From contig NC_018581.1 of the NCBI RefSeq assembly GCF_000143885.2, forward strand, positions 744,001 to 808,000: DNA of 64,000 nucleotides, in the 5' to 3' direction. This stretch comes from Gordonia sp. KTR9. Its GTDB lineage: Bacteria; Actinomycetota; Actinomycetes; Mycobacteriales; Mycobacteriaceae. Below the pieces are notes generated by a model. The model saw only the letters and a list, made by a program, of their open reading frames with translations. It was not told where the DNA came from and ran no database searches. A program made the translations under genes and the position numbers. Positions 1-64,000 of the stretch are shown piece after piece (within the stretch, counting starts at the first letter, position 1; the number at the start of each line of letters is the position of its first letter).

Positions 1-654
1 GCGGCACATCACGGCATGCGGGTCGAGCAGATCCTCCGCGGCACGCCGAAGGGCGGGCGGTTCCGCAACTTCAAGCGCGCCGCGACGATCACCATCACCG
101 AGCTGCGCAAGACGCTGAACGCCAGCGACCGGTCGATCGCCCTCAGTCAGAAGCTCGGGCTGCTGGCGAAGGACGGTGCGCACTACGCCATCCGCAACCC
201 GGAGCTGCTCGAGGGTGCCGAGATCCTGGTCAAGAGCGGAGTCGACATCGACGTCCTGCTCGACCGGTGGGTACGCGTCCAGGAAGATCTGGAGGACGTC
301 GCCACCAGCTTCGTCTCGATCATCACCGACAAGTACTTCGACGAGAACCTCCCCGACCTGGGGGAGGCCGGGGTCAGCGAGATGGCCGACCTGATCCAGA
401 CCGTCCGGCCCATCGCCCACGAGATCGTCGAGACCACCTTCCGCAAGGCGCTCGACGAGCAGATCTCCAAGGCCATCGGGGAGGCGGCGACCTACTTCGA
501 CGCCGAGGTGCCCGCCCCGATCGTGTCCGACACGAGTGAGTCCGACGCGGATGAGTTCGATACGGGTGGGTCCGACGACGAGCACCCGGAGCCGGCACAG
601 CCGGACTATGAGACAACGGACATTGGTACATTGAATCCCGAGACGGGGCGCTGA
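1..654 (+). CDS. MerR-type transcriptional regulator, 5' end outside window
   Basis: The reading frame is open from the first base of the window and ends at TGA 652-654, so the start lies upstream; the internal ATG at 16 is probably not the true start. The visible part has a regulator-like segment (KLGLLAKDGAHY followed by a helical stretch with DVLLDRWVRVQEDLEDVA), the usual layout of the second half of MerR-family activators with their long dimerisation helix. The C-terminal ~45 residues are acidic and low complexity (Asp/Glu/Ser/Pro-rich), probably a disordered tail. The DNA-binding helices themselves are mostly off the edge, so the family call rests on the C-terminal pattern. A hydrolase gene follows in the same direction 57 nt downstream. 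Target genes cannot be told from the sequence. Confidence 0.6.
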   Translation, partial: AAHHGMRVEQILRGTPKGGRFRNFKRAATITITELRKTLNASDRSIALSQKLGLLAKDGAHYAIRNPELLEGAEILVKSGVDIDVLLDRWVRVQEDLEDVATSFVSIITDKYFDENLPDLGEAGVSEMADLIQTVRPIAHEIVETTFRKALDEQISKAIGEAATYFDAEVPAPIVSDTSESDADEFDTGGSDDEHPEPAQPDYETTDIGTLNPETGR

Positions 655-711
655 CCGAATTCGGTGCCTCGCAGAGGACCGATGAGGTCCTTCCCAGGTG
701 AGGAGTGCCGC

Positions 712-1827
712 GTGAACACGAAGTCATTGGCCAGTGCCGGCGGTGTCGCCACCGCGATCGGAGCGGGCGCGGTCGCGGTTGGGATCGGGACCATCTTCAC
801 GCGGCTCGCGCGAGAAGCCCTACACGCCGACGTCGCCGTCGACGACGGCCCGGATGACCTCCTGACCCGGCCCGACAACCCGCCGAAGCGCCTCGAGGTC
901 CGGCCCGCCGACGGGACGCGGCTCAATGTCGAGGTCTACGGGGACTCGGACGACCCGGCCTCGAACGACACCGGTGACGTCATCGTGATGGTCCACGGCT
1001 GGACCTGCAACACCGCCTACTGGTACCCGCAGATCAATCACCTCGCCGCGTCGGAAGGCGGCTCCCGGCGGGTCGTCACCTACGACCAGCGCGGTCACGG
1101 CCGCAGCGAGCGTGGTCGTCGCCGACCGACCATCGCGATGCTCGGCGAGGATCTCGACGCGGTGCTCGAGGCCGCGGTGCCCGACGACCGTCGCGCGATT
1201 CTGGTGGGCCACAGCATGGGCGGGATGACCATCATGTCGTGGGCCGCCCAGAATCCCGAGAAGGTCGGATCACGGGTGTCGTCGGTGGTGCTGGTGTCGA
1301 CCGCGGCAAAGGCGGTCATGGACAACCACCTGCTCATCCCGGTCGACCTGCCGGTCTACGCCAAGCCGTTCGCGCCGGCGGCCGCGAAGATGATCACCTC
1401 GGTCCCGGTGCCCATTCCGAAGACGTCATACGGCGTGCGCTTCTCGCATTACATCGCGCTGGGGCCGAACGCCCGCCGTGCGCACGTCGAGTTCGTGGAC
1501 GAGATGATCGGGGCGTGCCCACCGCGCGCCCGCGCCGGCTGGGGATCGGCGATGGGAAAACTCGACGTCACCGCCGGACTGGCAGCACTGTCGGTGCCCA
1601 CCACCGTCGTCGTCGGCACGGAGGATCGCCTCACCCCACGACTGCATGCCGAGCAGATGGCAGACGTGCTGCGGCGCAACGGATCTCTGCGCGAGCTCGT
1701 GGTCTACGAGGGCGTCGGGCACATGTCGAGCATCGAAGCCGCCGAACGGTTCAACGACCTCCTCGACGACGTCGTCGCCGAGAGCAGCCGGGACACCGAG
1801 GAGCGCAAGGACGTTCAGTCGGTCTGA
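712..1827 (+). CDS. alpha/beta-fold hydrolase, N-terminal membrane anchor
   Basis: I place the start at GTG 712 because AGGTGAGGAG ends about 7 nt before it; the frame is open upstream to 664. The 371-aa product begins with a glycine/alanine-rich hydrophobic stretch (about residues 8-30) that may anchor or export it. The hydrolase core follows: oxyanion-hole motif MVHGW near residue 93, nucleophile elbow GHSMGG with Ser near 168, acid Asp in VGTEDRLTP near 306, and the catalytic His in VGHMSS near 336. All triad members are present, so it should be active on an ester, epoxide or peptide-like bond; the substrate is unknown. It converges on murB with a 12-nt gap. Similar proteins in mycolate-forming actinomycetes are annotated only as alpha/beta hydrolases. 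Confidence 0.85.
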   Translation: MNTKSLASAGGVATAIGAGAVAVGIGTIFTRLAREALHADVAVDDGPDDLLTRPDNPPKRLEVRPADGTRLNVEVYGDSDDPASNDTGDVIVMVHGWTCNTAYWYPQINHLAASEGGSRRVVTYDQRGHGRSERGRRRPTIAMLGEDLDAVLEAAVPDDRRAILVGHSMGGMTIMSWAAQNPEKVGSRVSSVVLVSTAAKAVMDNHLLIPVDLPVYAKPFAPAAAKMITSVPVPIPKTSYGVRFSHYIALGPNARRAHVEFVDEMIGACPPRARAGWGSAMGKLDVTAGLAALSVPTTVVVGTEDRLTPRLHAEQMADVLRRNGSLRELVVYEGVGHMSSIEAAERFNDLLDDVVAESSRDTEERKDVQSV

Positions 1828-1839
1828 CGAATTACCGGG

Positions 1840-2934
1840 TCAGAGACTGCAGTTGACCAGGACCGGCTCCGGGCGCAGCGTCACCCCGAACGCCTCGGCG
1901 ACCCCGTCGCGCACCTCGCGCGCCAGGTCGAGGAGCTGCGTGGTGGTCGCCGTGCCCCGATTGGTCAGTGCCAGAGTGTGTTTGGTCGACAATCGGACCG
2001 CGGCGTCCGGGCCCGGGTATCCGCGGTGGAACCCGGCGCGTTCGATCAGCCACCCCGCCGACAGTTTGACCGCCGGATCGGTGTCGTCGGAACCCGCGGG
2101 ATAGGTCGGGATCGCGACATCGTCGCCGACGCGCGCCGCGATCCGTTCGAGTACCGCCGGGGTGTCCTCGCCGGGCACGATCGGGTTCGTGAAAAACGAA
2201 CCGGCACTCCAGGTGTCGAAGTCGGCCGGGTTTAGCACCATGCCTTTGCCCGCGCGCAGTTCGAGGACGGCCGAGCGGACCGCGGCCGCATCGACGCGGT
2301 CGTCCGGTTCGACGCCCACGCGGGTGGCGAGTTCGCGGTAGCGGATCGGCTGGCTCGCGCGATTCTCGTTGAGCCAGAACGACACCGCGACCACCACGAA
2401 GTCGTGGCGGTGCTTGAGATTGCTGGTTCGATAGCCCAGGCCCAGCTCGGCGGGGGAGACCCACCGCAGGTTGCCGGAGCGTCGGTCCAGAACCTGAACG
2501 GACCGCAGGATGTCGGCCACCTCGACGCCGTAGGCGCCGACGTTCTGTACCGGGGTCGCTCCTGCGGCGCCGGGGATTCCGGACAGGCACTCCAGTCCGC
2601 CGTGGCCCGCGTCGATCGTCGCGGCGACCAGTTCGTCCCAGCCCACCCCGGCGTCGGCGACGACGTGCGCGCGGCCCGATTCGCGGCCGGAGCCGAACTC
2701 GATGCGACCGCTCGCGAGCACGACCGCGGTCCCGTCGAACCCGGCGTCGCCGATGACGAGGTTCGAGCCGCCACCGACCACGAGGACCGGCTCGGAGCGT
2801 TCGTCGAGGTCGAGGATGGTCTCCACGATGGTGCGGGTGTCCTCGCACCGGAGGATCTCGCGCGCCGGGCCGCCCAGACGCAGGGTGGTCAGCTCGGCGA
2901 GGGGCGCGCTCAGCGGCGCCTGCGTGTCGGTCAC
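1840..2934 (-). CDS. murB: UDP-N-acetylenolpyruvoylglucosamine reductase (MurB)
   Basis: This 364-aa flavoenzyme reduces the enolpyruvyl group of UDP-GlcNAc-enolpyruvate with NADPH to give UDP-MurNAc, a committed cytoplasmic step of peptidoglycan synthesis. Seen: the FAD-binding segment with VVGGGSNLVIGD at about 52-63, the GIPGAAGATPVQNVGAYG block at about 119-136, and AGSFFTNP at 244-251, where Ser246 matches the MurB catalytic serine that protonates the substrate. The insert and length fit the longer actinobacterial type I enzymes. It is divergent from the DUF2505 gene at 2973, with a 38-nt spacer that must hold both promoters. No sign of damage. Confidence 0.97.
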   Translation of the reverse strand: MTDTQAPLSAPLAELTTLRLGGPAREILRCEDTRTIVETILDLDERSEPVLVVGGGSNLVIGDAGFDGTAVVLASGRIEFGSGRESGRAHVVADAGVGWDELVAATIDAGHGGLECLSGIPGAAGATPVQNVGAYGVEVADILRSVQVLDRRSGNLRWVSPAELGLGYRTSNLKHRHDFVVVAVSFWLNENRASQPIRYRELATRVGVEPDDRVDAAAVRSAVLELRAGKGMVLNPADFDTWSAGSFFTNPIVPGEDTPAVLERIAARVGDDVAIPTYPAGSDDTDPAVKLSAGWLIERAGFHRGYPGPDAAVRLSTKHTLALTNRGTATTTQLLDLAREVRDGVAEAFGVTLRPEPVLVNCSL

Positions 2935-2972
2935 GTCCTCAACGTTAACCGGCGAGCGGTAGCGTTCTCATC

Positions 2973-3479
2973 ATGGCGAGCAAGCTGCAGCACACGGTGT
3001 CCTATCCCTTTTCCACCGCGCGCCTGTGGGCGATCTACACCACCGAGAAGTACTGGCACGACCTCGTCGAGCGCATGAACTCCGGACACGGTCACGTCGA
3101 GAAGGTGACCATTGCCGGGGACACGGTGACGGTGGAGATCCAGCAGGGCATCCCCGCGGACAAGCTGCCCTCCGCGGTCACCAAGGTGATGCCGGGCGAC
3201 CTGCGGATTCCGCGCAAGAACACCTATCGCCTGGTCGGCGACCGTATCGAGGGCGAGACGCATGCGACGGTCGACGGAGCGCCGGTGCCGGTCGACGTCA
3301 CCGGGACGACGCTGACGACCGGTGATCCGGCGACCACCGACAACAAGGCCGAGGTGTCGGTGAACCTCCCGCTGTTCGGCGGGAAGATCGAGAAGGCGGT
3401 GGTCAGCGAGCTGTCGGCGCTGCTCGACGCGGAGCGCGGACACACCGTCGAGTGGGAGAGCGAAAATCCGCTGACGTAG
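2973..3479 (+). CDS. DUF2505 family protein
   Basis: A 168-aa protein of the DUF2505 family, common in mycobacteria, Rhodococcus and Gordonia, with a START/SRPBCC-like helix-grip fold expected. Seen: the N-terminal pattern HTVSYPFSTARLWAIYTTEKYW, alternating strands, and the EKAVVSELSALLDAERG C-terminal helix of the family. There is no signal peptide or membrane segment. It is followed after 10 nt by a clearly related paralogue, so the pair probably arose by tandem duplication and may act as a heterodimer. Function is unknown; hydrophobic ligand binding is inferred from the predicted fold only. Confidence 0.85.
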   Translation: MASKLQHTVSYPFSTARLWAIYTTEKYWHDLVERMNSGHGHVEKVTIAGDTVTVEIQQGIPADKLPSAVTKVMPGDLRIPRKNTYRLVGDRIEGETHATVDGAPVPVDVTGTTLTTGDPATTDNKAEVSVNLPLFGGKIEKAVVSELSALLDAERGHTVEWESENPLT

Positions 3480-3489
3480 CCTGGTCTGC

Positions 3490-4002
3490 ATGGCACGACG
3501 GCTCAGCTACTCCGCGCGGTACGCACAGTCCGCGGAGAAGCTCTACCAGGCCCAGAGCATCAAGCAGTACTGGGACGACATGATGGCAGGCTTCCAGATG
3601 ATCTCCCCACACTGCGAGGTCGACTCCTTCGTCTCCGACGAGACGGGTATCCGGGTGGTCCTCAAGCAGACCATCGGGCGAGATCAGCTGCCCGCGCTCG
3701 CCCAGACGGTGATGAAGAAGGACATGGTCATCACCCGCGAGGAGACCCTGGGTCCGTTCGACCCGGACAACACCAAGGGCACGTACAACGCGTCGATCCC
3801 GGCCGGTCCGGGCAGCCTCAACGGCTGGCAGGAGCTGTTCCCGACCGACAACGGCGGCTGCACGATCCGCCGGACCAGTGAGGCGAAGGTCTTCGTCCCG
3901 TTCGTCAACGGCAAGCTCGAGCAGATGATCCTGATCAACCTCGTCGACCTTTTCCGTGCCGAGGCCGAGTACGCCAAGGACTGGGTCGACAAGAACTTGT
4001 GA
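3490..4002 (+). CDS. DUF2505 family protein, second copy
   Basis: A 170-aa paralogue of the preceding gene, sharing the family layout: SYSARYAQSAEKLYQ at the N-terminus, central hydrophobic strands, and a C-terminal amphipathic helix (KLEQMILINLVDLFRAEAEYAKDW). It ends in a long helix with a charged tail. The next gene starts at a GTG that overlaps this stop by 4 nt, so the three genes from 2973 to 4808 are probably one transcript and translationally coupled. No catalytic residues are recognised; a role in lipid or small-molecule binding is a guess from the family's helix-grip fold. Confidence 0.85.
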   Translation: MARRLSYSARYAQSAEKLYQAQSIKQYWDDMMAGFQMISPHCEVDSFVSDETGIRVVLKQTIGRDQLPALAQTVMKKDMVITREETLGPFDPDNTKGTYNASIPAGPGSLNGWQELFPTDNGGCTIRRTSEAKVFVPFVNGKLEQMILINLVDLFRAEAEYAKDWVDKNL

Positions 4003-4808
4003 GCAGGCCCGGTCTCGGCCGAACACCCAGACCACACCGAACTCCCAGACCACAGGGACGCGTCACCCGGGGCACGACGAACATCAACCGGCTCCGTCGC
4101 GTGGACCGATGGATGGCCCACTCGCCGCTGGTGCGGTCGGCGCTGGACACCCCGCGTCCCCTGGTCGTCGATCTCGGTTATGGTGCGCGTCCGGACACGA
4201 CCGTCGAGATGGCCGTGCGCCTGCGTCGGGTGGCTCCGCAGCTGGAGATGGTCGGACTCGAGATCGACCCCGAACGTGTCGTCGAGCCACGCGCGGGTGT
4301 CCGGTTCGCGGTCGGCGGATTCGAGTTGGGGGGCCTGCGCCCGCACGTGGTGCGCGCGTTCAACGTCTTGCGGCAGTACGACGAGAACGAGGTCGACGAC
4401 GCGTGGGCGCGGATGCGCTCCGCGCTCGCACCGGGCGGTGTCATCGTCGAGGGCACGTGTGACGAGATCGGCCGACGGTGCAGCTGGGTACTGCTCGACG
4501 CCGATGGTCCGGTGAGCCTGACCCTCAGCTGGGCGCCGGAGCATTCGGACCGTCCGTCGGATCTGGCCGCGCGGCTGCCCAAGGCGCTGATCCACCACAA
4601 CGTCCCGGGTGAGCGGATCAACTCCCTGCTGACCCTGGCCGATCAGTGCTGGGACGTCGCCGCACCGCTGGCGCCGTACGGTCCGCGCACGCGGTGGCGT
4701 CGAGCGCTCGGTCTGCTGCGCGAGCGCGGGATCGATTGCGAGGTGCCGCGGCGCCGCCTGTCGGACAACGTCCTGACGGTTCCGTGGGAGGAAGTCGCGC
4801 CCCGGTAG
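3999..4808 (+). CDS. class I SAM-dependent methyltransferase-like protein
   Basis: The 269-aa product starts at GTG 3999, which overlaps the stop of the DUF2505 gene (GTGA), so coupled translation is likely. The first ~30 residues are Arg/Pro/Thr-rich and probably disordered. The methyltransferase core follows: motif I region LVVDLGYGARPDTTVEMAVRL, an acidic end of strand 2 in MVGLEIDPERV, and a FNVLRQYDENEV loop. The usual GxGxG is altered to GYGARP, so SAM binding should be tested rather than assumed. The end of the gene is 14 nt before the nitrilase-family gene, extending the operon. Substrate unknown. Confidence 0.75.
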   Translation: MSRPGLGRTPRPHRTPRPQGRVTRGTTNINRLRRVDRWMAHSPLVRSALDTPRPLVVDLGYGARPDTTVEMAVRLRRVAPQLEMVGLEIDPERVVEPRAGVRFAVGGFELGGLRPHVVRAFNVLRQYDENEVDDAWARMRSALAPGGVIVEGTCDEIGRRCSWVLLDADGPVSLTLSWAPEHSDRPSDLAARLPKALIHHNVPGERINSLLTLADQCWDVAAPLAPYGPRTRWRRALGLLRERGIDCEVPRRRLSDNVLTVPWEEVAPR

Positions 4809-4822
4809 ATAGTCTGGCCGCT

Positions 4823-5698
4823 ATGCGTGTGGCGATGGCCCAGATCAGTTCGACCGACGACCCGGGTGCCAACCTGGCGACGGTGCGTTCGGCCACCGAG
4901 GACGCGGCGTCGCGCGGCGCCGAACTCGTCGTGTTCCCCGAGGCCACGATGTGCCGCTTCGGGGTGCCGCTGAAGCCGGTCGCCGAGGACCTCGACGGTC
5001 CGTGGGCGCGCGGGGTGTCCGAGGTCGCCGCGGCGTCCGGAGTCACGGTGGTGGCCGGGATGTTCACCCCGTCCGGTGACGGCCGCGTCCGCAACACCGT
5101 CGTCGTCGCGCATCCCGACGGAACGCGTCTCGGGTACCACAAGATCCACCTCTACGACGCATTCGGTTTCACCGAGTCGAAGAACGTCGCGCCGGGTTGT
5201 CAGCCGCTGACGTTCCAGGTCGGAGACGTCACCGTCGGCGTCGCCACCTGCTACGACATTCGGTTCCCGGCGCTGTTCACCCATCTCGCACGGCTGGGCG
5301 CCCAGGTGATCGTGGTGCCCACGTCGTGGGGCGCCGGTCCGGGCAAGCTGCGCCAGTGGGAGGTGCTCTCCTCGGCCCGGGCGCTGGATTCGACGACCTT
5401 CGTGGTGGCCGTCGACCAGGCGTTTCCCATCGATGAGGACACCGCGTCGTCGAGTGCGCCCACCGGAATCGGACACAGCCAAATCACAGACCCATTCGGT
5501 ACGTTGGTCGCCGCGTATCCGGATAGCATCCGGGTGGACGTGCACGACCTCGACCTAGCACTGGTCGAGAAGGCCCGTACACAACTGGCAGTCCTCGCCA
5601 ACGAGCGGCTCCTGCCGGTCGGCGGTGGAACGGACAACGACGTGACGCCGGCCCACGCGCGGCTCCGCGAGTCAGACGACCCAGGACGGAACCCATGA
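4823..5698 (+). CDS. carbon-nitrogen hydrolase (nitrilase superfamily amidase)
   Basis: I start at ATG 4823 (MRVAMAQISS), the conserved first strand of the fold; the frame is open upstream but that part is not family-like. The 291-aa enzyme has the full Glu-Lys-Cys triad: Glu40 in VFPEAT, Lys107 in YHKIHLYD, and Cys143 in ATCYDIRFP. It should hydrolyse an amide, most like the omega-amidase/Nit subgroup that clears deaminated glutathione or ketoacid amides; exact substrate not determined. The motif SWGAGPGKLRQWEVL is also typical. The stop overlaps the ATG of the next gene (ATGA), so the LmeA-like gene is co-translated. Confidence 0.9.
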   Translation: MRVAMAQISSTDDPGANLATVRSATEDAASRGAELVVFPEATMCRFGVPLKPVAEDLDGPWARGVSEVAAASGVTVVAGMFTPSGDGRVRNTVVVAHPDGTRLGYHKIHLYDAFGFTESKNVAPGCQPLTFQVGDVTVGVATCYDIRFPALFTHLARLGAQVIVVPTSWGAGPGKLRQWEVLSSARALDSTTFVVAVDQAFPIDEDTASSSAPTGIGHSQITDPFGTLVAAYPDSIRVDVHDLDLALVEKARTQLAVLANERLLPVGGGTDNDVTPAHARLRESDDPGRNP

Positions 5699-6876
5699 GC
5701 GACAGCAACAGGCCCCGCCCCGATTCCTCACCCGGGGATCCAGACGAGACCGGCACGCCCGATCCGCGTGCCGGTGAGTCCACCCATCCCGATCCAGCGA
5801 GCGGTCAGCCGGCCCCGGCCGGACAGGGCGGCGAATGGCGGCCGGTGCCCGGCGCGGGGCACGGCGAGCCCCCGGCGACCGAACAGTTCGCGACCGAACC
5901 GATCGTCCCGGGTGCGCAGGCCTACTCCGCCATCCCCCCGTCGGACGGGGACACGTCGGGCCTCGGCGGCACCAAGCCGCCGACGTCTCAGTTCCCGCCC
6001 GGGGAGGACCCGTACGGGCCCCCCGGCACCGCGTCGGGACCGATTCCCCCGGGGTCTGCCGACCCCAGCGGCAGCGGCCCGGTCCTCACCTCGCCGCGCA
6101 AGAAGCGGAGCACCGGCAAGATCGTGGCCTTCAGCCTCGTCGGGGTGCTGCTGCTGGTCGTCATCGGCGCGGTCGGAAGCGAGCTGTACCTGCGCAACAA
6201 GGTCACCGACTGTCTCGAAGAGTCCTTCAGCGGACTCACCGGCGTGCCGACCGAGGTCTCGCTGAGCCGCAAGCCGATCATCCTGCAGGGCAGCGGCGAC
6301 ATCCCGTTCGTCCAGGTCGACACCGATGACAGTGCCGGGGGCGTCCGTCTGCACATGCGCGCCGACGGCATCTCCGGCACCGAGAACTCCACCGACATCC
6401 GCAGCCTCAACGGGACGGGCTTCATCCCCTACGAGCGGATCGTCGAACTGAGCAAGGAGCAGGCCGCGGGCGCCGGGCAGAGCACCGGCACCGGAACGGG
6501 TGGTGTCGGCGCGGTCGAGCAGATCACCGGCAATGCGGCCGATGGCACCTTCGAGGTGCAGGCCGCCTTCCCGGTCATGGTCTTCCAGGTGCCGGTGTCG
6601 GCGACTATCAAGCCGGTCCTGAACGACGGCCGGGTCGATTTCGAGGTCGTGAAGGCCAGCGCCCTGGTCTTCGGCATCCCGCCGGACTTCGCGCAGCAGA
6701 TCGTCGACCAGATCACGACGTCGTCGCTCGGCCCGTTCTTCGACGAGGTGCAGGTCGACTCGCTGAAGGTCACCGACACCGGGCTCGAGTTCGGGATCAG
6801 CGGCTCGGACGTGCAGCTGACGAGTGAGATGACCGGCACGTCGTCGCAGGGACAGTCGGGCGGCTGCTCGGTCTGA
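5695..6876 (+). CDS. LmeA-like (DUF2993) phospholipid-binding protein
   Basis: The 393-aa protein has three parts. Residues 1 to about 138 are a Pro/Gly/Ser/Thr-rich disordered cytoplasmic tail. Residues ~140-165 form one membrane helix (IVAFSLVGVLLLVVIGAVG) preceded by Lys/Arg. The remainder is a DUF2993 domain outside the membrane, with the family pattern CLEESFSGLTGVPTEVSLSRKP near its start. The mycobacterial relative LmeA binds phospholipid and supports lipomannan/mannan elongation in the periplasm, so a cell-envelope lipid role is likely. A Gly/Thr-rich linker (TGTGTGGVG) interrupts the domain. The gene overlaps the amidase stop by 4 nt and ends 9 nt before the convergent GNAT gene. Confidence 0.85.
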   Translation: MSDSNRPRPDSSPGDPDETGTPDPRAGESTHPDPASGQPAPAGQGGEWRPVPGAGHGEPPATEQFATEPIVPGAQAYSAIPPSDGDTSGLGGTKPPTSQFPPGEDPYGPPGTASGPIPPGSADPSGSGPVLTSPRKKRSTGKIVAFSLVGVLLLVVIGAVGSELYLRNKVTDCLEESFSGLTGVPTEVSLSRKPIILQGSGDIPFVQVDTDDSAGGVRLHMRADGISGTENSTDIRSLNGTGFIPYERIVELSKEQAAGAGQSTGTGTGGVGAVEQITGNAADGTFEVQAAFPVMVFQVPVSATIKPVLNDGRVDFEVVKASALVFGIPPDFAQQIVDQITTSSLGPFFDEVQVDSLKVTDTGLEFGISGSDVQLTSEMTGTSSQGQSGGCSV

Positions 6877-6885
6877 CCGGCGGAC

Positions 6886-7509
6886 CTAGACCGTCTCCGG
6901 CGGGTCGACCTTCAGGAACCAGACCGTCGGACCGTCGGTGAGGGTGAACTCGTCGTAGACCCGCCCACCCCATCTGCGCGCATACACCTCGATCATGTGC
7001 TCGTCGGCCGTACTGGCGGTGACCGGCGAGCCGGCGTCGAGAGCCTGCTGCAGAACCGGGTCGAGCAGTGCTCCGAGTGTGCCGTGCCTGCGATGGTCCG
7101 GGTGGACCAGCGCGAAGACGATGCTGTGTGCGCCGTCGACAGAGCGGGCGCGGGATTTCTGCTGGAGTTCTCGAAATCGTGTGATGAATCCGTCGAGGGC
7201 GATGACGAAATGCCGTGAACGGGCCGCCAGTTCGTCATCGACCGGTTGCGTCCGGTGATCGGGGCCGGCGACCGCGAGGAGAGCGGTCATTTCTCCGGCA
7301 TGCGTGAACATTCCCCGGGTGCCCGGCAGATGGTCGGTGAAGAGAATGTCGCCGTACCACCGGAATGCCTCGGCCGGGGCATCGTCGCCCAATAGCCATC
7401 GATAGACCGGGACCTCCTGCATTCCCGCCGCGAGAAGGTTGAGTGCGAGCGGGCGGTCGGCGGCCGTCAATGACCGTGATCTGATCCCGGTCGCGTGAAT
7501 GCTGACCAT
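6886..7509 (-). CDS. GNAT-family N-acetyltransferase
   Basis: The frame is open to 7584, but I prefer ATG 7509 (MVSIHATGIRSRSLTAADRP) because the GNAT fold begins just after it. The ~207-aa product carries the acetyl-CoA-binding motif A as FALVHPDHRRHGTLGALLDPVLQQA, with the R/Q-x-x-G-x-G/A type loop reading RRHGTLG, and the later EVYARRWGGRVYDEF segment of strand 6/helix 4. Acetyl-CoA-dependent transfer to an amine is the family activity; the acceptor is unknown. It converges on the LmeA-like gene and is divergent from the small-peptide locus, 230 nt away. Confidence 0.8.
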   Translation of the reverse strand: MVSIHATGIRSRSLTAADRPLALNLLAAGMQEVPVYRWLLGDDAPAEAFRWYGDILFTDHLPGTRGMFTHAGEMTALLAVAGPDHRTQPVDDELAARSRHFVIALDGFITRFRELQQKSRARSVDGAHSIVFALVHPDHRRHGTLGALLDPVLQQALDAGSPVTASTADEHMIEVYARRWGGRVYDEFTLTDGPTVWFLKVDPPETV

Positions 7510-7657
7510 TGGTCCATGCCACCATGAAATTCCCGCGAATGTATCCAGTCGGGAGAACTCTGCGGTCGGTGGCGCGAGATTCACGCGTTGTTTAGATCCT
7601 CATTCGAGAATTCAAACCAAGAATTATTCATATCGCAGGACGATTCCGTGATGGGTC

Positions 7658-7738
7658 TGTAACGTCGCACCCGAGTCGTGTGACCAGGTGAGACGCGCGA
7701 CCGACACCGGACATCTCACCATCATCGAGGAGGCGGAT
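7658..7738 (+). promoter_or_regulatory. conserved leader of small-peptide gene 1
   Basis: TGTAACGTCG at 7658-7667 (TAACGT fits a TANNNT -10 hexamer) is followed 29 nt later by GGTGAGA (7687-7693) and, after 20 nt, TCTCACC (7714-7720), a perfect 7-bp inverted repeat. A GAGGAGG-type ribosome site precedes the ATG at 7739. The same arrangement is repeated at 8127-8209 before the second small gene, which argues for function. The repeat could be an RNA hairpin just before the ribosome site or a DNA operator. Confidence 0.55.
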
Positions 7739-7867
7739 ATGGCAGGCATAGTCGAGGGCGGTCTCGCGGGTGCGATCGGAGGTGCGGTCGAGGCGATCAT
7801 CGGCGGGCTCGGCGACGCGGGTTCGATCGGCGGCGGTTCGCTCGACGGAAGCGATTCCGGGACCTGA
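7739..7867 (+). CDS. small hydrophobic peptide 1 (42 aa), unrecognised family
   Basis: ATG 7739 follows a strong GAGGAGG ribosome site and gives a 42-aa peptide beginning MAGIVEGGLAGAIGGAVEAI, then Gly/Ser/Asp-rich to the end. There is no signal peptide with a charged N-region; the peptide is a short Gly/Ala/Ile-rich stretch with two glutamates, then an acidic tail. It is plainly related to the peptide at 8210: both have the pattern V/I-E-G-G-x-x-G-A-I. Both have the same leader and their own terminators, which supports a real, highly expressed gene. Short peptides with amphipathic helices form pores (PorA/PorH) in Corynebacterium, so a cell-wall peptide is one possibility; a bacteriocin-like or toxin peptide is another. 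No database family recalled. Confidence 0.6.
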   Translation: MAGIVEGGLAGAIGGAVEAIIGGLGDAGSIGGGSLDGSDSGT

Positions 7868-7881
7868 GCAGACGAATTCCG

Positions 7882-7929
7882 GTTCAGCGGTTGGTGACGC
7901 GCGGCGGCACCAGCCGCTGAACTCTTTTT
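7882..7929 (+). terminator. intrinsic terminator after small-peptide gene 1
   Basis: A 15-bp stem (7882-7896 with 7908-7922, one G-T pair) encloses an 11-nt loop and is followed by TCTTTTT. It begins 14 nt after the stop of the 42-aa gene, so that gene is a single-gene transcript. Confidence 0.85.
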
Positions 7930-8126
7930 GGGTCCATTCAAGTCGGACGACACGTCGTTCGACGTTGCATTATCGCTGCATTCTCTGAATTCGATGTTTC
8001 GATTTATTCTGATTCCAAATCCGCTGCCGTACCCTCTCAGCTGGTAATTCGAGATATTCCCCGCCCGATTCATCCGTTTACGAGTGATGAGATCACGATG
8101 AGGGGCAGACATTCTCGAAATGAATA

Positions 8127-8209
8127 TGTAACGTCGGATTCGAGCCGACGCACGGGTGAGAGCGGACGGTGATCAACGAACAATCTCACCGATGACGAAG
8201 GGAGTAGAC
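8127..8209 (+). promoter_or_regulatory. conserved leader of small-peptide gene 2
   Basis: TGTAACGTCG at 8127-8136, then GGTGAGA at 8155-8161 and TCTCACC at 8184-8190 with a 22-nt spacer, and AAGGGAG before ATG 8210. Box order and spacing match the 7658-7738 leader (28 versus 29 nt from box to repeat), while the intervening bases differ. That is the pattern expected of a conserved regulatory structure. The 198 nt before it (from 7930) are AT-rich with no gene. Confidence 0.55.
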
Positions 8210-8311
8210 ATGGCTGACGTAATCGAGGGTGGCATCTCCGGCGCTATCGAGGAGATCCTCGGCAACGTGCTCACCGGTTCGCTCGGCGGCGAGGAAGAGC
8301 CCACTACCTGA
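8210..8311 (+). CDS. small peptide 2 (33 aa), paralogue of peptide 1
   Basis: ATG 8210 has a good ribosome site (GAAGGGAG, about 5 nt before it) and encodes 33 residues starting [20 protein letters not shown] and ending in an acidic EEEP segment. It matches peptide 1 over the first ~14 residues and diverges after that. One face of the predicted helix is hydrophobic (V4, I5, I9, I13, I16, L17, V20, L21) and the other acidic, so a short amphipathic helix is likely. It sits alone between its own leader and terminator. Function unknown; see peptide 1 for the alternatives. Confidence 0.6.
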
Positions 8312-8330
8312 GTGCCCGGAACATACTTGG

Positions 8331-8362
8331 AACCGCCCCGCGACTCGCGTCGCGGGGCGGTT
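8331..8362 (+). terminator. intrinsic terminator after small-peptide gene 2
   Basis: A perfect 14-bp GC-rich stem (8331-8344 with 8349-8362) closes a 4-nt TCGC loop. The following bases (CGCTGTG) are not a strong T-tract, but the stem is very stable. It also lies 17 nt past the stop of the convergent purU gene and could act on both strands. Confidence 0.75.
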
Positions 8363-8378
8363 CGCTGTGTCGGGGAAC

Positions 8379-9281
8379 TCAGGTGAAGACGACGGTCTTG
8401 CGTCCGTGGACCAGAACACGATCCTCGAGGTGCCACCGCAGGCCGCGGCTGAGCACCAGGGTCTCGATGTCGCGGCCCTGGCGGACCATGTCGGCGACCG
8501 AGTCGCTGTGGTCGACGCGGATGACGTCTTGTTCGATGATGGGGCCGGCGTCGAGGTCGGCGGTGACGTAATGGCAGGTGGCACCGATCAGCTTCACCCC
8601 GCGCGCGAAGGCCTGATGGTAGGGCCGGGCGCCGATGAAGCTGGGCAGGAAGCTGTGGTGGATGTTGAGGGCGCGGCCGGCCCAGGCATCACACAACTGC
8701 GGCGGCAGGATCTGCATGAAGCGCGCCAGCACGACTGCGTCGGGTTCGTAGCCCTCGACGATCCGGCCCACTTCGGCAAAGGCCTCGGCCTTGCGTTCGC
8801 CCCCGAACGGCACGTGGTGGAACGGGACGCCGAAACGGGTGGCCAGGTCCTCCAATTCGCGATGGTTGCCGACGACGGCCCGGATCGCTGCCGGGAGTTC
8901 GCCTCGGTGAGCACGGCCGAGAAGGTCGATGAGGCAATGGCTCTCCTTGCTCACCAGCAGGACCACGGACTTGGTCTCCCGCGAATCGGTGAGGTGCCAG
9001 TCGGTCTCGGGCCCGAGTTCGGCGGCGACCTCCGAGGCGAAGCGCGCGCGCAGTTGCTCCGCGGTCGACGACACCGAATCCGCGCGAATCGCCTGACGGG
9101 TGAAGAACCAGCCGGTCTCCTCGTCGGAGTGGTAGGCAGCCTCGGTGATCCAGCCGCCGACGTCGGTGAGGAAGGTCGAGATCCGGGCCACGATGCCGGT
9201 GCGGTCGGGGCAGCCGAGCGTCAGCACATAGCGGTGCTCGGTCTGATCTGCCTGGGTCTGGGTCGTCTGTCCGGGGGCCAC
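8379..9281 (-). CDS. purU: formyltetrahydrofolate deformylase (PurU)
   Basis: I start at GTG 9281; the frame is open further upstream but that part is antisense to deoC. The ~300-aa enzyme hydrolyses 10-formyl-THF to formate and THF, balancing one-carbon pools and supplying formate for purine synthesis. Seen: an N-terminal ACT domain ([20 protein letters not shown], about residues 16-95) and a C-terminal formyltransferase-like domain. The catalytic cluster is [11 protein letters not shown] (Asn/His near 203-207) and [10 protein letters not shown] (Asp near 242). It is divergent from deoC with 27 nt between starts. All catalytic residues are present. Confidence 0.95.
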
Positions 9282-9308
9282 GACAGTCAGTGTGCCAAGC
9301 TCGTCGGT

Positions 9309-9986
9309 GTGACGAACAAGGACCTGCGCCGCGGCGACGTCGCCGCCATCATCGACCACACGTTGCTGAAGCCGGAGGCGACCCGCGCCGACGCGGAGGC
9401 CACGGTCGCCGATGCCGCGCGGCTCGGGGTGTTCGCCGTCTGCCTGTCCCCGTCGATGCTCCCGATCGACACCGGGGAACTGCGGACCTGCGTCGTGGCC
9501 GGGTTCCCGTCGGGAAAGCACCATTCGCTGGTCAAGGCGGCCGAGGCGCGTCTGGCCGTCGACTCCGGTGCGGACGAGGTCGACATGGTGATCGATGTCG
9601 GGGCGGCCGTCGACGGTCGGTTCGACGAGGTGTTCGCCGACGTCCTCACCGTCCGTGAGGCCGTCGGGGACGACACCCTCCTGAAGGTGATCATCGAATC
9701 GGCTGCGCTGTTGGAACTCGCCGGACCGGAGACCGTCACCGAGGTGTGCCGCCGCGCCGAACGGGCCGGTGCGTCGATGGTGAAGACGTCGACCGGGTTC
9801 CATCCGGCGGGCGGTGCGAGCGTCGAGGCGGTGCAACTGATGCGGGCCGCGGTGAGCGATCGCATGGGGGTGAAGGCGAGTGGCGGAATCCGGACCGCCG
9901 CATTCGCCGCCGAGCTCATCGCGGCCGGTGCGACCCGGCTCGGTCTGTCCGCGTCGGCCGCCGTACTCGACGGTTTCCCCGAATAG
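9309..9986 (+). CDS. deoC: deoxyribose-phosphate aldolase (DeoC)
   Basis: GTG 9309 gives a 225-aa enzyme that splits 2-deoxyribose 5-phosphate into acetaldehyde and glyceraldehyde 3-phosphate in nucleoside salvage. Seen: [11 protein letters not shown] near the start, [11 protein letters not shown] in the middle, the Schiff-base lysine in [11 protein letters not shown] near residue 159, and the second conserved lysine in VKASGGIRT near 189. Length is typical. The start region is only 27 nt from the divergent purU start, so the promoters must overlap. Converges on the flavoprotein gene at 10020. Confidence 0.95.
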
Positions 9987-10019
9987 GCGGCCGACGACGC
10001 CCGGCACGGTGGTCGTCCG

Positions 10020-11003
10020 TCACGCCGGGGCGGAGGCCTTGGCGTGGAGGTCGGCCATCACCAGTCCGGCGTTGACCGCGGCACCGGCGGAGACGCCCTC
10101 ACCCATGGCCACGGTCACCATCGCATTCATCGTGGTGGTGTTGCCGACCGCCCACACGCCCGGCAGCTCGGTCTCACCCATCGGGCCGGTCCCGACCACG
10201 CCGCCCATGCCCATCGGGCCGTCGACGAGGCTGCCACCGAGGCGCTCGTACAGTTCACCGCGGACCATGAACCTCGGTGAGACGACCACCGCGTCGGCCT
10301 CGACCACGGTGCCATCGGTCAGTTGGACGCCGTCGAGGCGGGTCGCCCCGTCCCGCTCCCGCGTCCGGACGCGTTCGACGCGGGCGTCCACGACGTCGAT
10401 GCCGGTGGCCGCGAGATGCTCACGATCGTCCGCCGACAAGGCGGCAGGGTCATGCGCGATCACCGTGACATGCTCGCTGAGCTGGCGGAACATGAGCGCC
10501 TGATGCGCCGACATCGGGCTCGTCGCGATCTGGACGATACGGGTCCCGCGCACCTCGTAGCCGTGGCAGTACGGACAGTGCAGCACGTCGTGACCCCACA
10601 GTTCGGCGACCCCGGGGAGGTCGGGGAGTTCGTCGACCAGCCCGGTCGCCAGGATGAGGTGGCGCGCCGCGACGACCTCGCCCGAGGAGAGACGCAGCGT
10701 GAAGTCGTCGATGGCGCCGGCGGCGTCGACGACGGTGTCCGACCGGATCTCGGCCCCGTACCCGGTCGCCTCCGCGCGCCCGCGGGCGAGCAGGTCGAGG
10801 GGCGAGGTCCCGTCTTGCCCCAGCACGTTGTGCGCTCCGGCGGCGGGTGCATTGCGCGGTTGCCCCGCGTCGATGACCACGACCTTGCGCAAGGACCGCG
10901 CCAGGATCGTCGCGGCACTGAGGCCGGCAGCTCCGCCGCCCACGATGGCGACGTCGTATCCGCTTGTGGTGGAATTCTTTCCGGTTGTGACGGGGGTGGT
11001 CAT
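10020..11003 (-). CDS. thioredoxin-reductase-like FAD/NAD(P) oxidoreductase
   Basis: A 327-aa two-dinucleotide-fold flavoprotein. Seen: FAD motif VAIVGGGAAGLSAATILA at 18-35, redox-type motif CPYC at 143-146 followed by HGYEVRG, and the C-terminal FAD motif ending VWAVGNTTTMNAMVTVAMGEG. The CPYCHGYE arrangement is that of the thioredoxin reductase-like group often paired with methyltransferases or XRE regulators in actinomycetes, rather than canonical TrxB (usually CATC). It may oxidise a dithiol or reduce a small disulfide. Its ATG overlaps the stop of the upstream methyltransferase by 4 nt, so both are in one operon, read away from the XRE-cupin regulator. Confidence 0.88.
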   Translation of the reverse strand: MTTPVTTGKNSTTSGYDVAIVGGGAAGLSAATILARSLRKVVVIDAGQPRNAPAAGAHNVLGQDGTSPLDLLARGRAEATGYGAEIRSDTVVDAAGAIDDFTLRLSSGEVVAARHLILATGLVDELPDLPGVAELWGHDVLHCPYCHGYEVRGTRIVQIATSPMSAHQALMFRQLSEHVTVIAHDPAALSADDREHLAATGIDVVDARVERVRTRERDGATRLDGVQLTDGTVVEADAVVVSPRFMVRGELYERLGGSLVDGPMGMGGVVGTGPMGETELPGVWAVGNTTTMNAMVTVAMGEGVSAGAAVNAGLVMADLHAKASAPA

Positions 11004-11917
11004 CGTTGCTCGCTCTCGGGAGTGGGGATTGCGGTGGTGCGCGGGCGGGCGATCCAGAGGAGCCGCCCGGCGGACAGGGTCAGGTCGTCGAGGCGACGCT
11101 GTGCGTCGGAGTCGGAATCGGCGGTCAGGTCATCGAGGCGGGTCAGGTCGGCGGGGTCGAGGGTCTCGGCCAAGCGCAGCCGGAACTGGGTGAACCAGTG
11201 CCGTGCGTACCGCGCCACCGACTGACCGGGATCGTTGCGCTCGACCCGGAGGGTCTCGACACGGAGCACGTCGTACCCGGCGGCGTCGAACGCGTCGGTC
11301 CAGTCCACGAGCGCCTCCCACCCGGCTTCGGTCGCCGCGGTCTCGCACCGCTCCTGCAGGGCCCGCAGCTCGGCGTCCTCGTGGGCGGGAAGGAAGCGCG
11401 GGACGCCCGCCATCTCGGTGATCACGACGATCCCGTCCGGGGCGAGCGTGGTCGCGGCCTCCCGTAACAGGCGTTGCGGTTCGGCGACGTGGTGCAGCGA
11501 CATGGCCGCCCAGACGACGTCCGGTGACCCGAGGGGCGGTAGCCCGTCGTCGAGATCGGCGACGACGGCGGTCACCCGATCGGCGAAACCGCCCGCTCGC
11601 GCACGACGTTCGACGAGCGCGACCATGTCGGGCGAACCGTCGACGGCGATGATCTGCGCCTGCGGGAAGTGGCGCGCGAGCGCCTCGGTGCCGGTCCCGG
11701 TGCCGGCGCCCAGATCGGCGATGCGCGCGGGCGCGTGTGTCGACGACTCCTCGATCAGGCGCGCTGCGTCGTCCAGGTAATCGGCCATGAGTTCGGCGTC
11801 GAGGTCGAGGACTGCGGCGAGCCGGGCGTGGTCGGCGTGGTCGTGGATGTGATCGCCGGCGTGGCCCGCGTGCGCGTGACGGTCGCCGACCGGGTGGTGA
11901 TGGTGGGTGCTGGTCAT
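11000..11917 (-). CDS. SAM-dependent methyltransferase with His-rich N-terminus
   Basis: A 305-aa class I methyltransferase. Motif I is RIADLGAGTGTGTEAL near residue 65; the acidic residue after strand 2 is in IIAVDGSPDMV; motif post-I is VVADLDDGLPPL; and VVITEMAGVPRF matches motif III. The first 32 residues contain 11 histidines (for example HHHH at 5-8, HIHDH at 23-27), a likely metal-binding tail. First in an operon with the flavoprotein, divergent from the XRE-cupin gene. The metal-binding tail and redox partner suggest a role in metal/metalloid or thiol methylation; this is inference. Confidence 0.88.
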   Translation of the reverse strand: MTSTHHHHPVGDRHAHAGHAGDHIHDHADHARLAAVLDLDAELMADYLDDAARLIEESSTHAPARIADLGAGTGTGTEALARHFPQAQIIAVDGSPDMVALVERRARAGGFADRVTAVVADLDDGLPPLGSPDVVWAAMSLHHVAEPQRLLREAATTLAPDGIVVITEMAGVPRFLPAHEDAELRALQERCETAATEAGWEALVDWTDAFDAAGYDVLRVETLRVERNDPGQSVARYARHWFTQFRLRLAETLDPADLTRLDDLTADSDSDAQRRLDDLTLSAGRLLWIARPRTTAIPTPESEQR

Positions 11918-11937
11918 GTCTTCACGGTAGCGGCGTC

Positions 11938-11964
11938 ATGCCCCGATGGCATACTATCTTGCCA
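11938..11964. promoter_or_regulatory. overlapping inverted repeats between MTase and XRE genes
   Basis: The 47-nt spacer between divergent starts holds ATGCC-N5-GGCAT (11938-11952) overlapping TGGCA-N8-TGCCA (11947-11964), immediately before ATG 11965. This is a likely operator through which the XRE-cupin protein could control both directions. Confidence 0.4.
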
Positions 11965-12576
11965 ATGACGCAAGAACTCGATGCTGTCGTCCGCCAGCGC
12001 ATTCGCGGACTCCGGATCGCGAGGGGCTGGACACTCGATGCCCTCGCCGCCCGGTGCTACCTGTCGCCGTCCACCCTCAGCCGGATCGAGACCGGGCACC
12101 GGCGGGTGGCGCTCGACCAGCTCGTGCCGATCGCCCGCGCGCTGGGCACGACCCTTGACCAGCTGGTCGAACCCGCCGATGACACCGATGTCGTGATCCG
12201 GCCCCAGCCGCACACGGTGGAGGGGATGACGATGTGGCTGCTCTCGCGCGAGAACGCGCCGCAGGGCGTGACCGTCGCCAAGATGCGCTTCGACCGTGAG
12301 CAACCCGTCGGTGAGCTGCGTGTTCACCCCGGCTACGAGTGGTTCACGGTGTTGTCGGGAACGGTGAAGCTGTGGCTGGGCGACCGCACCGTCCTCGTAC
12401 CCGAGGGCGACGCCGCGGAGTTCTCGACGATGATCCCGCACGCGATCTGCTCGTACGAGGGTCCGGCGGAGGTGCTGTCGATGATGGACCATGCCGGCGA
12501 GCGGGCCCACCTGCCGTCCGTGCGGACCGGCACCGCGGCGCGCGACGCCGACGCCGCGGGCACCCCGGGCGCCTGA
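11965..12576 (+). CDS. XRE-family regulator with C-terminal cupin sensor
   Basis: I use ATG 11965 (MTQELDAVVRQRI); an upstream in-frame ATG at 11938 would place the start inside the inverted repeat. The 203-aa protein has a helix-turn-helix at about residues 8-62 (LRIARGWTLDALAARCYLSPSTLSRIETGHR) and a cupin at about 95-180. The cupin includes HPGYEWFTVLSGTVKLWLGD and the second barrel motif VLVPEGDAAEFSTMIPHAI. Such regulators sense a small metabolite in the cupin pocket. Being divergent from the methyltransferase/flavoprotein operon across a palindromic spacer, it is the probable local regulator of that operon and of itself. Confidence 0.88.
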   Translation: MTQELDAVVRQRIRGLRIARGWTLDALAARCYLSPSTLSRIETGHRRVALDQLVPIARALGTTLDQLVEPADDTDVVIRPQPHTVEGMTMWLLSRENAPQGVTVAKMRFDREQPVGELRVHPGYEWFTVLSGTVKLWLGDRTVLVPEGDAAEFSTMIPHAICSYEGPAEVLSMMDHAGERAHLPSVRTGTAARDADAAGTPGA

Positions 12577-12633
12577 CCCCGCGGCCCGCACACCACCGAT
12601 GCGAGGCGCCGCATCGGTACTGTTGTTGCGGTG

Positions 12634-13890
12634 ATGACTCCTCAGACCTCGGTGAACCGACGCTCCGTGCTCGCCGCGGCCGGGGTCGGGGCGCTCGGGG
12701 TCGCGGTGGCGGCCTGCTCGGGCTCCGGCCTCGGCCCCGGTGAGGACACGCCGGCCGATCCCCCGGTCCGCCTGACCTTCACCCCCGCTCTCGACGCCGA
12801 ACCGGCCGGCCCGACGACCGAGTTCTCGGTGAAGGCCACCGACGGGTTCCTCAATCCCGACGTGAAACTGACCAACCCGCGCGGAGTCGTGGTGAAGGGG
12901 CAGCTGTCGGCGGACCGGACGAGCTACACGATCGGCGAGCCGCTCGGCTACGGCACCGAATACACCTGGAGCGGAACGGCGGTGGGTCTCGATCGCAAGG
13001 TCGTGCCGGTCGCCGGGACGTTCACCACCCTGACACCGTCGAGTCAGGTGAACGTCGTCGTCAACATCGGCGACGGGCAGGAGGTCGGCATCGCGGCGCC
13101 GATCATCCTGAAGTTCGACGGCACGGTCGAGGACAAAGAGGCCGTCGAACGTGCGCTGACGGTCACCACCACTCCGCCGACCGAGGGGTCGTGGGCGTGG
13201 CTCGGCGAGGACAACGGCTCCCGCGTGCACTGGCGGCCGCGCGAGTACTTCGCCCCCGGCACCAAGGTCAGCATGGTCGCCAAGCTCTACGGGCTCGACC
13301 ACGGCGGCGGGGCCTACGGGGCGGCCGATGTGACCAGCGATTTCTCCATCGGGCGCGCGCAGGTGGTGAAGGCCGAGGAGTCCTCGCACCGGATCGTCGT
13401 GCTCCGCGACGGCGTCGAGCTGATGGCCCTGCCGTGCAGTTACGGCGGCGGCGATCTCGACCGCAACGTCACCCGCTCCGGCATCCACGTGGTGACCGAG
13501 AAGTACGAAGAGTTCTTCATGAGCAACCCGGCCGCGGGCTACTTCAACATCAGGGAACGCTGGGCCGTGCGGATCTCCAACAACGGCGAGTTCATCCACG
13601 CCAACCCCGCGACCGTGAACGTCCAGGGTTCGGCCAACGTCACCAACGGGTGCATCAACCTGTCCGAGTCCGACGCCGAACGCTACTTCGGGGTCGCGGT
13701 GTACGGCGACCCGGTGGAGGTCACCGGGACACGGATCGCGTTGTCGGAGGCCGACGGCGACATCTACGACTGGATCTACGACTGGGAGACGTGGCAGGGG
13801 ATGTCCGCCGTCAAGGGTGAGGTCCGGGAGACCTCGGTCCCTGCGACGCCGAGCGGGGCGCCCACCTCGAATGCGCCGGCGCCGCGCTGA
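12634..13890 (+). CDS. L,D-transpeptidase lipoprotein
   Basis: GTG 12631 and ATG 12634 are adjacent possible starts. The 418-aa protein begins [22 protein letters not shown], a lipobox with Cys28 preceded by a twin arginine, so export by Tat or Sec and lipid anchoring is expected. Two Ig-like domains follow (about residues 45-240), then the YkuD catalytic domain: [14 protein letters not shown] and VTNGCINLS with the catalytic Cys near 340. This enzyme class makes 3-3 crosslinks in peptidoglycan of mycobacteria and relatives, as Ldt paralogues do, and is carbapenem-sensitive. Complete and undamaged. Confidence 0.95.
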
Positions 13891-13895
13891 CCGCA

Positions 13896-14660
13896 CTACC
13901 CCGTCTTGATGTTCCTCCGGGCCGAGGCCTGGTCGCGCGGCTTGAGGATGATCTGATCCAGATTGACGTGGGGCGGGCGGGACGCGACGAACCCGATGAC
14001 CTCGGCCACGTCCTCGGCGACCAGCGGCGTGAGCCCCGCGTAGACCGCGTCGGCGCGTTCCCGATCGCCCTCGAAACGGACGAGTGAGAAGTCGGTCTCG
14101 ACCATGCCCGGGGCGATCTCGGTGAGCCGTACCGGCTTCCCGAGGAGTTCATAGCGCAGCGTCCGGTGGGCGACGCCCTGGGCGTGCTTCGCCGACGTGT
14201 ACCCGGCGCCGTTGTCGTAGGCCTCGAACGCCGCGATCGACGTGACCGAGACGATCAGACCGTCACCCGAGGCGACGAGTGAGGGGAGCAGGGCCTTGGT
14301 GACCCGCAGACTGCCCAGGACGTTGGTCTCCCACATCCAGCGCCAGTCGTCGAGGTCGGCGGTCGCGACCGGGTCCAGGCCCTTCGCGCCGCCGGCGTTG
14401 TTCACGAGCACGTTCACCGTGTCGAGCCCGGCGACGAACGCCGCGACGGACTCGTCGTCGGTGACGTCGAGTTGTCTTCCCGTGCCGCCGATCTCGTCGG
14501 CGAGTGCCGTCACCCGATCGAGCCGGCGGGCGCCGAGCACCACGTGGTAACCCTGCGTGGCGAGCTGCCGCGCGGTGGCCGCGCCGATACCCGAACTCGC
14601 GCCGGTGACCACGGCGATCGGTCGGCTGTCCGTCGACTGAGGGGCAGTGTCGGTGCTCAT
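13896..14660 (-). CDS. short-chain dehydrogenase/reductase
   Basis: A 254-aa SDR of the NADP-preferring YdfG type. Cofactor motif TGASSGIG is at 19-26 with ARR at 44-46, which favours NADP. NNAGG is at 87-91, and the catalytic Ser141, Tyr154 and Lys158 (YTSAK) are all present. Overall closest in style to serine/3-hydroxy acid dehydrogenases, but the substrate cannot be set from the sequence. It converges on the transpeptidase gene (5-nt gap) and is divergent from the ROK gene (86-nt spacer). Confidence 0.9.
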   Translation of the reverse strand: MSTDTAPQSTDSRPIAVVTGASSGIGAATARQLATQGYHVVLGARRLDRVTALADEIGGTGRQLDVTDDESVAAFVAGLDTVNVLVNNAGGAKGLDPVATADLDDWRWMWETNVLGSLRVTKALLPSLVASGDGLIVSVTSIAAFEAYDNGAGYTSAKHAQGVAHRTLRYELLGKPVRLTEIAPGMVETDFSLVRFEGDRERADAVYAGLTPLVAEDVAEVIGFVASRPPHVNLDQIILKPRDQASARRNIKTG

Positions 14661-14746
14661 GGGCTCAACCTTACGGATGCCCGCAAGGCCGCCGCGCAGC
14701 CCGTCGGCACGCCTCGGCGACCCCGCGGCGCTGCTACATTCATCGC

Positions 14747-15874
14747 ATGCGTGGGGGAGTCATCCCGGCGGCGCTGCAACTGACCTCCACCCCGGCGGCG
14801 GCGGTCCTGCACGCGATCCGGGTCGGTGGGCCGGTGACCCGGGATCAGCTCGCGTCGACGACGGGCCTGTCGCCGGCCACCATCAACCGTCAGGTGCACG
14901 CACTCGCCGCTCATGGCCTCATCGTCGAACGACCCGACCTGGCGGGGCCGAAATCGATTGGCAGACCGAAGAATCCGCTGACCCTCGACCGTGACTCGCT
15001 GTGTGTTGCCGGGATGCACATCGGTGCACGGCGAACCGTGCTCGCCATCGCCGACCTCGGCGGACGAACGTTGCACAGCCATGCGGTGCTCACGCCGACC
15101 GGTGACCAGGAGGACGCCCTGCGGCACCTCTGCGCACTGCTCGCCGAACTCGCCGCACGCTTCAGCGGGCGTCGGGTGCTGTGGGGTGGCGTCGCCGTCG
15201 GCGGTGCGGTCGACGCCGAGACCGGTGTGGTGAATCATCGGGTCCTGGGCTGGCATCAACTCAGCGTGGGCGCAACACTTGCCGAACACCTCGACACCCC
15301 GGTGTCGGTGTGCGAGCACGTCGAGGCGATGGCCGCCGCCGAGCTGCTGCTGACCCACCCGCGTGACGACGGGGGCTCCGGGTTGTTCTTCTACGCACGT
15401 GAAACAGCAGGGATGGCAATGACTCTCGACGGCCGGGTGCATGTGCCGGAACGCGGGGCGGGCACCATCGCCCACCTGCCGGTCACGGCGCCCGTGCTCG
15501 CGCCGGGACTCACCCGGGTCCGATTGCAGAACGTCATCGGCGACGACGCCGCGGAGGCGGCGGCCCGTCGTCTCGGGATCAGTCCCACGTCGCCCCGGAT
15601 CGTCGACGAACGCGCCCGCGTCCTCGGTGAGTCGGTCGCGCTCATCCGGGACGTGATCAATCCCGACGCCATCGTCGTCGCCGGCGACGCGTTCGCCGCG
15701 CACCCGCACGGGCTCGCGCCGGTGCAGGCGGCCTTCGACGAAGCCACGACGCTCACGTGGCCGCTGGAGATCGCGCCCTCGAGGTTCGGTGTGCGGGTGC
15801 AGGAGAGCGCGGCGATCGTGGTGGCGCTCAGTGTCATCTACGCGGATCCGGTCGCGGCGATGGCGACCTTGTGA
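14747..15874 (+). CDS. ROK-family transcriptional regulator
   Basis: A 375-aa protein with an N-terminal winged helix (about 15-65: VTRDQLASTTGLSPATINRQVHAL) and a C-terminal ROK sugar-kinase-like domain (about 80-370). The ROK domain starts with a phosphate-loop-like strand (GMHIGARRTVLAIADLGG) and has the VSVCEHVEAMAAAEL segment. The cysteine-rich zinc motif typical of many ROK proteins (CxCGxxGC) is not present. The HTH makes it a regulator (NagC/Mlc/XylR type) responding to a sugar or sugar phosphate. No sugar genes are adjacent, so the regulon is elsewhere. Confidence 0.88.
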   Translation: MRGGVIPAALQLTSTPAAAVLHAIRVGGPVTRDQLASTTGLSPATINRQVHALAAHGLIVERPDLAGPKSIGRPKNPLTLDRDSLCVAGMHIGARRTVLAIADLGGRTLHSHAVLTPTGDQEDALRHLCALLAELAARFSGRRVLWGGVAVGGAVDAETGVVNHRVLGWHQLSVGATLAEHLDTPVSVCEHVEAMAAAELLLTHPRDDGGSGLFFYARETAGMAMTLDGRVHVPERGAGTIAHLPVTAPVLAPGLTRVRLQNVIGDDAAEAAARRLGISPTSPRIVDERARVLGESVALIRDVINPDAIVVAGDAFAAHPHGLAPVQAAFDEATTLTWPLEIAPSRFGVRVQESAAIVVALSVIYADPVAAMATL

Positions 15875-15931
15875 CCGGTCACCCGACCGCCTGCCGCTGC
15901 CGTTGTCGCGCGCATCCCCTACGGTGAGTCC

Positions 15932-16741
15932 ATGACGCTGCCCCGCGATGTGTCCGCACGGCTCGAGGTGCGGGTCGACGACCCCACCGAACTGGAGATG
16001 CAGATCACCGTCGCCCGACTGCCCGGACTCCAACTGGAGGAGGAACTCAAGGTCGAATTCGACGGCCGGTCGGTCACCCCGGAGGAGATGATCGGGCAGC
16101 ACGGCTCCCGCATCCACCGGTTGCAGCTCGAGCGGGGCGTCCTGACCATCGACTACTGGGCGTCGGTGCTCACCCCCGCCGACCCGCTGCCCGTCGACGT
16201 CACCGACCGTTCGACCTATCTCCGTCCGAGCCGATATGCCGAGTGCGACAAGTTCTTCGGGTTCGCGGCAGGTCAGTTCGACTCGTCGCTGCCCGACGGC
16301 GAGATCCTGCGGCAGGTCGCCGCCTACGTGTCGGACCGGCTCAGCTACATCCCCGGCGCGAGTGACCCCATCGACGGTGCCGCCGACACCCTGCTCGCCG
16401 GTGCGGGCGTGTGCCGCGACTATGCGCATCTCGTCGTCGCGCTCCTGCGGGCCCTCAACATCCCGGCGCGGCTCGTCGCGGTCTACGCGCCCGGATGTTC
16501 GCCGATGGATTTCCATGCCGTCGCCGAGGCGATCGTGGACGGCGAATGGGTGTCGGTCGACGCGACCGGACTGGCCCCACGGCAGAGCCTCGTGCGGATC
16601 TCGACCGGCCGCGACGCCGCCGACACCGCATTCCTCGACAACCATCGCGGTTCGATCAACCTCAACTCCTACGAGGTGACGGCGACGGTACGGGGGGACC
16701 TTCCGATCGACGACGGGAATGCGCGCATCCGGATAGGCTGA
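15932..16741 (+). CDS. transglutaminase-like cysteine peptidase family protein
   Basis: A 269-aa protein with an N-terminal strand-rich domain and a transglutaminase core. The Cys-His-Asp triad is visible: Cys near 160 in AGVCRDYAHLVVALLRAL, His near 195 in DFHAVAEA, Asp near 210 in VSVDATGLAPR. Cytoplasmic, with no signal peptide. Transglutaminase-fold enzymes of this bacterial group are usually proteases or amidases rather than crosslinkers. It ends 5 nt before the zinc peptidase gene, so the two are likely co-transcribed and may act on the same substrate. Confidence 0.9.
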   Translation: MTLPRDVSARLEVRVDDPTELEMQITVARLPGLQLEEELKVEFDGRSVTPEEMIGQHGSRIHRLQLERGVLTIDYWASVLTPADPLPVDVTDRSTYLRPSRYAECDKFFGFAAGQFDSSLPDGEILRQVAAYVSDRLSYIPGASDPIDGAADTLLAGAGVCRDYAHLVVALLRALNIPARLVAVYAPGCSPMDFHAVAEAIVDGEWVSVDATGLAPRQSLVRISTGRDAADTAFLDNHRGSINLNSYEVTATVRGDLPIDDGNARIRIG

Positions 16742-16746
16742 GCCGC

Positions 16747-17853
16747 GTGCATGCGCTCACCTGTCCGGTTTGTAATGCGTTGTCCGGCTTCGACCGTCAG
16801 ACCTGCCCGAACTGCGGGACGACCGTCGGCGTGCACCTCCCGTCACGGTCGTTGTACGCGGTCTCGGCGGACGGGGTCGAGATCGATGGCATCCGGTGGG
16901 TCCGATGCTCGTTGTGGGACCGGACCCATTGCAACTGGCTGACCCCGGCCGAGGTCGCCGACGACAGCATCGGACTGCGCGGACGCTGCTTCCCGGAGTC
17001 GCTGATCCGGCGTCAGCCCGACGCCGAGGACACCATCGCGCTCGAGAAGCTCGCCCCGGCGTCCTTCGACCTGCGGCTGCTGATCTATCAACTCGTCGAT
17101 CTCGGCTTGCCGGTGGAGCCGTTCTGGCGCACCGACGGCGGCCTGGCGTTCGATCTGCTGTCGAGTCAGACCCTCGGCAGGCCGGTGATGATCGGTCACG
17201 CGGGTGGTGTGGTGACCATCGACCTCGCCGAGACCCAGGATGCGTATCGTGAGCGGCTACGGGTCGACCTCGGCGAGCAGTACCGCACGATGCTCGGTCA
17301 CTTCCGGCACGAGACGGGTCACTACTTCGAACACGTCCTCGTCGAAACCGGCCCGGGCGCCGACCGGTACCTCGAGCGCTGCCGGGACCTGTTCGGGGAC
17401 GAACGCGCGAGCTACGCCGACGCGATCACGCGGCACTACCGGTTCGGGGCACCAGAGAACTGGCACGATTCGTACATCTCCGAGTACGCCACGATGCACC
17501 CGTGGGAGGACTTCGCCGAGTGCTTCGCGCACTACCTGCACATCACCGGAACCATCGACACCGCCCGGGAATCCGGGCTCAATCTCGATGCCCAGCAGGT
17601 CCGGTTCACCATGGAGCGCGACATCGTGCCGCTCCGGTCGTACGCCGACGAGCCGATCGAGCGTCTGCTCTACGACTGGAAGTGGTTGTCGCTCATGCTG
17701 AACAGGGTGAACGTGGCGATGGGGCGCCGGCCGCTGTACCCGTTCACGATCCCCGAACCGGTCGTACGCAAACTCGGTTTCGTGCACGAGGTGATCCGCG
17801 AGAGTGCCCGCCGGGCGGTGGCCACGGACCCGCTCGTCGCGATGCCGGCCTAG
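16747..17853 (+). CDS. zinc-ribbon plus HExxH metallopeptidase-like protein (COG4307 type)
   Basis: GTG 16747 gives 368 aa: VHALTCPVCNALSGF...CPNCGTT, a four-cysteine zinc ribbon at about residues 6-30. The putative metallopeptidase domain follows, with HETGH near 188-192 in RHETGHYFEHVLVE and a second acidic/His segment HPWEDFAECFAHYLHITG downstream. This is the zinc-binding metallopeptidase family of COG4307, widespread and uncharacterised in actinomycetes, often beside transglutaminase genes as here. Proteolytic activity is inferred from HExxH only. It converges on otsB with a 4-nt overlap. Confidence 0.85.
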   Translation: MHALTCPVCNALSGFDRQTCPNCGTTVGVHLPSRSLYAVSADGVEIDGIRWVRCSLWDRTHCNWLTPAEVADDSIGLRGRCFPESLIRRQPDAEDTIALEKLAPASFDLRLLIYQLVDLGLPVEPFWRTDGGLAFDLLSSQTLGRPVMIGHAGGVVTIDLAETQDAYRERLRVDLGEQYRTMLGHFRHETGHYFEHVLVETGPGADRYLERCRDLFGDERASYADAITRHYRFGAPENWHDSYISEYATMHPWEDFAECFAHYLHITGTIDTARESGLNLDAQQVRFTMERDIVPLRSYADEPIERLLYDWKWLSLMLNRVNVAMGRRPLYPFTIPEPVVRKLGFVHEVIRESARRAVATDPLVAMPA

Positions 17854-18632
17854 TCGGCCGCGCGTGCCCGCTGTTCGGCGACGAACGCGAGAACCGTTGC
17901 CACGTCGTCGGTGTCGGCGATGCGGTATTCGGCGGCGGTGTCGCCCTCGCCGACCTTGATGCCGACGTCGCCGGACCCCGGGCGGAGGTGGGCGAAGGCC
18001 TTCTCGTCGGTGACGTCGTCGCCGAGGTAGATGACCGCGTCGGCGCCGATGGCCCCGCGCAGGGTGTCGAGCGCGTGACCCTTGCTGGTCTCGATCACCG
18101 CGAGTTCGAGAACGGCCTTGCCTTCGGTCACGTGCACGCCCGGCCAGGCGGCCGGGCCGGTGCGCGCACGGTCGAGCGCGGAGACGGCGTCCGTCTCGGA
18201 CGCGTTGCGCACGTGCAGCACGGTGCTGGCCGGTTTGACCTCGACTGTGCTGTCCGGGAATTCGGCTGCGATGGAGGACAACTCGTCGATCAGCCGGTTG
18301 AGCAACGCGCGGGCCTCGTCGGTGACCTCGACCGCGAACCCGGATTCGAACTCGCTGCCGTGACTGCCGACCAGCACCACCGGGGCGGTGAGGCCGGACA
18401 GTGCCGCGAGCACGGCGCGCTCGCGGCCGGACACGACTGCGACGACGGTGTCCGGCAGCGCGGCGGCGGCGGTGAGCGCGTCGATCGACGCGGGGAGGGG
18501 AACGGCGTCCTCGGGCCGCGACACGATCGGCGAGACACATCCGTCGTAGTCGCTCGCCACGAGCAGCACCCCGACGCCGGCGGCCCGCGTCAGCGCCTCG
18601 GTGAGCTCGGCGGGAATCCCGTTGTCGCTCAC
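17850..18632 (-). CDS. otsB: trehalose-6-phosphate phosphatase (OtsB)
   Basis: GTG 18632 overlaps the otsA stop (GTGA), giving a 260-aa HAD-superfamily phosphatase. Seen: motif I as [10 protein letters not shown] near residue 22 (nucleophile and acid Asp), motif II VVSGR, and motif III/IV region [13 protein letters not shown]. It dephosphorylates trehalose 6-phosphate, the last step of the OtsAB route that supplies trehalose for stress protection and for mycolyl-trehalose glycolipids. A longer upstream frame exists but would run inside otsA. Short relative to the mycobacterial OtsB2 but all motifs are present. Confidence 0.95.
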
Positions 18633-20158
18633 TCCGGTTCGTCCACCAGGTGGACGCCCCGATTGGCCGACAGCTCGGTGTCGGAGTCGGCGCCGAGTGT
18701 GCCGAGGAAGCTCTCGGCCCACTTCGTGACGTCGTGGGCGAGAACCTGCCTCCGCAGCGCGCGCATGCGTCGCCTGCCCTCGTGTTCGCTCTGTTCGACG
18801 GCGGCCTCGATCGCGTCCTTCACGCCGTCGAGGTCGTACGGATTGGCCTGGTAGGCCGAACGCAGTTCCGCTGCCGCGCCGGTGAACTCGCTGAGCACGA
18901 GCGCGCCGCCCAGATCGCCCCGGCAGGCCACGTACTCCTTGGCGACGAGATTCATGCCGTCACGCAGCGGCGTGACCAGCATGACGTCGGCTGCCACGAA
19001 GAAGGCGAGCAGTTCTTCGCGGGGCACCGGACGATGCAGGTACTGCACCACGGGCTGTCCCACGCTCGCGTACGTGCCGTTGATGTTCCCGACGAGTTGC
19101 TCGATGCCGGCGCGCATCTGCTTGTAGCTCTCGACGCGTTCCCGGCTCGGCGTCGCGAGCTGCAGCATCACCGTGTCGGCGGGCTCGAGCCGCTTCTCGG
19201 CCAGCAGCTCCGAGATGGCCTTGAGCCGGACGTCGATGCCCTTGGTGTAGTCGAGCCGGTCGACGCCGAGCATGATCGTCTTCGGATTGCCCAGTTCGCG
19301 GCGGATCTCGGCGGCCCGTTCCCGGATCTTGCGGGTCTTGGACTGGGCGTCGAGCTCGCCGGACTCGATCGAGATGGGGAACGCGCCGACGCGCACGGTC
19401 CGGAACCCGACCTGCACCACGCCGAAACGCGAGCGCACGCCGACCGTGCCCTTGCTCGTCGCCTGACCGGCGAGGCGCCGGGCCAGGAAGAGGAAGTTCT
19501 GCGCCCCGCCCGGCAGATGGAAGCCGATGAGGTCGGCGCCGAGGAGGCCCTCGACGATCTCGGTCCGCCACGGCATCTGCATGAACAGTTCGACCGGCGG
19601 GAACGGGATGTGCAGGAAGAAGCCGATCTTCACATCGGGTCGGAGCATCCGCAGCATCTTGGGCACCAGCTGGAGCTGGTAGTCCTGCACCCAGACGACC
19701 GCGCCCTCGCCGGCGGCCTTCGACGCCGCCTCGGCGAACCGCCGGTTGACCTCGACGTAGGCGTTCCACCATTCGCGGTGGTACTCGGGTTTGACGATGA
19801 CGTCGTGGTAGAGCGGCCACAGCGTGGCGTTGGAGAAGCCCTCGTAGTACTCGGCGATCTCCTGCGTCGAGAGCGGGACCGCGTGGATGTCGATGCCCTC
19901 GATGTCGGGGTTGTCGTCGGAGTCGGGAATCCCCGACCATCCGACCCAGGCCCCGGTGTTGGCGCGCAGGATCGGCTCGAGCGCGGTCACGAGTCCCCCC
20001 GGACTCCGCTTCCAGTTGACGGTGCCGTCGGGAAGGACCTCTTTGTCGACGGGCAGCCGGTTCGCGACGACGACGAACTCCGCCCCGTCGTGGGTGTTCC
20101 GGTCGGTCCCGGTCACGCCGTCGGCGTCGGGGTGGGTTTCTCCTGCTCGCGGAGCCAC
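18629..20158 (-). CDS. otsA: trehalose-6-phosphate synthase (OtsA)
   Basis: A 509-aa GT20 glycosyltransferase joining UDP- or ADP-glucose to glucose 6-phosphate. Seen: [61 protein letters not shown] and [18 protein letters not shown] use GTG 20158 (MAPRAGETH); the first ~25 residues vary and GTG at about 20116 ([11 protein letters not shown]) is an alternative. The stop overlaps the otsB start, so both enzymes of the pathway are coupled. A 53-aa gene lies just upstream with 4 nt between. Confidence 0.95.
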
Positions 20159-20162
20159 CTGG

Positions 20163-20324
20163 TCAGGCGTTCTCGCCCGGCGCGATCCCCAGCATGGCGA
20201 ACAGCATCCGGCATTCGTCGGCGTCGGTCGCGTACGCGGCGACGACGCGGCGCGCCGAGTTGGCGGTCTCGTCGGCCACGGGTTCCAGTTCTTCGTCGGC
20301 GATGTCGGTCGTCTTCGCGGGCAT
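20163..20324 (-). CDS. small conserved-type acidic protein (53 aa)
   Basis: I choose ATG 20324 because GAGGGGA precedes it; the frame is open to 20435, but the upstream part is Arg-rich and not gene-like. The 53-aa protein starts [20 protein letters not shown] and ends in [20 protein letters not shown]. The one cysteine in the C-terminal helix and the [11 protein letters not shown] pattern resemble small proteins found upstream of otsA in actinomycetes, but I cannot name a family. Its stop is 4 nt before the otsA GTG, so it is first in a probable three-gene otsA operon. Function unknown. Confidence 0.55.
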
Positions 20325-20491
20325 GTGAGTCCCCTCGTTGTGCGGCATGGTGTGCGTTCGGCGCGCGATGTCAGCCGGCGCGGTGGTGCGGCGTCCCCGG
20401 ACTCCTGGTGATGCCACGCTGCCGTCCGAGGACACGCCCGACTCCGTATTCTACCCGGGCATCGCGGGGGTTCACGGTCACCCGCCTCGCG

Positions 20492-21988
20492 TCAGAGTCG
20501 CGGCGTCGGTGGTCGCCGGCGGTTCGGTCGGCCCCGGCGGGCGTTGGCGTGCGCCTGACGGGCCTCGCGATCCTCGCGCAGCGCGATCCGGCGGCGGAGT
20601 CGCCAGTCCGGTCGGGGAGGCAGCTGGGGACGTCGCAGCGACCGGGCGACGAACTCGCCCAGGGTGACGCCCGCGGCGAGAGCGCAGCCGATGGCCAGCG
20701 CGTTCGCGATCCAGGTGAAGCCGTCGAGCGTCTGATCGCCGAGAATGCCGTAGAGACCGCGATACACCGCGAGACCCGGTAGCAGCGGGGTGATGCCGGC
20801 CACCGCCACGACGAGCGGTGGCGTCAGCGCACGGCGTGCCAGCAGGCCGCCGATCAGGCCGACGAACGCCGCCGCGAGACCGTTGGCGATGACGTCGCCG
20901 ATGTCGGTGAAGGTCGACGCGGCCGCCACGGCGGTGCCGATGAAGCCGCCGAGGAACGCCACCCCGAGCGCGCGCGTCTCGGCGTAGCTGGCCAGCGCAT
21001 AGGCACAGGCGGCCACCGCGCCGGCGACCACCCGGATGGGGAGTTCGACGACCTCGAAGCTGGTCGTCGTGGTGATGGTCGGGAGGTAGATGCCCCCCGC
21101 CTCCAGGATTCGGATCGCGACGCCGACGCCGGCGATGATGCCGCCGGTCATCAGCAGCAACTCGAAGAAGCGGGCCACCCCCGTGATGGGCGCGCCGGTG
21201 ATCGCGTCCTGTACCGAGCCGACCAGCGACAGCCCGGACAGCAGGACGACGATGCCGGCCGCGATGACCTGCGAGGGCGCGATCTGGACCCCGAGCCGTT
21301 CGGCCGCGGCGAAGACGAGGGCGGCGGGGACGACGGCCACGAACCCGCCGAGGACCTGCTGGAAGAACACGGGGGTCCCGATGCGGTTGAGGCGGCGGTT
21401 GATGCTGACCGTCACCACGGTGGTCGCGAAGGCCAGCGCGGCGACGAGATACTGGCCACCGAGCAGCACCGCGATGCCCGACGCCATGATTCCCCAGGCG
21501 GTCGTGGCCAGCCAGTGCGGATAGGGGTGGGGTGCCGTGATGATCTCGTCGACCATCTGATGCGCGGTGGACGGGCTGATGAACGAATCGCGGATGCGAC
21601 GGACCAGCCGGTCGACCTGTGCGAGCCGCGTGAAGTCCATCGAGCGGTAGTAGACCTGCTCCATCGTCGTGATGGGCGGGAGCGTCGCACCGCGCCGGGC
21701 ACTGACCACGATCGTGTTGTAGGTGACGTCGACATCGACGTCTTCGAGGCCGTACACCCCGGCGACGAACTTGATCTGTGTCTGGGTGTCGATGGCCCCG
21801 GTGCCCGAGTCGAGTAGCACGGCACCGATCTTCGTGGCGAGGTCGAGGACCTCGGTGATGGCCGCGACGTCGAACGGTTCGATCGGCTTGCGCGGCGACA
21901 CCATGATGCTGCCGGGTTCGATGGTGTCGATCGTCGCCTGCCGGCTGCCGCTGAGCCGACGCAGGACACGGCCGATCTGTTCGCGCAC
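20492..21988 (-). CDS. threonine/serine exporter family protein (ThrE type)
   Basis: I place the start at GTG 21988, where GAGGAGG stands 7 nt upstream; the frame extends to 22579, but that part is the antisense of the RidA gene. The 498-aa product has an N-terminal ThrE domain (about 35-270, with the TGAIDTQTQIKFVAGVYGLEDVDVDV pattern that precedes the first helices). A run of about ten membrane helices follows (first at ~165-190, last ending near 455). A basic C-terminal tail of ~45 residues ends RRRPPTPRL. In Corynebacterium, ThrE exports threonine and serine; specificity here is inferred. Confidence 0.88.
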   Translation of the reverse strand: MREQIGRVLRRLSGSRQATIDTIEPGSIMVSPRKPIEPFDVAAITEVLDLATKIGAVLLDSGTGAIDTQTQIKFVAGVYGLEDVDVDVTYNTIVVSARRGATLPPITTMEQVYYRSMDFTRLAQVDRLVRRIRDSFISPSTAHQMVDEIITAPHPYPHWLATTAWGIMASGIAVLLGGQYLVAALAFATTVVTVSINRRLNRIGTPVFFQQVLGGFVAVVPAALVFAAAERLGVQIAPSQVIAAGIVVLLSGLSLVGSVQDAITGAPITGVARFFELLLMTGGIIAGVGVAIRILEAGGIYLPTITTTTSFEVVELPIRVVAGAVAACAYALASYAETRALGVAFLGGFIGTAVAAASTFTDIGDVIANGLAAAFVGLIGGLLARRALTPPLVVAVAGITPLLPGLAVYRGLYGILGDQTLDGFTWIANALAIGCALAAGVTLGEFVARSLRRPQLPPRPDWRLRRRIALREDREARQAHANARRGRPNRRRPPTPRL

Positions 21989-22156
21989 GCAAGGCCTCCT
22001 CGGGTCGATGGTGGAGTGCTCGCGGGGTAACCGACACCCGGCCGGTTCAACCCTGACAGGAGACTGGATACACCTCCACCGTCCGGGCGGCACGGGCAGG
22101 GTCGGTGCAGGAGTCGGCAGCGGTGGTGGCCGGGGCCGCTCGTCTACGATCGCGGC

Positions 22157-22543
22157 ATGTCCTCCGTGCAGATCAACGGTCCCCGAGACGGTCACACCCG
22201 CAGCGCCACGGTGAGTCCCGGAAGTCTCGTCTTCACCGCCGGCGCGGCGCCCATCGACGCCGACGGCGCGACCGTCGCTCCCGGGAACGTTCGCGAACAG
22301 GCCGTGCAGTGCATGAAGAATCTCGAGGCCGCACTGGTCGAGTCCGGCGCCACACTGCGCGACGTCGCCAAGATCACCGTCTTCGTCGCCGAGCACCTGC
22401 AGGCCGATCTGGTGGTCGCGTGGGACGCGGTGACCGAGGCCTTCGGCGACCACAAGCCGGCAGGCAGCCTGCTGGGCGTCTCGGTTCTCGCCTACGACGA
22501 ACAGCTGGTGGAGATCGAGGCGGTGGCCGCGATCAGGGCGTAA
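22157..22543 (+). CDS. RidA/YjgF/YER057c/UK114 family protein
   Basis: A 128-aa single-domain protein of the RidA superfamily. It ends in the family's strand-plus-acidic segment (LVEIEAVAAIRA) and contains the EQAVQCMKNLEAAL helix and VFVAEHLQAD. RidA hydrolyses reactive 2-aminoacrylate and other imines, preventing damage to PLP enzymes; the arginine that binds the carboxylate in canonical RidA is not obvious at the usual position, so this may be a RidA subfamily member without deaminase activity. It lies 84 nt before the tRNA gene that ends the core region. Confidence 0.85.
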   Translation: MSSVQINGPRDGHTRSATVSPGSLVFTAGAAPIDADGATVAPGNVREQAVQCMKNLEAALVESGATLRDVAKITVFVAEHLQADLVVAWDAVTEAFGDHKPAGSLLGVSVLAYDEQLVEIEAVAAIRA

Positions 22544-22627
22544 CCGGGACTGGTGGGCCGACTGGTGCCTGTGAAACAAGGGGCCGCGTGAGCCGATATA
22601 CTCTCCTGGCGCATGCTTCCCTGGCGC

Positions 22628-22699
22628 GCCTCCTTAGCTCAGTGGTAGAGCACTCGCCTTGTAAGCGAGCGGTCGACGGTTCGAACCCGTCAGGGGGCT
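22628..22699 (+). tRNA. tRNA-Thr (anticodon TGT)
   Basis: Full cloverleaf by eye: 7-bp acceptor stem (GCCTCCT with AGGGGGC), D-arm with AGCTCAGTGGTAGAGC, a 5-bp anticodon stem CTCGC/GCGAG at 22653-22657 and 22665-22669 with TGT at 22660-22662, and TTCGAACC in the T-arm. CCA is not encoded. It is the last core gene before the accessory region. The 3' half of tRNA genes is a common integrase target; a direct repeat of that half was not found further along the window. Confidence 0.93.
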
Positions 22700-22701
22700 C
22701 A

Positions 22702-23400
22702 ATTCTGAGACGGCCGCTGAGCGGCGATCTTCGCCATCTTGCTCACCGATGGCGATGCTCAACGAGCTGCTCGATGTCGACGAAAGTGACAGGTCGCAAC
22801 CAAATCCGTGCGGATCCTCGTCAGGCAACGTTGCGCGATTGGGTCGAGAGAACACGCTGATCATGCGGCCGTCGGAGAACGGCGCCGGTAGGCGTGCCGC
22901 ACGCCGAGTTGATCGCACTCCGCGAGCGAGTATCGACCTGCGAGGATTCGAGTCACACGCTCAACGGAGCGTCAACCGGGTGTGCGATCGGGCTGCACGC
23001 GAGCTGACCGATCGAGCGTCGAAGATCGCGGACGGGATAATCTTCGTGGAACTGGAGACATCCGCCTGGTTGCACTGGCAAACACCGAGCAGCCGAACTC
23101 GGCGATCTGACTGTCCGCCCATCGAGTCCGCGAGACGCTTCCGCTGAGCGATCACATCGGACGCGGAGGTTGCTCGATCAAAACCGGCTTGGCACCGGCC
23201 CCGACCCCTCACTTCAGTGGATACATCCGCATGGTCTGGACGACCAGCGGCCGCCCCAGCCGGCGTGAAACCTGATGAACCACGTCCCGTGGACGGCGAT
23301 CATGGTGATACTCGTCTCGCGCTCGCCGAGCCCGCCTCTGTCCACGCCGATGGACTCGACGGTCCGGTATCATCTCAGCAATCCACTGGTCTGTCAAACT
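22702..23400. other. gap after tRNA: no confident gene
   Basis: About 700 nt directly after the tRNA. Several short open frames on both strands are the background expected in GC-rich DNA (for instance 22749-23147 plus and 23209-23397 minus); none gives a family-like protein, and I saw no integrase motif. If an island was inserted at the tRNA, its integrase is either decayed beyond recognition or at the far end, outside the window. Confidence 0.5.
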
Positions 23401-23429
23401 AGTGAGACGACTGGGATGAAGGTCTCACT
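23401..23429. promoter_or_regulatory. inverted repeat upstream of IclR gene 1
   Basis: AGTGAGAC (23401-23408) and GTCTCACT (23422-23429) form a perfect 8-bp inverted repeat with a 13-nt spacer, ending 51 nt before the IclR ATG. A plausible operator, perhaps autoregulatory. The GTGAGA core is also present in the small-peptide leaders at 7.7 and 8.15 kb, but there is no other shared sequence. Confidence 0.4.
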
Positions 23430-23480
23430 TCCAGTAAGCTGTGGACGTCTCCATCATTACGAATAGTCTGCGAGGGCGTT

Positions 23481-24287
23481 ATGTCATGTTCTCTAGATCG
23501 ACTTGCTAGTGAGTCGGCGTCCGAGGCACCTGTCGACAGTGCGGCCGAAGACCGGAGCGTGATCGCGCGCGCGTTTTTGGTACTCGCAGCGCTGGACGAC
23601 AATCGGTCTAGCGTGTCACTCGCCAGCCTCGCCAAGCGGACCGGTCTTCCGAAGGGCAGTCTTCATCGACTCTGCGCTCAATTGGCATCGCAGGGTGCCG
23701 TCGAGAGGACAGACCTCGGATACCGACTCGGATTTCGCATGTTTGAACTCGGTGCGCAGGCCTCGTTGCCCCGTCGGCTCCGGGAGTTGTCCCTTCCCCT
23801 CATGGCTGAGCTTCACGCTTCAACGAAGTTCGCGGTCCATCTCAGTGTTCTGGTGAATTCCGACGTATTCATCGTCAACTCGATTTCGGGGCGAGCGACA
23901 CTTGGGCTCTCCATGGCGCCGGGTGGACGCTATCCGGCGCTTGGGACAGCGGCAGGCAAGGTCCTCCTTGCGCTTGCGCCCGAGAGGGAATGCGAAGAAG
24001 CTTTGGGAACTATTGCTAACTCGGCGCGCGTGCAGCGCGAATTGTCGAAAATAGCAACCGATGAATTGGCGTGTCACTGGACCCGTTCCAAGCTTCAGGC
24101 ATTAGGTGTGCCTATAACCAGTGAAGACGGTGCCGTCGTTGCCGCACTGTCGGTATGCTCCCACGATCTTGCGGCTCAGCAGCAGCAGGCCACGCAGGCG
24201 CTTCGCGGGACGGCTGCAGCGATCGAGAAGAAGCTGTTGTCCACCTCGAATGGCGCCTACACGGCACACCTCAGTCGGGTGTCGTAA
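23481..24287 (+). CDS. IclR-family transcriptional regulator 1
   Basis: A 268-aa regulator: winged HTH at about residues 28-85 (VSLASLAKRTGLPKGSLHRLCAQLASQGAV), then the IclR effector domain to the end (HLSVLVNSDVFIVNSISGRATLGLSMAPG, ALGTAAGKVLLAL). GAGGGCG lies ~9 nt before ATG 23481. The effector domain is shortened or unusual around 180-230 compared with common IclR proteins. Codon use is less GC-biased than in the core. First gene of the accessory region; its target may be the TRAP genes or the aromatic cluster downstream. Confidence 0.9.
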   Translation: MSCSLDRLASESASEAPVDSAAEDRSVIARAFLVLAALDDNRSSVSLASLAKRTGLPKGSLHRLCAQLASQGAVERTDLGYRLGFRMFELGAQASLPRRLRELSLPLMAELHASTKFAVHLSVLVNSDVFIVNSISGRATLGLSMAPGGRYPALGTAAGKVLLALAPERECEEALGTIANSARVQRELSKIATDELACHWTRSKLQALGVPITSEDGAVVAALSVCSHDLAAQQQQATQALRGTAAAIEKKLLSTSNGAYTAHLSRVS

Positions 24288-24442
24288 CGTCACTTTGAAC
24301 TTTGTATTGGTATAGCTGATTGTTCGTGGTCAGCGGGTCGCTTAGGTAGCTGAAAAACCACTTGGCCGCAAACCATTTGGGCGCTGACACGACAAATTGA
24401 TGGTCCTGCTTCTTGGCTGTGTCAGCTTGGGTCGGTGGTCAA

Positions 24443-25195
24443 CTAAGCTCCCCGTAGTTCCGCTGATAATTGATCGCAGGCAGCCGTCAAGAATTCCGCC
24501 ATCTCGTCGATCTGACTCCACGAACTAGGGTTACTCATTGATACTGAAATCGCTGCCAAGAACTTTCCGTCCCGATTCCATACCGGCGCTGCGATCGCAA
24601 CAACACCACGATGGTTCTCCCGATCAGTCCAGGCCCAGCCACGGTTAGCCACCTCGGCGAGACGGACTTCGAGAGACTCTCGGCTCGTCAAGGTCCGATC
24701 AGTTATTGGCGTCAGGGGAACCGCGTCCCAAATTCTTGCGCGGGCTTCCGGAGAAAAAGCCAGATAGAGTTGCCCCACCGACGTTGCATGCAAGGGGCGG
24801 GGACTCCCAAGGGGAATATCCAGACTAAGGCCACCGCTAGACCGGACCCGATTCACATAGATCATTGACCCGTTGTCCGGTCGAGCGAGGTAGACATCCT
24901 CTCCGGCCCGCCGCATCAGTTGTTCCATATATGGTTGCGCCAAGTCGACTATGTGTTCTCTCGAGACAACCTGGAAGGCCAGCGAAATCAGCGCGGGTCC
25001 GGGTCCGTAGCGTTTATCACTGAACATTTCGACCAGACCAGATTTCCTCAGCTCTTGTAGGAGCAGATGAACGGACGATGAAGGAGCGTCAAGCGCGCTT
25101 ACGATCTCCACAAGTCGTTGTGGCTCGTCACTCAGGACGACAGCTTCGAGTAGCTTGGCGATCCGTCCCACCGTCCGACTACCAGAATCAGGCAC
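24443..25195 (-). CDS. IclR-family transcriptional regulator 2
   Basis: I prefer GTG 25195 (VPDSGSRTVGRIAKLLEAV), preceded by AAAGGGGGA, which yields a typical 250-aa IclR protein; the frame is open to a TTG at 25318. HTH at about 18-65 (LVEIVSALDAPSSSVHLLLQELRKSGLV). The effector domain contains SMIYVNRVRSSGGLSLDIPLG, HATSVGQLYLAFSP and the WTDRENHRGVVAIAAPVWNRDG segment of the ligand pocket. Convergent with IclR gene 1 (155-nt gap) and divergent from the TRAP genes. IclR proteins of this type govern uptake and catabolism of aromatic or organic acids. Confidence 0.9.
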   Translation of the reverse strand: MPDSGSRTVGRIAKLLEAVVLSDEPQRLVEIVSALDAPSSSVHLLLQELRKSGLVEMFSDKRYGPGPALISLAFQVVSREHIVDLAQPYMEQLMRRAGEDVYLARPDNGSMIYVNRVRSSGGLSLDIPLGSPRPLHATSVGQLYLAFSPEARARIWDAVPLTPITDRTLTSRESLEVRLAEVANRGWAWTDRENHRGVVAIAAPVWNRDGKFLAAISVSMSNPSSWSQIDEMAEFLTAACDQLSAELRGA

Positions 25196-25530
25196 TCCGT
25201 CCCCCTTTGGCCGAGCAGGCCCAAGTCTCGTAGCAATTGAACTTGGTCCGACGTCGGTCGACTTCTCTGATGGTACGCAACTCAAGAATAATTTGAAATA
25301 CGGCACATCGGTCGACAAAGCTCTTTATAACTAGCTACGCCGTGCGCCGAAAACGAAATATAGTCAAGGATTTGCTCGGTATGCTACTCATGGTCACGCG
25401 CAAGGGCAAGGGCGTTGATAAGAGCATCTTAGTAAGCTGCCTCTCAATCCAGAACTCGAGGGTTGGAGAGTGGCGGTCGACGCGGGGTTGTCAGTGATCG
25501 ACTGCCGCCAAGCAAGAGTCACGCTCAGAC

Positions 25531-25830
25531 TTACTCCCGGGCGGGTGTTGTGTGATACACGAATGAATCCGCGGCACCAGCGATCGTTCCAATCGGCGGA
25601 ATCGATGGGTCGACCGGAGGATTCAGCATACACAGATGTTGTGCCGAGGCATCGTGGACGCGAAGAGTCAGCTGTTCGGTGATAGCTGGAGCGACGGCTG
25701 CGTGTGCGGCTGCCAGAATGTCGCGCTAGGCCGTGAAACTGGTAGGCCGAAACATCGCTGTCCGCTGCGACTTCGGGGGTAACCTCTTGGCGCCCAGCAG
25801 GCTCTGATTCATTGTTGTCAATCGTCTCCG
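25531..25830 (-). pseudogene. possible decayed coding remnant, family unknown
   Basis: On the minus strand, 25725 to 25531 reads as a coding-like segment (begins RDILAAAHAAVAPAITEQLT, ends VYHTTPARE then TAA). It is preceded in the neighbouring frame by VTPEVAADSDVSAYQFHGLAR, as if one base had been inserted near 25726. Neither piece has a start signal and I do not recognise a family. The rest of the 25.2-26.1 kb interval shows no intact gene. The TRAP promoter should be in its last ~100 nt, where GCAAC-GG-GTTGC (26037-26048) is a small palindrome. Confidence 0.3.
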
Positions 25831-26141
25831 GCCACTGTTCTGCGGTTGGCCGGATATATGCATCTGATCGCCCAGGCGCCGTGGTGAAGGCTGTGCACCG
25901 GCATTCTCTCTCGCCTCGGACCGAAGGTGAGACCCTGGTTGTTCTGAAGTAGGACAGGGGGATTCAGGCCGGCGTACCACGATCTGTAAAGAATGTTGGC
26001 TCGGTGTCCTGACTGACCCGGCGGTCCGACTGCCATTGCAACGGGTTGCGTTCAACCCTGCGGAACTCGACCTTGTTGTGCCAAGCCTCGTGTGTAGTGT
26101 GCTCGATATCACATCCATAAGAGCTGAATGGAGTATGCAAG

Positions 26142-27374
26142 GTGAGCACAGAGAAGCGTTGGTTCGAGAGGGCAGCTGGCCGGGTGGCGGTAGGCATGTC
26201 TGTATCGATGGCCATGCTGATAGCCGCGGGGTGCTCATCGGCCGGAGGTGCCGGAGCTGCCGACTCGTTGGCCGAGATGGATCCGGTGACTTTGACTTAT
26301 ACCCATCCATCGCCTGAGGGTTCGATTCTAGCAATGCCCTACAAAGATTTTGCATCTGAAGTGGACGAAGCTACGGATGGCAAGATCACATTCGAACCTT
26401 ACTGGAGTAGCAGTCTGCTCCCCATTGCGGAGGTTCCCGGGGGCTTGACCGGAGGCGTGGCTGACGTAGCGTTGGTTTATCCGCCTTTCTATCCTGAGGA
26501 GTACCCAGTGGGCGCATGGGTAGATGAGTTCTTCAGAGGAGACCCGGGGGAGGAGGCGGAGTTCCCTGTCGGTCCGCTTGCCACTAGCGGCGCCCATATT
26601 GAAGAAATCATGAATTCGCCCGAGGTGCAGGCCGACTATGAGGCTCACGGTGTTCACTTGCTGGTCCCGATGCAGAGTGATCCATACGGGCTGCTATGCA
26701 GTGAGCCAGTCGACACTCTGGACGATCTGAACGGTCTGAAGGTGCGCAGTTCCGGAGGGGTGTGGGAAGAGGAAATAAAAGCGCTTGGGATGACTCCAGT
26801 GAATATTTCGTTGAATGAGTCTTATCAAGGACTGCAGCAAGGAATCTTCGACTGTTTTCTAGGGACTCCCGAGTCGATTGTGGACAGCGGCATGGATGAG
26901 GTCGCCAAGCACTACACCACCGTTCCCTTCTCTACGACTTCGATGCAAAACCTTGTGATAAGCAAAAATGCCTGGGATCGTCTGCCGAAAGACGCTCAGA
27001 AGATCCTCTACGAGGCATCGGCCGGGTGGGCGGTCGGTTACTTCGAGGGGCGTCTTGCGAGCCATGCCGCGCTATCTGAGGCTGGAGTTCAGATTCTTAC
27101 GCCCGGAGAAGATGTGGTGACTACCTTGCGTAATCATCAAGAGGCGCACGTTGGTCAGATGGAGCAAGAGGCGCCCGAAGGCATTGCTGATCCCGCGGCG
27201 TTCATGTCCGACTATCGGGCGATGCAGTCTAGCTGGCGTTCCTACCTGACTGATGAACAAGGTATCGATTCGAGCGGGGCCACGGTTCTGGACGGATCTC
27301 TGGACCCGGCGGATGTTCCGCTAGACGGGTTCCGTGAACGGATCAATCAAGTGTACGAGCAGGTGGCGAAGTAA
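26142..27374 (+). CDS. TRAP transporter solute-binding lipoprotein (DctP)
   Basis: A 410-aa extracytoplasmic binding protein. GTG 26142 starts a signal sequence with lipobox IAAGC, Cys31 being the lipidation site. The DctP domain follows: THPSPEGSILAMPYKDFASEVDEATDGKITFEPYW, then LNGLKVRSSGGVWEEEIKALGMTPVNIS near 200, in which the conserved arginine of KVR would bind the substrate carboxylate. It captures an organic acid for the DctQM permease encoded at 29.67-31.68 kb. In normal TRAP loci the three genes are adjacent; here a broken oxidoreductase gene and an IS separate them. Confidence 0.93.
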   Translation: MSTEKRWFERAAGRVAVGMSVSMAMLIAAGCSSAGGAGAADSLAEMDPVTLTYTHPSPEGSILAMPYKDFASEVDEATDGKITFEPYWSSSLLPIAEVPGGLTGGVADVALVYPPFYPEEYPVGAWVDEFFRGDPGEEAEFPVGPLATSGAHIEEIMNSPEVQADYEAHGVHLLVPMQSDPYGLLCSEPVDTLDDLNGLKVRSSGGVWEEEIKALGMTPVNISLNESYQGLQQGIFDCFLGTPESIVDSGMDEVAKHYTTVPFSTTSMQNLVISKNAWDRLPKDAQKILYEASAGWAVGYFEGRLASHAALSEAGVQILTPGEDVVTTLRNHQEAHVGQMEQEAPEGIADPAAFMSDYRAMQSSWRSYLTDEQGIDSSGATVLDGSLDPADVPLDGFRERINQVYEQVAK

Positions 27375-27628
27375 TTTCTCCGGGCCTATTCGCCTAGCTT
27401 CGAAGTCTTTCCGATGACGTTCGCGATGTGAAGAAGCCGGGTGAGCGTTCGATGCCGTTGCACGAGAATGGCGTTGAGCGCGACCTCGGAGCGTCAAGCA
27501 GAAGTCGGCTGAGTGGCTGACGTGATTTCACCAAGGAGCTTTGGGTATGCCCTTCCCTCACCTTTTTCGCCTCTCTGGAGATTCGCGGCAAGAAGTTGCC
27601 TAGTCGAGCCGTGATCACAGCCCACGGC

Positions 27629-27634
27629 GCTAGT
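27629..27634 (+). repeat. target-site duplication, left copy
   Basis: GCTAGT directly before the IS481-type element; the same six bases follow it at 28712-28717. Confidence 0.8.
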
Positions 27635-28711
27635 TGTAACTCTTGGGGAGGTTGTGAACGGCGTGGTTCCGGTCAACAGGTGAGGGCCTCCGGTATCGAT
27701 GTGGTTACCACACACACGCCGATCACCAAGAGGCCCTCCTGACCCACCGTAATGCTTTTCTCACCGAACGTGGCCGTCTGGCCCTGGCTCAGTGCGTCGT
27801 CGACCAGGGTTGGCCTCTGCGACGAGCCGCGGAACGATTCAACTGCTCCACCGCGACCGCCAAGAAGTGGGCTGACCGCTACCGGCAGACCGGTGAGGCC
27901 GGCATGGCAGATCACTCCAGCCGCCCCCGCCGCTCACCCACCCGACTTGCGGTGCGCCGTGAACGTCGAATCATCAAGCTGCGGTTTGTCCGTCGCTGGG
28001 GCGCTGCACGTATCGCCGCGCACCTGCGGCTGGCGAGATCGACCGTTGAGGCGGTGTTGCGCCGGTATCGGATGCCGCTGTTGCGTCACTTGGATCAGGC
28101 CACCGGTCTTCCGGTACGCCGGACCCCGCCACGCCGCTACGAACACGACGCTCCCGGCGACCTGATCCACGTCGACATCAAGAAGCTCGGCCGCATCCCT
28201 GAAGGCGGTGGGCACCGCAAACTCGGGCGTACGATCGGCAACCGGCACAACAAGAAACACCGCCCGGGGTACGCGTACTTGCACCACGCCGTCGATGACC
28301 ATTCCCGGCTGGCGTACTCGGAGATCCTCACCGACGAACGCAAAGAGACCGCCGCGCAGTTCTGGGACCGGGCCACGGCCTTCTTCCAAGGGCACGGCAT
28401 CACCGTGCGGCGAGTGATGACCGACAACGGATCGTGTTACCGATCAAAGGTTTTCGCGGAATCTCTCGGCGTCGAGATCAAGCACAAGAAGACCCGTCCC
28501 TACCGTCCGCAAACCAACGGCAAGGTCGAGCGCTTCAATCGCACCCTGGCCTCGGAATGGGCCTACGCCGAGTTCTACAGCTCAGAGACCGCCCGCACAG
28601 CCACCTACGACGACTGGCTGCACCACTACAATCACCACCGAGCCCACAGCGGTATCGGCGGACTCACCCCGATCGAACGCCTACACGTTCACAACCTGCC
28701 CGGGTCTTACA
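27635..28711 (+). mobile_element. IS481-family insertion sequence, 1077 bp
   Basis: Terminal inverted repeats start TGTAA at 27635 and end TTACA at 28711. Over the outer ~26 nt of the two ends most positions match, the inner block GGTTGTGAACG being identical. Six-base direct repeats GCTAGT flank it. It carries one intact transposase gene and lies inside the old yellow enzyme pseudogene in the same orientation. Joining the flanks across one GCTAGT restores the host reading frame (ITAHGAS-AQFRQLD), which confirms the boundaries. Confidence 0.88.
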
Positions 28712-28716
28712 GCTAG
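27739..28716 (+). CDS. IS481-family transposase
   Basis: The 325-aa frame has an N-terminal HTH (FLTERGRLALAQCVVDQGWPLRRAAERFNCSTATAKKWADRY) and the rve/DDE integrase core. The triad is Asp ~146 in HVDIKKLGR, Asp ~228 in MTDNGSCYRS and Glu ~263 in NGKVERFNRT. The part before ATG 27904 contains the HTH but no ATG, GTG or TTG; CTG 27739, with AAGAGG about 5 nt upstream, is the only plausible start, so a rare CTG start is inferred. The frame has no stop inside the element: the last codon straddles the IS end and TAG (28714-28716) comes from the duplicated target. Confidence 0.9.
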   Translation: MTHRNAFLTERGRLALAQCVVDQGWPLRRAAERFNCSTATAKKWADRYRQTGEAGMADHSSRPRRSPTRLAVRRERRIIKLRFVRRWGAARIAAHLRLARSTVEAVLRRYRMPLLRHLDQATGLPVRRTPPRRYEHDAPGDLIHVDIKKLGRIPEGGGHRKLGRTIGNRHNKKHRPGYAYLHHAVDDHSRLAYSEILTDERKETAAQFWDRATAFFQGHGITVRRVMTDNGSCYRSKVFAESLGVEIKHKKTRPYRPQTNGKVERFNRTLASEWAYAEFYSSETARTATYDDWLHHYNHHRAHSGIGGLTPIERLHVHNLPGSYS

Positions 28717-28717
28717 T
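28712..28717 (+). repeat. target-site duplication, right copy
   Basis: GCTAGT immediately after the IS481-type element, matching 27629-27634; its TAG provides the transposase stop codon. Confidence 0.8.
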
Positions 28718-29529
28718 GCGCAGTTCCGCCAGTTGGACCGTGACCCCGCACCGTACATCGAGTACCTACGCCGACGTGGCGAGGGAGGTGTCGGTATGAT
28801 CGTTACCCAATCTCTGTTTCCCGACCCGATGAATGACCCCTCGCGAATGCTCGCCACGCGATAGTCTGAGCTCGTACGGGCAGTGAAATTCACAGGTGCA
28901 GTCTTGATCTCGCAAGTGACACATTTGGGGATTTTCGGGCAGACCTTCTCTGACCCGCACCGTCGGCCACTGTGGGGCCTCTCGGACTGCTGGACGGCTG
29001 AGGGTGAGGGCGGGCACAGGATCACCGATGACGAGGTTGAGCAGGTGATCCGCGCGTACCGTAGCGTTGCCTGCTTCTATATGGACGTAGGTCTCGGCGG
29101 AATCGAAGTGCATGGCGCGCACGGATACTTGATCCAGCGAGCGCTAACGCCTAGGACCTTATGACAGATCGGATCGATGCAGACAGGATCGGACGCTGTT
29201 CGTACGTCGCATTATTCAGGAGGTGCGCGAGGAGATCGGCGATGACAAGATCCTCGAATATCGTACGACGACTGACGATCTCTGCGCGCCTGAAGACGGC
29301 AATTTGGGTGCTTTCGTGAGGACCGATGGCCAGAGGTCGCCCGCGGTTCATGAGCCAAGCGCTCATGGCGCATCCGCAGCGCTCGATCGTACTGGTCCGA
29401 GAGTCGGACCCTGACGGTGCCGCCGTGGTTTCCGGTCAGGCGCGTCGTCCTCGGCCCCACCGGGTAGGTCTAGGGTGCCGCCGCCTAAGGGCCTAAGATT
29501 GAGTCAGTAACGTCTATCCAGGCAATGGC

Positions 29530-29558
29530 CAACTAGTTCCAACTGTTGGAACTAGTTG
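29530..29558. promoter_or_regulatory. perfect 29-bp palindrome, probable operator of dctQM
   Basis: Two 14-nt arms (left CAACTAGTTCCAAC and its exact reverse complement) flank a single central T, 115 nt before the dctQ ATG. It contains GTTCC-N7-GGAAC, a spacing that suits a dimeric regulator such as an IclR protein. No T-tract follows, so a terminator is unlikely. Confidence 0.6.
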
Positions 29559-29672
29559 TTACCGTCGCGCTGGACTGCATGCGACAGTGATCAGGCGCAG
29601 TGATGGATCGATAAACGTCTGATCGCCCGAGAATTGTATCTTCGGCACGTCACTTCGCGGGAAGGCTAGTTC

Positions 29673-30164
29673 ATGAAACTACTTCAAGTCGTTACGAACG
29701 GATTGGCAGCGATAGCTGGCGCGGCTGTGCTACTGCTGATGCTGAATATTACGGCGGATGTAGTCCTACGAGTGTTAACGGGCCAACCGCTGGATGGAAC
29801 GAACGCTCTCGTAAGCACGATATGGATGCCCTTAATTGTATTTCTCGGCCTAGGATTCGCCCAGGCTCGGAATGAGCATATACGAGTGACTCTGGTTAGT
29901 GACCGATTGAGTCCGACGTTGTTGAGAATTGCTACCGCATCTTCTCTGCTCGTGGCCATGGTCGCGACGGCGGTTCTCATTTACGCGTCTTTCAACGAGG
30001 CAGTTCGATCATTTGAAATAGACCAGACTACAACAGGTATTGTCGCGCTACCGGTGTGGCCTATGAAATTCGTGATGCTTCTTGGGTTCATTCTACTATT
30101 TCTGCAATTTCTTCGCTCGTTCGCATCCGCCGGTACGCCAGAGTCTCAGGTGACAAAACGATGA
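29673..30164 (+). CDS. TRAP transporter small permease (DctQ)
   Basis: A 163-aa membrane protein with four helices (about 10-32, 47-66, 84-106, 125-150), the standard DctQ topology. VVLRVLTGQPLDGTNALVSTIWMPLIVFLGLGFAQARNEHIRV includes the family's Arg/His-rich loop. It pairs with DctM to form the ion-driven permease fed by DctP. GAAGG precedes the ATG by ~9 nt. Its stop overlaps the dctM ATG by 4 nt (ATGA). The gene has lower GC than the core, in keeping with acquisition. Confidence 0.9.
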   Translation: MKLLQVVTNGLAAIAGAAVLLLMLNITADVVLRVLTGQPLDGTNALVSTIWMPLIVFLGLGFAQARNEHIRVTLVSDRLSPTLLRIATASSLLVAMVATAVLIYASFNEAVRSFEIDQTTTGIVALPVWPMKFVMLLGFILLFLQFLRSFASAGTPESQVTKR

Positions 30165-31678
30165 AGATCAAGAATGCTCAGCAAGGTCCTGAAGTGGCAG
30201 AAGGGACTCCCCGCCAGAAGTCGGTACCGCGTCCAAAGAAGAACAAGCTCTGGGACGCCCTATTCCTTAGTCTTGCCATCCCCGCCTTGGTGTTGGCCGT
30301 GATCATAGTGAGCGCGGACATCGACCGTGAAACGGTCGGATTCCTTTCACTGATCCTGATGGTGCTACTGCTTGCCATCGGGGTGCACGTCGCCATCGCC
30401 ATGCTCGTAGCGGGATTCTTGGGACTATGGCAGACGGGCGGGATAAACGTCTTGATGGTTACCGCTGAGCAAACGCCCTTCGGCGCGGTTGCTGGATGGA
30501 CGTTGAGCGTGATTCCGATGTTCATCTTTATGGGGGTGGCGCTCTGGCGATTTGGGCTCACTGACGGGCTTTTCGATGCCGCGAACAAGTGGTTTGGCCG
30601 GCTCCCCGGTGGTCTGGCTGTCGCTACTAACGTGTCAGGCGCTGGGTTGGCCACGGTTAGTGGCAGCACGATTGGTATTTCATATGCGTTGGGTCGTATG
30701 GCCCTACCGGAAATGATGCGCGCTGGGTACAAACCTTCGATCGCGACGGCGACCGTAGCGATGGCGGGTACGCTAGGACAGATAATACCGCCAAGCATAA
30801 CGCTGGTAATATTTGCTGGCGTCGCCCAGGTATCGATCGGCTCGCAGTTGGTCGCAGGGATTATTCCTGGTCTCATACTTGCCGTAGCGTATGCTGCCCT
30901 AATTCTGGTCTGGGCCCGGCTTGATCCGAGCGCGGCCCCACCATCCAGGGCCGAGAAAGCTAGTTGGGGTGACCGCGTTGCCTCCCTTGGAGTGGCTTCT
31001 CCGCTAATTCTTCTCATGGTGATCGTGGTCGGCGGGTTGCTCGTTGGCTTGTTCACTCCGACGGAAGCCGGGGCATTTGCATCATTTGCGACGCTGATAT
31101 ACGGGCTCGTCTCATATGGCCGAAAGCATGGCATAAAAGCTTATACGTCCACACTCGTTCAAGCACTTCGCGAAACGGTTTCGTCCGTTGCAACCATCTT
31201 CTTGCTATTGATTGCGGTCACTGTTCTGACGCGGTTGCTGACAATCACTGGCGTCGCCCGACTGATGACGGATTGGATTCTGGGTCTCGGGCTCGGGAAA
31301 ATAGCGCTTCTACTCCTGTTGATGCTCTTGTTCTTGGTATTGGGTATGTTCATGGATGGACTCACTATGATGCTTGTGACTGTTCCCGTACTAACCCCTG
31401 TGTTGCTCTCTTACGACATCAGTATGATCTGGTTCGGCATTTTTATGGTCGTGATGATAGAGATCGGAATGGTAACTCCGCCGGTTGGAATTCTTACCTA
31501 TGTCGTCCACAGGCTGAGTCAGGAACCTGAGGTGAACCTCGGCCGCGAGATCTCTCTTGTGGATGTATTCCGTGGAGTTATCCCCTTCATCGCGGTTGGA
31601 CTAGGGCTGTTGGTCCTGATGATGTTTGTGCCGGAGATCGCTACTTGGTTGCCGAACTCCGCCACAATCGCCGAGTAG
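30161..31678 (+). CDS. TRAP transporter large permease (DctM)
   Basis: ATG 30161 (MKIKNAQQGPEVAEG) overlaps the dctQ stop; upstream extension of the frame lies inside dctQ. The 505-aa protein has a basic cytoplasmic N-tail of ~38 residues and about 12 membrane helices. DctM marks include SGAGLATVSGSTIGISYALGR-type helix 4/5 sequence, GQIIPPSITLVIFAGVAQVSIGSQL (the conserved PPS motif) and MIEIGMVTPPVGILTYVVH. It moves a carboxylate-type substrate driven by an ion gradient. The following region to 31863 holds no gene; a small hairpin (CGCCGA/TCGGCG) spans the stop codon. Confidence 0.92.
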   Translation: MKIKNAQQGPEVAEGTPRQKSVPRPKKNKLWDALFLSLAIPALVLAVIIVSADIDRETVGFLSLILMVLLLAIGVHVAIAMLVAGFLGLWQTGGINVLMVTAEQTPFGAVAGWTLSVIPMFIFMGVALWRFGLTDGLFDAANKWFGRLPGGLAVATNVSGAGLATVSGSTIGISYALGRMALPEMMRAGYKPSIATATVAMAGTLGQIIPPSITLVIFAGVAQVSIGSQLVAGIIPGLILAVAYAALILVWARLDPSAAPPSRAEKASWGDRVASLGVASPLILLMVIVVGGLLVGLFTPTEAGAFASFATLIYGLVSYGRKHGIKAYTSTLVQALRETVSSVATIFLLLIAVTVLTRLLTITGVARLMTDWILGLGLGKIALLLLLMLLFLVLGMFMDGLTMMLVTVPVLTPVLLSYDISMIWFGIFMVVMIEIGMVTPPVGILTYVVHRLSQEPEVNLGREISLVDVFRGVIPFIAVGLGLLVLMMFVPEIATWLPNSATIAE

Positions 31679-31863
31679 TTCGGCGGATGTCTATATGGGG
31701 CAGGTGAGGTCGGCCTGTTAGTCCGGGGGTGTGAGGTGTAGCTGCTGATGCCGAGGTCAGTGAGACACTACGTTGCAACTGTGAGAAACTTGAGCGAACA
31801 AACGATTCAGTGCTGCTACTAGAGTAGAGGCGCTCGACACTAACGAGAAGGAGTCCGTCTACA

Positions 31864-32658
31864 ATGGGAACCGATGTTTTGTATGAGCGAGAAGGTCCTA
31901 TCGCGAGGATAACGCTGAACCGTCCCAACGCAGGAAATGCACTTACCCCCGACTCTATTGCGCAGTTGCTGTCAATCCTTCGCTCTATCGAGCGCAGCGA
32001 CGAAGTCCGCGTGGTTGTGATCGACGGCAATGGCAAGCATTTTATGGCCGGCGCAGATCTGGCCGACTTCAAAAAGTCATTGGACGATCCGACTATTGAC
32101 CCCGCAATTGAATTCGAGAGCCGTGTCGTTCGCGACGCGAATCAGTTCCCCCAGATCCTGGAGCGGATGCCGCAGCCTGTTGTTGCTAAAGTCAACGGCT
32201 GTGCAGCCGGAGGAGGCGCTGGTCTAGCGCTAGCCGCGGATTTTGTTGTCTTCGGGGAGAGTTCGTCCTTCTTGTTCGCGCACTCGAAGGTTGGACTGAG
32301 CCCGGACAATGCGACGGGATGGCTGCTCACACGAGCGATCGGTGAGCGTATGGCGAAGCGGATTTTGATGTTCGGCGAGCGCGTGGACGCCGAGGCTGCC
32401 GAGCGTTGGGGACTAGTCGATCAGGTGGTGCCCGATGTCGATCTCGAGCGGGCAACCATGGATCTTGCTCGTTCTCTGTCAGAGTTGCCCCGGGTAGCCG
32501 TGAAGAACATCAAGAAGTTGGTGAATGGCGCCGCTCGCACACCAATTGCCGAGCAGCTTCAACTAGAAGCGCTCTGGCTCGCAGAGTGTGCGGGGCACCC
32601 AGACTTTCGTGAGGGCGTGACAGCGTTTCAAGAACGACGAGCTCCGAAGTTCCAGTAA
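31864..32658 (+). CDS. enoyl-CoA hydratase/isomerase family protein
   Basis: A 264-aa crotonase-fold enzyme; GAAGGAG precedes ATG 31864. Oxyanion-hole strands are visible: GKHFMAGADL near 58-67 and NGCAAGGGAGLAL near 108-120. The catalytic segment reads AHSKVGLSPDNATGW, where canonical hydratases have P-E-V-x-L-G-x-x-P-G-x-G-G-T; the first catalytic glutamate is missing. This matches PaaG-like isomerases that shift double bonds in ring-derived CoA esters rather than simple hydratases. It sits between the TRAP genes and the IS relics, and could process a CoA ester from the cluster downstream. Confidence 0.88.
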   Translation: MGTDVLYEREGPIARITLNRPNAGNALTPDSIAQLLSILRSIERSDEVRVVVIDGNGKHFMAGADLADFKKSLDDPTIDPAIEFESRVVRDANQFPQILERMPQPVVAKVNGCAAGGGAGLALAADFVVFGESSSFLFAHSKVGLSPDNATGWLLTRAIGERMAKRILMFGERVDAEAAERWGLVDQVVPDVDLERATMDLARSLSELPRVAVKNIKKLVNGAARTPIAEQLQLEALWLAECAGHPDFREGVTAFQERRAPKFQ

Positions 32659-33046
32659 CCTCAGGCGTGGCACCCGTACTTGCACTGCCCGTTCGCTGAT
32701 TCGGCGAGCGCATTGTGGTCGTACGGTGTCCAAGCGCGGCTGACGCGGCGGTTCCCCAACCCGGCTCACTATGGCAGAATCCGCGGAGTGCATGGGTGTT
32801 CATCTGGGGTTACGGGTTGTGAGGTCGACACCAAATCGACGATCGTAGGTCGCTGCGGTTGGGTGCCCGGGAGCGACAGTGGTCAAATCATGCACTCCTA
32901 CCGCCGTGGTGCTTGCGATATCGAGCACACCGGACCCGTGCGATGAGTAGGAGCTCACTGCAGCCGCGTCTGGCGGATCACAGGGTCGGTCTCATTCTTA
33001 ATCGTAAAAGTGGAGCAACGCAACGGGTGTCGTAAGCGAGTGGTGA

Positions 33047-33388
33047 TTGATGGCCCCGCCGTCAGTGTCGTCGGCGTGTGCCATATCATACGACCCAGCT
33101 GAAGACGTCGTGCCGGCAGGCGAGTTCGACAGGCCAGAACTGCTCATCGTGAACGATCTCGCGTTGAAAGTGGAGGGTGAACGCCTCGGCCATCGTACTG
33201 TCAGCGCTGGTGGTTACTGCTCCCATGGACGGTTTACCCCGTTTTCGGAGCATGACCCGGGGTGTAGGCCTTGCTGGTGTAGATCGAGCCGAAATAGAAG
33301 TGCATGATCCTTGCGTGTGCTGCGCCGCACGCAAGGCATCTGTCACGTGCTCGGAGTGCATATGATCGGCCACGTCTCGCCCCGCCAA
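33047..33388 (-). pseudogene. IS3-family transposase, C-terminal remnant
   Basis: On the minus strand the frame reads GKPSMGAVTTSADSTMAEAFTLHFQREIV, then FWPVELACRHDVFSWVV, and (past a stop) YGTRRRH. These match the end of IS3-type OrfB (the DNAMAE...FKRE...W...YNTRRRHS pattern including the last catalytic Glu). Stops and frame changes make it dead. It lies just downstream of the OrfA-head remnant at 33471-33624, so both are probably parts of one deleted element. The intervals 32659-33046 and 33625-34218 have no gene I can support; a minus-strand frame at 33768-34145 is open but unrecognised. Confidence 0.65.
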
Positions 33389-33470
33389 AACGGCGCATGC
33401 AACAGTCGATAAACGTGCTAGGTACCGGCTGAAGTCGTCACTGGTCGGCGCCTACGTGGATGTCTCCCCA

Positions 33471-33624
33471 GGTCGGCAGCGATACCTCGCACCCCCTGGG
33501 TCGACTCGTACAAGTCCACGGCGTTCTGCCGGAACTACTCCGAACAGTGTCTCCGAGCCATATCCTGATCATCTCGCTTCTCCCCGCGAACCGTGGGATG
33601 AAACGTGTCCGAGGTCCGTGGTGA
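33471..33624 (-). repeat. IS3-family OrfA head remnant, copy A
   Basis: The minus strand from ATG 33561 reads MARRHCSE, a TAG, then FRQNAVDLYES and VRGIAADLG, i.e. the start of an IS3-type OrfA with an early stop and a small deletion. The whole stretch, including the non-coding IS end (about 33562-33624), is repeated with many substitutions at 51363-51523 in the same orientation. The two copies bracket the aromatic cluster. Confidence 0.75.
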
Positions 33625-34218
33625 GGACGCTGGGCACGACGTTGAAAAGGGCCGTCACCACACGCCCATCGTTTCAACTGCGATGGGCCCGTAGGCCGCA
33701 GGGGTTTGGATGTCCGGTACGGCAACGAGACTCGAATCTTCCTCAGCTCAAACATGTTCCACTTCTCCTACCGGCGCCGAGGATCCACTCGCCGGACAGA
33801 CGGGAGATGCGTCGCCAGCATCTCTACCGGAGTCCAGACCTCGAGGGTGTTGACGTTGTTCCAGCTGATCCCCACCGCGGCGGTCACTCCTGTCACACCC
33901 ATGCGGCAGACCCTGTCGGCAACAGAACCACACCACGTCGATGGCCGGGGTGGCTGTGCAGAACCTCCGACCACCGGACCCGCGCCTACACCGCCAGACC
34001 GATTGCGCCCTTGAAAGCAGACCTGCATCCTGTGATCAGTGGAGCGCGTTTGACGTACCGGAGGCCAGGAGGACCCGACGATCGCATCTACGAAATTCCC
34101 TCCGCTACGACCACCAAGGAAGCTCTGATCGAGTCTCTGCGTCACTCAGACATGCCATCTTGCCCGGGCACGCCGCCGACTCCGCGAATTCATCGGCGGA
34201 TCGAGGCCTCAAGGCGGT

Positions 34219-34614
34219 CTAGGAAGTCGTATCGACCGCATATGCGAGCGCAGAGATCTGCAGACGGAATCCAGCGGGGACGTCCCCCGTGGTCACGTGC
34301 CGCGCCGGACGGTCGTCAGGATCGGGAAAGATCAGCTTCCACTGCTCGTTGAGCAGTTCGCGGTACTCGGCACCGGAGATCCGTACGTCGACCTTGACCA
34401 GGTCGGACAGACTTGCGCCAGCTGTGGTGAGAATCGTTCCGAGATGGGCGAAGGCCAACTGGAACTCGTCAGCGGCCGCGATCGGTCGCTCGCCATCGCC
34501 GATTCGGCGACCGAACACATTGCTTGTAGCCACCAGAGGGCCGCGCCGTGCGGCCGCTGGAATCGGATTCGTCCCGTGGTCAAGTCCTTTCACGTGAACC
34601 GCGCGCGGAGTCAC
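34219..34614 (-). CDS. RidA-family protein of the catabolic cluster
   Basis: GTG 34614 overlaps the stop of the RraA-type gene (GTGA), giving 131 aa. Family features: GPLVATSNVFGR (first strands), AHLGTILTTAGASLSDLVKVDVRI (the long helix), and FRLQISALAYAV at the end. RidA paralogues in catabolic operons often act as enamine/imine or enol tautomer hydrolases, so this could handle an unstable enol or enamine intermediate. Last gene of the minus-strand operon RraA-RraA-RraA-RidA. Confidence 0.85.
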   Translation of the reverse strand: MTPRAVHVKGLDHGTNPIPAAARRGPLVATSNVFGRRIGDGERPIAAADEFQLAFAHLGTILTTAGASLSDLVKVDVRISGAEYRELLNEQWKLIFPDPDDRPARHVTTGDVPAGFRLQISALAYAVDTTS

Positions 34615-35300
34615 TCTGTGACCTTGGTCTGGAGCGTGTGATAAGCCAAGCGTCGTCGCGCGTCGTCGAGTCGTTCCCCGGACTCCACAGCTACCCGGAT
34701 CTGTTCTTCGGTTTCCTCGATGACCCGGACGGCGTCCAGCACTGCGTCCTCCAGCGGCGCCGGAATGACGACCACTCCGTCAGAGTCGCCGATGAGGATG
34801 TCGCCGGGATGGACGAGGACGTTATCTATGGTGACCGGCACATCGACAGAGGCCAGCGTGACGCGATCCTTGCCGGTGCGCATGGTGTTGCCCCGGCTGA
34901 AGATCGGGTAGCCGACCTCCAGCGCACGGTCGCTGTCGCGGCATACCCCGTCGATCACGGTCCCGGCCAGCCCTCGTCGGTGAGCAACCGCGGTGAGGAT
35001 GTCGCCCCACACGGTGGCGTCGTCGCGACCGCCGTTCTCGAGTACCACCACACTGCCTGCGGGCACATCGTCGATATAGTCGCCGACGGTTCCGCCGCCG
35101 GCACCGACAGGCTGATAACGACCCGTGAAGGCCCGTCCTACCAGTCGGAACGAGCGATCGAGCGGCTTGATGCCGAGCATCTGTCCGTGGATACCGAATC
35201 GGTCCAGTGCGTCGGAGATCGCAGAGGTCGAATACTTCGCCAGTTGGGTCGGAACACCGGCCTCGGTGTTGGTGTCGAGGTTGGTCGCTGTATTGTTCAT
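34611..35300 (-). CDS. RraA-like aldolase A (HMG/CHA aldolase type)
   Basis: A 229-aa RraA/dimethylmenaquinone methyltransferase-superfamily protein. It contains the complete D-x20-R-D signature associated with 4-hydroxy-4-methyl-2-oxoglutarate / 4-carboxy-4-hydroxy-2-oxoadipate aldolase activity: Asp100 in TVWGDIL, Arg121-Asp122 in GVCRDSD. Aldol cleavage would yield pyruvate plus pyruvate or oxaloacetate with a divalent metal, as LigK/GalC do in protocatechuate and gallate 4,5-cleavage. AAGGAG precedes its ATG. The start overlaps the stop of the next RraA gene by 4 nt, so translation is coupled. Among the three copies this is the best candidate for a true aldolase. Confidence 0.9.
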   Translation of the reverse strand: MNNTATNLDTNTEAGVPTQLAKYSTSAISDALDRFGIHGQMLGIKPLDRSFRLVGRAFTGRYQPVGAGGGTVGDYIDDVPAGSVVVLENGGRDDATVWGDILTAVAHRRGLAGTVIDGVCRDSDRALEVGYPIFSRGNTMRTGKDRVTLASVDVPVTIDNVLVHPGDILIGDSDGVVVIPAPLEDAVLDAVRVIEETEEQIRVAVESGERLDDARRRLAYHTLQTKVTE

Positions 35301-35950
35301 GGCTTCTCCTTAGGGAGGTTGAGCAGGTCGATGCTGTTCTCACCGCGGCGGAGTGCATCCATGATCTGGGCCTCGCGATCGATACGTTGCTGGGCCGCAT
35401 CCAGTACGTGGTCGACGTCCCCGGCGGGGATCACGACAACCCCGTCGGCGTCGCCGACGACCAGATCACCCGAGTGCACTGTCACGTCTCCGATAGTCAC
35501 GGGCCCATTGACGGCGCCCCTGCCATCGGGGTCCTTGTCAGTGCCGCGGATGCACAGGCCCCGGGCGTACACCGGCACTCCGACGGTCGCCAATGCTTCG
35601 CTGTCCCGAACGCAGCCATCGATGACCACACCGGCCACACCGCGAGCGCGGGCGGCCACCGCCATCACCTCGCCCCAATAGCCGGATTCGAAGTGGCCGC
35701 CCACCTCGATCAGTAGGATCTCACCGAGATCTGCCGCCGCGATTCCGCGATGCAGCCACAAGTTGTCGGCGGGCGGACCGGAGACCGTGACCGCGGGCCC
35801 GGCGAAGTCTTGTCCTGGGGTGATCGCGCTGATCGCGCTGGGCAAGGCTCCGATTCGGCCGGCAGCCTCATGCAGTGTCGCTGTACCGAGCCGTCGGGCC
35901 CGATCGATGGTCACCGCGTCGTAGACGGGGGTAACGCGTGTCGTGGTCAT
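35297..35950 (-). CDS. RraA-like protein B (E-x20-R-D variant)
   Basis: I start at ATG 35950 (MTTTRVTPVYDAV); the frame extends to 36112 within the upstream gene. The 217-aa protein has the RraA fold pattern (TATLHEAAGRIGALPSAI, GDADGVVVIPAGDVDHVL). The signature reads Glu94-x20-Arg115-Asp116 (YWGEVM...CVRDSE), a Glu in place of the first Asp. Catalysis may survive, or the acid may select a different oxo-acid (for example oxaloacetate decarboxylation). It is 1 nt from the preceding gene and overlaps the next by 4 nt: one operon. It shares only the fold-level motifs with its neighbours, so this is not a recent duplication. Confidence 0.88.
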   Translation of the reverse strand: MTTTRVTPVYDAVTIDRARRLGTATLHEAAGRIGALPSAISAITPGQDFAGPAVTVSGPPADNLWLHRGIAAADLGEILLIEVGGHFESGYWGEVMAVAARARGVAGVVIDGCVRDSEALATVGVPVYARGLCIRGTDKDPDGRGAVNGPVTIGDVTVHSGDLVVGDADGVVVIPAGDVDHVLDAAQQRIDREAQIMDALRRGENSIDLLNLPKEKP

Positions 35951-35951
35951 A

Positions 35952-36611
35952 TCAGTGCTGTCCTTCCAACATCGCTTCATAATCGATGCCGAACACCGAG
36001 GCCAGGGTCTCGCCTGCTTCGATCCGGCCGAGAATTCCGACCTCTCGGTCCGTGAGCTCGCGGGCCACTCGGTCCACTTCGGTAGCCAGTGCTGCAGGCA
36101 CGAACACAACACCGCTCCCGTCGGCTACGACCCAGTCGCCGGGCTCGACGGTGATCCCGCAGATGCTGATCGATCCTCCCGTAGCGATCTCATGGATGCG
36201 CCCGCGGGCCGTTCGAACCGCGCCTCCGCGACTGAACACCGGGAACCGGAGCTCGCGCGCTTCGTCCAGATCGCGGACCGAACCGTCGCTGACAACTCCA
36301 GCGATTCCGGCCTGTTGTGCGGCACGGGTCAACAGCCCACCCCAGCTGCCCATCTCGGTGCGGCCTCCGTTGTCGACGACGATCACCTCACCGCCGCGGC
36401 TTGCCGTGATCGCGCGGGCACCCAGATGTACGGGTACAACGTCGGGGGCGGAGGTGATGGTGGCGAGTTCGACGGTGATCACCGCTCCGCTGACCCGTCC
36501 GCCCTCCCAGGAGGTAGACAATCCATCGGCCACTCGGTCGGGGACCCCGAGGCTGTCGAGTGCGTCTGATACAACGCATGCGTCGAGTCCTTCAAACAGT
36601 TTGGGAACCAC
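35952..36611 (-). CDS. RraA-like protein C (signature lacking first acid)
   Basis: I prefer GTG 36611 (MVPKLFEGLDACVVSDALDSLG) with AAAGGTGG ~8 nt upstream; the frame runs to 36680. The 219-aa product keeps the fold (VVSDALDSLGVPDRVADG, GSGVVFVPAALATEVDRV) and the Arg113-Asp114 pair in GSVRDLDE. Position 92, where aldolases have Asp, is Gly (SWGGLL). By the D-x20-R-D rule it may lack aldolase activity and could bind substrate or partner with A or B in mixed hexamers. First gene of the minus-strand operon; the promoter lies in the 204-nt divergent spacer. Confidence 0.87.
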   Translation of the reverse strand: MVPKLFEGLDACVVSDALDSLGVPDRVADGLSTSWEGGRVSGAVITVELATITSAPDVVPVHLGARAITASRGGEVIVVDNGGRTEMGSWGGLLTRAAQQAGIAGVVSDGSVRDLDEARELRFPVFSRGGAVRTARGRIHEIATGGSISICGITVEPGDWVVADGSGVVFVPAALATEVDRVARELTDREVGILGRIEAGETLASVFGIDYEAMLEGQH

Positions 36612-36815
36612 CGGTACCCACCTTTCTTCTCTCTGAGGGTGATCGAACGCTAAGCCGCGTCGAGCGGGTATGGCGAGCACAGGTTCCGTCAGCCGAAACC
36701 GGGCCGGTGAAATCCATCTGGCGGAACGAGGACTATCGCCATCTGTTCAGCAGTGCGAATGTCGATTCCAGCCAGCAATTGCCGGACCCCACAGCAGGTT
36801 CGCGACACGGATGAG

Positions 36816-37193
36816 GTGAGCACACTGAGTCGGATCGCCATTATCAACCGGATACCGGTGATACCAGGGCGTCGGGACCAGGCTCTGTCGGCATTTGCCG
36901 ATTTCGACCTGGAGGTTCGCGTCGAGGGTGTTGGAGTGCCAGAACAGTTTCTGGTCGGGGCCGACGCCGAGGATCCGGGACTGGTCTGGGTGCATGAGGT
37001 CTACGCCGACGCAGATGATTACGAGGATCACTTCCAGGCCAAGGCCCGGCGGCGGCTACGCGACCGGATGGACGGCTTACGCGCGGGACGCGTCGACACC
37101 TTCCGCATCGAACTCATCGCGCCCACCGGTGCACTGTCTTCGATGCACAGCACCGTGACCGATTGGAACACGGTCGTCTACGAGGTCACCTAA
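36816..37193 (+). CDS. antibiotic biosynthesis monooxygenase (ABM)-domain protein
   Basis: GTG 36816 (VSTLSRIAIINRIPVIPG) gives 125 aa with the dimeric alpha/beta-barrel pattern: IAIINRIPVIPGRRDQALSAF at the start, then DPGLVWVHEVYADADDYEDHFQAK, the family's strand-helix pair. ABM proteins are cofactor-free oxygenases, quinol oxidases or isomerases; here the substrate is probably a phenolic or lactone intermediate. It begins the plus arm, 204 nt from the divergent RraA operon. The spacer contains an imperfect inverted repeat GTTCCGTCAG / CTGGCGGAAC. The ribosome site is weak. Confidence 0.75.
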   Translation: MSTLSRIAIINRIPVIPGRRDQALSAFADFDLEVRVEGVGVPEQFLVGADAEDPGLVWVHEVYADADDYEDHFQAKARRRLRDRMDGLRAGRVDTFRIELIAPTGALSSMHSTVTDWNTVVYEVT

Positions 37194-37240
37194 GACGTAC
37201 CTGCAGCACTTGTTCCCAGCATGAACAGAGAGGTCAACTA

Positions 37241-38329
37241 ATGCAGTATCGCGAGCTTCACGGAGCCGGATTGAAGCTGTCGGAGGTCAGTTTCGGCGCG
37301 GGGACCGCCGCTGGGCTCATGATCCACAGCAGTCCTGCCGAACAGCGTGCAGCAGTGGAGCATGCGATGAGTCTGGGCGTGAATGCTTTCGATACCTCGC
37401 CGATCTACGGCATGGGCTGTTCGGAAGTCAATCTCGGCAATGCGTTGTCCGGGTACGACGACGCCGTGATCACCACCAAGGTTGCGATCACCCCCGAGCA
37501 TCTGCTGACCGGGTCCATCGGCCAGTGCATCCGCCGATCGGTGCAGGCCAGTCTGCGGCGGCTGCGTCGCGACAGCATTGACATCTTGCTGATTCACAAC
37601 GGTGTGCACTTCCAGCGGCTACACCCACTGACTGCCGACCCCGGCGACCCGTACGATCCGATGCAGGACCTACCGCACCTGACCTTCGACGAGATCATGG
37701 GTGAGAACGGTGCGTGGCAGACGATCCGCGAGCTCAAGAAGTCCGGGTTGATCAAGAGTTTCGGGATCAGTGGACAGGACAACGACCCGGACCTGATGCG
37801 GGCACTCATCGGCGCAGGAGTGCTCGACATCGTCAACCAACCGCTGAATCTCCTCAACCCAACTCCAGTGGCGGGCCGCAAGGGTGAGGGTTTCCTCGCC
37901 GACGTCGAAGAGAACTTTGTCGAATACGACCACTTCTGCGAGTTTGCGGCCGCCAATGACTGCGCCGTCTCGATTATCAGCCCGGTGGCCGCCGGCGTGC
38001 TCACGACCGCCGCGCAATCGGGCATCACGCCTCCCTCGGTCTCCGAATGGAAGGACCGTTTCCCGTTCGACGGGCACTATGCCCGCGAATTGCGCCGTGC
38101 AGCAGCATTCGTACCGGTGGCCGAGCAGGCCGGGATCACCATCGCCGATCTGGCGTACCGCTTCGTACTCAGCACTCCGGGGTTTGTCACTGTGCTTGGC
38201 GGATTTTCCGACATTTCCCAGCTCGAGCAGGCAGTGACCTCGGTCGAGCAGGGGCCCCTGCCGGCCGATGTGATGGCCGAACTGCATCGCATCTGGCAGG
38301 CCCCGTCCGAGCCGGGCTCGGGCGCCTGA
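37241..38329 (+). CDS. aldo/keto reductase
   Basis: ATG 37241 (MQYRELHGAGLKLSEV) gives 362 aa. The tetrad is complete: Asp51 and Tyr56 in DTSPIYG, Lys80 in TTKVA, His119 in LLIHNGV. The TIM-barrel ends with LGGFSDISQLEQAV, the NADPH-binding loop of the family. It is somewhat longer than typical AKRs because of the PHLTFDEIMGENGAW insert. It may reduce or oxidise an aldehyde/ketone formed after ring cleavage, standing where LigC (an unrelated dehydrogenase) acts in the PCA 4,5-pathway; that role is inference from position. Followed after 55 nt by the LigJ-like gene. Confidence 0.9.
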   Translation: MQYRELHGAGLKLSEVSFGAGTAAGLMIHSSPAEQRAAVEHAMSLGVNAFDTSPIYGMGCSEVNLGNALSGYDDAVITTKVAITPEHLLTGSIGQCIRRSVQASLRRLRRDSIDILLIHNGVHFQRLHPLTADPGDPYDPMQDLPHLTFDEIMGENGAWQTIRELKKSGLIKSFGISGQDNDPDLMRALIGAGVLDIVNQPLNLLNPTPVAGRKGEGFLADVEENFVEYDHFCEFAAANDCAVSIISPVAAGVLTTAAQSGITPPSVSEWKDRFPFDGHYARELRRAAAFVPVAEQAGITIADLAYRFVLSTPGFVTVLGGFSDISQLEQAVTSVEQGPLPADVMAELHRIWQAPSEPGSGA

Positions 38330-38384
38330 CTACTCCTGTCACGACGATCCAACTCAACCCAGCCACCGCTCCAGGAGAATACTC

Positions 38385-39371
38385 ATGATCATCGACAGCC
38401 ATGCACATTCGGTCGCCGGCCGCGGCGAAGGACCGGCGGTCGCCGGTAACAGCCTGATGGCGAGGTGGACCACGATGGAGGCCTCAGGTCGTGCGGACTC
38501 CAAACCCCAACCCGCGGATCCCGCCGAATTGCTCGACGGAGCGGCATTCCAACTCGAGCTGATGGACGAGGTCGGGACCGACATTCAGCTGACTTCACCC
38601 CGGCCTTTTGTACTCAAGCACTCTCACTCGTCGTCGCGGCTGGTTCACCGCTGGATCGCGTTGAACAACGACGCTATCGAATTGCAAGCCAATGCCCATC
38701 CCGACCGGATCAAACCGGTGGGTGCATTGCCGCAGGTCAGCGGTCGGCCGATCAGCGAGACGTTTGACGAGATCGACCGTCTGGCGGAGTCCGGATTCAT
38801 CGGCGTCATCCTCAACCCAGATCCCAGTGAGGGCGCCGGCACTTCGCCGCTGCTGGAGGATGAGTACTGGTTCCCCCTGTATGAGAAGTTGTCTGCTCTC
38901 GATCTGCCCGCGCTGCTGCACCCGGCCGCCTGCTACGGCCGCGAGACGTACAGCGAACACTTCATCTCCGAGGAAAGCCTGGCCATCTTGTCGCTGACCC
39001 GCGGCAAGGTCTTCGATGAGTTCCCGGATCTCAAGATCGTGGTCCCGCACGGTGGCGGTTCGATTCCATACCAGTTCGGACGCTGGAATGCGGCAACCAT
39101 GAAGGCACAGCGAGACGGCGCGAACGTACCCGATCTCGCCGATGGTCTGCGCAAGCTCTGGTATGACACGTGCCTCTACACCGCCGATGCGCTCGAACTA
39201 CTCATCAAGGTGGTCGGTGCCGATCGCGTGCTCTTCGGCACCGAACGCCCGGGCAGCGGCAATCCGCTCGATGATCTCAAGCCGGTGATCGAATCGCTGC
39301 CGGGGCTCACCGACACGGACCTGAAGGGAATCTTCGCCGAGAATGCCCGGGCCGTCTACTCCCGACTGTGA
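38385..39371 (+). CDS. amidohydrolase, 4-oxalomesaconate hydratase (LigJ)-like
   Basis: A 328-aa member of the amidohydrolase_2 group. It opens MIIDSHAHS (metal-binding HxH at about 6-8), has VILNPDPSEGAGTSPLLED, LPALLHPAACYG, FPDLKIVVPHGGGSIPYQFGRWN and LFGTERPGSG, and ends IFAENARAVYSRL. These blocks resemble LigJ/GalB-type 4-oxalomesaconate hydratase, which hydrates the ring-opened product of gallate or protocatechuate 4,5-cleavage to 4-carboxy-4-hydroxy-2-oxoadipate. Seen with an RraA aldolase and a LigB-type dioxygenase, the call is coherent. An amidohydrolase decarboxylase of the ACMSD type is the alternative. The stop overlaps a GTG of the next frame. Confidence 0.82.
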   Translation: MIIDSHAHSVAGRGEGPAVAGNSLMARWTTMEASGRADSKPQPADPAELLDGAAFQLELMDEVGTDIQLTSPRPFVLKHSHSSSRLVHRWIALNNDAIELQANAHPDRIKPVGALPQVSGRPISETFDEIDRLAESGFIGVILNPDPSEGAGTSPLLEDEYWFPLYEKLSALDLPALLHPAACYGRETYSEHFISEESLAILSLTRGKVFDEFPDLKIVVPHGGGSIPYQFGRWNAATMKAQRDGANVPDLADGLRKLWYDTCLYTADALELLIKVVGADRVLFGTERPGSGNPLDDLKPVIESLPGLTDTDLKGIFAENARAVYSRL

Positions 39372-39382
39372 GGCATGAGGTC

Positions 39383-40945
39383 ATGAGTTCGGTAGCCATC
39401 AATCGACCCGAGGCCGCCACCCTGGGCGCACTCGTCACCGAGATCGCGCAGCGGCAACCAGCGGCTGACGCCGTCGTCTGCGGTCAGACGCGGCTCAGCT
39501 GGGAGGAGCTGGACGAACAGGTCAGAAACATGGCCGCCGGACTGCTCCGTCTCGGTGTCAGGGCGGGCGACCGGGTGGCGCTGCTTGCCCCGAACTCGGC
39601 GGAGTGGATTGTCACTGAACTCGCCGTCGCCTCGACGGGCGCAATCTTCATGGGACTCAATACCTGGTACAAGGCATCGGACCTGGAGTTTGTTCTCGCG
39701 CATTCCGGCGCTCGAGTGGTGATCACCGTCGACCAGTTGTTCGGCGCTCCGGTGCTGGAGATGGTCCAAGATGTGGCTTCCAGGTGCACCGAGGTCGAAC
39801 AGATCATTGTGATCGGGGATGCACCCGCCGGAACAATCGGTTGGCACACACTCGTGGCCACACCGTCGGGTCAGTGTCCGGCCGAACCCCACTCGGATGA
39901 TCCGGCCGTTGTCCTTTACACCTCCGGTACCACGGCCGATCCGAAAGGCGTTGTGCTGCATCACCGCGGACTTATCGACAACGGATGGGAGATCGGCGAG
40001 CGGCAGCATCTGACGAGTGATGACCGTCTGTGGCTCGGGATACCGCTGTTCTTCAGTTTCGGTTCGGCGAACGCGATCATGGCGGCTCTGACCCACGGTG
40101 TTGCCATGATCGTGCAGGAGAAGTTCGATGCCGGCACTGCCGTGGAGTTGATCCAGCGCGAGAACTGCAGCGTGTACTACGGCATGGGACACATGACGGC
40201 TGCGTTGCTCGAGGAGACTCGGCGGCGCGGAATCGTCCTCGATTCAATGCGTACCGGGTTGACGATCGGTCCGGAGCAGACGATCCGGATGACCGCCGAG
40301 TTGGTGCCACAGATCTGCAATGTCTACGGGCTCACAGAGACGTATGGAAACTGCGCAGTCACCGATTGCGCTGAACCGCTTGATGTTCGGGCGACGTCGC
40401 AGGGGCTCCCGCTGCCCGGGATGAGGATTCGGGTCATCGACCCGGAAACCGGCCTCGATTGTGAGACCGGACAGGTTGGGCTCATACTGGTCGGTGGCCG
40501 GGTGACCAGTGGCTACTATCGGGATCCGATCAGGACCGCCGAGGCGCTGGACGAGGCCGGTTGGTTCGACACCGGTGACCACGGTCACCTCGATGAGCAG
40601 GGCCGAGTCCACTACACCGGCCGCAGCAAGGAGATGCTCAAGGTCGGAGGCATCAACGTCTCGCCCATCGGGGTGGAGAACGTGCTGCTCGACCATCCGG
40701 CAGTGCGTCAGGCATTCGTGATCGGGCGCCCGCATACCGAGCGGGGCGAGCTGCCCGTGGGGATCCTCGAATGGTCTGGCCCCGGACCCGTTGACGAAGC
40801 GGATCTGGCCGCCCACTGCCGATCCCGGCTTCCCTCATATGCCGTTCCCGTCGAGTTCATCGCGGTTTCCGATGATCAATTGCCCCGAACAGACACCGGC
40901 AAAGTTCGCCGCGGCGAACTCGCCTCCCTGGTAGCCAAGGAGTAA
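39383..40945 (+). CDS. AMP-forming acyl-CoA synthetase
   Basis: ATG 39383 (MSSVAINRPEAATL) preceded by GAGG; a GTG at 39368 overlapping the previous stop is also possible. About 520 aa. AMP-binding motif LYTSGTTADPKGVV is near 176-189, the YGLTETYGN A5 motif near 310, and GWFDTGDHGHLDEQGRVHYTGRSKEMLKVGG (A7-A8) follows. The C-terminal lysine for adenylation is in TGKVRRG. It activates a carboxylic acid with ATP and CoA; whether aromatic or a ring-opened acid is unknown. 3 nt before the cyclase gene. Confidence 0.93.
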   Translation: MSSVAINRPEAATLGALVTEIAQRQPAADAVVCGQTRLSWEELDEQVRNMAAGLLRLGVRAGDRVALLAPNSAEWIVTELAVASTGAIFMGLNTWYKASDLEFVLAHSGARVVITVDQLFGAPVLEMVQDVASRCTEVEQIIVIGDAPAGTIGWHTLVATPSGQCPAEPHSDDPAVVLYTSGTTADPKGVVLHHRGLIDNGWEIGERQHLTSDDRLWLGIPLFFSFGSANAIMAALTHGVAMIVQEKFDAGTAVELIQRENCSVYYGMGHMTAALLEETRRRGIVLDSMRTGLTIGPEQTIRMTAELVPQICNVYGLTETYGNCAVTDCAEPLDVRATSQGLPLPGMRIRVIDPETGLDCETGQVGLILVGGRVTSGYYRDPIRTAEALDEAGWFDTGDHGHLDEQGRVHYTGRSKEMLKVGGINVSPIGVENVLLDHPAVRQAFVIGRPHTERGELPVGILEWSGPGPVDEADLAAHCRSRLPSYAVPVEFIAVSDDQLPRTDTGKVRRGELASLVAKE

Positions 40946-40948
40946 ATC

Positions 40949-41689
40949 ATGCGCATCATCGACTTGAGTTACCAATTAGATGAGGGGATGCCGCACCATC
41001 CCATGCACCCGCGCGCGCCGATCGTCCTGTCGGGCACGCTGAGTCACCAGCTGACCAGCCGTTGGATGGGGGAGCATGAAGAGCTCGGCAAGGTCTCCTT
41101 CGTCAACGAGCAGATCGTGCTCTCCGGTCATACGGGGACACACCTCGATGCCCCACTACATGCCGGCCTCGATCTCGATGACGCCGCTCGTATCGACCTG
41201 AGCTGCTGCGTGGGGCCGGCCACGGTTCTTGATCTGAGTCGGTATTGCGGCAGGCGGGTCACCGTCGATGCCGAACAGTTGGCGGCAGCGCTGCCAGACG
41301 GCCAGGCACTGGATGCAATTGTACTGCTGTACACCGGTTGGTCGGCCCAGTACGACACAGACCCCGACGTTTACTACCGCCATTCCATGGGCCTCACCGA
41401 GGACGGCGCTTTGTTCTTGCGTGACAAGGGTGTCCGCTGTGTGGGAATCGATTCGCCCAGCATCGATGCGCCGCATACTCCCGGGGCGCCAGCGCACAAT
41501 CATTTCCTTCGCCGCGAACCGCACGTCTACGTGATCGAAAATCTACGCGGTCTGGAGCAGTTGCCGAGCAGGGTGCCCTTCTTCAATGCTGCCCCGTTGC
41601 CGATCACCAACAGTTCGGGTAGCCCCGTACGCGCCTACGCCATGGTGGGCACCGGACCGCTCACCGAGCAGTCATCACCGGACCGGTGA
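40949..41689 (+). CDS. cyclase-family metal-dependent hydrolase 1
   Basis: A 246-aa PF04199-type protein. It carries the metal motif HTGTHLDAPLH (His61, His65, Asp67, His71) seen in kynurenine formamidase, isatin hydrolase and related ring-opening amide/lactone hydrolases. GIDSPSIDAPHTPGAPAHNHF near 168-188 provides the second-shell region. In this operon it may open a lactone or lactam ring, or hydrolyse an ester intermediate. It lies 1 nt before the CoA-transferase start. Confidence 0.9.
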   Translation: MRIIDLSYQLDEGMPHHPMHPRAPIVLSGTLSHQLTSRWMGEHEELGKVSFVNEQIVLSGHTGTHLDAPLHAGLDLDDAARIDLSCCVGPATVLDLSRYCGRRVTVDAEQLAAALPDGQALDAIVLLYTGWSAQYDTDPDVYYRHSMGLTEDGALFLRDKGVRCVGIDSPSIDAPHTPGAPAHNHFLRREPHVYVIENLRGLEQLPSRVPFFNAAPLPITNSSGSPVRAYAMVGTGPLTEQSSPDR

Positions 41690-41690
41690 C

Positions 41691-42899
41691 ATGACAATGG
41701 CTTCGCCTCAGGACCTCATCCGGCCCGGAGACCTCGTCGTGGTGGCCGGAGGCGTGGGCGAACCGACGGCGCTACTGCGCAAGGTCATCGACACTGCACC
41801 CTCAGGTGTCGAAATCTTCGTGGGGCTCAGTCACTCTCAGGTCCTATCTGAGCCGGGCGAAGCGCCGTTACTGTCGTTCGGGGCGCTCGGACCCCTGAAT
41901 CGTCCACCGAATCGTGGCCGGGTGGGTATATTGCCGTACCCCTACGACGACCTGCCGCGCGCGCTGATCAACCGTGGCGGGGACCGCGTAGTGCTCTTGA
42001 TGCAGGTCGCGCCGGCCGACCGACATGGCAGGCACAGCCTTGGATTCGCGGTCGATTACTGCTACGAGCTGGTCGATCGTGCTCGATTGGTCCTCGTCGA
42101 GGTCAACGATGCACTGCCGTCGACAGACACTCCGACCTTGTCCGCCGCGGATCTGGAGGTGGCAGAACGATCATGCCGTCCGTTACCGATGGTGGCGGGT
42201 GCAGTTGTCACCCCCATCCACGAACGGATCGCCGCACTCATCGCCGACCGAATCCCCGAGCGCGCGACCCTTCAACTCGGTCTGGGGTCGGTGCCGTCGG
42301 CGCTGGGTCGTGCGCTGGCCGGTCTGCGTGATCTCAAGGTGAGGTCCACCCTGGCCGGGGACTGGTTGCACGATCTACGCCGTGCCGGATGCCTTGCAGA
42401 TGACGAGGATTCAGTGGTAATCAGCGAAGCCGCCGGCTCCGAGGCACTGTACGCCATGGTAGCCGGAGAATCGGTTCGGCTGCGCCCCGTGTCGGAGGTC
42501 GTCGGGCCGATGGCACGCGGCGAAATCGAAAGGCTGGTGGCCGTGAACTCTGCGCTGGAGGTGGATCTGACCGGCCAGATCAATGCCGAACAAATCGGGT
42601 CCGTATATCGCGGGGCGATCGCCGGACATCCGGAGTTCATGCGGGCCGCCGGCCGCAGTCCTGGCGGTCTGGCTGTCGTCGCGCTGGGGGCCACTGCGGG
42701 AGGCGGGAGCATCTCGCGGATCGTCGACGCGCTCGAGCCGCAGGCGGTGACGACGCCCAGGTCCTCGGTGGATCTGGTTGTCACCGAGTACGGCTTGGCA
42801 GACCTGCGTGGCCGCACCCTGTCCGAACGCCGCGAACTCATGATCTCGATCGCAGCACCGCAATTCCGCGCGGCACTGCGGCAGAAGGGACGACAATGA
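41691..42899 (+). CDS. acetyl-CoA hydrolase/transferase family protein
   Basis: ATG 41691 (MTMASPQDLIRPGDLVVVAGG) gives 402 aa of the family I/4-hydroxybutyrate CoA-transferase group. LIRPGDLVVVAGGVGEP replaces the usual glycine-rich entry, and the domain-2 blocks are present: LQLGLGSVPSALGRAL, VAVNSALEVDLTGQINAE, GGLAVVALGATAGGGSISRIV, VTEYGLADLRGRTLSERRE. It should move CoA between acids, e.g. from acetyl- or succinyl-CoA to a pathway acid, or recycle CoA after the thioester step. The next ATG overlaps this stop by 4 nt. Confidence 0.88.
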   Translation: MTMASPQDLIRPGDLVVVAGGVGEPTALLRKVIDTAPSGVEIFVGLSHSQVLSEPGEAPLLSFGALGPLNRPPNRGRVGILPYPYDDLPRALINRGGDRVVLLMQVAPADRHGRHSLGFAVDYCYELVDRARLVLVEVNDALPSTDTPTLSAADLEVAERSCRPLPMVAGAVVTPIHERIAALIADRIPERATLQLGLGSVPSALGRALAGLRDLKVRSTLAGDWLHDLRRAGCLADDEDSVVISEAAGSEALYAMVAGESVRLRPVSEVVGPMARGEIERLVAVNSALEVDLTGQINAEQIGSVYRGAIAGHPEFMRAAGRSPGGLAVVALGATAGGGSISRIVDALEPQAVTTPRSSVDLVVTEYGLADLRGRTLSERRELMISIAAPQFRAALRQKGRQ

Positions 42900-43900
42900 A
42901 CGACACCAAATCAATTAGCGACCGGTTGACCGAGTTCTTGGCGGCCCAACACCGGGAGGGCGAAGCGCGGGCCGAGGTCGGAACGCTCGCCCGGGCCGGC
43001 GCGGGCCGGTCGCGAGACAACTGGCTATTCGACCTCCTGGGCGACGTCGACGAGAAACTGATCCTGCGATGCGATCCTCCTGGCGGCCTGGTCGAAACCG
43101 ACCGCCGAACGGAGTTCGAAATTCTCCGCGCATTGGAACGCAGCGGACTCCCGACTCCGGTGGCGCGCTGGCTGGATGCGGATGGGAGCTGGTTCGGTAG
43201 GCCGGCGCTCATCATGCGGAGACTGCCAGGTGACTGCGACTATCGCGTCTTGTCCGATGACCGACGCAGCCTGGCCGACCGTCGAGAGCTCGCCGAATCG
43301 TTCTGTGAGCTGTTGGCCGATGTGCACGCCGTGGACTGGGCGGCTACCGATGTGGGCGCTGTACTGGCCGATCCGGGTAAGCGCGCTGCCGAGACCGAGC
43401 TGGACCGATGGAACAAGATCCTGACCAACGATCAGCTCGAACCGTCGCCGGCACTGGAACTGGCGTTCACTGTCCTACGCGAGCATGCACCCCTGGCTGC
43501 CCGTACCGTCTTGGTCCACGCTGACTTCAAGCCCGGCAACATTCTTCTCGACGGACAGCAGGTGACCGCGCTCCTGGATTGGGAACTGGCGCATCTCGGT
43601 GATCCGCTCGAAGACCTCGGCTGGGTCACACAGCCGCTACGGACCAGTGAACACCTGATCCCAGGGGCTTGGTCCGCCGACGATCTGGTGAGCCACTACG
43701 AGTCCGTGACAGGAGCCCCGGTCGATCGTCACGCATTGGCGTGGTGGGTTGGATTCGCGGCACTGAAGACTGCAGTCATGCAGGTCAGTGGGCTGCGTTC
43801 GTTCTTGGAGGGCAGAAGCGACGTTCCGTTCCGCCCCACACGTCGGGTACTCAACGCAGTGCTCGATGCCGTCGAAGCCCTCGAGAAGGAGCAGGCATGA
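42896..43900 (+). CDS. APH-family kinase, LvaA/ACAD10-like
   Basis: A 334-aa aminoglycoside phosphotransferase-fold kinase. N-lobe WLFDLLGDVDEKLILRCDPP; catalytic loop VHADFKPGNIL near 206-216 with HxDxxxxN; metal-binding Asp in LLDWELAHLGDPLEDLGW. APH-fold kinases of this type, such as LvaA of Pseudomonas levulinate catabolism and the kinase domain of ACAD10/11, phosphorylate the 4-hydroxyl of 4-hydroxyacyl-CoA to allow elimination. Translationally coupled to the small gene at 43897 by ATGA, as LvaA is partnered by LvaB. An antibiotic-resistance role is unlikely in this setting. Confidence 0.85.
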   Translation: MNDTKSISDRLTEFLAAQHREGEARAEVGTLARAGAGRSRDNWLFDLLGDVDEKLILRCDPPGGLVETDRRTEFEILRALERSGLPTPVARWLDADGSWFGRPALIMRRLPGDCDYRVLSDDRRSLADRRELAESFCELLADVHAVDWAATDVGAVLADPGKRAAETELDRWNKILTNDQLEPSPALELAFTVLREHAPLAARTVLVHADFKPGNILLDGQQVTALLDWELAHLGDPLEDLGWVTQPLRTSEHLIPGAWSADDLVSHYESVTGAPVDRHALAWWVGFAALKTAVMQVSGLRSFLEGRSDVPFRPTRRVLNAVLDAVEALEKEQA

Positions 43901-44250
43901 GACCAACGATCGAGGAAGAGCTCGCTGGGGCCACGCGGTTGCTGCGGCTGGCAGAGACCTGTGAGCAGCCCGGAGCCGGGGAATTGGCCCGAGACGCCCG
44001 ACGGTTGATCGGCTGGGTATCGGCTTCGTGGCATCAAGCCCTCCCGTTCTTGGTCGAGGACAACCAACGCCTGACCTCGTTGCTAAAGGTTCCGCCAGCC
44101 ACCGCCGTTGCCGACCTCGACGACGCCATCGCAGTGAATGATCAACTGCGCGAGCAACTGTGCGAGGGCATTCGTAATAACGCAGTGGGTCTCGATCGCG
44201 TGGAGGTTTTGCAATATCTCCGCGCGCGGATCGCCGCCGACCCGTCCTGA
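43897..44250 (+). CDS. small LvaB-like (DUF6285-type) partner of the APH kinase
   Basis: ATG 43897 overlaps the kinase stop (ATGA) and gives 117 residues, all-helical by pattern (MRPTIEEELAGATRLLRLAET, ALPFLVEDNQRLTSLLKVP, NAVGLDRVEVLQYLRARI). Size, position and helix pattern match the DUF6285/LvaB small subunit that forms a complex with the LvaA kinase. No catalytic residues are evident; it likely scaffolds or stabilises the kinase. A longer upstream frame (to 43669) is antisense-type noise. The adjacent gene begins 20 nt later. Confidence 0.75.
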   Translation: MRPTIEEELAGATRLLRLAETCEQPGAGELARDARRLIGWVSASWHQALPFLVEDNQRLTSLLKVPPATAVADLDDAIAVNDQLREQLCEGIRNNAVGLDRVEVLQYLRARIAADPS

Positions 44251-44270
44251 CCGATACCGAAAGGCCGATC

Positions 44271-45413
44271 ATGAATCCCGAGCCCAATCCGCTGTACATC
44301 GACGACGCGCATCTGGCCGAGCAGTTCCCGCTCAGCGCCCTCGACGACTTCATGATCCATCAGACACCCGATCCGGTACGGGTCATGTGGACTGGGGACC
44401 CGCGTGCTTACGAACGATATTGGATGGTCAGTCATGACCCGTCTGGTGAGCTCATGGTCGCAACCGGCGGCAGCTTCTATCCCAACCTCGACCGGGCCGA
44501 AGCGTATGCAATTGTGAACCTCCGCGGCCGACAGATCGCAGTCAGGAGCTTCCGTCCTCTCGGTGTCGACCGCGCCGATCTACGTGTCGGGCCCATCGCG
44601 CCCAGTATCGTGCAGGGCCTGCGGGAATGGCGCTATGTGCTCGAATCCAATGAGTGGGGAGTGAGTTATGACCTCACTTTTTGCGATACCACCAGGCAGG
44701 TGTTCCGAGAACCTCTCTCGAACTCAGCATCGGGCAACCCGGCGGGGCGACGCAATGACGTCACGAGCGGCTTCGAGTCATTCGGTGCGATCAGTGGCTG
44801 GGTGGAGGTCGACGGTGAACGCGTTGACCTGAAGCCCGATGCGGTTGGTACGCGAGATCGGCACTGGGGGACGGGGCGCGGGGTGGGCGGCCCGGCGCTG
44901 TCACTCGGCGGGCGGCTACATGTGGGTACCAACGGCAATGCCTTTGTTGCATTCGACGATTGGACCTTGTGGGGAGACCGGTTGTTCTACCCCTTCGGCT
45001 CTGCCGAATCGGGGTCGACCAAGGTGTTCAAGCCCAACCGGAAACTCCGCTTTGAAGCGGACACCCAGATCTTCCGCGAGGCGGTGGTCGATTACACCTT
45101 CGCAAACGGCAAAACCTCACAACTCCACTACGAGAAGATCGATCAGCAAACAATTTTTCTTCGATGCGGAATGTATGGCGGGACGCCCGATGGCGACATT
45201 CACCAGGGCGGCTACGACGGCCCTGCGATGACCGAAGGCGACCGTCACGATCTCAATCGACCGGAGCAGCGCATCGGTTTGCGAGGCCTTGACGAGCATC
45301 TGTGCCGAGTGACTCGCGATGACGGCGCGAGCAGCTTAGGAATCTATCAGACCATTGATCCGATCGCCTATGAAGTCTGCGCAGCCTCTCGACCCGGGTG
45401 GGCGTTCCTGTGA
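44271..45413 (+). CDS. carotenoid 1,2-hydratase/AttH-like (DUF7064-type) protein
   Basis: A 380-aa cytoplasmic protein with Trp/Arg/Gly-rich strands: RAYERYWMVSHDPSGELMVATGGSFYPNLDRAEAY, EWRYVLESNEWGVSYDLTF, DAVGTRDRHWGTGRGVGGP and LGGRLHVGTNGNAFVAFDDWTLWGD. This is the double-lipocalin-like fold of CrtC/AttH proteins, a hydratase or lipid/terpenoid-binding family frequent near Rieske oxygenases and CoA-ester genes in actinomycetes. GTRDRHWG includes the Arg-Asp-His pattern of the active site in CrtC-like proteins. Possible roles: hydration of a double bond, or substrate binding. Function not established. Confidence 0.7.
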   Translation: MNPEPNPLYIDDAHLAEQFPLSALDDFMIHQTPDPVRVMWTGDPRAYERYWMVSHDPSGELMVATGGSFYPNLDRAEAYAIVNLRGRQIAVRSFRPLGVDRADLRVGPIAPSIVQGLREWRYVLESNEWGVSYDLTFCDTTRQVFREPLSNSASGNPAGRRNDVTSGFESFGAISGWVEVDGERVDLKPDAVGTRDRHWGTGRGVGGPALSLGGRLHVGTNGNAFVAFDDWTLWGDRLFYPFGSAESGSTKVFKPNRKLRFEADTQIFREAVVDYTFANGKTSQLHYEKIDQQTIFLRCGMYGGTPDGDIHQGGYDGPAMTEGDRHDLNRPEQRIGLRGLDEHLCRVTRDDGASSLGIYQTIDPIAYEVCAASRPGWAFL

Positions 45414-45576
45414 CCGGCCGGTCTCGCCGGACATCGGTTCAGGATCGGTTCCACCCTGTTGAACGTCAACTATCGCAATCCGGACGACCATCGTAGGCTC
45501 GCACGAATAGTGGGCTAGACCACAGCGGGGCCGTCCGGCCATCGTGTTCGAGGCGTCGAGAAGGGAATCCGAAACC

Positions 45577-46542
45577 TTGTCTGATTCAGCGAATCTCGTT
45601 GATACACGGCTGGTCGCTGTCGTCGACGGTATCGATCACCCCACCCAAGAAGTGGTGACGGTGTCGTTGACCGAGCAGGCCGGGGCGAAGCTGCCCACCT
45701 GGGAACCGGGTGCCCATATCGACTTGATTGTCGGCGATGGACTGATTCGCCAGTACTCACTTTGTGGTGATCCCGCAGATCGGCATCACTATCGGCTCGG
45801 TGTTCTCAACGAGCCGGACGGGCGTGGAGGTTCGGCTGCGGTGCATCAACTCGCCGTCGGTGACAGAGTTGAGATCAGCGAGCCCCGCAACCACTTTCGA
45901 TTACTTCCCGCGCCGTCGTACCTGTTCATCGCCGGCGGCATCGGCATCACGCCATTGATGCCGATGATGCAGGCGGCAACAAGTGCAGGCGCTGATTGGA
46001 AACTGGCGTATGGGGGGCGCCGTCGCGAGAGTATCGCTTTCGGTGAGTGCTTGCACGCTACGTACGGGGACCGCGTGGCACTTTACCCGCAGGATGAATG
46101 CGGGCTTCTGGACGTAGAAGGCCTGCTCAGCGGCCTCGTGCCGGGTTCGCTGGTGTACACCTGCGGGCCCGAGCCGCTGCTCAACGCGGTGGAGTCGGTC
46201 GGAGAGAAGCTCGCACCCGGAACCGTCCACGTCGAGCGCTTCGCCGCAAAAGAGATCGACGAACCAGTCCGCACAGAGGGGTTCACGGTGTGGCTCGCCA
46301 AATCGGAACTGGCGCTGACGGTTCCGCCGGACCGCTCGATCTTGGAGGTCGTCACCGCCGCCGGCATCGAGGTCTCGACCTCTTGCGAGGACGGCATCTG
46401 CGGAACGTGTGAGACAAGGGTTCTGGCTGGGACACCCGATCATCGTGACTCGGTGCTCGACGAGGCCGAGAAGGAGGCCAACGACGCCATGATGATTTGC
46501 GTGTCGCGGGCCTGTGGTGACCGGCTTGAGCTCGATCTCTGA
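45577..46542 (+). CDS. phthalate-dioxygenase-reductase/VanB-type ferredoxin reductase
   Basis: I favour TTG 45577 because AGAAGGGA lies ~10 nt upstream; a GTG at 45544 lacks a ribosome site. 321 aa in the order flavin-binding barrel (LIVGDGLIRQYSLCGDP, with RxYS), NAD domain (FIAGGIGITPLMPMM, YTCGPEPLL) and C-terminal plant-type 2Fe-2S ferredoxin (CEDGICGTCETRV ... MICVSRA, four cysteines). This is the single-chain FMN/2Fe-2S reductase that feeds electrons from NADH to a Rieske oxygenase, such as PDR or VanB. The oxygenase gene follows after 77 nt. About 160 nt upstream (45414-45576) could hold an internal promoter. Confidence 0.92.
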   Translation: MSDSANLVDTRLVAVVDGIDHPTQEVVTVSLTEQAGAKLPTWEPGAHIDLIVGDGLIRQYSLCGDPADRHHYRLGVLNEPDGRGGSAAVHQLAVGDRVEISEPRNHFRLLPAPSYLFIAGGIGITPLMPMMQAATSAGADWKLAYGGRRRESIAFGECLHATYGDRVALYPQDECGLLDVEGLLSGLVPGSLVYTCGPEPLLNAVESVGEKLAPGTVHVERFAAKEIDEPVRTEGFTVWLAKSELALTVPPDRSILEVVTAAGIEVSTSCEDGICGTCETRVLAGTPDHRDSVLDEAEKEANDAMMICVSRACGDRLELDL

Positions 46543-46619
46543 CCAACGCACACAACTTGTACGTCCGACAAACTCGGACGCGCGTCAGCCCGCTCTACTG
46601 AATTGTCCAGGAGGCATAG

Positions 46620-47897
46620 ATGAATCACGAGGACAACGAACTGCTCTGCCGGGTGGGACCTGGCACCGCGATGGGGGCGGTGGTTCGGAACTACTGGTTG
46701 CCAGCCTTTCCCTCGAGTCGGTTGCCGGCTACCGACAGTGACCCGATCCGAGTGCGATTGTTCGGTGAGAACTATGTCGCGTTCCGTGGCGAGGACGGGG
46801 TGATCGGGTTTCTCGACGAGTTATGCCCTCACCGTGGTGCCCCGTTGGTGCTGGGTCATCAGGAGGGGTGCGCAATACGTTGCCTTTATCATGGCTGGAA
46901 GATCGGCACGGATGGTACGGTCCTCGAGACCCCGAACGCGGATTCGTCGGCGATTCGAAATGGGCTCAAGGCCAATGCTTTCCCGGTCGAGGAGTCGCAC
47001 GGGCTGGTGTGGGTCTATCTGGGAACCCAGGACCCGGTGCCTCCTCGTCCTCGCTACGCCTGGGAGATGGAGAAGCCTGAAAACACTCTGGTTGTCGACG
47101 TCGACTGGGATTGCAATTGGGTTCAGGCTCTCGAGGGTCTGCTCGACTCTTCGCACGCGGGCATTCTGCACGCCGATATCCTCAAGAAGTTTCCGCCGAA
47201 GATGCAGGCAGACGGAGCGGCTATGAAGCGGGGCCTGTTGCCGCGATTCGAGATGGAGCGCACAGACTTCGGACTCCACTACGCGGCGATTCGTGCGGGC
47301 GCGGGCAGCACATCCGAGATCGATCAGGTGCGGATCACCGCGTATGCGGCACCGTTTGTGGCTTTCGTTCCGACCGGGGGAATGGCATTCATCCCGGTCC
47401 CGATCGACGATACTCACACCAAGTTCTACAACGTGTGGTGGGACCCGGACGAGAGACTGGACAGTGGCCCAGGATATGAACACCGACTGGACATGTGGGG
47501 AGTGACCGAGGAAATTCTGCAGATGACGGGCATGGCTCCGGTTGAACCCCCAGTTGGTGAGTTGCCTTCGCGGAATGTGTGGCCGCAGGATCGCGAGGCG
47601 ATGCGGCGTGGCGATTCGTACACCGGCCTGCCGGGCATCACTGCAGAGGACGCCGCACTCGCCGTCGGTATGGGTCCGATTATGGACCGCTCGAAAGAGC
47701 ACCTCGTAGCCGCGGACATCATCATCTCCAAGACGCGTCGACTGCTTCTGAAAGAAGCACGTCACGTGGCTGCAGGCGGCGATCACTCCAACTGGCAGAC
47801 CAGCAAGTCCGCTACCGAGAAGATTCGTGCAGCCTCGGGCGACCTTCCGGCTGAAACCGCTTGGCAGGAAATGGTTCCAGACCACGTCGCCACCTGA
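46620..47897 (+). CDS. Rieske non-heme iron oxygenase, phthalate 4,5-dioxygenase type
   Basis: A 425-aa oxygenase. The opening block ENELLCRVGPGTAMGAVVRNYWLPA is typical of the phthalate dioxygenase/LigX subgroup. Rieske cluster ligands Cys69-x-His71 and Cys88-x2-His91 (CPHRGAP ... CLYHGWK) are intact. The mononuclear iron motif is DSSHAGILH with Asp176, His179 and His184. It uses NADH-derived electrons from the upstream reductase to hydroxylate or O-demethylate an aromatic acid; this subgroup includes both ring dihydroxylases and demethylases. Paired with the LigB-type dioxygenase after 37 nt, it is the probable first committed step. Confidence 0.93.
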   Translation: MNHEDNELLCRVGPGTAMGAVVRNYWLPAFPSSRLPATDSDPIRVRLFGENYVAFRGEDGVIGFLDELCPHRGAPLVLGHQEGCAIRCLYHGWKIGTDGTVLETPNADSSAIRNGLKANAFPVEESHGLVWVYLGTQDPVPPRPRYAWEMEKPENTLVVDVDWDCNWVQALEGLLDSSHAGILHADILKKFPPKMQADGAAMKRGLLPRFEMERTDFGLHYAAIRAGAGSTSEIDQVRITAYAAPFVAFVPTGGMAFIPVPIDDTHTKFYNVWWDPDERLDSGPGYEHRLDMWGVTEEILQMTGMAPVEPPVGELPSRNVWPQDREAMRRGDSYTGLPGITAEDAALAVGMGPIMDRSKEHLVAADIIISKTRRLLLKEARHVAAGGDHSNWQTSKSATEKIRAASGDLPAETAWQEMVPDHVAT

Positions 47898-47934
47898 ACC
47901 TACAATCGCAACCGCAACACTAAGGAGTACGTCG

Positions 47935-48948
47935 ATGTCATCGATCGTCGCGTCCGTCGGCACATCACATTCGGTGATGTTGGCCCCGGGCCATCATGAA
48001 CTGTGGTCTACGCGTGCTGAGCAGGACCGCACAGACACCGGACTGCTTGATCGAGAGGGCAAGCCGGCCACATACTCAGAGTTGGAACAGCGCGCAGGCG
48101 ACCGCTTTCGCAACGAGCTGGATGCCGACACCTGGCAGCAGAAGTGGGATCGTGCACAGGTGGCGATCCAGCGAATTCGTGATGATCTGACGGAGCTTGA
48201 ACCGGATCTGCTGTTGATCATCGGTGACGACCAGCGCGAATTGTTCTATGAATCACTTCAGCCGGCGATTGCGGTTTTCATGGGCGACACCGTGAAGATG
48301 AGCGAGGGGCAGGTGCCGCACGATGTGCCCGCCGACCGCGTTGAGAAGGTGCGTGGATTTCTTTCTTGGTTGGGTTGCGATGGAAGATCCCATCCAGGTG
48401 ACCCAGGCGCTGGCCTTCACTTGGTGAAAAGCTTGGTGGCCCAAGGATTCGATGTGGCAAGTATGAACGAATTGCCCGGTGATCGTGAGTTCGGCCACGC
48501 CTTCGGGTGGGCCTTGGGTCCGATGCTGACCGGAACCAAATGGGAGAAGACATCGATCCCGTCGGTGCCGATCATGGTCAACACCTACTTCCCTCCGAAC
48601 CAGCCGACGTCGGCGCGCTGCTATGACCTCGGAACTGCCCTTGCCAAGGCCGTGAGTGACCTACCCGGAGAACGCCGCGTTGCGGTGATCGGCTCTGGTG
48701 GGCTATCGCACTTCGTCGTTGATGAAGAGATCGACCGTAAGGTGATGACTGCGCTTGCCGAGCATGACGTCGATGCTCTGCGCTCGATTCCGGAGGACCG
48801 GATCAATTCTGGCAGCTCTGAAATTCGCAACTGGTTGACAGTCGGAGGCGCTGCGGAGCATCTGAAGACCCGCTGGACTGAATACATCCCCGCCTACCGT
48901 AGCGCGGCAGGCACAGGCGTCGGACTTGCGTTCGGAGTTTGGTCTTGA
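47935..48948 (+). CDS. class III (LigB-type) extradiol ring-cleavage dioxygenase
   Basis: ATG 47935 with AAGGAG just before; 337 aa. SIVASVGTSHSVMLAPGHHELW supplies the first iron-binding His (H12, GTSHS motif), DLLLIIGDDQRELFYE near 91-106 and SGGLSHFVV near 256-264 are the other active-site blocks of the LigB superfamily. These Fe(II) enzymes open catechol-type rings beside the hydroxyls (protocatechuate 4,5-, gallate, 3-O-methylgallate dioxygenases). A separate LigA-like alpha subunit is not present, as in gallate dioxygenase-like or single-subunit enzymes. The stop overlaps a TTG start of the next gene. Confidence 0.88.
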   Translation: MSSIVASVGTSHSVMLAPGHHELWSTRAEQDRTDTGLLDREGKPATYSELEQRAGDRFRNELDADTWQQKWDRAQVAIQRIRDDLTELEPDLLLIIGDDQRELFYESLQPAIAVFMGDTVKMSEGQVPHDVPADRVEKVRGFLSWLGCDGRSHPGDPGAGLHLVKSLVAQGFDVASMNELPGDREFGHAFGWALGPMLTGTKWEKTSIPSVPIMVNTYFPPNQPTSARCYDLGTALAKAVSDLPGERRVAVIGSGGLSHFVVDEEIDRKVMTALAEHDVDALRSIPEDRINSGSSEIRNWLTVGGAAEHLKTRWTEYIPAYRSAAGTGVGLAFGVWS

Positions 48949-49943
48949 GTGCCCTTGATGTCGCTGCTGAGCGCGCAGAACTCGCTGAAGTTGCACGTCG
49001 AGTGTCCAACTGGGGGCGGTGGGGTGAGGACGACGAGCGCGGCCTGCTGAACACGATAACACCGGCCAAGCGAGTGGAAGCCGCACAGTCGGTCGTGCAC
49101 GGGATCGTGCATTCGCTGGCGGTCCCGCTTGGTGCCGGGGGACCTCAGGTTCCAGATGCCCCGGCGCCGCCGAGCACGAATGGAGCGTGGCGTCCACCCC
49201 AGAACCGCAGCAATCCGGTTCACACAATGCTCGCGACCGGCAGTGACCCGCAGGAAGTGAACGGGCTGGGCGGTGGCGCACATTTCACCGACGACGTGAT
49301 CTATATGCACTTGCAGGCTGCGACTCAATGGGATGCACTGTCGCACTGTTATTACGACGACCAGCTATACAACGGTAAGCCAGCGTCCTCGGTCACCTCT
49401 GCGGGTGCCCGCTATCTCTCGATTGACAAAGTTGCGGATGGATTTCTGTCTCGTGGGGTGCTGCTGGACATCGCTCGGTTGCACGGGGTCGAAACCTTGC
49501 CCGGCGACCATGTGATAGATGGTGACGATCTTGAAGCCGCTGCTGATGCTGCAGGGGTGGCGGTGACTCCTGGTGACATCGTCATCATACGTACCGGTTT
49601 GCTGTCGGAGTGGGCACTGACCGGATCGTGGGCGGCGATAAAACGGCGCCCGCAGCCGGGGGTGGGTATCAGTGCCGTCGAGTGGGTTGCCGAGCGTGAC
49701 GTCGCCGCCATTGCAACCGACAACACTGCAGCGGAGGCACTCGGTACAGGTAAGGCGCTGAAGGGTCCAGTTCATATGCTCGCGCTGCGTGATATGGGAC
49801 TACACCTGGGTGAGTATTGGTTCCTTGAAGATCTGGCGGCTGATTGCGCCCGACTAGAGCAGAGCACATTCATGCTGTCCGCTGCCCCGCTTCCCTTTGA
49901 GAATGCCGTCGGATCACCGACGAACCCGATCGCATTGCTATGA
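48945..49943 (+). CDS. cyclase-family metal-dependent hydrolase 2
   Basis: TTG 48945 overlaps the dioxygenase stop (TTGA), giving 332 aa. It is a divergent PF04199 member: the metal motif is MHLQAATQWDALSHCYYDDQLYNG, where Q-x-x-T-Q-W-D-A-L-x-H replaces H-x-G-T-H-x-D-x-P-x-H. GVGISAVEWVAERDVAAIATDNTAAEAL is the second half. The change in the metal motif suggests a substrate different from the first cyclase, perhaps an ester or the open-ring acid. As last gene of the plus arm and coupled to the extradiol enzyme, it may process the cleavage product. Followed by IS relics. Confidence 0.88.
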   Translation: MSALDVAAERAELAEVARRVSNWGRWGEDDERGLLNTITPAKRVEAAQSVVHGIVHSLAVPLGAGGPQVPDAPAPPSTNGAWRPPQNRSNPVHTMLATGSDPQEVNGLGGGAHFTDDVIYMHLQAATQWDALSHCYYDDQLYNGKPASSVTSAGARYLSIDKVADGFLSRGVLLDIARLHGVETLPGDHVIDGDDLEAAADAAGVAVTPGDIVIIRTGLLSEWALTGSWAAIKRRPQPGVGISAVEWVAERDVAAIATDNTAAEALGTGKALKGPVHMLALRDMGLHLGEYWFLEDLAADCARLEQSTFMLSAAPLPFENAVGSPTNPIALL

Positions 49944-50039
49944 ATCGACGTATCAATAGAGATTGAATCGCCGCCTGATTCTTGCGGTCTGTATTCGGGC
50001 GCTAGGTAGACAAAAGATGGCCGGAGAGTGTGACTTAGC

Positions 50040-51200
50040 ACGTGTGTAGCTCTGTCTGTGTCCGTGCGTTCCGGTATCCATCGCGAACTGGGCGTGAGTA
50101 GACAGTTTCTTACCGCGGTCCCACGTCAACGTCTTGCGCAGCTGCTGCGGAAGCGAGGCCATCGACGCTGTCAGTCTTGCATTCATCGCGACCGCACCGT
50201 AGCCACCGAGCGCTGGCCCATTTTTCACAGGCGGCTGCTCACCCCAGCCTTTCTGCCGGCAGATGCAATCAGAAGTGTTGTACGGCTGCGCCGTTCGACA
50301 AGGTTTCCATTCCGGACCGGCCCACACCGATGATCAGGTCACCTTCCAGTGACCGGGGGACGGCACGGTCACTGGCCGCAGCGGGCCGCTGCGACAGGAC
50401 GAAATCAGAGGTGATATGACCCTGCGGCTTGTTGCGTGAAGGAGCCCGCGGCTCCCTCAGTGCCCGCCCGGTGCGCAGGCACGCCACCAGCTCACGCTTG
50501 AGCGCGCCGCGACCCTCGATGAACAGGGACTGATAAATCGCCTCGTGACTGATACGCATGGATTCATCATCGCCGAAATCGACCTTCAAACGCCGCGAGA
50601 TTTGCTCCGGATTCCACGCCAGCGACCACCGCGGGTGGGCCCGGTGCGGTTTGTTGAGCCCCTTCCACGGCGCCGGCGTGGGGCCCGCAGCGATCGTGCC
50701 ATCGGGACGGCGGACAACGCCGGCCAGACGGTCCTGTACGTACTCCCGCAACTCGACGTGGGCCACGAGCTTCGCCGTCTTTGGACGCTTGGCAGCTTGC
50801 TGGGCTTTCCACTGCGCACCAACGCCCGATACTCGAGCTTCCCGCTCCTGGTCGCAGCATTGCGGCGCAACTCACGCGAAATCGTTGCCGGACTGCGACC
50901 GATCTGCCGGGCGATCTCACGCACCCCACAGTCTCGGGCGTGTAGCAGCGCGATCTCCTCTCGCTCGGCGAACGACAGATAGCGGCCCGAAGGCGTATCC
51001 AGACTCAGCGGCCTCATGCCGCCAGCGTGGCGGAACCAGCGCGTACCCACCGGCACCGACACACCGACAGCGATAGACGCTTCCGCCGTGCTCACCCCTG
51101 TCCCCTGTCGCGGCCGCGCGCCAAAACTCACGTTGCACCCGCCGCGACGGCTCCGGCCGCCCCGGCGAACGCATCGCCGGCCGAAGCGCCCGATCGGCAC
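50040..51200 (-). pseudogene. IS30-family transposase, fragmented
   Basis: Minus-strand pieces in order: EASIAVGVSVPVGTRWFRHAGG and LSFAEREEIALLHARDCGVREIARQIGRSPATISREL (HTH, about 51.1-50.88 kb). A frame change follows near 50.8 kb, then WKGLNKPHRAHPRWSLAWNPEQISRRL and the GDLIIGVGRSGMETL block (first Asp of the DDE triad) to about 50.32 kb. A deletion removes the middle, then NGPALGGYGAVAMNARL and LPQQLRKTLTWDRGKKLSTHAQF (50.2-50.08 kb); the C-terminus is missing. Clearly dead. It abuts the IS3 remnant at 51.36-51.52 kb. Confidence 0.82.
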
Positions 51201-51362
51201 GCCACTGTCGACGAACACTTACCGGCACATTGCTGGTCTTCCGGCTCCAGTCTGCTGTACTTACGCCGCACACCTCCAAGAATCAGGTGTGTTGCGACGA
51301 CCAGTTGAATCCACCGCCGTAGCAGTCAAGCCAGTGACGCAACGTGCCGCGCTCAACCCCAA

Positions 51363-51523
51363 GATCGGCGGCGATACCGCGCACCGTGGCCCCCGGGGTC
51401 AAACTCGTACAAGTCCACCGCGTCCTGCCGAAACTGCTCTGAATAGTGTCTCCGAGCCATATCTTGATCATCTCGCTTCTCCCCGCGAACTGCGGGATTC
51501 AACGTGTTCAAGGTCCGGGGTCA
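51363..51523 (-). repeat. IS3-family OrfA head remnant, copy B
   Basis: The minus strand from ATG 51460 reads MARRHYSEQFRQDAVDLYEF, then after a one-base shift ATVRGIAADLGVERGTLRHWL, the HTH part of IS3-type OrfA. The upstream IS end is 51461-51523 (TGACCCCGGACC on the minus strand). It is the better-preserved partner of copy A at 33471-33624, same orientation. Confidence 0.78.
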
Positions 51524-52015
51524 GGTCCCATGCGATCTCGAGTGTGATCTCGGACCGGGCGGTGGCGACCTGCATTGTGCCAACCAATATTCCGCCCCCA
51601 GAAGCCATCCGACTGCAGTCGACCATCCGGTATGAGATCGATCCGAATTCGGCTTACAGTCGGGAAAGGCGGTCTGGACGAGGCGGTGCTGCGGGGCGTA
51701 TCACCAGCAGAGTAGGCTGTCAGAACGAGTGCGTGGGTAGTTTGATCGCGGGAGGTCAGATCGTGAAGAACCCTGTCCCGGTGGGCCCGTCGTGAGCAAC
51801 GAGGAGTGTGCTGGACAGCGATCGGGTGACCGGATCTGTGCCTGAACGCGATCCAAGTGGAGTGGAGCTGATTTTCGCAACGTGGACTTGGGCCAATCCA
51901 GACTTCCGCCCTGCGTGACATCACAGTTCGTGACGTGGCGGTTGCAACCATCGGTCGGCGTCGGTACACGATGGCGCAGATTGAGCTGAGTAGAATTGTA
52001 AAGGAGCGGCTCTAG
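51524..52015. other. intergenic, no gene seen
   Basis: 490 nt between the IS3 remnant and the acyl-CoA synthetase. Open frames here are short and not family-like. AAGGAG at about 52000 is the ribosome site for ATG 52016, so a promoter should lie in the last ~150 nt. Confidence 0.5.
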
Positions 52016-53578
52016 ATGGCGCCAGCTTCACTACCTGGGTTAGTCCAGAGCTGGGCGGTGCAGGATCCACAGCGGGAAGTTCTACGCGATGTCGGTGGCC
52101 GGGGATTGACCAACTCAGACCTGGCGGTCGCAGCCGCGACCTGGGGCGCTTTGCTGAACTCAGTCGGAGTGACCCGAGGTGCTCCGGTTGCTTCTATGCT
52201 ACCCAACACATCCGCCGGACACATTGGCTGGCTGGGCAGTGCCTGGATCGGCGCGATTGAGTTTCCGCTGAATCACGAATTTCCCACCTCATGGATAGAG
52301 CGACTCGTCGTGGAGTCTGGGGCCAGAATCGCGATTGTCGGCAAGCAGTTTGCCCGAAAGTGGCGGCCACTGCTTACTGCTGGCGTTCTGAAGTCTCTGG
52401 TGGTGGTTCACGATTTAGAGCAGGTAGAAATCTGGTCTGGCGATGGGCGCAATGAATTTCGGAAACTGACCCCAGTCGACCTGGCCCCGGTTGTTGCCGA
52501 TCGCTATGATGTTTCATGTGTCATTTTGACCTCGGGAACCACTGGGCCGAGTAAGGGTGTAGTGGTTCCGTGGGGGCAATGGGAGACTCGTTGTTTATCG
52601 AACGCCATCCCAAGTAGATTTCGAAATCGAGACGAAGTCTTTTACAATCCTTTACCCGTCTACCATACCGCGGGCCGATCATACTTTTATGAGGCCGTTT
52701 ATCAGCAGAGTTTAATGGTCTCGAAAGGGCGCTTCTCGACGACTACCTGGATCGATGACATCCAGCGAGAGGAATGCACCGGCACTATCCTTCTTGGCGC
52801 TACGGCATCTTTTATCTTTAATAGTCCGCCAAAATCATTTGATCGAGACACTAGTCTCAAGTTTGTAGTAATGGCGCCGGTTCCCGCATGGGTGGATCAA
52901 TTCAAAGAACGATTCGACATAATCGCTGTGACCTCATACGGCGCTACTGAATATGGTAATGCGATCGTATCTGGTGATCACTTTGAGGTAACCTCCACAA
53001 CTGCTGGTAGCTGCGGTGTTGCCGACAGTAATTACGAAGTTCGCTTGGTGTCAGACCAAGGCATGGAAGCTGGTATCGACGAACCGGGTGAGCTGCATGT
53101 TCGGGGTGCGCCGTGGGCCAACAACCTCGGGTACTGGCGCAGGCCAGAGGAATCTGCGAGAGCGTGGGAGGGCGGATGGTTCCGTACCGGCGATATCTTT
53201 CGGCGGGATTCAGACGGGCTGTTCTATTTCGTAGACAGAGCTAAGGACATGGTGCGCCGCCGCGGCGAGAACATCTCGTCTATGGAGGTTGAGTGGTCCG
53301 CCATGGAACATCCAGAGGTGTCGGTGGCGGCAGCCTACGGCGTCAGATCGGAAGACGGCGAGGAAGAAGTAATGCTGTCGGTGGAGTTAGCAGCAGGAGC
53401 AGTTGTATCTCCAGATGAACTGCACGGATTCCTCGAGAAGCGACTGCCTGCGTACGCAGTCCCCCAGTTTATCGCGATACATGCGGAACTCCCCAGAACG
53501 AGTACTCAGAAGATTCGAAAGAATGAGCTCCGGGACGCCGGTATTACCCCGAGCACCTGGCAATCGACCCAAGCCTGA
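52016..53578 (+). CDS. AMP-forming acyl-CoA synthetase 2
   Basis: A 520-aa ANL-superfamily ligase. A3 motif ILTSGTTGPSKGVVVPW near 169-185, A5 region SYGATEYGN near 305, A7-A8 GWFRTGDIFRRDSDGLFYFVDRAKDMVRRRGENIS, and the adenylating lysine in STQKIRKNE near the C-terminus. AGRSYFY and the short acyl pocket resemble crotonobetaine/carnitine- or benzoate-type ligases. GC content is lower than that of its neighbours at 54.5-58.4 kb, so it may have a separate origin. It activates the acid made by the ALDH/P450 route or a related acid (inference). Confidence 0.92.
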   Translation: MAPASLPGLVQSWAVQDPQREVLRDVGGRGLTNSDLAVAAATWGALLNSVGVTRGAPVASMLPNTSAGHIGWLGSAWIGAIEFPLNHEFPTSWIERLVVESGARIAIVGKQFARKWRPLLTAGVLKSLVVVHDLEQVEIWSGDGRNEFRKLTPVDLAPVVADRYDVSCVILTSGTTGPSKGVVVPWGQWETRCLSNAIPSRFRNRDEVFYNPLPVYHTAGRSYFYEAVYQQSLMVSKGRFSTTTWIDDIQREECTGTILLGATASFIFNSPPKSFDRDTSLKFVVMAPVPAWVDQFKERFDIIAVTSYGATEYGNAIVSGDHFEVTSTTAGSCGVADSNYEVRLVSDQGMEAGIDEPGELHVRGAPWANNLGYWRRPEESARAWEGGWFRTGDIFRRDSDGLFYFVDRAKDMVRRRGENISSMEVEWSAMEHPEVSVAAAYGVRSEDGEEEVMLSVELAAGAVVSPDELHGFLEKRLPAYAVPQFIAIHAELPRTSTQKIRKNELRDAGITPSTWQSTQA

Positions 53579-54503
53579 GTTCCGTGCATTTTCGGCCGGG
53601 ACGGAATCGCGTGATGTTGGATGACGGTCTCTCTGCGTCGGTAGGAGCGAGCGGCGGCGCAGATCGCCTAAAGGTGGGTGTATGGGTTCCGGTGCGGTGA
53701 CTGCGGGGGCGGCGCGCATACCACACTGGAGGAATTTGGACAAGGCCCACGGGAATTTAAGTGACTCAGAATAGGCAGCTTTGCCACCTCGATCGAGTCG
53801 ACACAGTTCCTCGCATGGAGAGTCAGCTCCGCCGCCCGGCACCGTTTCTGTGTTCGACTCAGTCTGCCTTGTCCTGATTGGCGGTGCGCGAGATGACCAG
53901 CATTCGGCGGTCTGGCCGGGCACACATCCTTCTGGCGGTTGAGTCCGGTTCCTGGCGGTCACGATCACCGGCTTGACCGGAAACGCACTGCTACTGCCGA
54001 AGCCCTGGACTAAGTGCATTAGGCGTCAGTGATGCTGGTCCCGTTCGACGTCGTGCATCTGGTTGCCGAGGACCTCACCTTACGATGTCAACTAGGGCGA
54101 CAAACCCGTCGTCGTGGCTAGAGATCGGTTGGGATAGCAGTCTCGGCCGGAGCAGCACGACCGGTACCGACCAACCTGCACCTTCTTCAATTCGGTGGGC
54201 TTGCGGGTCGATCCGAGCCGGGTGTGGCCGAATTCCGGATCGAGGCTTTACAGATTGCTCGACGGCCAGATGCGGGCTGCTGTCGGTGCGGATGGTCTCG
54301 CTGTTGTACCGGTGCGGCGCCTTCCAACGCTCCCCGCCGTTGGCGCAGCCGACTCGGTCGCCATGCGGACGGACCGCGCGGTCAGCTGAGCAGCCGTGCG
54401 CGCGATCCGCTGTGTGGAACACCGAATTGCCAGCATGGTGGCACTAGCCAAGAGTATGAAGTGCGTCACTGGCCGGCGCCCCTCCTAGAAAAGGTATTGC
54501 ATC
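53579..54503. other. intergenic, no confident gene
   Basis: 925 nt with only short or unrecognised frames on both strands (for example a minus-strand frame at 54075-54422). Possibly decayed coding sequence, but no family blocks were seen. A promoter for the aldehyde dehydrogenase gene is expected near the 3' end; AAAAGG is 6 nt before ATG 54504. Confidence 0.45.
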
Positions 54504-56000
54504 ATGACCGAGCTCATCGTTCCGCCCGCGGCCCTGCAGCCCAGCCAGCCCGGCGTCACGAAGTTTCTCGCAGATTCAGTCAGGAAGCTGTATATCGGCG
54601 GCCGCTGGGTCGAGGCGGCATCGGGCAAGACGTTTCCGGTGATCAACCCGACGACCGAGCAGGTCATAGCCCATGTCGCGGAGGCTGACAAGGCTGACGT
54701 CGACGCTGCTGTGCAGGCAGCTCGTTCCGCCTTCGAGGGGCCGTGGGGCCGCATGCGCGTGGTCGAGCGAACAGAACTGCTCCGGCGCTTGGGCGCGCTC
54801 ATCGCAGAGAACGCAGACGAGATCGCTGAGTTGGAGACAATCAACAACGGGTCGCCCATCTCCATCGCGCGCAGCTTCGTCGGTAGCACCGTCGGTACCA
54901 TCGACTACTTCGCCGGCTCGGCCCGCCTTATTCACGGCGAGACCCCCTCCAACGATCCGAACTATCTGACGTACACGCTTCGCGAACCGATCGGCGTCTG
55001 TGCCGGAATCGTGCCCTGGAACGTTCCGTTCCTGTTTGCGATAGGGAAGCTGGCACCGGCTTTGGCGGCCGGTAACACGTTCGTTCTGAAACCGGCGGAG
55101 CAGACACCTTTAACCGCGATTCGGCTCGGCGAACTCGTCGAGGAAGCGGGCTTCCCGGCAGGGGTCGTCAACATAGTCACTGGCTTCGGTCTGGGTGCCG
55201 GCAGTTCTATTGCCGAACACCCTGACATTGACAAGGTCTCCTTCACAGGTTCAGTCGACGTCGGCAAGAGGATTCTCGCCGCATCAGCTGTCAATCTGAA
55301 GCGAGTGACCCTCGAGCTCGGTGGAAAGTCTCCGAACATCATCTTCAAGGACGCAGACCTCTCGGTGGCAGTTCCGACCGCTGTCGCAGGTTTCACCATG
55401 AGCTCGGGGCAGATCTGCGTCGCTGGCACCAGATTGTTTGTGCAGCGGGAAATCATGGACGAGGTCACAGAAAAGCTCACAGAATTCGCAGGGTCGCTTC
55501 GCATCGGAGACCCCCTCGATTCGGCGACAGATCTCGGGCCACTCGTATCGCAGGAGCAATTGGACCGCGTCACCGGTTACTTCGGAGTCGGCGCGGCGGA
55601 TGGTGCTCGGGTTGCGCTAGGAGGGGCCGCGGTCGAGGGAACTGGCTACTTCGTGGAACCCACTGTCTTCGTCGACGTTCGCAACGACATGCGGATAGCT
55701 CGCGAAGAAATCTTCGGTCCGGTGGTGTCGGTCATCCCGTTCACTGACGAAGACGACGCCGTACTACAAGGTAACGACACGCTATACGGACTCGCCGCAT
55801 CTGTCTGGACCAATGACCTCGGCCGCGCCCATCGAGTCGCTCGAGGTATCAAAGCCGGCTCTATCTGGGTCAACAACTACTTCACCGGGGACACCGCGCT
55901 TCCGTTCGGCGGCTACAAGGAGTCCGGCCTCGGCCGCGAGAACGGCTTGGATTGGTACAAGAGCTTTACTGAGGACAAGTCCGTCTACGTGACGCTCTGA
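54504..56000 (+). CDS. NAD(P)-dependent aldehyde dehydrogenase
   Basis: A 498-aa ALDH with all hallmarks: GVCAGIVPWNVPF near 165-178, KPAEQTPLTA, SFTGSVDVGKRI, the general-base Glu271 in TLELGGKSPN, the nucleophile Cys305 in GQICVAGTR, and EEIFGPVVSVIPF. It oxidises an aldehyde to the acid, probably the one produced by the alcohol dehydrogenase two genes downstream. Length is typical. The three genes ALDH-P450-ADH are close and of similar GC, so probably one transcript. Confidence 0.95.
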   Translation: MTELIVPPAALQPSQPGVTKFLADSVRKLYIGGRWVEAASGKTFPVINPTTEQVIAHVAEADKADVDAAVQAARSAFEGPWGRMRVVERTELLRRLGALIAENADEIAELETINNGSPISIARSFVGSTVGTIDYFAGSARLIHGETPSNDPNYLTYTLREPIGVCAGIVPWNVPFLFAIGKLAPALAAGNTFVLKPAEQTPLTAIRLGELVEEAGFPAGVVNIVTGFGLGAGSSIAEHPDIDKVSFTGSVDVGKRILAASAVNLKRVTLELGGKSPNIIFKDADLSVAVPTAVAGFTMSSGQICVAGTRLFVQREIMDEVTEKLTEFAGSLRIGDPLDSATDLGPLVSQEQLDRVTGYFGVGAADGARVALGGAAVEGTGYFVEPTVFVDVRNDMRIAREEIFGPVVSVIPFTDEDDAVLQGNDTLYGLAASVWTNDLGRAHRVARGIKAGSIWVNNYFTGDTALPFGGYKESGLGRENGLDWYKSFTEDKSVYVTL

Positions 56001-56054
56001 GCTTCGGCCAGGCCGAACAATCTCGAATTAGCCCATCAGAAACGAAAGGGTGCT

Positions 56055-57242
56055 ATGACCACCAATGCGAACCTCGACCGACGCGAGGTTGACTTCGATC
56101 AACACGATCAGGCGTACGCCAAGGATTCTTCAGCGCGCTTCCGAGAACTGCGGGAGAAGTGCCCGGTCGCGCACTCGCCGCATTACGGCGGCTTCTGGGT
56201 GCTGTCTCGATACGACGACGTCGCTGCTGCTGCTCGTGATCCGAAGCTGTTCTCCAGCGAGCAGGGCGTGAGCTTGCCACGCCTTGATGCCGGCGTACCT
56301 CTGCCGCCCCTCGAGACAGACCCGCCACTTCATGCGTTCTTCCGCCAGGTGCTGCAGCCGGAGTTCTCTCGGGCCCGCATGCAGCAGGTCGAAGGCTTTA
56401 TCCGAGACCTCACGAGAGAGTTCATGGACAACTTTGACACGACGAGACCGGTCGACCTGATCGAGAAGCTGGTGGCACCCCTTCCTGCCATTGTCATCGC
56501 GCATCTCATGGGTTTTCCGCGGGAGGATTGGTCGAAGTTCCGGGAATGGTTCGACGTGATCATGGACGCTACCAATAGAGAGGATCCCGCGGCTGGGCAG
56601 CAAGCTGCGATGGAATTCTTTCAACACATCGTCGCGGCGCTCGACGATCGTCGACTCAATCCAAAAGACGACACGTTGACGAGGATCGTGAGTTGCGAGA
56701 TCGACGGACGCCCCGTAACCAACGAAGAGGCAATTGGTATGACGTGGGCGACGATTGTCGCCGGGCACGAGACCACCGTCGGGGGGATTGGCGCTCTGCT
56801 GATGCACGTGGGCCAGGATTCTGTGTTGAAGGATAGGCTCCTGGAAGACCGTGGCCTCATAGCCAAGGCGATTCAAGAAGCAATCCGTCTGGAGGCTCCC
56901 GTTCAGGGAATGAGTCGCGCACTGACAAGTGATGTCTGTCTGAGCGGACAACAGTTGCTCGCCGGAGAGAACGTCTGGTTGAGCTTTGCTGCCGCCAATC
57001 GCGACGATGCCGTGTTTGAGAACCCGGATTCGTTCGATGTGGACCGGTCTCCCAACCGGCATCTGGGTTTCGGCGACGGCGTCCACAGATGCGCAGGGCT
57101 TCCCCTGGCTCAGCTCGAGATGCGTGTAGTGCTCGAGGAGATGCTGGACCGGTACCCGGGTTACACGCTCGATCCTGACGCCGAGCTTCAGATCCACCGA
57201 GCAGGTAGCTGCAAGCTACTCAGCCTCGCCGTCAACTTGTGA
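56055..57242 (+). CDS. cytochrome P450 monooxygenase
   Basis: A 395-aa soluble bacterial P450. Helix I has IVAGHETTVGG near 234-244 (the AGxET type with the conserved acid-alcohol pair as Glu-Thr), the K-helix ExxR is in EAIRLEAPVQ, and the heme loop LGFGDGVHRCAGLPLA has the cysteine ligand near 346. It hydroxylates an unactivated carbon, likely a methyl or ring carbon whose alcohol is then oxidised by the ADH and ALDH beside it. No ferredoxin or ferredoxin reductase is encoded next to it; the island's VanB-type reductase at 45.6 kb belongs to the Rieske system. Confidence 0.95.
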   Translation: MTTNANLDRREVDFDQHDQAYAKDSSARFRELREKCPVAHSPHYGGFWVLSRYDDVAAAARDPKLFSSEQGVSLPRLDAGVPLPPLETDPPLHAFFRQVLQPEFSRARMQQVEGFIRDLTREFMDNFDTTRPVDLIEKLVAPLPAIVIAHLMGFPREDWSKFREWFDVIMDATNREDPAAGQQAAMEFFQHIVAALDDRRLNPKDDTLTRIVSCEIDGRPVTNEEAIGMTWATIVAGHETTVGGIGALLMHVGQDSVLKDRLLEDRGLIAKAIQEAIRLEAPVQGMSRALTSDVCLSGQQLLAGENVWLSFAAANRDDAVFENPDSFDVDRSPNRHLGFGDGVHRCAGLPLAQLEMRVVLEEMLDRYPGYTLDPDAELQIHRAGSCKLLSLAVNL

Positions 57243-57303
57243 TGCAGATCATGCCTGCGTCTGCCTCCGCGGTTTCTATCGGTCAATGTAGTGAGGAGCA
57301 CCA

Positions 57304-58401
57304 ATGGTGAACGCCCAAGCCGCTATCCTTCGCTCGAAAGACGGCCCGTATGTCCTCGAGGAGTTGGTGCTCGACGAACCCGGCAGCGGCCAGGTCGTCG
57401 TCGACATTGTGGCGTCCGGGTTCTGCCACACCGACATGATGCCCCGAGGGGAGGAGTTCCCTGTCTCGCCACCCGTTGTCCTCGGCCATGAGGGCGCCGG
57501 CGTCGTGAGCCAGGTCGGTCCTGATGTGACCGATGTAGCCGTGGGGGACCATGTCGTCATTACGTTTGCCTCATGCGGTCGGTGCAACGAGTGCATCAGC
57601 GGGCACCCGGCTTATTGTGAGACATTCATGGAGCGCCAGCTCTTCTGGCGGTCTGCGGGCGGCGGGCCGGGAGCGACGGATGCGCAAGGGCACCCGGTGA
57701 GCGCCCGCTTCTTTGGGCAGTCGTCCTTTGCAACGCGCACCATCGTCGACCCTACAAACCTGATTCGAGTTGACCCGTCTCTCGACCTGTCGGTGCTCGC
57801 TCCGCTCGGCTGTGGAATGATCACGGGCGCGGGGAGTGTGTTCAATGTCTTCGATGTTCAGCCGGGCACGTCTATCACCATCTTCGGCGCGGGTGCGGTG
57901 GGCCTGGCGGCGTTGATGGCGGCGAAGGCGGCCGGCGCCACGACAATCATCGCCGTTGATCTACATGCGCAAAGGCTCGAGCTGGCGTCCGAACTCGGCG
58001 CGACCACCACGATCCTCGGTGACAGTAGTGACCTGGTCGAGCAGATTCACAAGGCCTCCGATGGTGGAACTCACTACAGTTTCGACACAACCGGTGTGCC
58101 CTCTGTCATTCTCGCCGCGATTCGTGCACTGCGAGGCCGCGGAATGTGCGCGCACGTCGGGCAGGCAGGTGACCTGGTGCTCGACGGCGACATTCTCTTC
58201 GGAAAGAAGTTGGTATCCGTGATCGAGGGCGATGCCAACCCGCAGGAGTTGATTCCCCGGCTCATCGCGCTTTGGCAGGACGGACTGTTCCCCTTCGATC
58301 GGTTGATCCGCAGATTCCCGCTTGCCGACATCAACGTTGCGGAGCAGGAGTCCCATTCGGGCAGGGCCATAAAGCCAGTGCTCGTTATGCCTTCCATGTG
58401 A
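57304..58401 (+). CDS. zinc-dependent alcohol dehydrogenase (medium-chain)
   Basis: A 365-aa MDR-family enzyme. Catalytic zinc: Cys41 in GFCHTDM and His62-Glu63 in GHEGAG; structural zinc cysteines 91, 94, 97 and 105 in ASCGRCNECISGHPAYC. The Rossmann motif is IFGAGAVGLAAL, followed by IIAVDL, so NAD is preferred. This is the aryl/benzyl-alcohol dehydrogenase-like class (AreB/XylB/TerpA style), oxidising primary alcohols to aldehydes. With the P450 before and ALDH upstream it completes alcohol to acid oxidation. Confidence 0.95.
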   Translation: MVNAQAAILRSKDGPYVLEELVLDEPGSGQVVVDIVASGFCHTDMMPRGEEFPVSPPVVLGHEGAGVVSQVGPDVTDVAVGDHVVITFASCGRCNECISGHPAYCETFMERQLFWRSAGGGPGATDAQGHPVSARFFGQSSFATRTIVDPTNLIRVDPSLDLSVLAPLGCGMITGAGSVFNVFDVQPGTSITIFGAGAVGLAALMAAKAAGATTIIAVDLHAQRLELASELGATTTILGDSSDLVEQIHKASDGGTHYSFDTTGVPSVILAAIRALRGRGMCAHVGQAGDLVLDGDILFGKKLVSVIEGDANPQELIPRLIALWQDGLFPFDRLIRRFPLADINVAEQESHSGRAIKPVLVMPSM

Positions 58402-58915
58402 TTTGCTGGTTTGCATTCTTCTGGACACGGAGGATTCGGAATCTGTAGCCTGGTGGGGTGGCCCAGATAGATCGCATGATCGTTGAAGTTCATTCGTTGT
58501 GATTGAGCATTCGCTCTACGGACTCGCAGCGCGGGACGCCCACGTGGACCGAGGAGCAGAACAGTAATACCCGCTCCTCGGTCACGGTCCAGTTTCCTCG
58601 GGTCACTGCAGTTCGATCGTGCTTTAACTGACGTTGGTAAGCGCTGGGTAGTGGTTGTTCTGCGTGGATACGCGGCTGTTTGTGCCGTGGACGCGGTGAC
58701 GTCGGGATTATCATTGCGAGTGGACGCTCGGCAGCCTGGCCTGGCGGTCTCGCCCAACATCAGCCTTCCGTTCAACGGAACTCTGCGTGGTCTGTTTGGG
58801 CGACTGTGGGTATTATGTTGATATTATTATCATAATTGTTGAGCCGAGGTGTATTCACCCGGCAGCACTCGATTCACCGCGAAACTGCCGAAAGAATTCT
58901 TTGAAGGAGCATCCT
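58402..58915. promoter_or_regulatory. non-coding region upstream of CaiB-like gene
   Basis: 514 nt without a convincing gene. At 58811-58840 an AT-rich tract holds TGATA-N4-TATCA (58819-58832), a good candidate for a promoter/operator for the gene at 58916, given the otherwise GC-rich surroundings. Confidence 0.4.
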
Positions 58916-60169
58916 ATGTGGCCCCACAATAAAGATTTACCACATTTCGGACCACTTGCAGGCGTGAAGGTGGTGCACGCGACATCGTCGGTGGCAGGTC
59001 CGTTCAGCGTCCAGATGCTGGCCGACAACGGAGCTGATGTTATCTGGATCGAGAATCCAAGTGCCCCGGATATGAATCGCTTCACGGGTTCGACCAATAT
59101 TGAAGCCGAGAGACGAAATCAACGTGGCGTTGCGCTGAATATTGCTTCAGAAGAAGGTAAGGCAGTATTCTTCGATTTGATAAGACACGCAGATGTGTTC
59201 GTTGAGTCCTCCAAGGGGGGGCAATATGCGCGGTGGGGTCTAACCGACGAAGAGTTGTGGAAAGTAAACAAAAAGCTGGTGATCTGCCACATTAGCGGGT
59301 TTGGCCAGAGCGGGCTGCCGGAATACGTCAAACGGCCATCGTTCGATATGGTGGCCCAGGCTTTCTCGGGCTATATGCACAGTAATATAGCTCCAGGCTC
59401 GCCGCCATTCGCCGTTGGTCCAGTGGCTGGCGATTATTTCACTGCCTTGTTCGCCACTGCAGGTATACTAATGGCTCTTCGTAGCGCTGAACTAAGTGGA
59501 GTTGGCGACAGCGTCGATGTGGCTCAGTTTGAGTGCCTACTTAGGGCAAGTTTCTACTCTTCGGATTGGTTCACGAATAATACGCCGGTGGCGTCTGCCG
59601 GAGAGCCATCTCTCAGCGCGGGAGTTGGGTGCTATAGGTGTAAGGACGGCGCATACGTTCAGCTGGTGGTGAGCGGCACCGGTGGACTCAAGAACGTGTG
59701 CAAATTGTTTGGTCTCGAATACGGTACTGCGGACATCCCCGAGGGTGTAGGCGTGATTCTCCGCGGCACGGCGGGCGGCGACAAGATTGACGAGGCCGCA
59801 GAACTGTATATGTCTGCCCGTACTGCCGATCAAGCCTCAGCGGACCTTCTTGCTGCAGGCGTGGCAGCACAGAAGATCAATACGCCGCAAGACGTAATGG
59901 ATGACCCGCATGTCCAGGCTAGAGGCACCTTGCAGGAGGTCACGACAAATGCGGGGACGCAGCTCACCTATGTGGGAGCGGTTCCTCAGTTCTCCAGGCA
60001 TCCGTCGAACACCTGGCGGCCTGCTCCATGGACCGGGATGGACAACGAAGAGGTCTTGAAGCAATTGGGATACGACGAAGAAATAATTGCCAAGATGTAC
60101 AGCGATGGAATCATCGGTCGCAAACCTGTCGACGGTCGCCGTGAAGCTGCGTCCGATGTCCGTCAGTAA
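58916..60169 (+). CDS. CoA-transferase class III, CaiB-like
   Basis: ATG 58916 with GAAGGAG upstream; the frame is open to 58787 without a start signal. The 417-aa protein closely follows CaiB in layout: FGPLAGVKVV, AGPFSVQMLADNGADVIWIENPSAPD, ALNIASEEGKAVFFDLIRHADVFVESSKG, LVICHISGFGQSG, and the catalytic Asp near 173 in VAGDYFTALFATAG. CaiB-type enzymes swap CoA between carnitine/crotonobetaine-like acids. Given the neighbouring ACAD, an acyl-CoA exchange for a branched or quaternary-type acid is likely, but carnitine itself is not proven. AT-richer than the P450 module, so probably separately acquired. Confidence 0.88.
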   Translation: MWPHNKDLPHFGPLAGVKVVHATSSVAGPFSVQMLADNGADVIWIENPSAPDMNRFTGSTNIEAERRNQRGVALNIASEEGKAVFFDLIRHADVFVESSKGGQYARWGLTDEELWKVNKKLVICHISGFGQSGLPEYVKRPSFDMVAQAFSGYMHSNIAPGSPPFAVGPVAGDYFTALFATAGILMALRSAELSGVGDSVDVAQFECLLRASFYSSDWFTNNTPVASAGEPSLSAGVGCYRCKDGAYVQLVVSGTGGLKNVCKLFGLEYGTADIPEGVGVILRGTAGGDKIDEAAELYMSARTADQASADLLAAGVAAQKINTPQDVMDDPHVQARGTLQEVTTNAGTQLTYVGAVPQFSRHPSNTWRPAPWTGMDNEEVLKQLGYDEEIIAKMYSDGIIGRKPVDGRREAASDVRQ

Positions 60170-60207
60170 GTTGCTGCGTACCGGAGGTTAAGGAGATCCA
60201 TCAGTAA

Positions 60208-61374
60208 ATGAGTACGAATCAAAAGTCTTTGGGTTACGGGCGTGACATTTTTCGTGAAGATCACGAAGCTTTTCGGAGTACCGTGCGCAACTTCTTCCAA
60301 AAAGAAATCGAGCCCTATGTCCGCCAATGGGAGGACGATGGATTCTATCCCGCAGAACTGTTCCGCAAAGCCGGTAAATTAGGATTGCTGTGTGTAGGGA
60401 TTCCCGAGGAGTATGGTGGCGGTGGTGGCGACATACTGCACCACATGGTTCTCCACGAGGAGCACGGGTACTCACCTGCAGGCGCTTCCCTGGAAGCGGG
60501 ACTTCAGACTGACTCGTCAGCTTACGTAATACTTGACGCCGGTACCGAGGAACAGAAGCGCAATTGGCTCCCCAAGATGGCGGCAGGGGAGGAGATTATG
60601 GAGCTGGCCCTGTCTGAACCGTCTGCTGGTAGCGATGCAAAAGGGATAAAGACCCGTGCGAAGCGCGACGGCTCGGATTATGTGATTAACGGTTCTAAAA
60701 TGTGGGTCAGCAATGGCCCGGTGCTGACCCAGCTTCTCGTGGTAGCAAAGTGTAAAAGTGACGATGGCGAAGACGGTTTGGCTATCTTCATCGTGCCGGC
60801 CGGCGCCAGAGGGGTCACCGTTTCCAGGAAGACCGAGCTTCTACTAAGGGGCTGCGGGGGAGTCTCCGAAGCCTTTTTCGATGATGTTCGAATCCCCGCG
60901 GAGAACGTTTTGGGCGGATCAACTCGTGGCGGCCTAGGTGCTGCAATGTCCACGATTACAGTCGGCAGGATGGCTGCAGCTAGCCGATTCCTCGCAGCGA
61001 GTGAGCTGGCGTTGAGTTTGACCGTTGACTACACAAAGGAGCGTAGCGCATTCCAGAAGCGGATTTTCGACTTTCAGCTCACACAATCGAAGTTGGCCAC
61101 TATGAAGACTGAGATCGCTGCGGGTCGGGCGTTTGTCGATTCTTGCTTGGCACGCGCCGCATCTGGCACTCTTTCTAACGATGAGTCGGCGATGGCCAAA
61201 TTATTTGTGTCCGAGGTCGAGGGTAGGGTTATGGATGAGTCTCTACAGCTTCATGGCGCGATGGGGTTCAGTGACGAGAATCCGATCTCGAAGATGTACG
61301 CTTTCGCACGTGTGCATCGGATATTTTTGGGAACATCGGAGATATTGAGATTGAGTATCGCTCGGGGTATGTAA
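60208..61374 (+). CDS. acyl-CoA dehydrogenase
   Basis: A 388-aa ACAD; AAGGAG is ~14 nt before ATG 60208. Domains: N-terminal helices (FREDHEAFRSTVRNFFQKEIEPYVRQW), the middle strand domain with LALSEPSAGSDAKGIKTRA (FAD/substrate motif), and the C-terminal helical domain with QLHGAMGFSDENPISKMYAFARVHRIFLGTSEI. In SCAD/MCAD-type enzymes the base is Glu in IYEGT; here the position is Leu (IFLGT), so the base, if any, is elsewhere, as in several actinobacterial FadE paralogues. It probably forms the 2,3-double bond of the CoA ester made by the CaiB-like or ligase step. Confidence 0.92.
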   Translation: MSTNQKSLGYGRDIFREDHEAFRSTVRNFFQKEIEPYVRQWEDDGFYPAELFRKAGKLGLLCVGIPEEYGGGGGDILHHMVLHEEHGYSPAGASLEAGLQTDSSAYVILDAGTEEQKRNWLPKMAAGEEIMELALSEPSAGSDAKGIKTRAKRDGSDYVINGSKMWVSNGPVLTQLLVVAKCKSDDGEDGLAIFIVPAGARGVTVSRKTELLLRGCGGVSEAFFDDVRIPAENVLGGSTRGGLGAAMSTITVGRMAAASRFLAASELALSLTVDYTKERSAFQKRIFDFQLTQSKLATMKTEIAAGRAFVDSCLARAASGTLSNDESAMAKLFVSEVEGRVMDESLQLHGAMGFSDENPISKMYAFARVHRIFLGTSEILRLSIARGM

Positions 61375-61734
61375 GTTACAGTATGCCTCCGGCCTATAAG
61401 ACTGATTTGTTAAGGACGAGTACTCGTTGGCTGTGATGCACGCTCTGTCTTCGCCTCACTAATGCCAGCCGGCTGTCTCTGTTAGTGCTCTGATCGCATC
61501 GGACTGTGAGCGCATTTGCGGAGGTTGCGGCGCGGCGCATGGAAGATATTGACAGAGCTCACGTTGTTGAACTTCGATTTTCCCATGTGTGGCCAAAAAG
61601 TGGTGTCGCACTTGGACCGACTGGAACGGTCGTGTTTCGTAGACTCAGTTAGAGCTGTGTAGGCGTCATTGACCGCGCCAGTGATCAGGGTTCAGGTGTG
61701 GTCGCCAGCGTCGATCGTCATATGAGGAGTGAAA

Positions 61735-62478
61735 TTGTTCAACGGCAAAGTAGCTGTCGTCACGGGGGCGGGTTCAGGAATCGGCGAAGCGACTGCTAAG
61801 AAGTTGGCTGCCGAGGGCGCGTCCGTTGTGGTCGCGGATGTGAGTGACCGAGGTGGTGAGCGTGTCGTGGAAGAGATCGCCGCGGCTGGTGGCCTGGCCA
61901 CCTTTGTGCGTGTCGATATTTCGAACGAGGTCGATGTCGATAGGATGATCACCAGCGCGGTCGAGTCCTACGGAAGACTCGACATGGCTGTCAATAACGC
62001 AGGTATCAGCCATCCGCCAGTACGAATGCATCAGGTCGAGTCTACGAGCTTCGACGCTGTGCTCAACGTGAATCTGAAGGGGACCTGGTTATGTATGCGT
62101 GCCGAGATCGCTTATTTCCTTGACAACGGTGGCGGGAACATCGTCAACACGACCTCCATCACTGGTTTGAAAGCTGGTCCCCTTCAATCCGTCTACTCTG
62201 CGACGAAGCACGCCATTGTTGGGCTCACCCGCAATGCTGCGGTGGAATACGTTAAAGACGACATCCGCGTTAATGCAGTCGCGCCGGGTCCCGTCTGGAC
62301 TCCGCTCATGCGCGCACAACCTGCGGAAATCACCGACCACTATTCCGCCCGTGCCCCGTCAGGGCGTATGGCGGAGACGGAGGAGATCGCCGATGTCATC
62401 GCTTGGTTGTTGAGCGACGGGTCGCGCCACATCAGTGGCGAAACCGTGACTATCGACCTCGCGGGCATGCAGGCCTGA
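61735..62478 (+). CDS. short-chain dehydrogenase/reductase (classical)
   Basis: The frame opens at GTG 61729, but GAGGAG abuts that codon; TTG 61735, 5 nt after the same GAGGAG, is the better start, giving 247 aa (MFNGKVAVVTGAGSGIGEA). Cofactor motif TGAGSGIG, NNAG, catalytic Ser/Tyr154/Lys158 (YSATK) and GETVTIDLAGMQA at the end. Classical NAD(P)-dependent 3-hydroxyacyl or ring-alcohol dehydrogenase type; the enzyme could oxidise the 3-hydroxyacyl-CoA of the route. The 360 nt before it (61375-61734) hold no gene I can support, apart from a tiny unrecognised 38-aa frame starting at about 61539. Confidence 0.9.
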   Translation: MFNGKVAVVTGAGSGIGEATAKKLAAEGASVVVADVSDRGGERVVEEIAAAGGLATFVRVDISNEVDVDRMITSAVESYGRLDMAVNNAGISHPPVRMHQVESTSFDAVLNVNLKGTWLCMRAEIAYFLDNGGGNIVNTTSITGLKAGPLQSVYSATKHAIVGLTRNAAVEYVKDDIRVNAVAPGPVWTPLMRAQPAEITDHYSARAPSGRMAETEEIADVIAWLLSDGSRHISGETVTIDLAGMQA

Positions 62479-62565
62479 GTGCGGCGTAAACCCCGCTCGG
62501 GACCGCTGTACGGATAGGTGACAACTAATCTGGCTGCCTTCGGGCGGGTCGGGAGGATTGGCGTT

Positions 62566-62990
62566 GTGCCCAAGCCGTACCCGCAGAAGTGCCGTGACGA
62601 TGTGGTCCGGGTCGGACCGGGCGATGGATCTTTCGTGACAACGTCTCGTGGTCGGGTGTTCTGCAGGAAATGCAGTTCGTAACAACCGTGATCACGAGTC
62701 CATGTTGACTACGTATCGGCGAGGAGCCAAATCGGTTGTGGCCGTTCGATATCACTCAACACCGCCCCTGTGTAGGCGAGCTCTTTGCAAACAGGGACAC
62801 GAACTACGGGCGGATCGTCGGCTACAGCATCGATTCCCGGATGAAGTTCCGGCTGGCCGTGGCAGCGTCGCGCAGCGCGGTGGTCCGTCGTGGTGTGCTG
62901 ACCAGACTTGCGTACCTGCCTGACAACCACTTCGCGTCGCATGCCATCGCTGGTGCGCTCATAGCCGAGTACTGCTCGCTGTCAACTTGG
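62566..62990 (+). pseudogene. IS3-family transposase relic
   Basis: GTG 62566 reads VPKPYPQKCRDDVVRV, the start of an IS3-type OrfA, then degenerates. From 62736 the frame gives WPFDITQHRPCVGELF and GRIVGYSIDSRMKFRLAVAASRSAVVRRGV, the middle (integrase core) of OrfB. The parts between and after are lost. It lies between the SDR and the last gene and is not the same IS3 lineage as the 33.5/51.4 kb copies. Confidence 0.7.
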
Positions 62991-63118
62991 TTGACGCGAA
63001 CTTCGGGCGCCCAATAGCTCTGTTGTTCCCAGGGCCGTCGAGCGAAAGACAGCGTGGCCCAAGCGTTTGTCGCCCGGGCCACGCCAGAACTCGGTGTTGC
63101 TCTATTCGCGGATGCCTT

Positions 63119-64000
<882 letters not shown>

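Follow-up and report, generated by a model that had tools for sequence, protein, structure and literature searches.

The DNA analysed here, called the window, is a stretch of 64,000 nucleotides from Gordonia sp. KTR9 (NC_018581.1, positions 744,001 to 808,000). At positions 34219-49943 of the window it carries a gene set for opening a catechol-type ring that has apparently been acquired. Judged from its sequence, this set probably encodes a meta-cleavage/hydrolysis module of the LigZ–LigY type whose last step is LigK-like. The core matches the known lignin-dimer pathway for 5,5'-dehydrodivanillate (DDVA) rather than the gallate pathway. A sequence-only reading of the same DNA had proposed an aromatic catabolic island in which ring-cleavage and RraA genes belong together, with CoA-ester genes attached. 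It had also held that the island is not a standard copy of a gallate/protocatechuate 4,5-pathway. We agree on both points. Trees and residues place one of the two key enzymes on the LigZ side of its family and the other on the LigY side.

Gene content of the island

All genes named by that reading at 34219-49943 are open reading frames without inner stops, and all gave Pfam or NCBIfam matches except the second protein of its "kinase pair". Some starts and ends were corrected by our own reading (RraA2 end, 35950; AKR start, 37241; CoA-transferase, 41691; LigZ-type dioxygenase, 47935). The genes of the island, with the regulators, transporter and transposase upstream, are:

23481-24287 (+) and 24443-25318 (-), two IclR proteins, probable regulators
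26142-27374 (+), 29673-30164 (+) and 30056-31678 (+), TRAP transporter DctP, DctQ and DctM (domain searches)
27904-28716, transposase gene inside the TRAP gene stretch
34219-34614 (-), RidA-family protein, accessory module member (PF01042, 28.2 bits, cut-off 27.3)
34611-35300 (-), RraA3, RraA-family clade paired with RraA1 (PF03737; clade support 99)
35297-35950 (-), RraA2, predicted LigK-like HMG/CHA aldolase (frame readable to 36112)
35952-36680 (-), RraA1, RraA-family clade paired with RraA3 (PF03737; clade support 95)
36753-37193 (+), ABM-domain protein (PF03992, 29.2 bits)
37241-38329 (+), aldo/keto reductase, AKR (PF00248)
38385-39371 (+), LigY-clade amidohydrolase (Amidohydro_2), predicted to hydrolyse a C–C bond in the product of ring cleavage
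39368-40945 (+), AMP-forming acyl-CoA ligase (PF00501)
40949-41689 (+), PF04199 cyclase-family metal hydrolase 1 (Pfam)
41691-42899 (+), acetyl-CoA hydrolase/transferase-family CoA-transferase (PF13336, AcetylCoA_hyd_C; frame readable from 41586)
42896-43900 (+), APH-type phosphotransferase-family protein (PF01636)
43897-44250 (+), small protein of 117 aa, coupled to the APH-type gene by a 4-bp overlap
44271-45413 (+), Rv3169-family ("CrtC-like") protein (NCBIfam NF053593, 304.7 bits, cut-off 150)
45544-46542 (+), VanB-type reductase, probably serving the Rieske oxygenase (Fer2, NAD_binding_1)
46620-47897 (+), Rieske oxygenase (Rieske, LigXa_C), probable entry enzyme by ring hydroxylation or O-demethylation
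47935-48948 (+), LigZ-clade class III extradiol dioxygenase (LigB Pfam domain)
48939-49943 (+), PF04199 cyclase-family metal hydrolase 2 (Pfam; 5ibz, 221.8 bits)

Neighbouring genes are closely packed, with 13 of 16 gaps below 60 bp or overlapping and the remaining three measuring 72 bp (the divergent gap), 77 bp and 130 bp. The Pfam search gave no match for either the 117-aa protein or the "CrtC-like" protein, and structure look-ups of the AKR and of cyclase 2 returned broad or uncharacterised relatives only, 5ibz being itself uncharacterised. The TRAP transporter probably takes up an acidic substrate. The G+C content of the island lies below that of its surroundings, and transposase genes or remnants are present. 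A PLSDB search with 34219-49943 for a near-identical plasmid copy gave nothing beyond a 35-base match in a single record. To look for a second tRNA-Thr end as att copy, the Gordonia genome was scanned for the pattern with up to two mismatches allowed; besides the tRNA, one site with two mismatches turned up, 327 kb away.

Ring-cleavage dioxygenase and amidohydrolase

LigZ is the ring-cleavage dioxygenase for DDVA in Sphingobium SYK-6, and LigY is the C–C hydrolase of the same route. The sequence-only reading had called the Gordonia dioxygenase "LigB-type". It has the class III extradiol fold, with a structural match to LigAB, but on sequence the protein at 47935-48948 falls on the LigZ side and not on the LigB side. 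A search of the SYK-6 genome with this protein gave six matches. LigZ and one paralogue of it lead with 184-190 bits (184 for LigZ), and the remaining four LigB-family proteins reach 27-41 bits. The same comparison by tblastn gave 183 bits for LigZ against 49-72 for the others. In a quick tree the dioxygenase lies on the LigZ side of a branch with support 100, separated from the remaining LigB-family proteins of SYK-6. It also carries the glutamine that replaces His61 of LigB, a mark of the LigZ side found in this analysis (48 of 49 rows on the LigZ side have Q, and all seven others have H). Identity to the characterised LigZ is only 36%.

The amidohydrolase had been read as a "LigJ-like" hydratase, and here too the assignment shifts. 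Scores, tree and residues all place it nearer to LigY than to LigJ: it scores 232 bits with LigY against 143-157 bits with LigJ, and the quick tree sets it inside a LigY clade (support 100, branch length 1.17) that leaves LigJ outside. Identity to the characterised LigY is only 44%. Its LigY-type residues are P74, R186, Y189, E196 and P289. In the 61 LigY-clade rows, in which some places are entered twice, R186 occurs in 59, Y189 in 55, E196 in 53 and P289 in 60, and none of these four is found in the three LigJ rows. H192 is also LigY-type, yet it occurs in one of the three LigJ rows. H6, H8, H179, H222 and E287, which we take to be metal-site positions, as we assume the roles of the amidohydrolase residues in general, are present and are common to LigJ. 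The sequence-only reading was to be refuted if the LigJ-like and RraA-like proteins belonged to unrelated families. This is not the case: both are members of the superfamilies it had named, although the amidohydrolase sits in a different clade. Because the dioxygenase lies on the LigZ side and the amidohydrolase on the LigY side, away from LigB and LigJ, the latter is expected to hydrolyse a C–C bond instead of adding water, and the route would do without LigC, LigI and GalD.

These results bear directly on a gallate/3-O-methylgallate-type 4,5-pathway, in which LigB-type cleavage would yield 4-oxalomesaconate, LigJ-type hydration would follow, an RraA protein would cleave CHA to pyruvate and oxaloacetate, and RidA or another protein would replace the tautomerase. 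At superfamily level all members are indeed homologous to the families of the gallate/protocatechuate 4,5-pathways (LigAB, DesB, GalA; LigJ, GalB; LigK, GalC), with which the island shares the final aldolase step; RraA2 keeps the CHA-aldolase residues, and relatives are often named "3-O-methylgallate 3,4-dioxygenase" or "4-oxalmesaconate hydratase" in source records. Trees and residue patterns nevertheless separate the Gordonia ring-cleavage enzyme from the remaining LigB-family proteins of SYK-6 and the next enzyme from LigJ, and the RraA1/RraA3 pair repeats the SYK-6 ddv arrangement. We rejected the gallate reading on the trees and residue patterns and consider it improbable.

RraA proteins and gene linkage in other genomes

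The three RraA-like proteins have Pfam scores of 114-140 bits. All had been taken for aldolases, which holds for RraA2 as far as the LigK-type residue set goes, but not for RraA1 and RraA3. Excerpts of PMC5065237 give an HMG/CHA-aldolase residue set that includes N71, H75, R123, D124, T145, K147, R195 and E199, and RraA2 keeps every one of them, each in 24 of 24 RraA2 rows. It matches the solved HMG/CHA aldolase 3noj with 117.9 bits. Because it stays below the NCBIfam equivalog cut-offs (PRK09262, 168.1 vs 179; ligK_PcmE, 151.9 vs 304.5), we call it LigK-like and do not file it as LigK. RraA1 and RraA3 form a neighbouring pair, and neither has the full set. H75 and R195 are absent from all 38 RraA1 and all 35 RraA3 rows, and N71 occurs in no RraA3 row and in at most two RraA1 rows. 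All 38 RraA1 rows have G at position 102 and R at position 147, and RraA3 of Gordonia, whose nearest solved structure is 3k4i (180 bits), has D102. R123 and D124 are kept in all rows of both proteins, as is E199 wherever a row extends that far, and on this ground both would be expected to carry out pyruvate-enolate chemistry.

As the sequence-only reading had suggested, the same genes were sought in other genomes, and an orthologous cluster was found in Nocardiopsis sp. ATB16-24, which argues that the clustering is more than chance. Shared proteins (25-79% identity) are the Rieske oxygenase (79%), the LigY-type enzyme (77%), the LigB-family, LigZ-type dioxygenase (76%), cyclase 2 and RraA3 (75% each), AKR (74%), cyclase 1 (68%), acyl-CoA ligase (60%), VanB-type reductase (56%), DctM (45%), DctQ (30%), DctP (25%), RraA1, RraA2, an ABM homologue at the same place (35%) and two IclR homologues ahead of the ligase gene (51% and 45%). 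LigZ and LigY lie about 11 kb apart there. Where Gordonia has the CoA-transferase, APH pair and CrtC-like gene, Nocardiopsis has thiolase and ChsH2-type OB-fold genes; its 80-kb stretch gave no match for these Gordonia proteins, nor for RidA, at the limits of the search used. Among 37 loci retrieved with the amidohydrolase, a LigZ-side gene was present in 25, the RraA1 and RraA3 pair in 23, both in 19 and neither in eight; RidA was found in 14 and also adjoins the module on two plasmids. Actinomycetota, Chloroflexota (including SAR202) and Pseudomonadota all provide cases of the pair next to homologues of LigZ and LigY. The linkage of LigZ/LigY with RraA is seen again on plasmids of R. koreensis and Bradyrhizobium, and the module core is found in bacteria of soils and the sea as well as in plant-associated ones.

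The SYK-6 DDVA cluster has the order LigZ–RraA1–RraA3–LigY, then LigXa. In excerpts of PMC12997858 the tags of ligZ (SLG_07720) and ligY (SLG_07750) leave room for two genes between them. A second set in SYK-6 could back up these two genes. Gordonia shares the LigZ-side dioxygenase, the LigY-clade hydrolase, the RraA1–RraA3 pair and a Rieske oxygenase, but gene order differs, the oxygenase is of another clade and comes with a VanB-type reductase, and RraA2, RidA, CoA-ligase, CoA-transferase, cyclases and the TRAP transporter are added. The 19-kb SYK-6 ddv stretch gave no match for RraA2 or RidA. No LigW-type decarboxylase was seen in Gordonia: with the amidohydrolase as query against its own genome, one of ten candidates matched at E <= 0.001, the query itself.

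Predicted route and alternatives

Clade membership, gene linkage and conserved residues were established directly; what each enzyme does, on which substrate and in what order is our inference. The ring attacked would be a catechol that carries a carboxylate and, beside the hydroxyls, a carbon substituent R, much like a 5-substituted protocatechuate. The Rieske oxygenase and VanB-type reductase may form this catechol by O-demethylation or hydroxylation. The LigZ-type dioxygenase would open the ring next to R, and the LigY-type amidohydrolase would split the product into R-COOH and 4-carboxy-2-hydroxypenta-2,4-dienoate (CHPD). CHPD would be hydrated to HMG, for which the RraA1/RraA3 pair is a candidate, and the LigK-like RraA2 would cleave HMG to two pyruvates. 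R-COOH would be processed via CoA-thioester chemistry by the acyl-CoA ligase, CoA-transferase and cyclase-family hydrolases, whereas the SYK-6 DDVA route uses decarboxylation at this step. The kinase step of the sequence-only reading could not be placed in the route.

The Rieske oxygenase contains a LigXa_C domain (144.9 bits), a Pfam family whose members include oxygenases that lie outside the LigXa clade, this one among them. An identity with LigXa is unsupported, since the tree places the oxygenase outside that clade, with 28% identity to SYK-6 LigXa. It has the Rieske C-x-H/C-x2-H motif and a D-x2-H-x4-H stretch, whose roles in a Rieske oxygenase we presume. Because its best solved relatives are 7fjl (a Rieske-domain protein, 243 bits) and 7fhr (a putative phthalate 4,5-dioxygenase, 231 bits) and it stands outside the LigXa clade, the entry reaction may not be O-demethylation.

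We tentatively propose that RraA1 and RraA3 could form a heteromeric RraA-fold hydratase (or hydratase/aldolase) converting CHPD to HMG. It would supply the missing SYK-6 DDVA step and form part of a general module of the LigZ–LigY type, shared by Actinomycetota, Chloroflexota (SAR202) and Pseudomonadota, that acts on C5-substituted catechols and in which oxygenase and CoA-ester genes are swapped according to side group R. The CHPD hydratase of SYK-6 is listed as not identified in Table 2 of PMC12673573 (2025), and the pair is a candidate for it in this model organism itself. Of the open-access papers that literature searches listed, PMC12673573 was the only one in which RraA came up together with LigZ/LigY, and its excerpts use RraA for the aldolase. 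The mhqPOD DDVA pathway proposed there for Paenibacillus sp. B2, according to the same excerpts, runs through similar chemistry, from demethylation and extradiol cleavage to C–C hydrolysis, hydration of CHPD and an HMG aldolase, but several enzymes are unrelated, and the proposed hydratase is UxuA.

The LigZ/LigY module might also be kept with the pair acting as HMG aldolase (or oxaloacetate decarboxylase), and CHPD hydrated by another enzyme or by RidA. The retained R123, D124 and E199 and the SYK-6 stretch without an RraA2 match speak for this, but the pair lacks H75 and R195, RraA2, where present, already has the full aldolase site, and none of ten further recurring gene families, read by eye only, resembles a known hydratase (they presumably include transporter ATPases, VOC, oxidoreductase, class II aldolase and CoA ligases). 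We regard this role of the pair as rather unlikely. It is very improbable that the RraA/RidA arm on the minus strand belongs to one pathway and the plus-strand operon to another, with only the island in common. The transposase genes or remnants, the lower G+C and the divergent arms would fit such a mosaic, as would seven other genomes found by RraA3 alone, where an aldehyde dehydrogenase follows the RraA genes in three and a LigZ-type gene lies within the short flanks in one. Genes of both arms, however, share one strand in Nocardiopsis (RraA1, RraA2, RraA3, ABM, AKR, LigY-type) and in R. koreensis (RraA2, LigZ, RraA1, RraA3, RidA, LigY).

LigY-side amidohydrolase and LigZ-type dioxygenase

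The sequence-only reading had proposed a LigB/LigJ/LigK-like route for this cluster. All genes that it named are open frames within 34219-49943, and the following are considered here:

34219..34614, minus strand, RidA
34611..35300, minus strand, RraA3
35297..35950, minus strand, RraA2
35952..36680, minus strand, RraA1
38385..39371, plus strand, amidohydrolase
46620..47897, plus strand, Rieske oxygenase
47935..48948, plus strand, LigB-type (LigZ-type) dioxygenase

The minus-strand arm is joined by two 4-bp overlaps and one 1-bp gap, and neighbouring plus-strand genes overlap or are closely spaced (maximal gap 130 bp). The amidohydrolase had been regarded as LigJ-like, whereas structure scores, quick tree and residues all place it on the LigY side. 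Against solved structures it scored 232 bits with LigY compared to 143-157 bits with LigJ. In a quick tree of 66 rows it fell inside the LigY clade (57 rows, starred support of 100, branch 1.17), with LigJ outside. Comparison of 61 LigY-side rows (the window's own included, some places counted twice) with three LigJ rows, two of them lacking the N-terminus, revealed that the window matches LigY at the discriminating residues P74, R186, Y189, E196 and P289; H192 is also LigY-like, yet one of the three LigJ rows has His there too. Judged by sequence, the enzyme is therefore LigY-like. Its nearest named relative (98%) carries the label Gordonia terrae.

In 48 of 49 LigZ-side dioxygenase rows, including those of the window (47935-48948) and of the SYK-6 DDVA cluster stretch (L078, 6826-7836), Gln replaces His61, an iron ligand in LigAB. 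Because of this Gln, the iron site of these enzymes may not follow the common two-His-one-Glu pattern.

The RraA1/RraA3 pair

The 5,5'-dehydrodivanillate (DDVA) cluster of Sphingobium sp. SYK-6 holds an RraA1/RraA3 pair between LigZ and LigY. The order is LigZ (L078, 6826-7836), RraA1-like (45%), RraA3-like (56%) and LigY (9215-10213), with LigXa farther along. PMC12997858 gives the tags SLG_07720 (ligZ), SLG_07750 (ligY) and SLG_07770 (ligXa); as tags run in steps of ten, exactly two remain for the pair. DDVA genes named in the accessible part of PMC6874591 are ligXa, ligZ, ligY, ddvK, ddvR and ddvT, and a term search of that part returned no mention of RraA. Hydration of the alkene of 4-carboxy-2-hydroxypenta-2,4-dienoate (CHPD) in SYK-6 is given as not identified in PMC12673573. 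The SYK-6 genome also carries a second set, LigY–LigZ–RraA1–RraA3 (L080), away from the DDVA cluster.

RraA1 was found in 44 loci, RraA3 in 40 and both in 39, and in 36 of these 39 the two starts lie 604-794 bases apart. Exceptions are Nocardiopsis (a locus counted twice), where RraA2 stands between them (1309), and one further locus (2863). RraA1 occurs without RraA3 in five loci, all 3.8-kb pieces, and a 21-kb locus (L014) has RraA3 without RraA1. A query with RraA3 only, run on 394 genomes of the class, found seven besides the window's own. RraA1 directly adjoins RraA3 in five; of the other two, one lies at a contig end and one has RraA2, RidA and a LigY-like fragment with no RraA1 at threshold. 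Within their short flanks, one of the seven shows a LigZ-type gene, and in three an aldehyde dehydrogenase gene follows; the RraA set may thus also function where no LigZ gene adjoins it. Three loci (L096, L098, L099) read RraA1–RraA3–RraA2 followed by aldehyde dehydrogenase, with neither LigZ nor LigY within short flanks.

In a quick tree of 103 RraA rows, RraA1 formed its own clade (38 rows, 95, starred) and RraA3 a separate one (36 rows, 99, starred) that takes in the solved, uncharacterised 3k4i. RraA2 rows cluster more loosely (23 rows, support 88, not starred; L014 outside), and this group lies together with the solved HMG/CHA aldolase on one side of a starred branch of 97. The aldolase residues named in PMC5065237 (N71, H75, R123, D124, T145, K147, R195, E199) are all kept in 24/24 RraA2 rows. 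These residue counts exclude four distant rows (L035-L038), rows below 170 residues and a set of skipped loci, and some places are still counted twice. R123 and D124 are invariant in RraA1 (38 rows) and RraA3 (35 rows), and E199 is present in every row reaching that position (34/38 and 35/35). H75 and R195 occur in none of these rows; N71 is missing from all 35 RraA3 rows, and at most two of the 38 RraA1 rows have it. The two clades also differ at position 102, with Gly in RraA1 (38/38) and Asp in RraA3 (35/35).

Proposed route and substrate

We consider it likely that the window carries a LigZ–LigY module, a judgement that covers the module and not a hydratase role. The genes seen in the sequence-only reading stand, while its interpretation is corrected to a LigZ-side dioxygenase and a LigY-like amidohydrolase. 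With DDVA chemistry as template (PMC6874591 and PMC12673573), the oxygenase would yield a catechol, as its domain type alone suggests. By clade membership, a LigZ-type enzyme would cleave the ring and a LigY-type enzyme would hydrolyse the product to an acid (R-COOH, R being the carbon substituent on the cleaved ring) and CHPD. Hydration of CHPD would give HMG, with the RraA1/RraA3 pair as candidate hydratase, and an aldolase assigned by residues would split HMG into two pyruvates. R-COOH would presumably proceed as a CoA ester. Linkage and retained metal/enolate residues suggest the putative hydratase role of the pair and possible help from RidA. Of most use is the resulting testable candidate for the missing CHPD-hydration step of a studied pathway, that of DDVA.

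The window's Rieske oxygenase groups with its Nocardiopsis orthologue outside the LigXa-containing group, unlike the oxygenases of module loci L023, L027, L028 and L032, which fall inside. This makes DDVA itself an unlikely substrate. The orthologous cluster of Nocardiopsis sp. ATB16-24 shares the IclR pair, TRAP genes, ligase, both cyclases, AKR, reductase and Rieske oxygenase, but thiolase and ChsH2-type OB-fold genes replace the window's CoA-transferase, APH pair and Rv3169-family gene.

Spread of the module and the genomic island

The amidohydrolase alignment, used to scan genome contigs, yielded 37 loci, several of them truncated by contig ends. The LigZ-side gene is present in 25, the RraA1+RraA3 pair in 23, both in 19 and at least one in 29; RraA2 occurs in 23, RidA and the Rieske oxygenase in 14 each and the reductase in nine. 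Neither LigZ nor the pair was found in eight (L008, L031, L033, L034-L038), among them the five most distant loci (L034-L038, 31-32% identity). Hosts with LigZ and/or the pair include Nocardiopsis, Nocardia, Streptomyces, Pseudonocardia, Geodermatophilus, Arthrobacter, Nonomuraea, Granulicoccus and SAR202/Dehalococcoidia Chloroflexota. In one such genome (G402, that of L025; SAR202-VII-2, marine, 2.8 Mb), the window's Rieske oxygenase has 32 matches at E <= 1e-20. A Rhodococcus koreensis R85 plasmid carries RraA2–LigZ–RraA1–RraA3–FAD enzyme–ligase–RidA–LigY, and a Bradyrhizobium sp. CB82 plasmid has the module too. The hydroxylating enzyme and CoA genes vary more between loci than the LigZ/LigY/RraA core. 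In four actinomycete loci (L018, L022, L027, L028), an acyl-CoA-dehydrogenase-like gene, LigZ and the three RraA genes lie between two LigY-clade genes.

In the host genome (5.9 Mb, 4 contigs) the cluster lies in a low-G+C stretch (0.57-0.64 in 4-kb blocks vs 0.65-0.71 around). This island of about 43 kb starts directly after tRNA-Thr (22628-22700) and ends near 66-68 kb, past the window's right end; a second copy of the tRNA-Thr end was looked for and not found nearby. Of 397 genomes in the order, five, counting the window's own, have the LigB-type gene at E <= 1e-60, and at that limit it is absent from all five other same-genus genomes shown in the order-wide list, a pattern that fits acquisition by transfer. 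Within the TRAP transporter genes, an rve-type transposase gene (27904-28716) separates DctP from DctQ, and an HTH_38-type (IS30-like) transposase in two overlapping frames (50269-51218) lies downstream of the cluster. A second gene set on the island (52016-62478) comprises acyl-CoA ligase, aldehyde dehydrogenase, cytochrome P450, Zn-alcohol dehydrogenase, family III CoA-transferase, acyl-CoA dehydrogenase and SDR, and may act on the side chain or in a pathway of its own.
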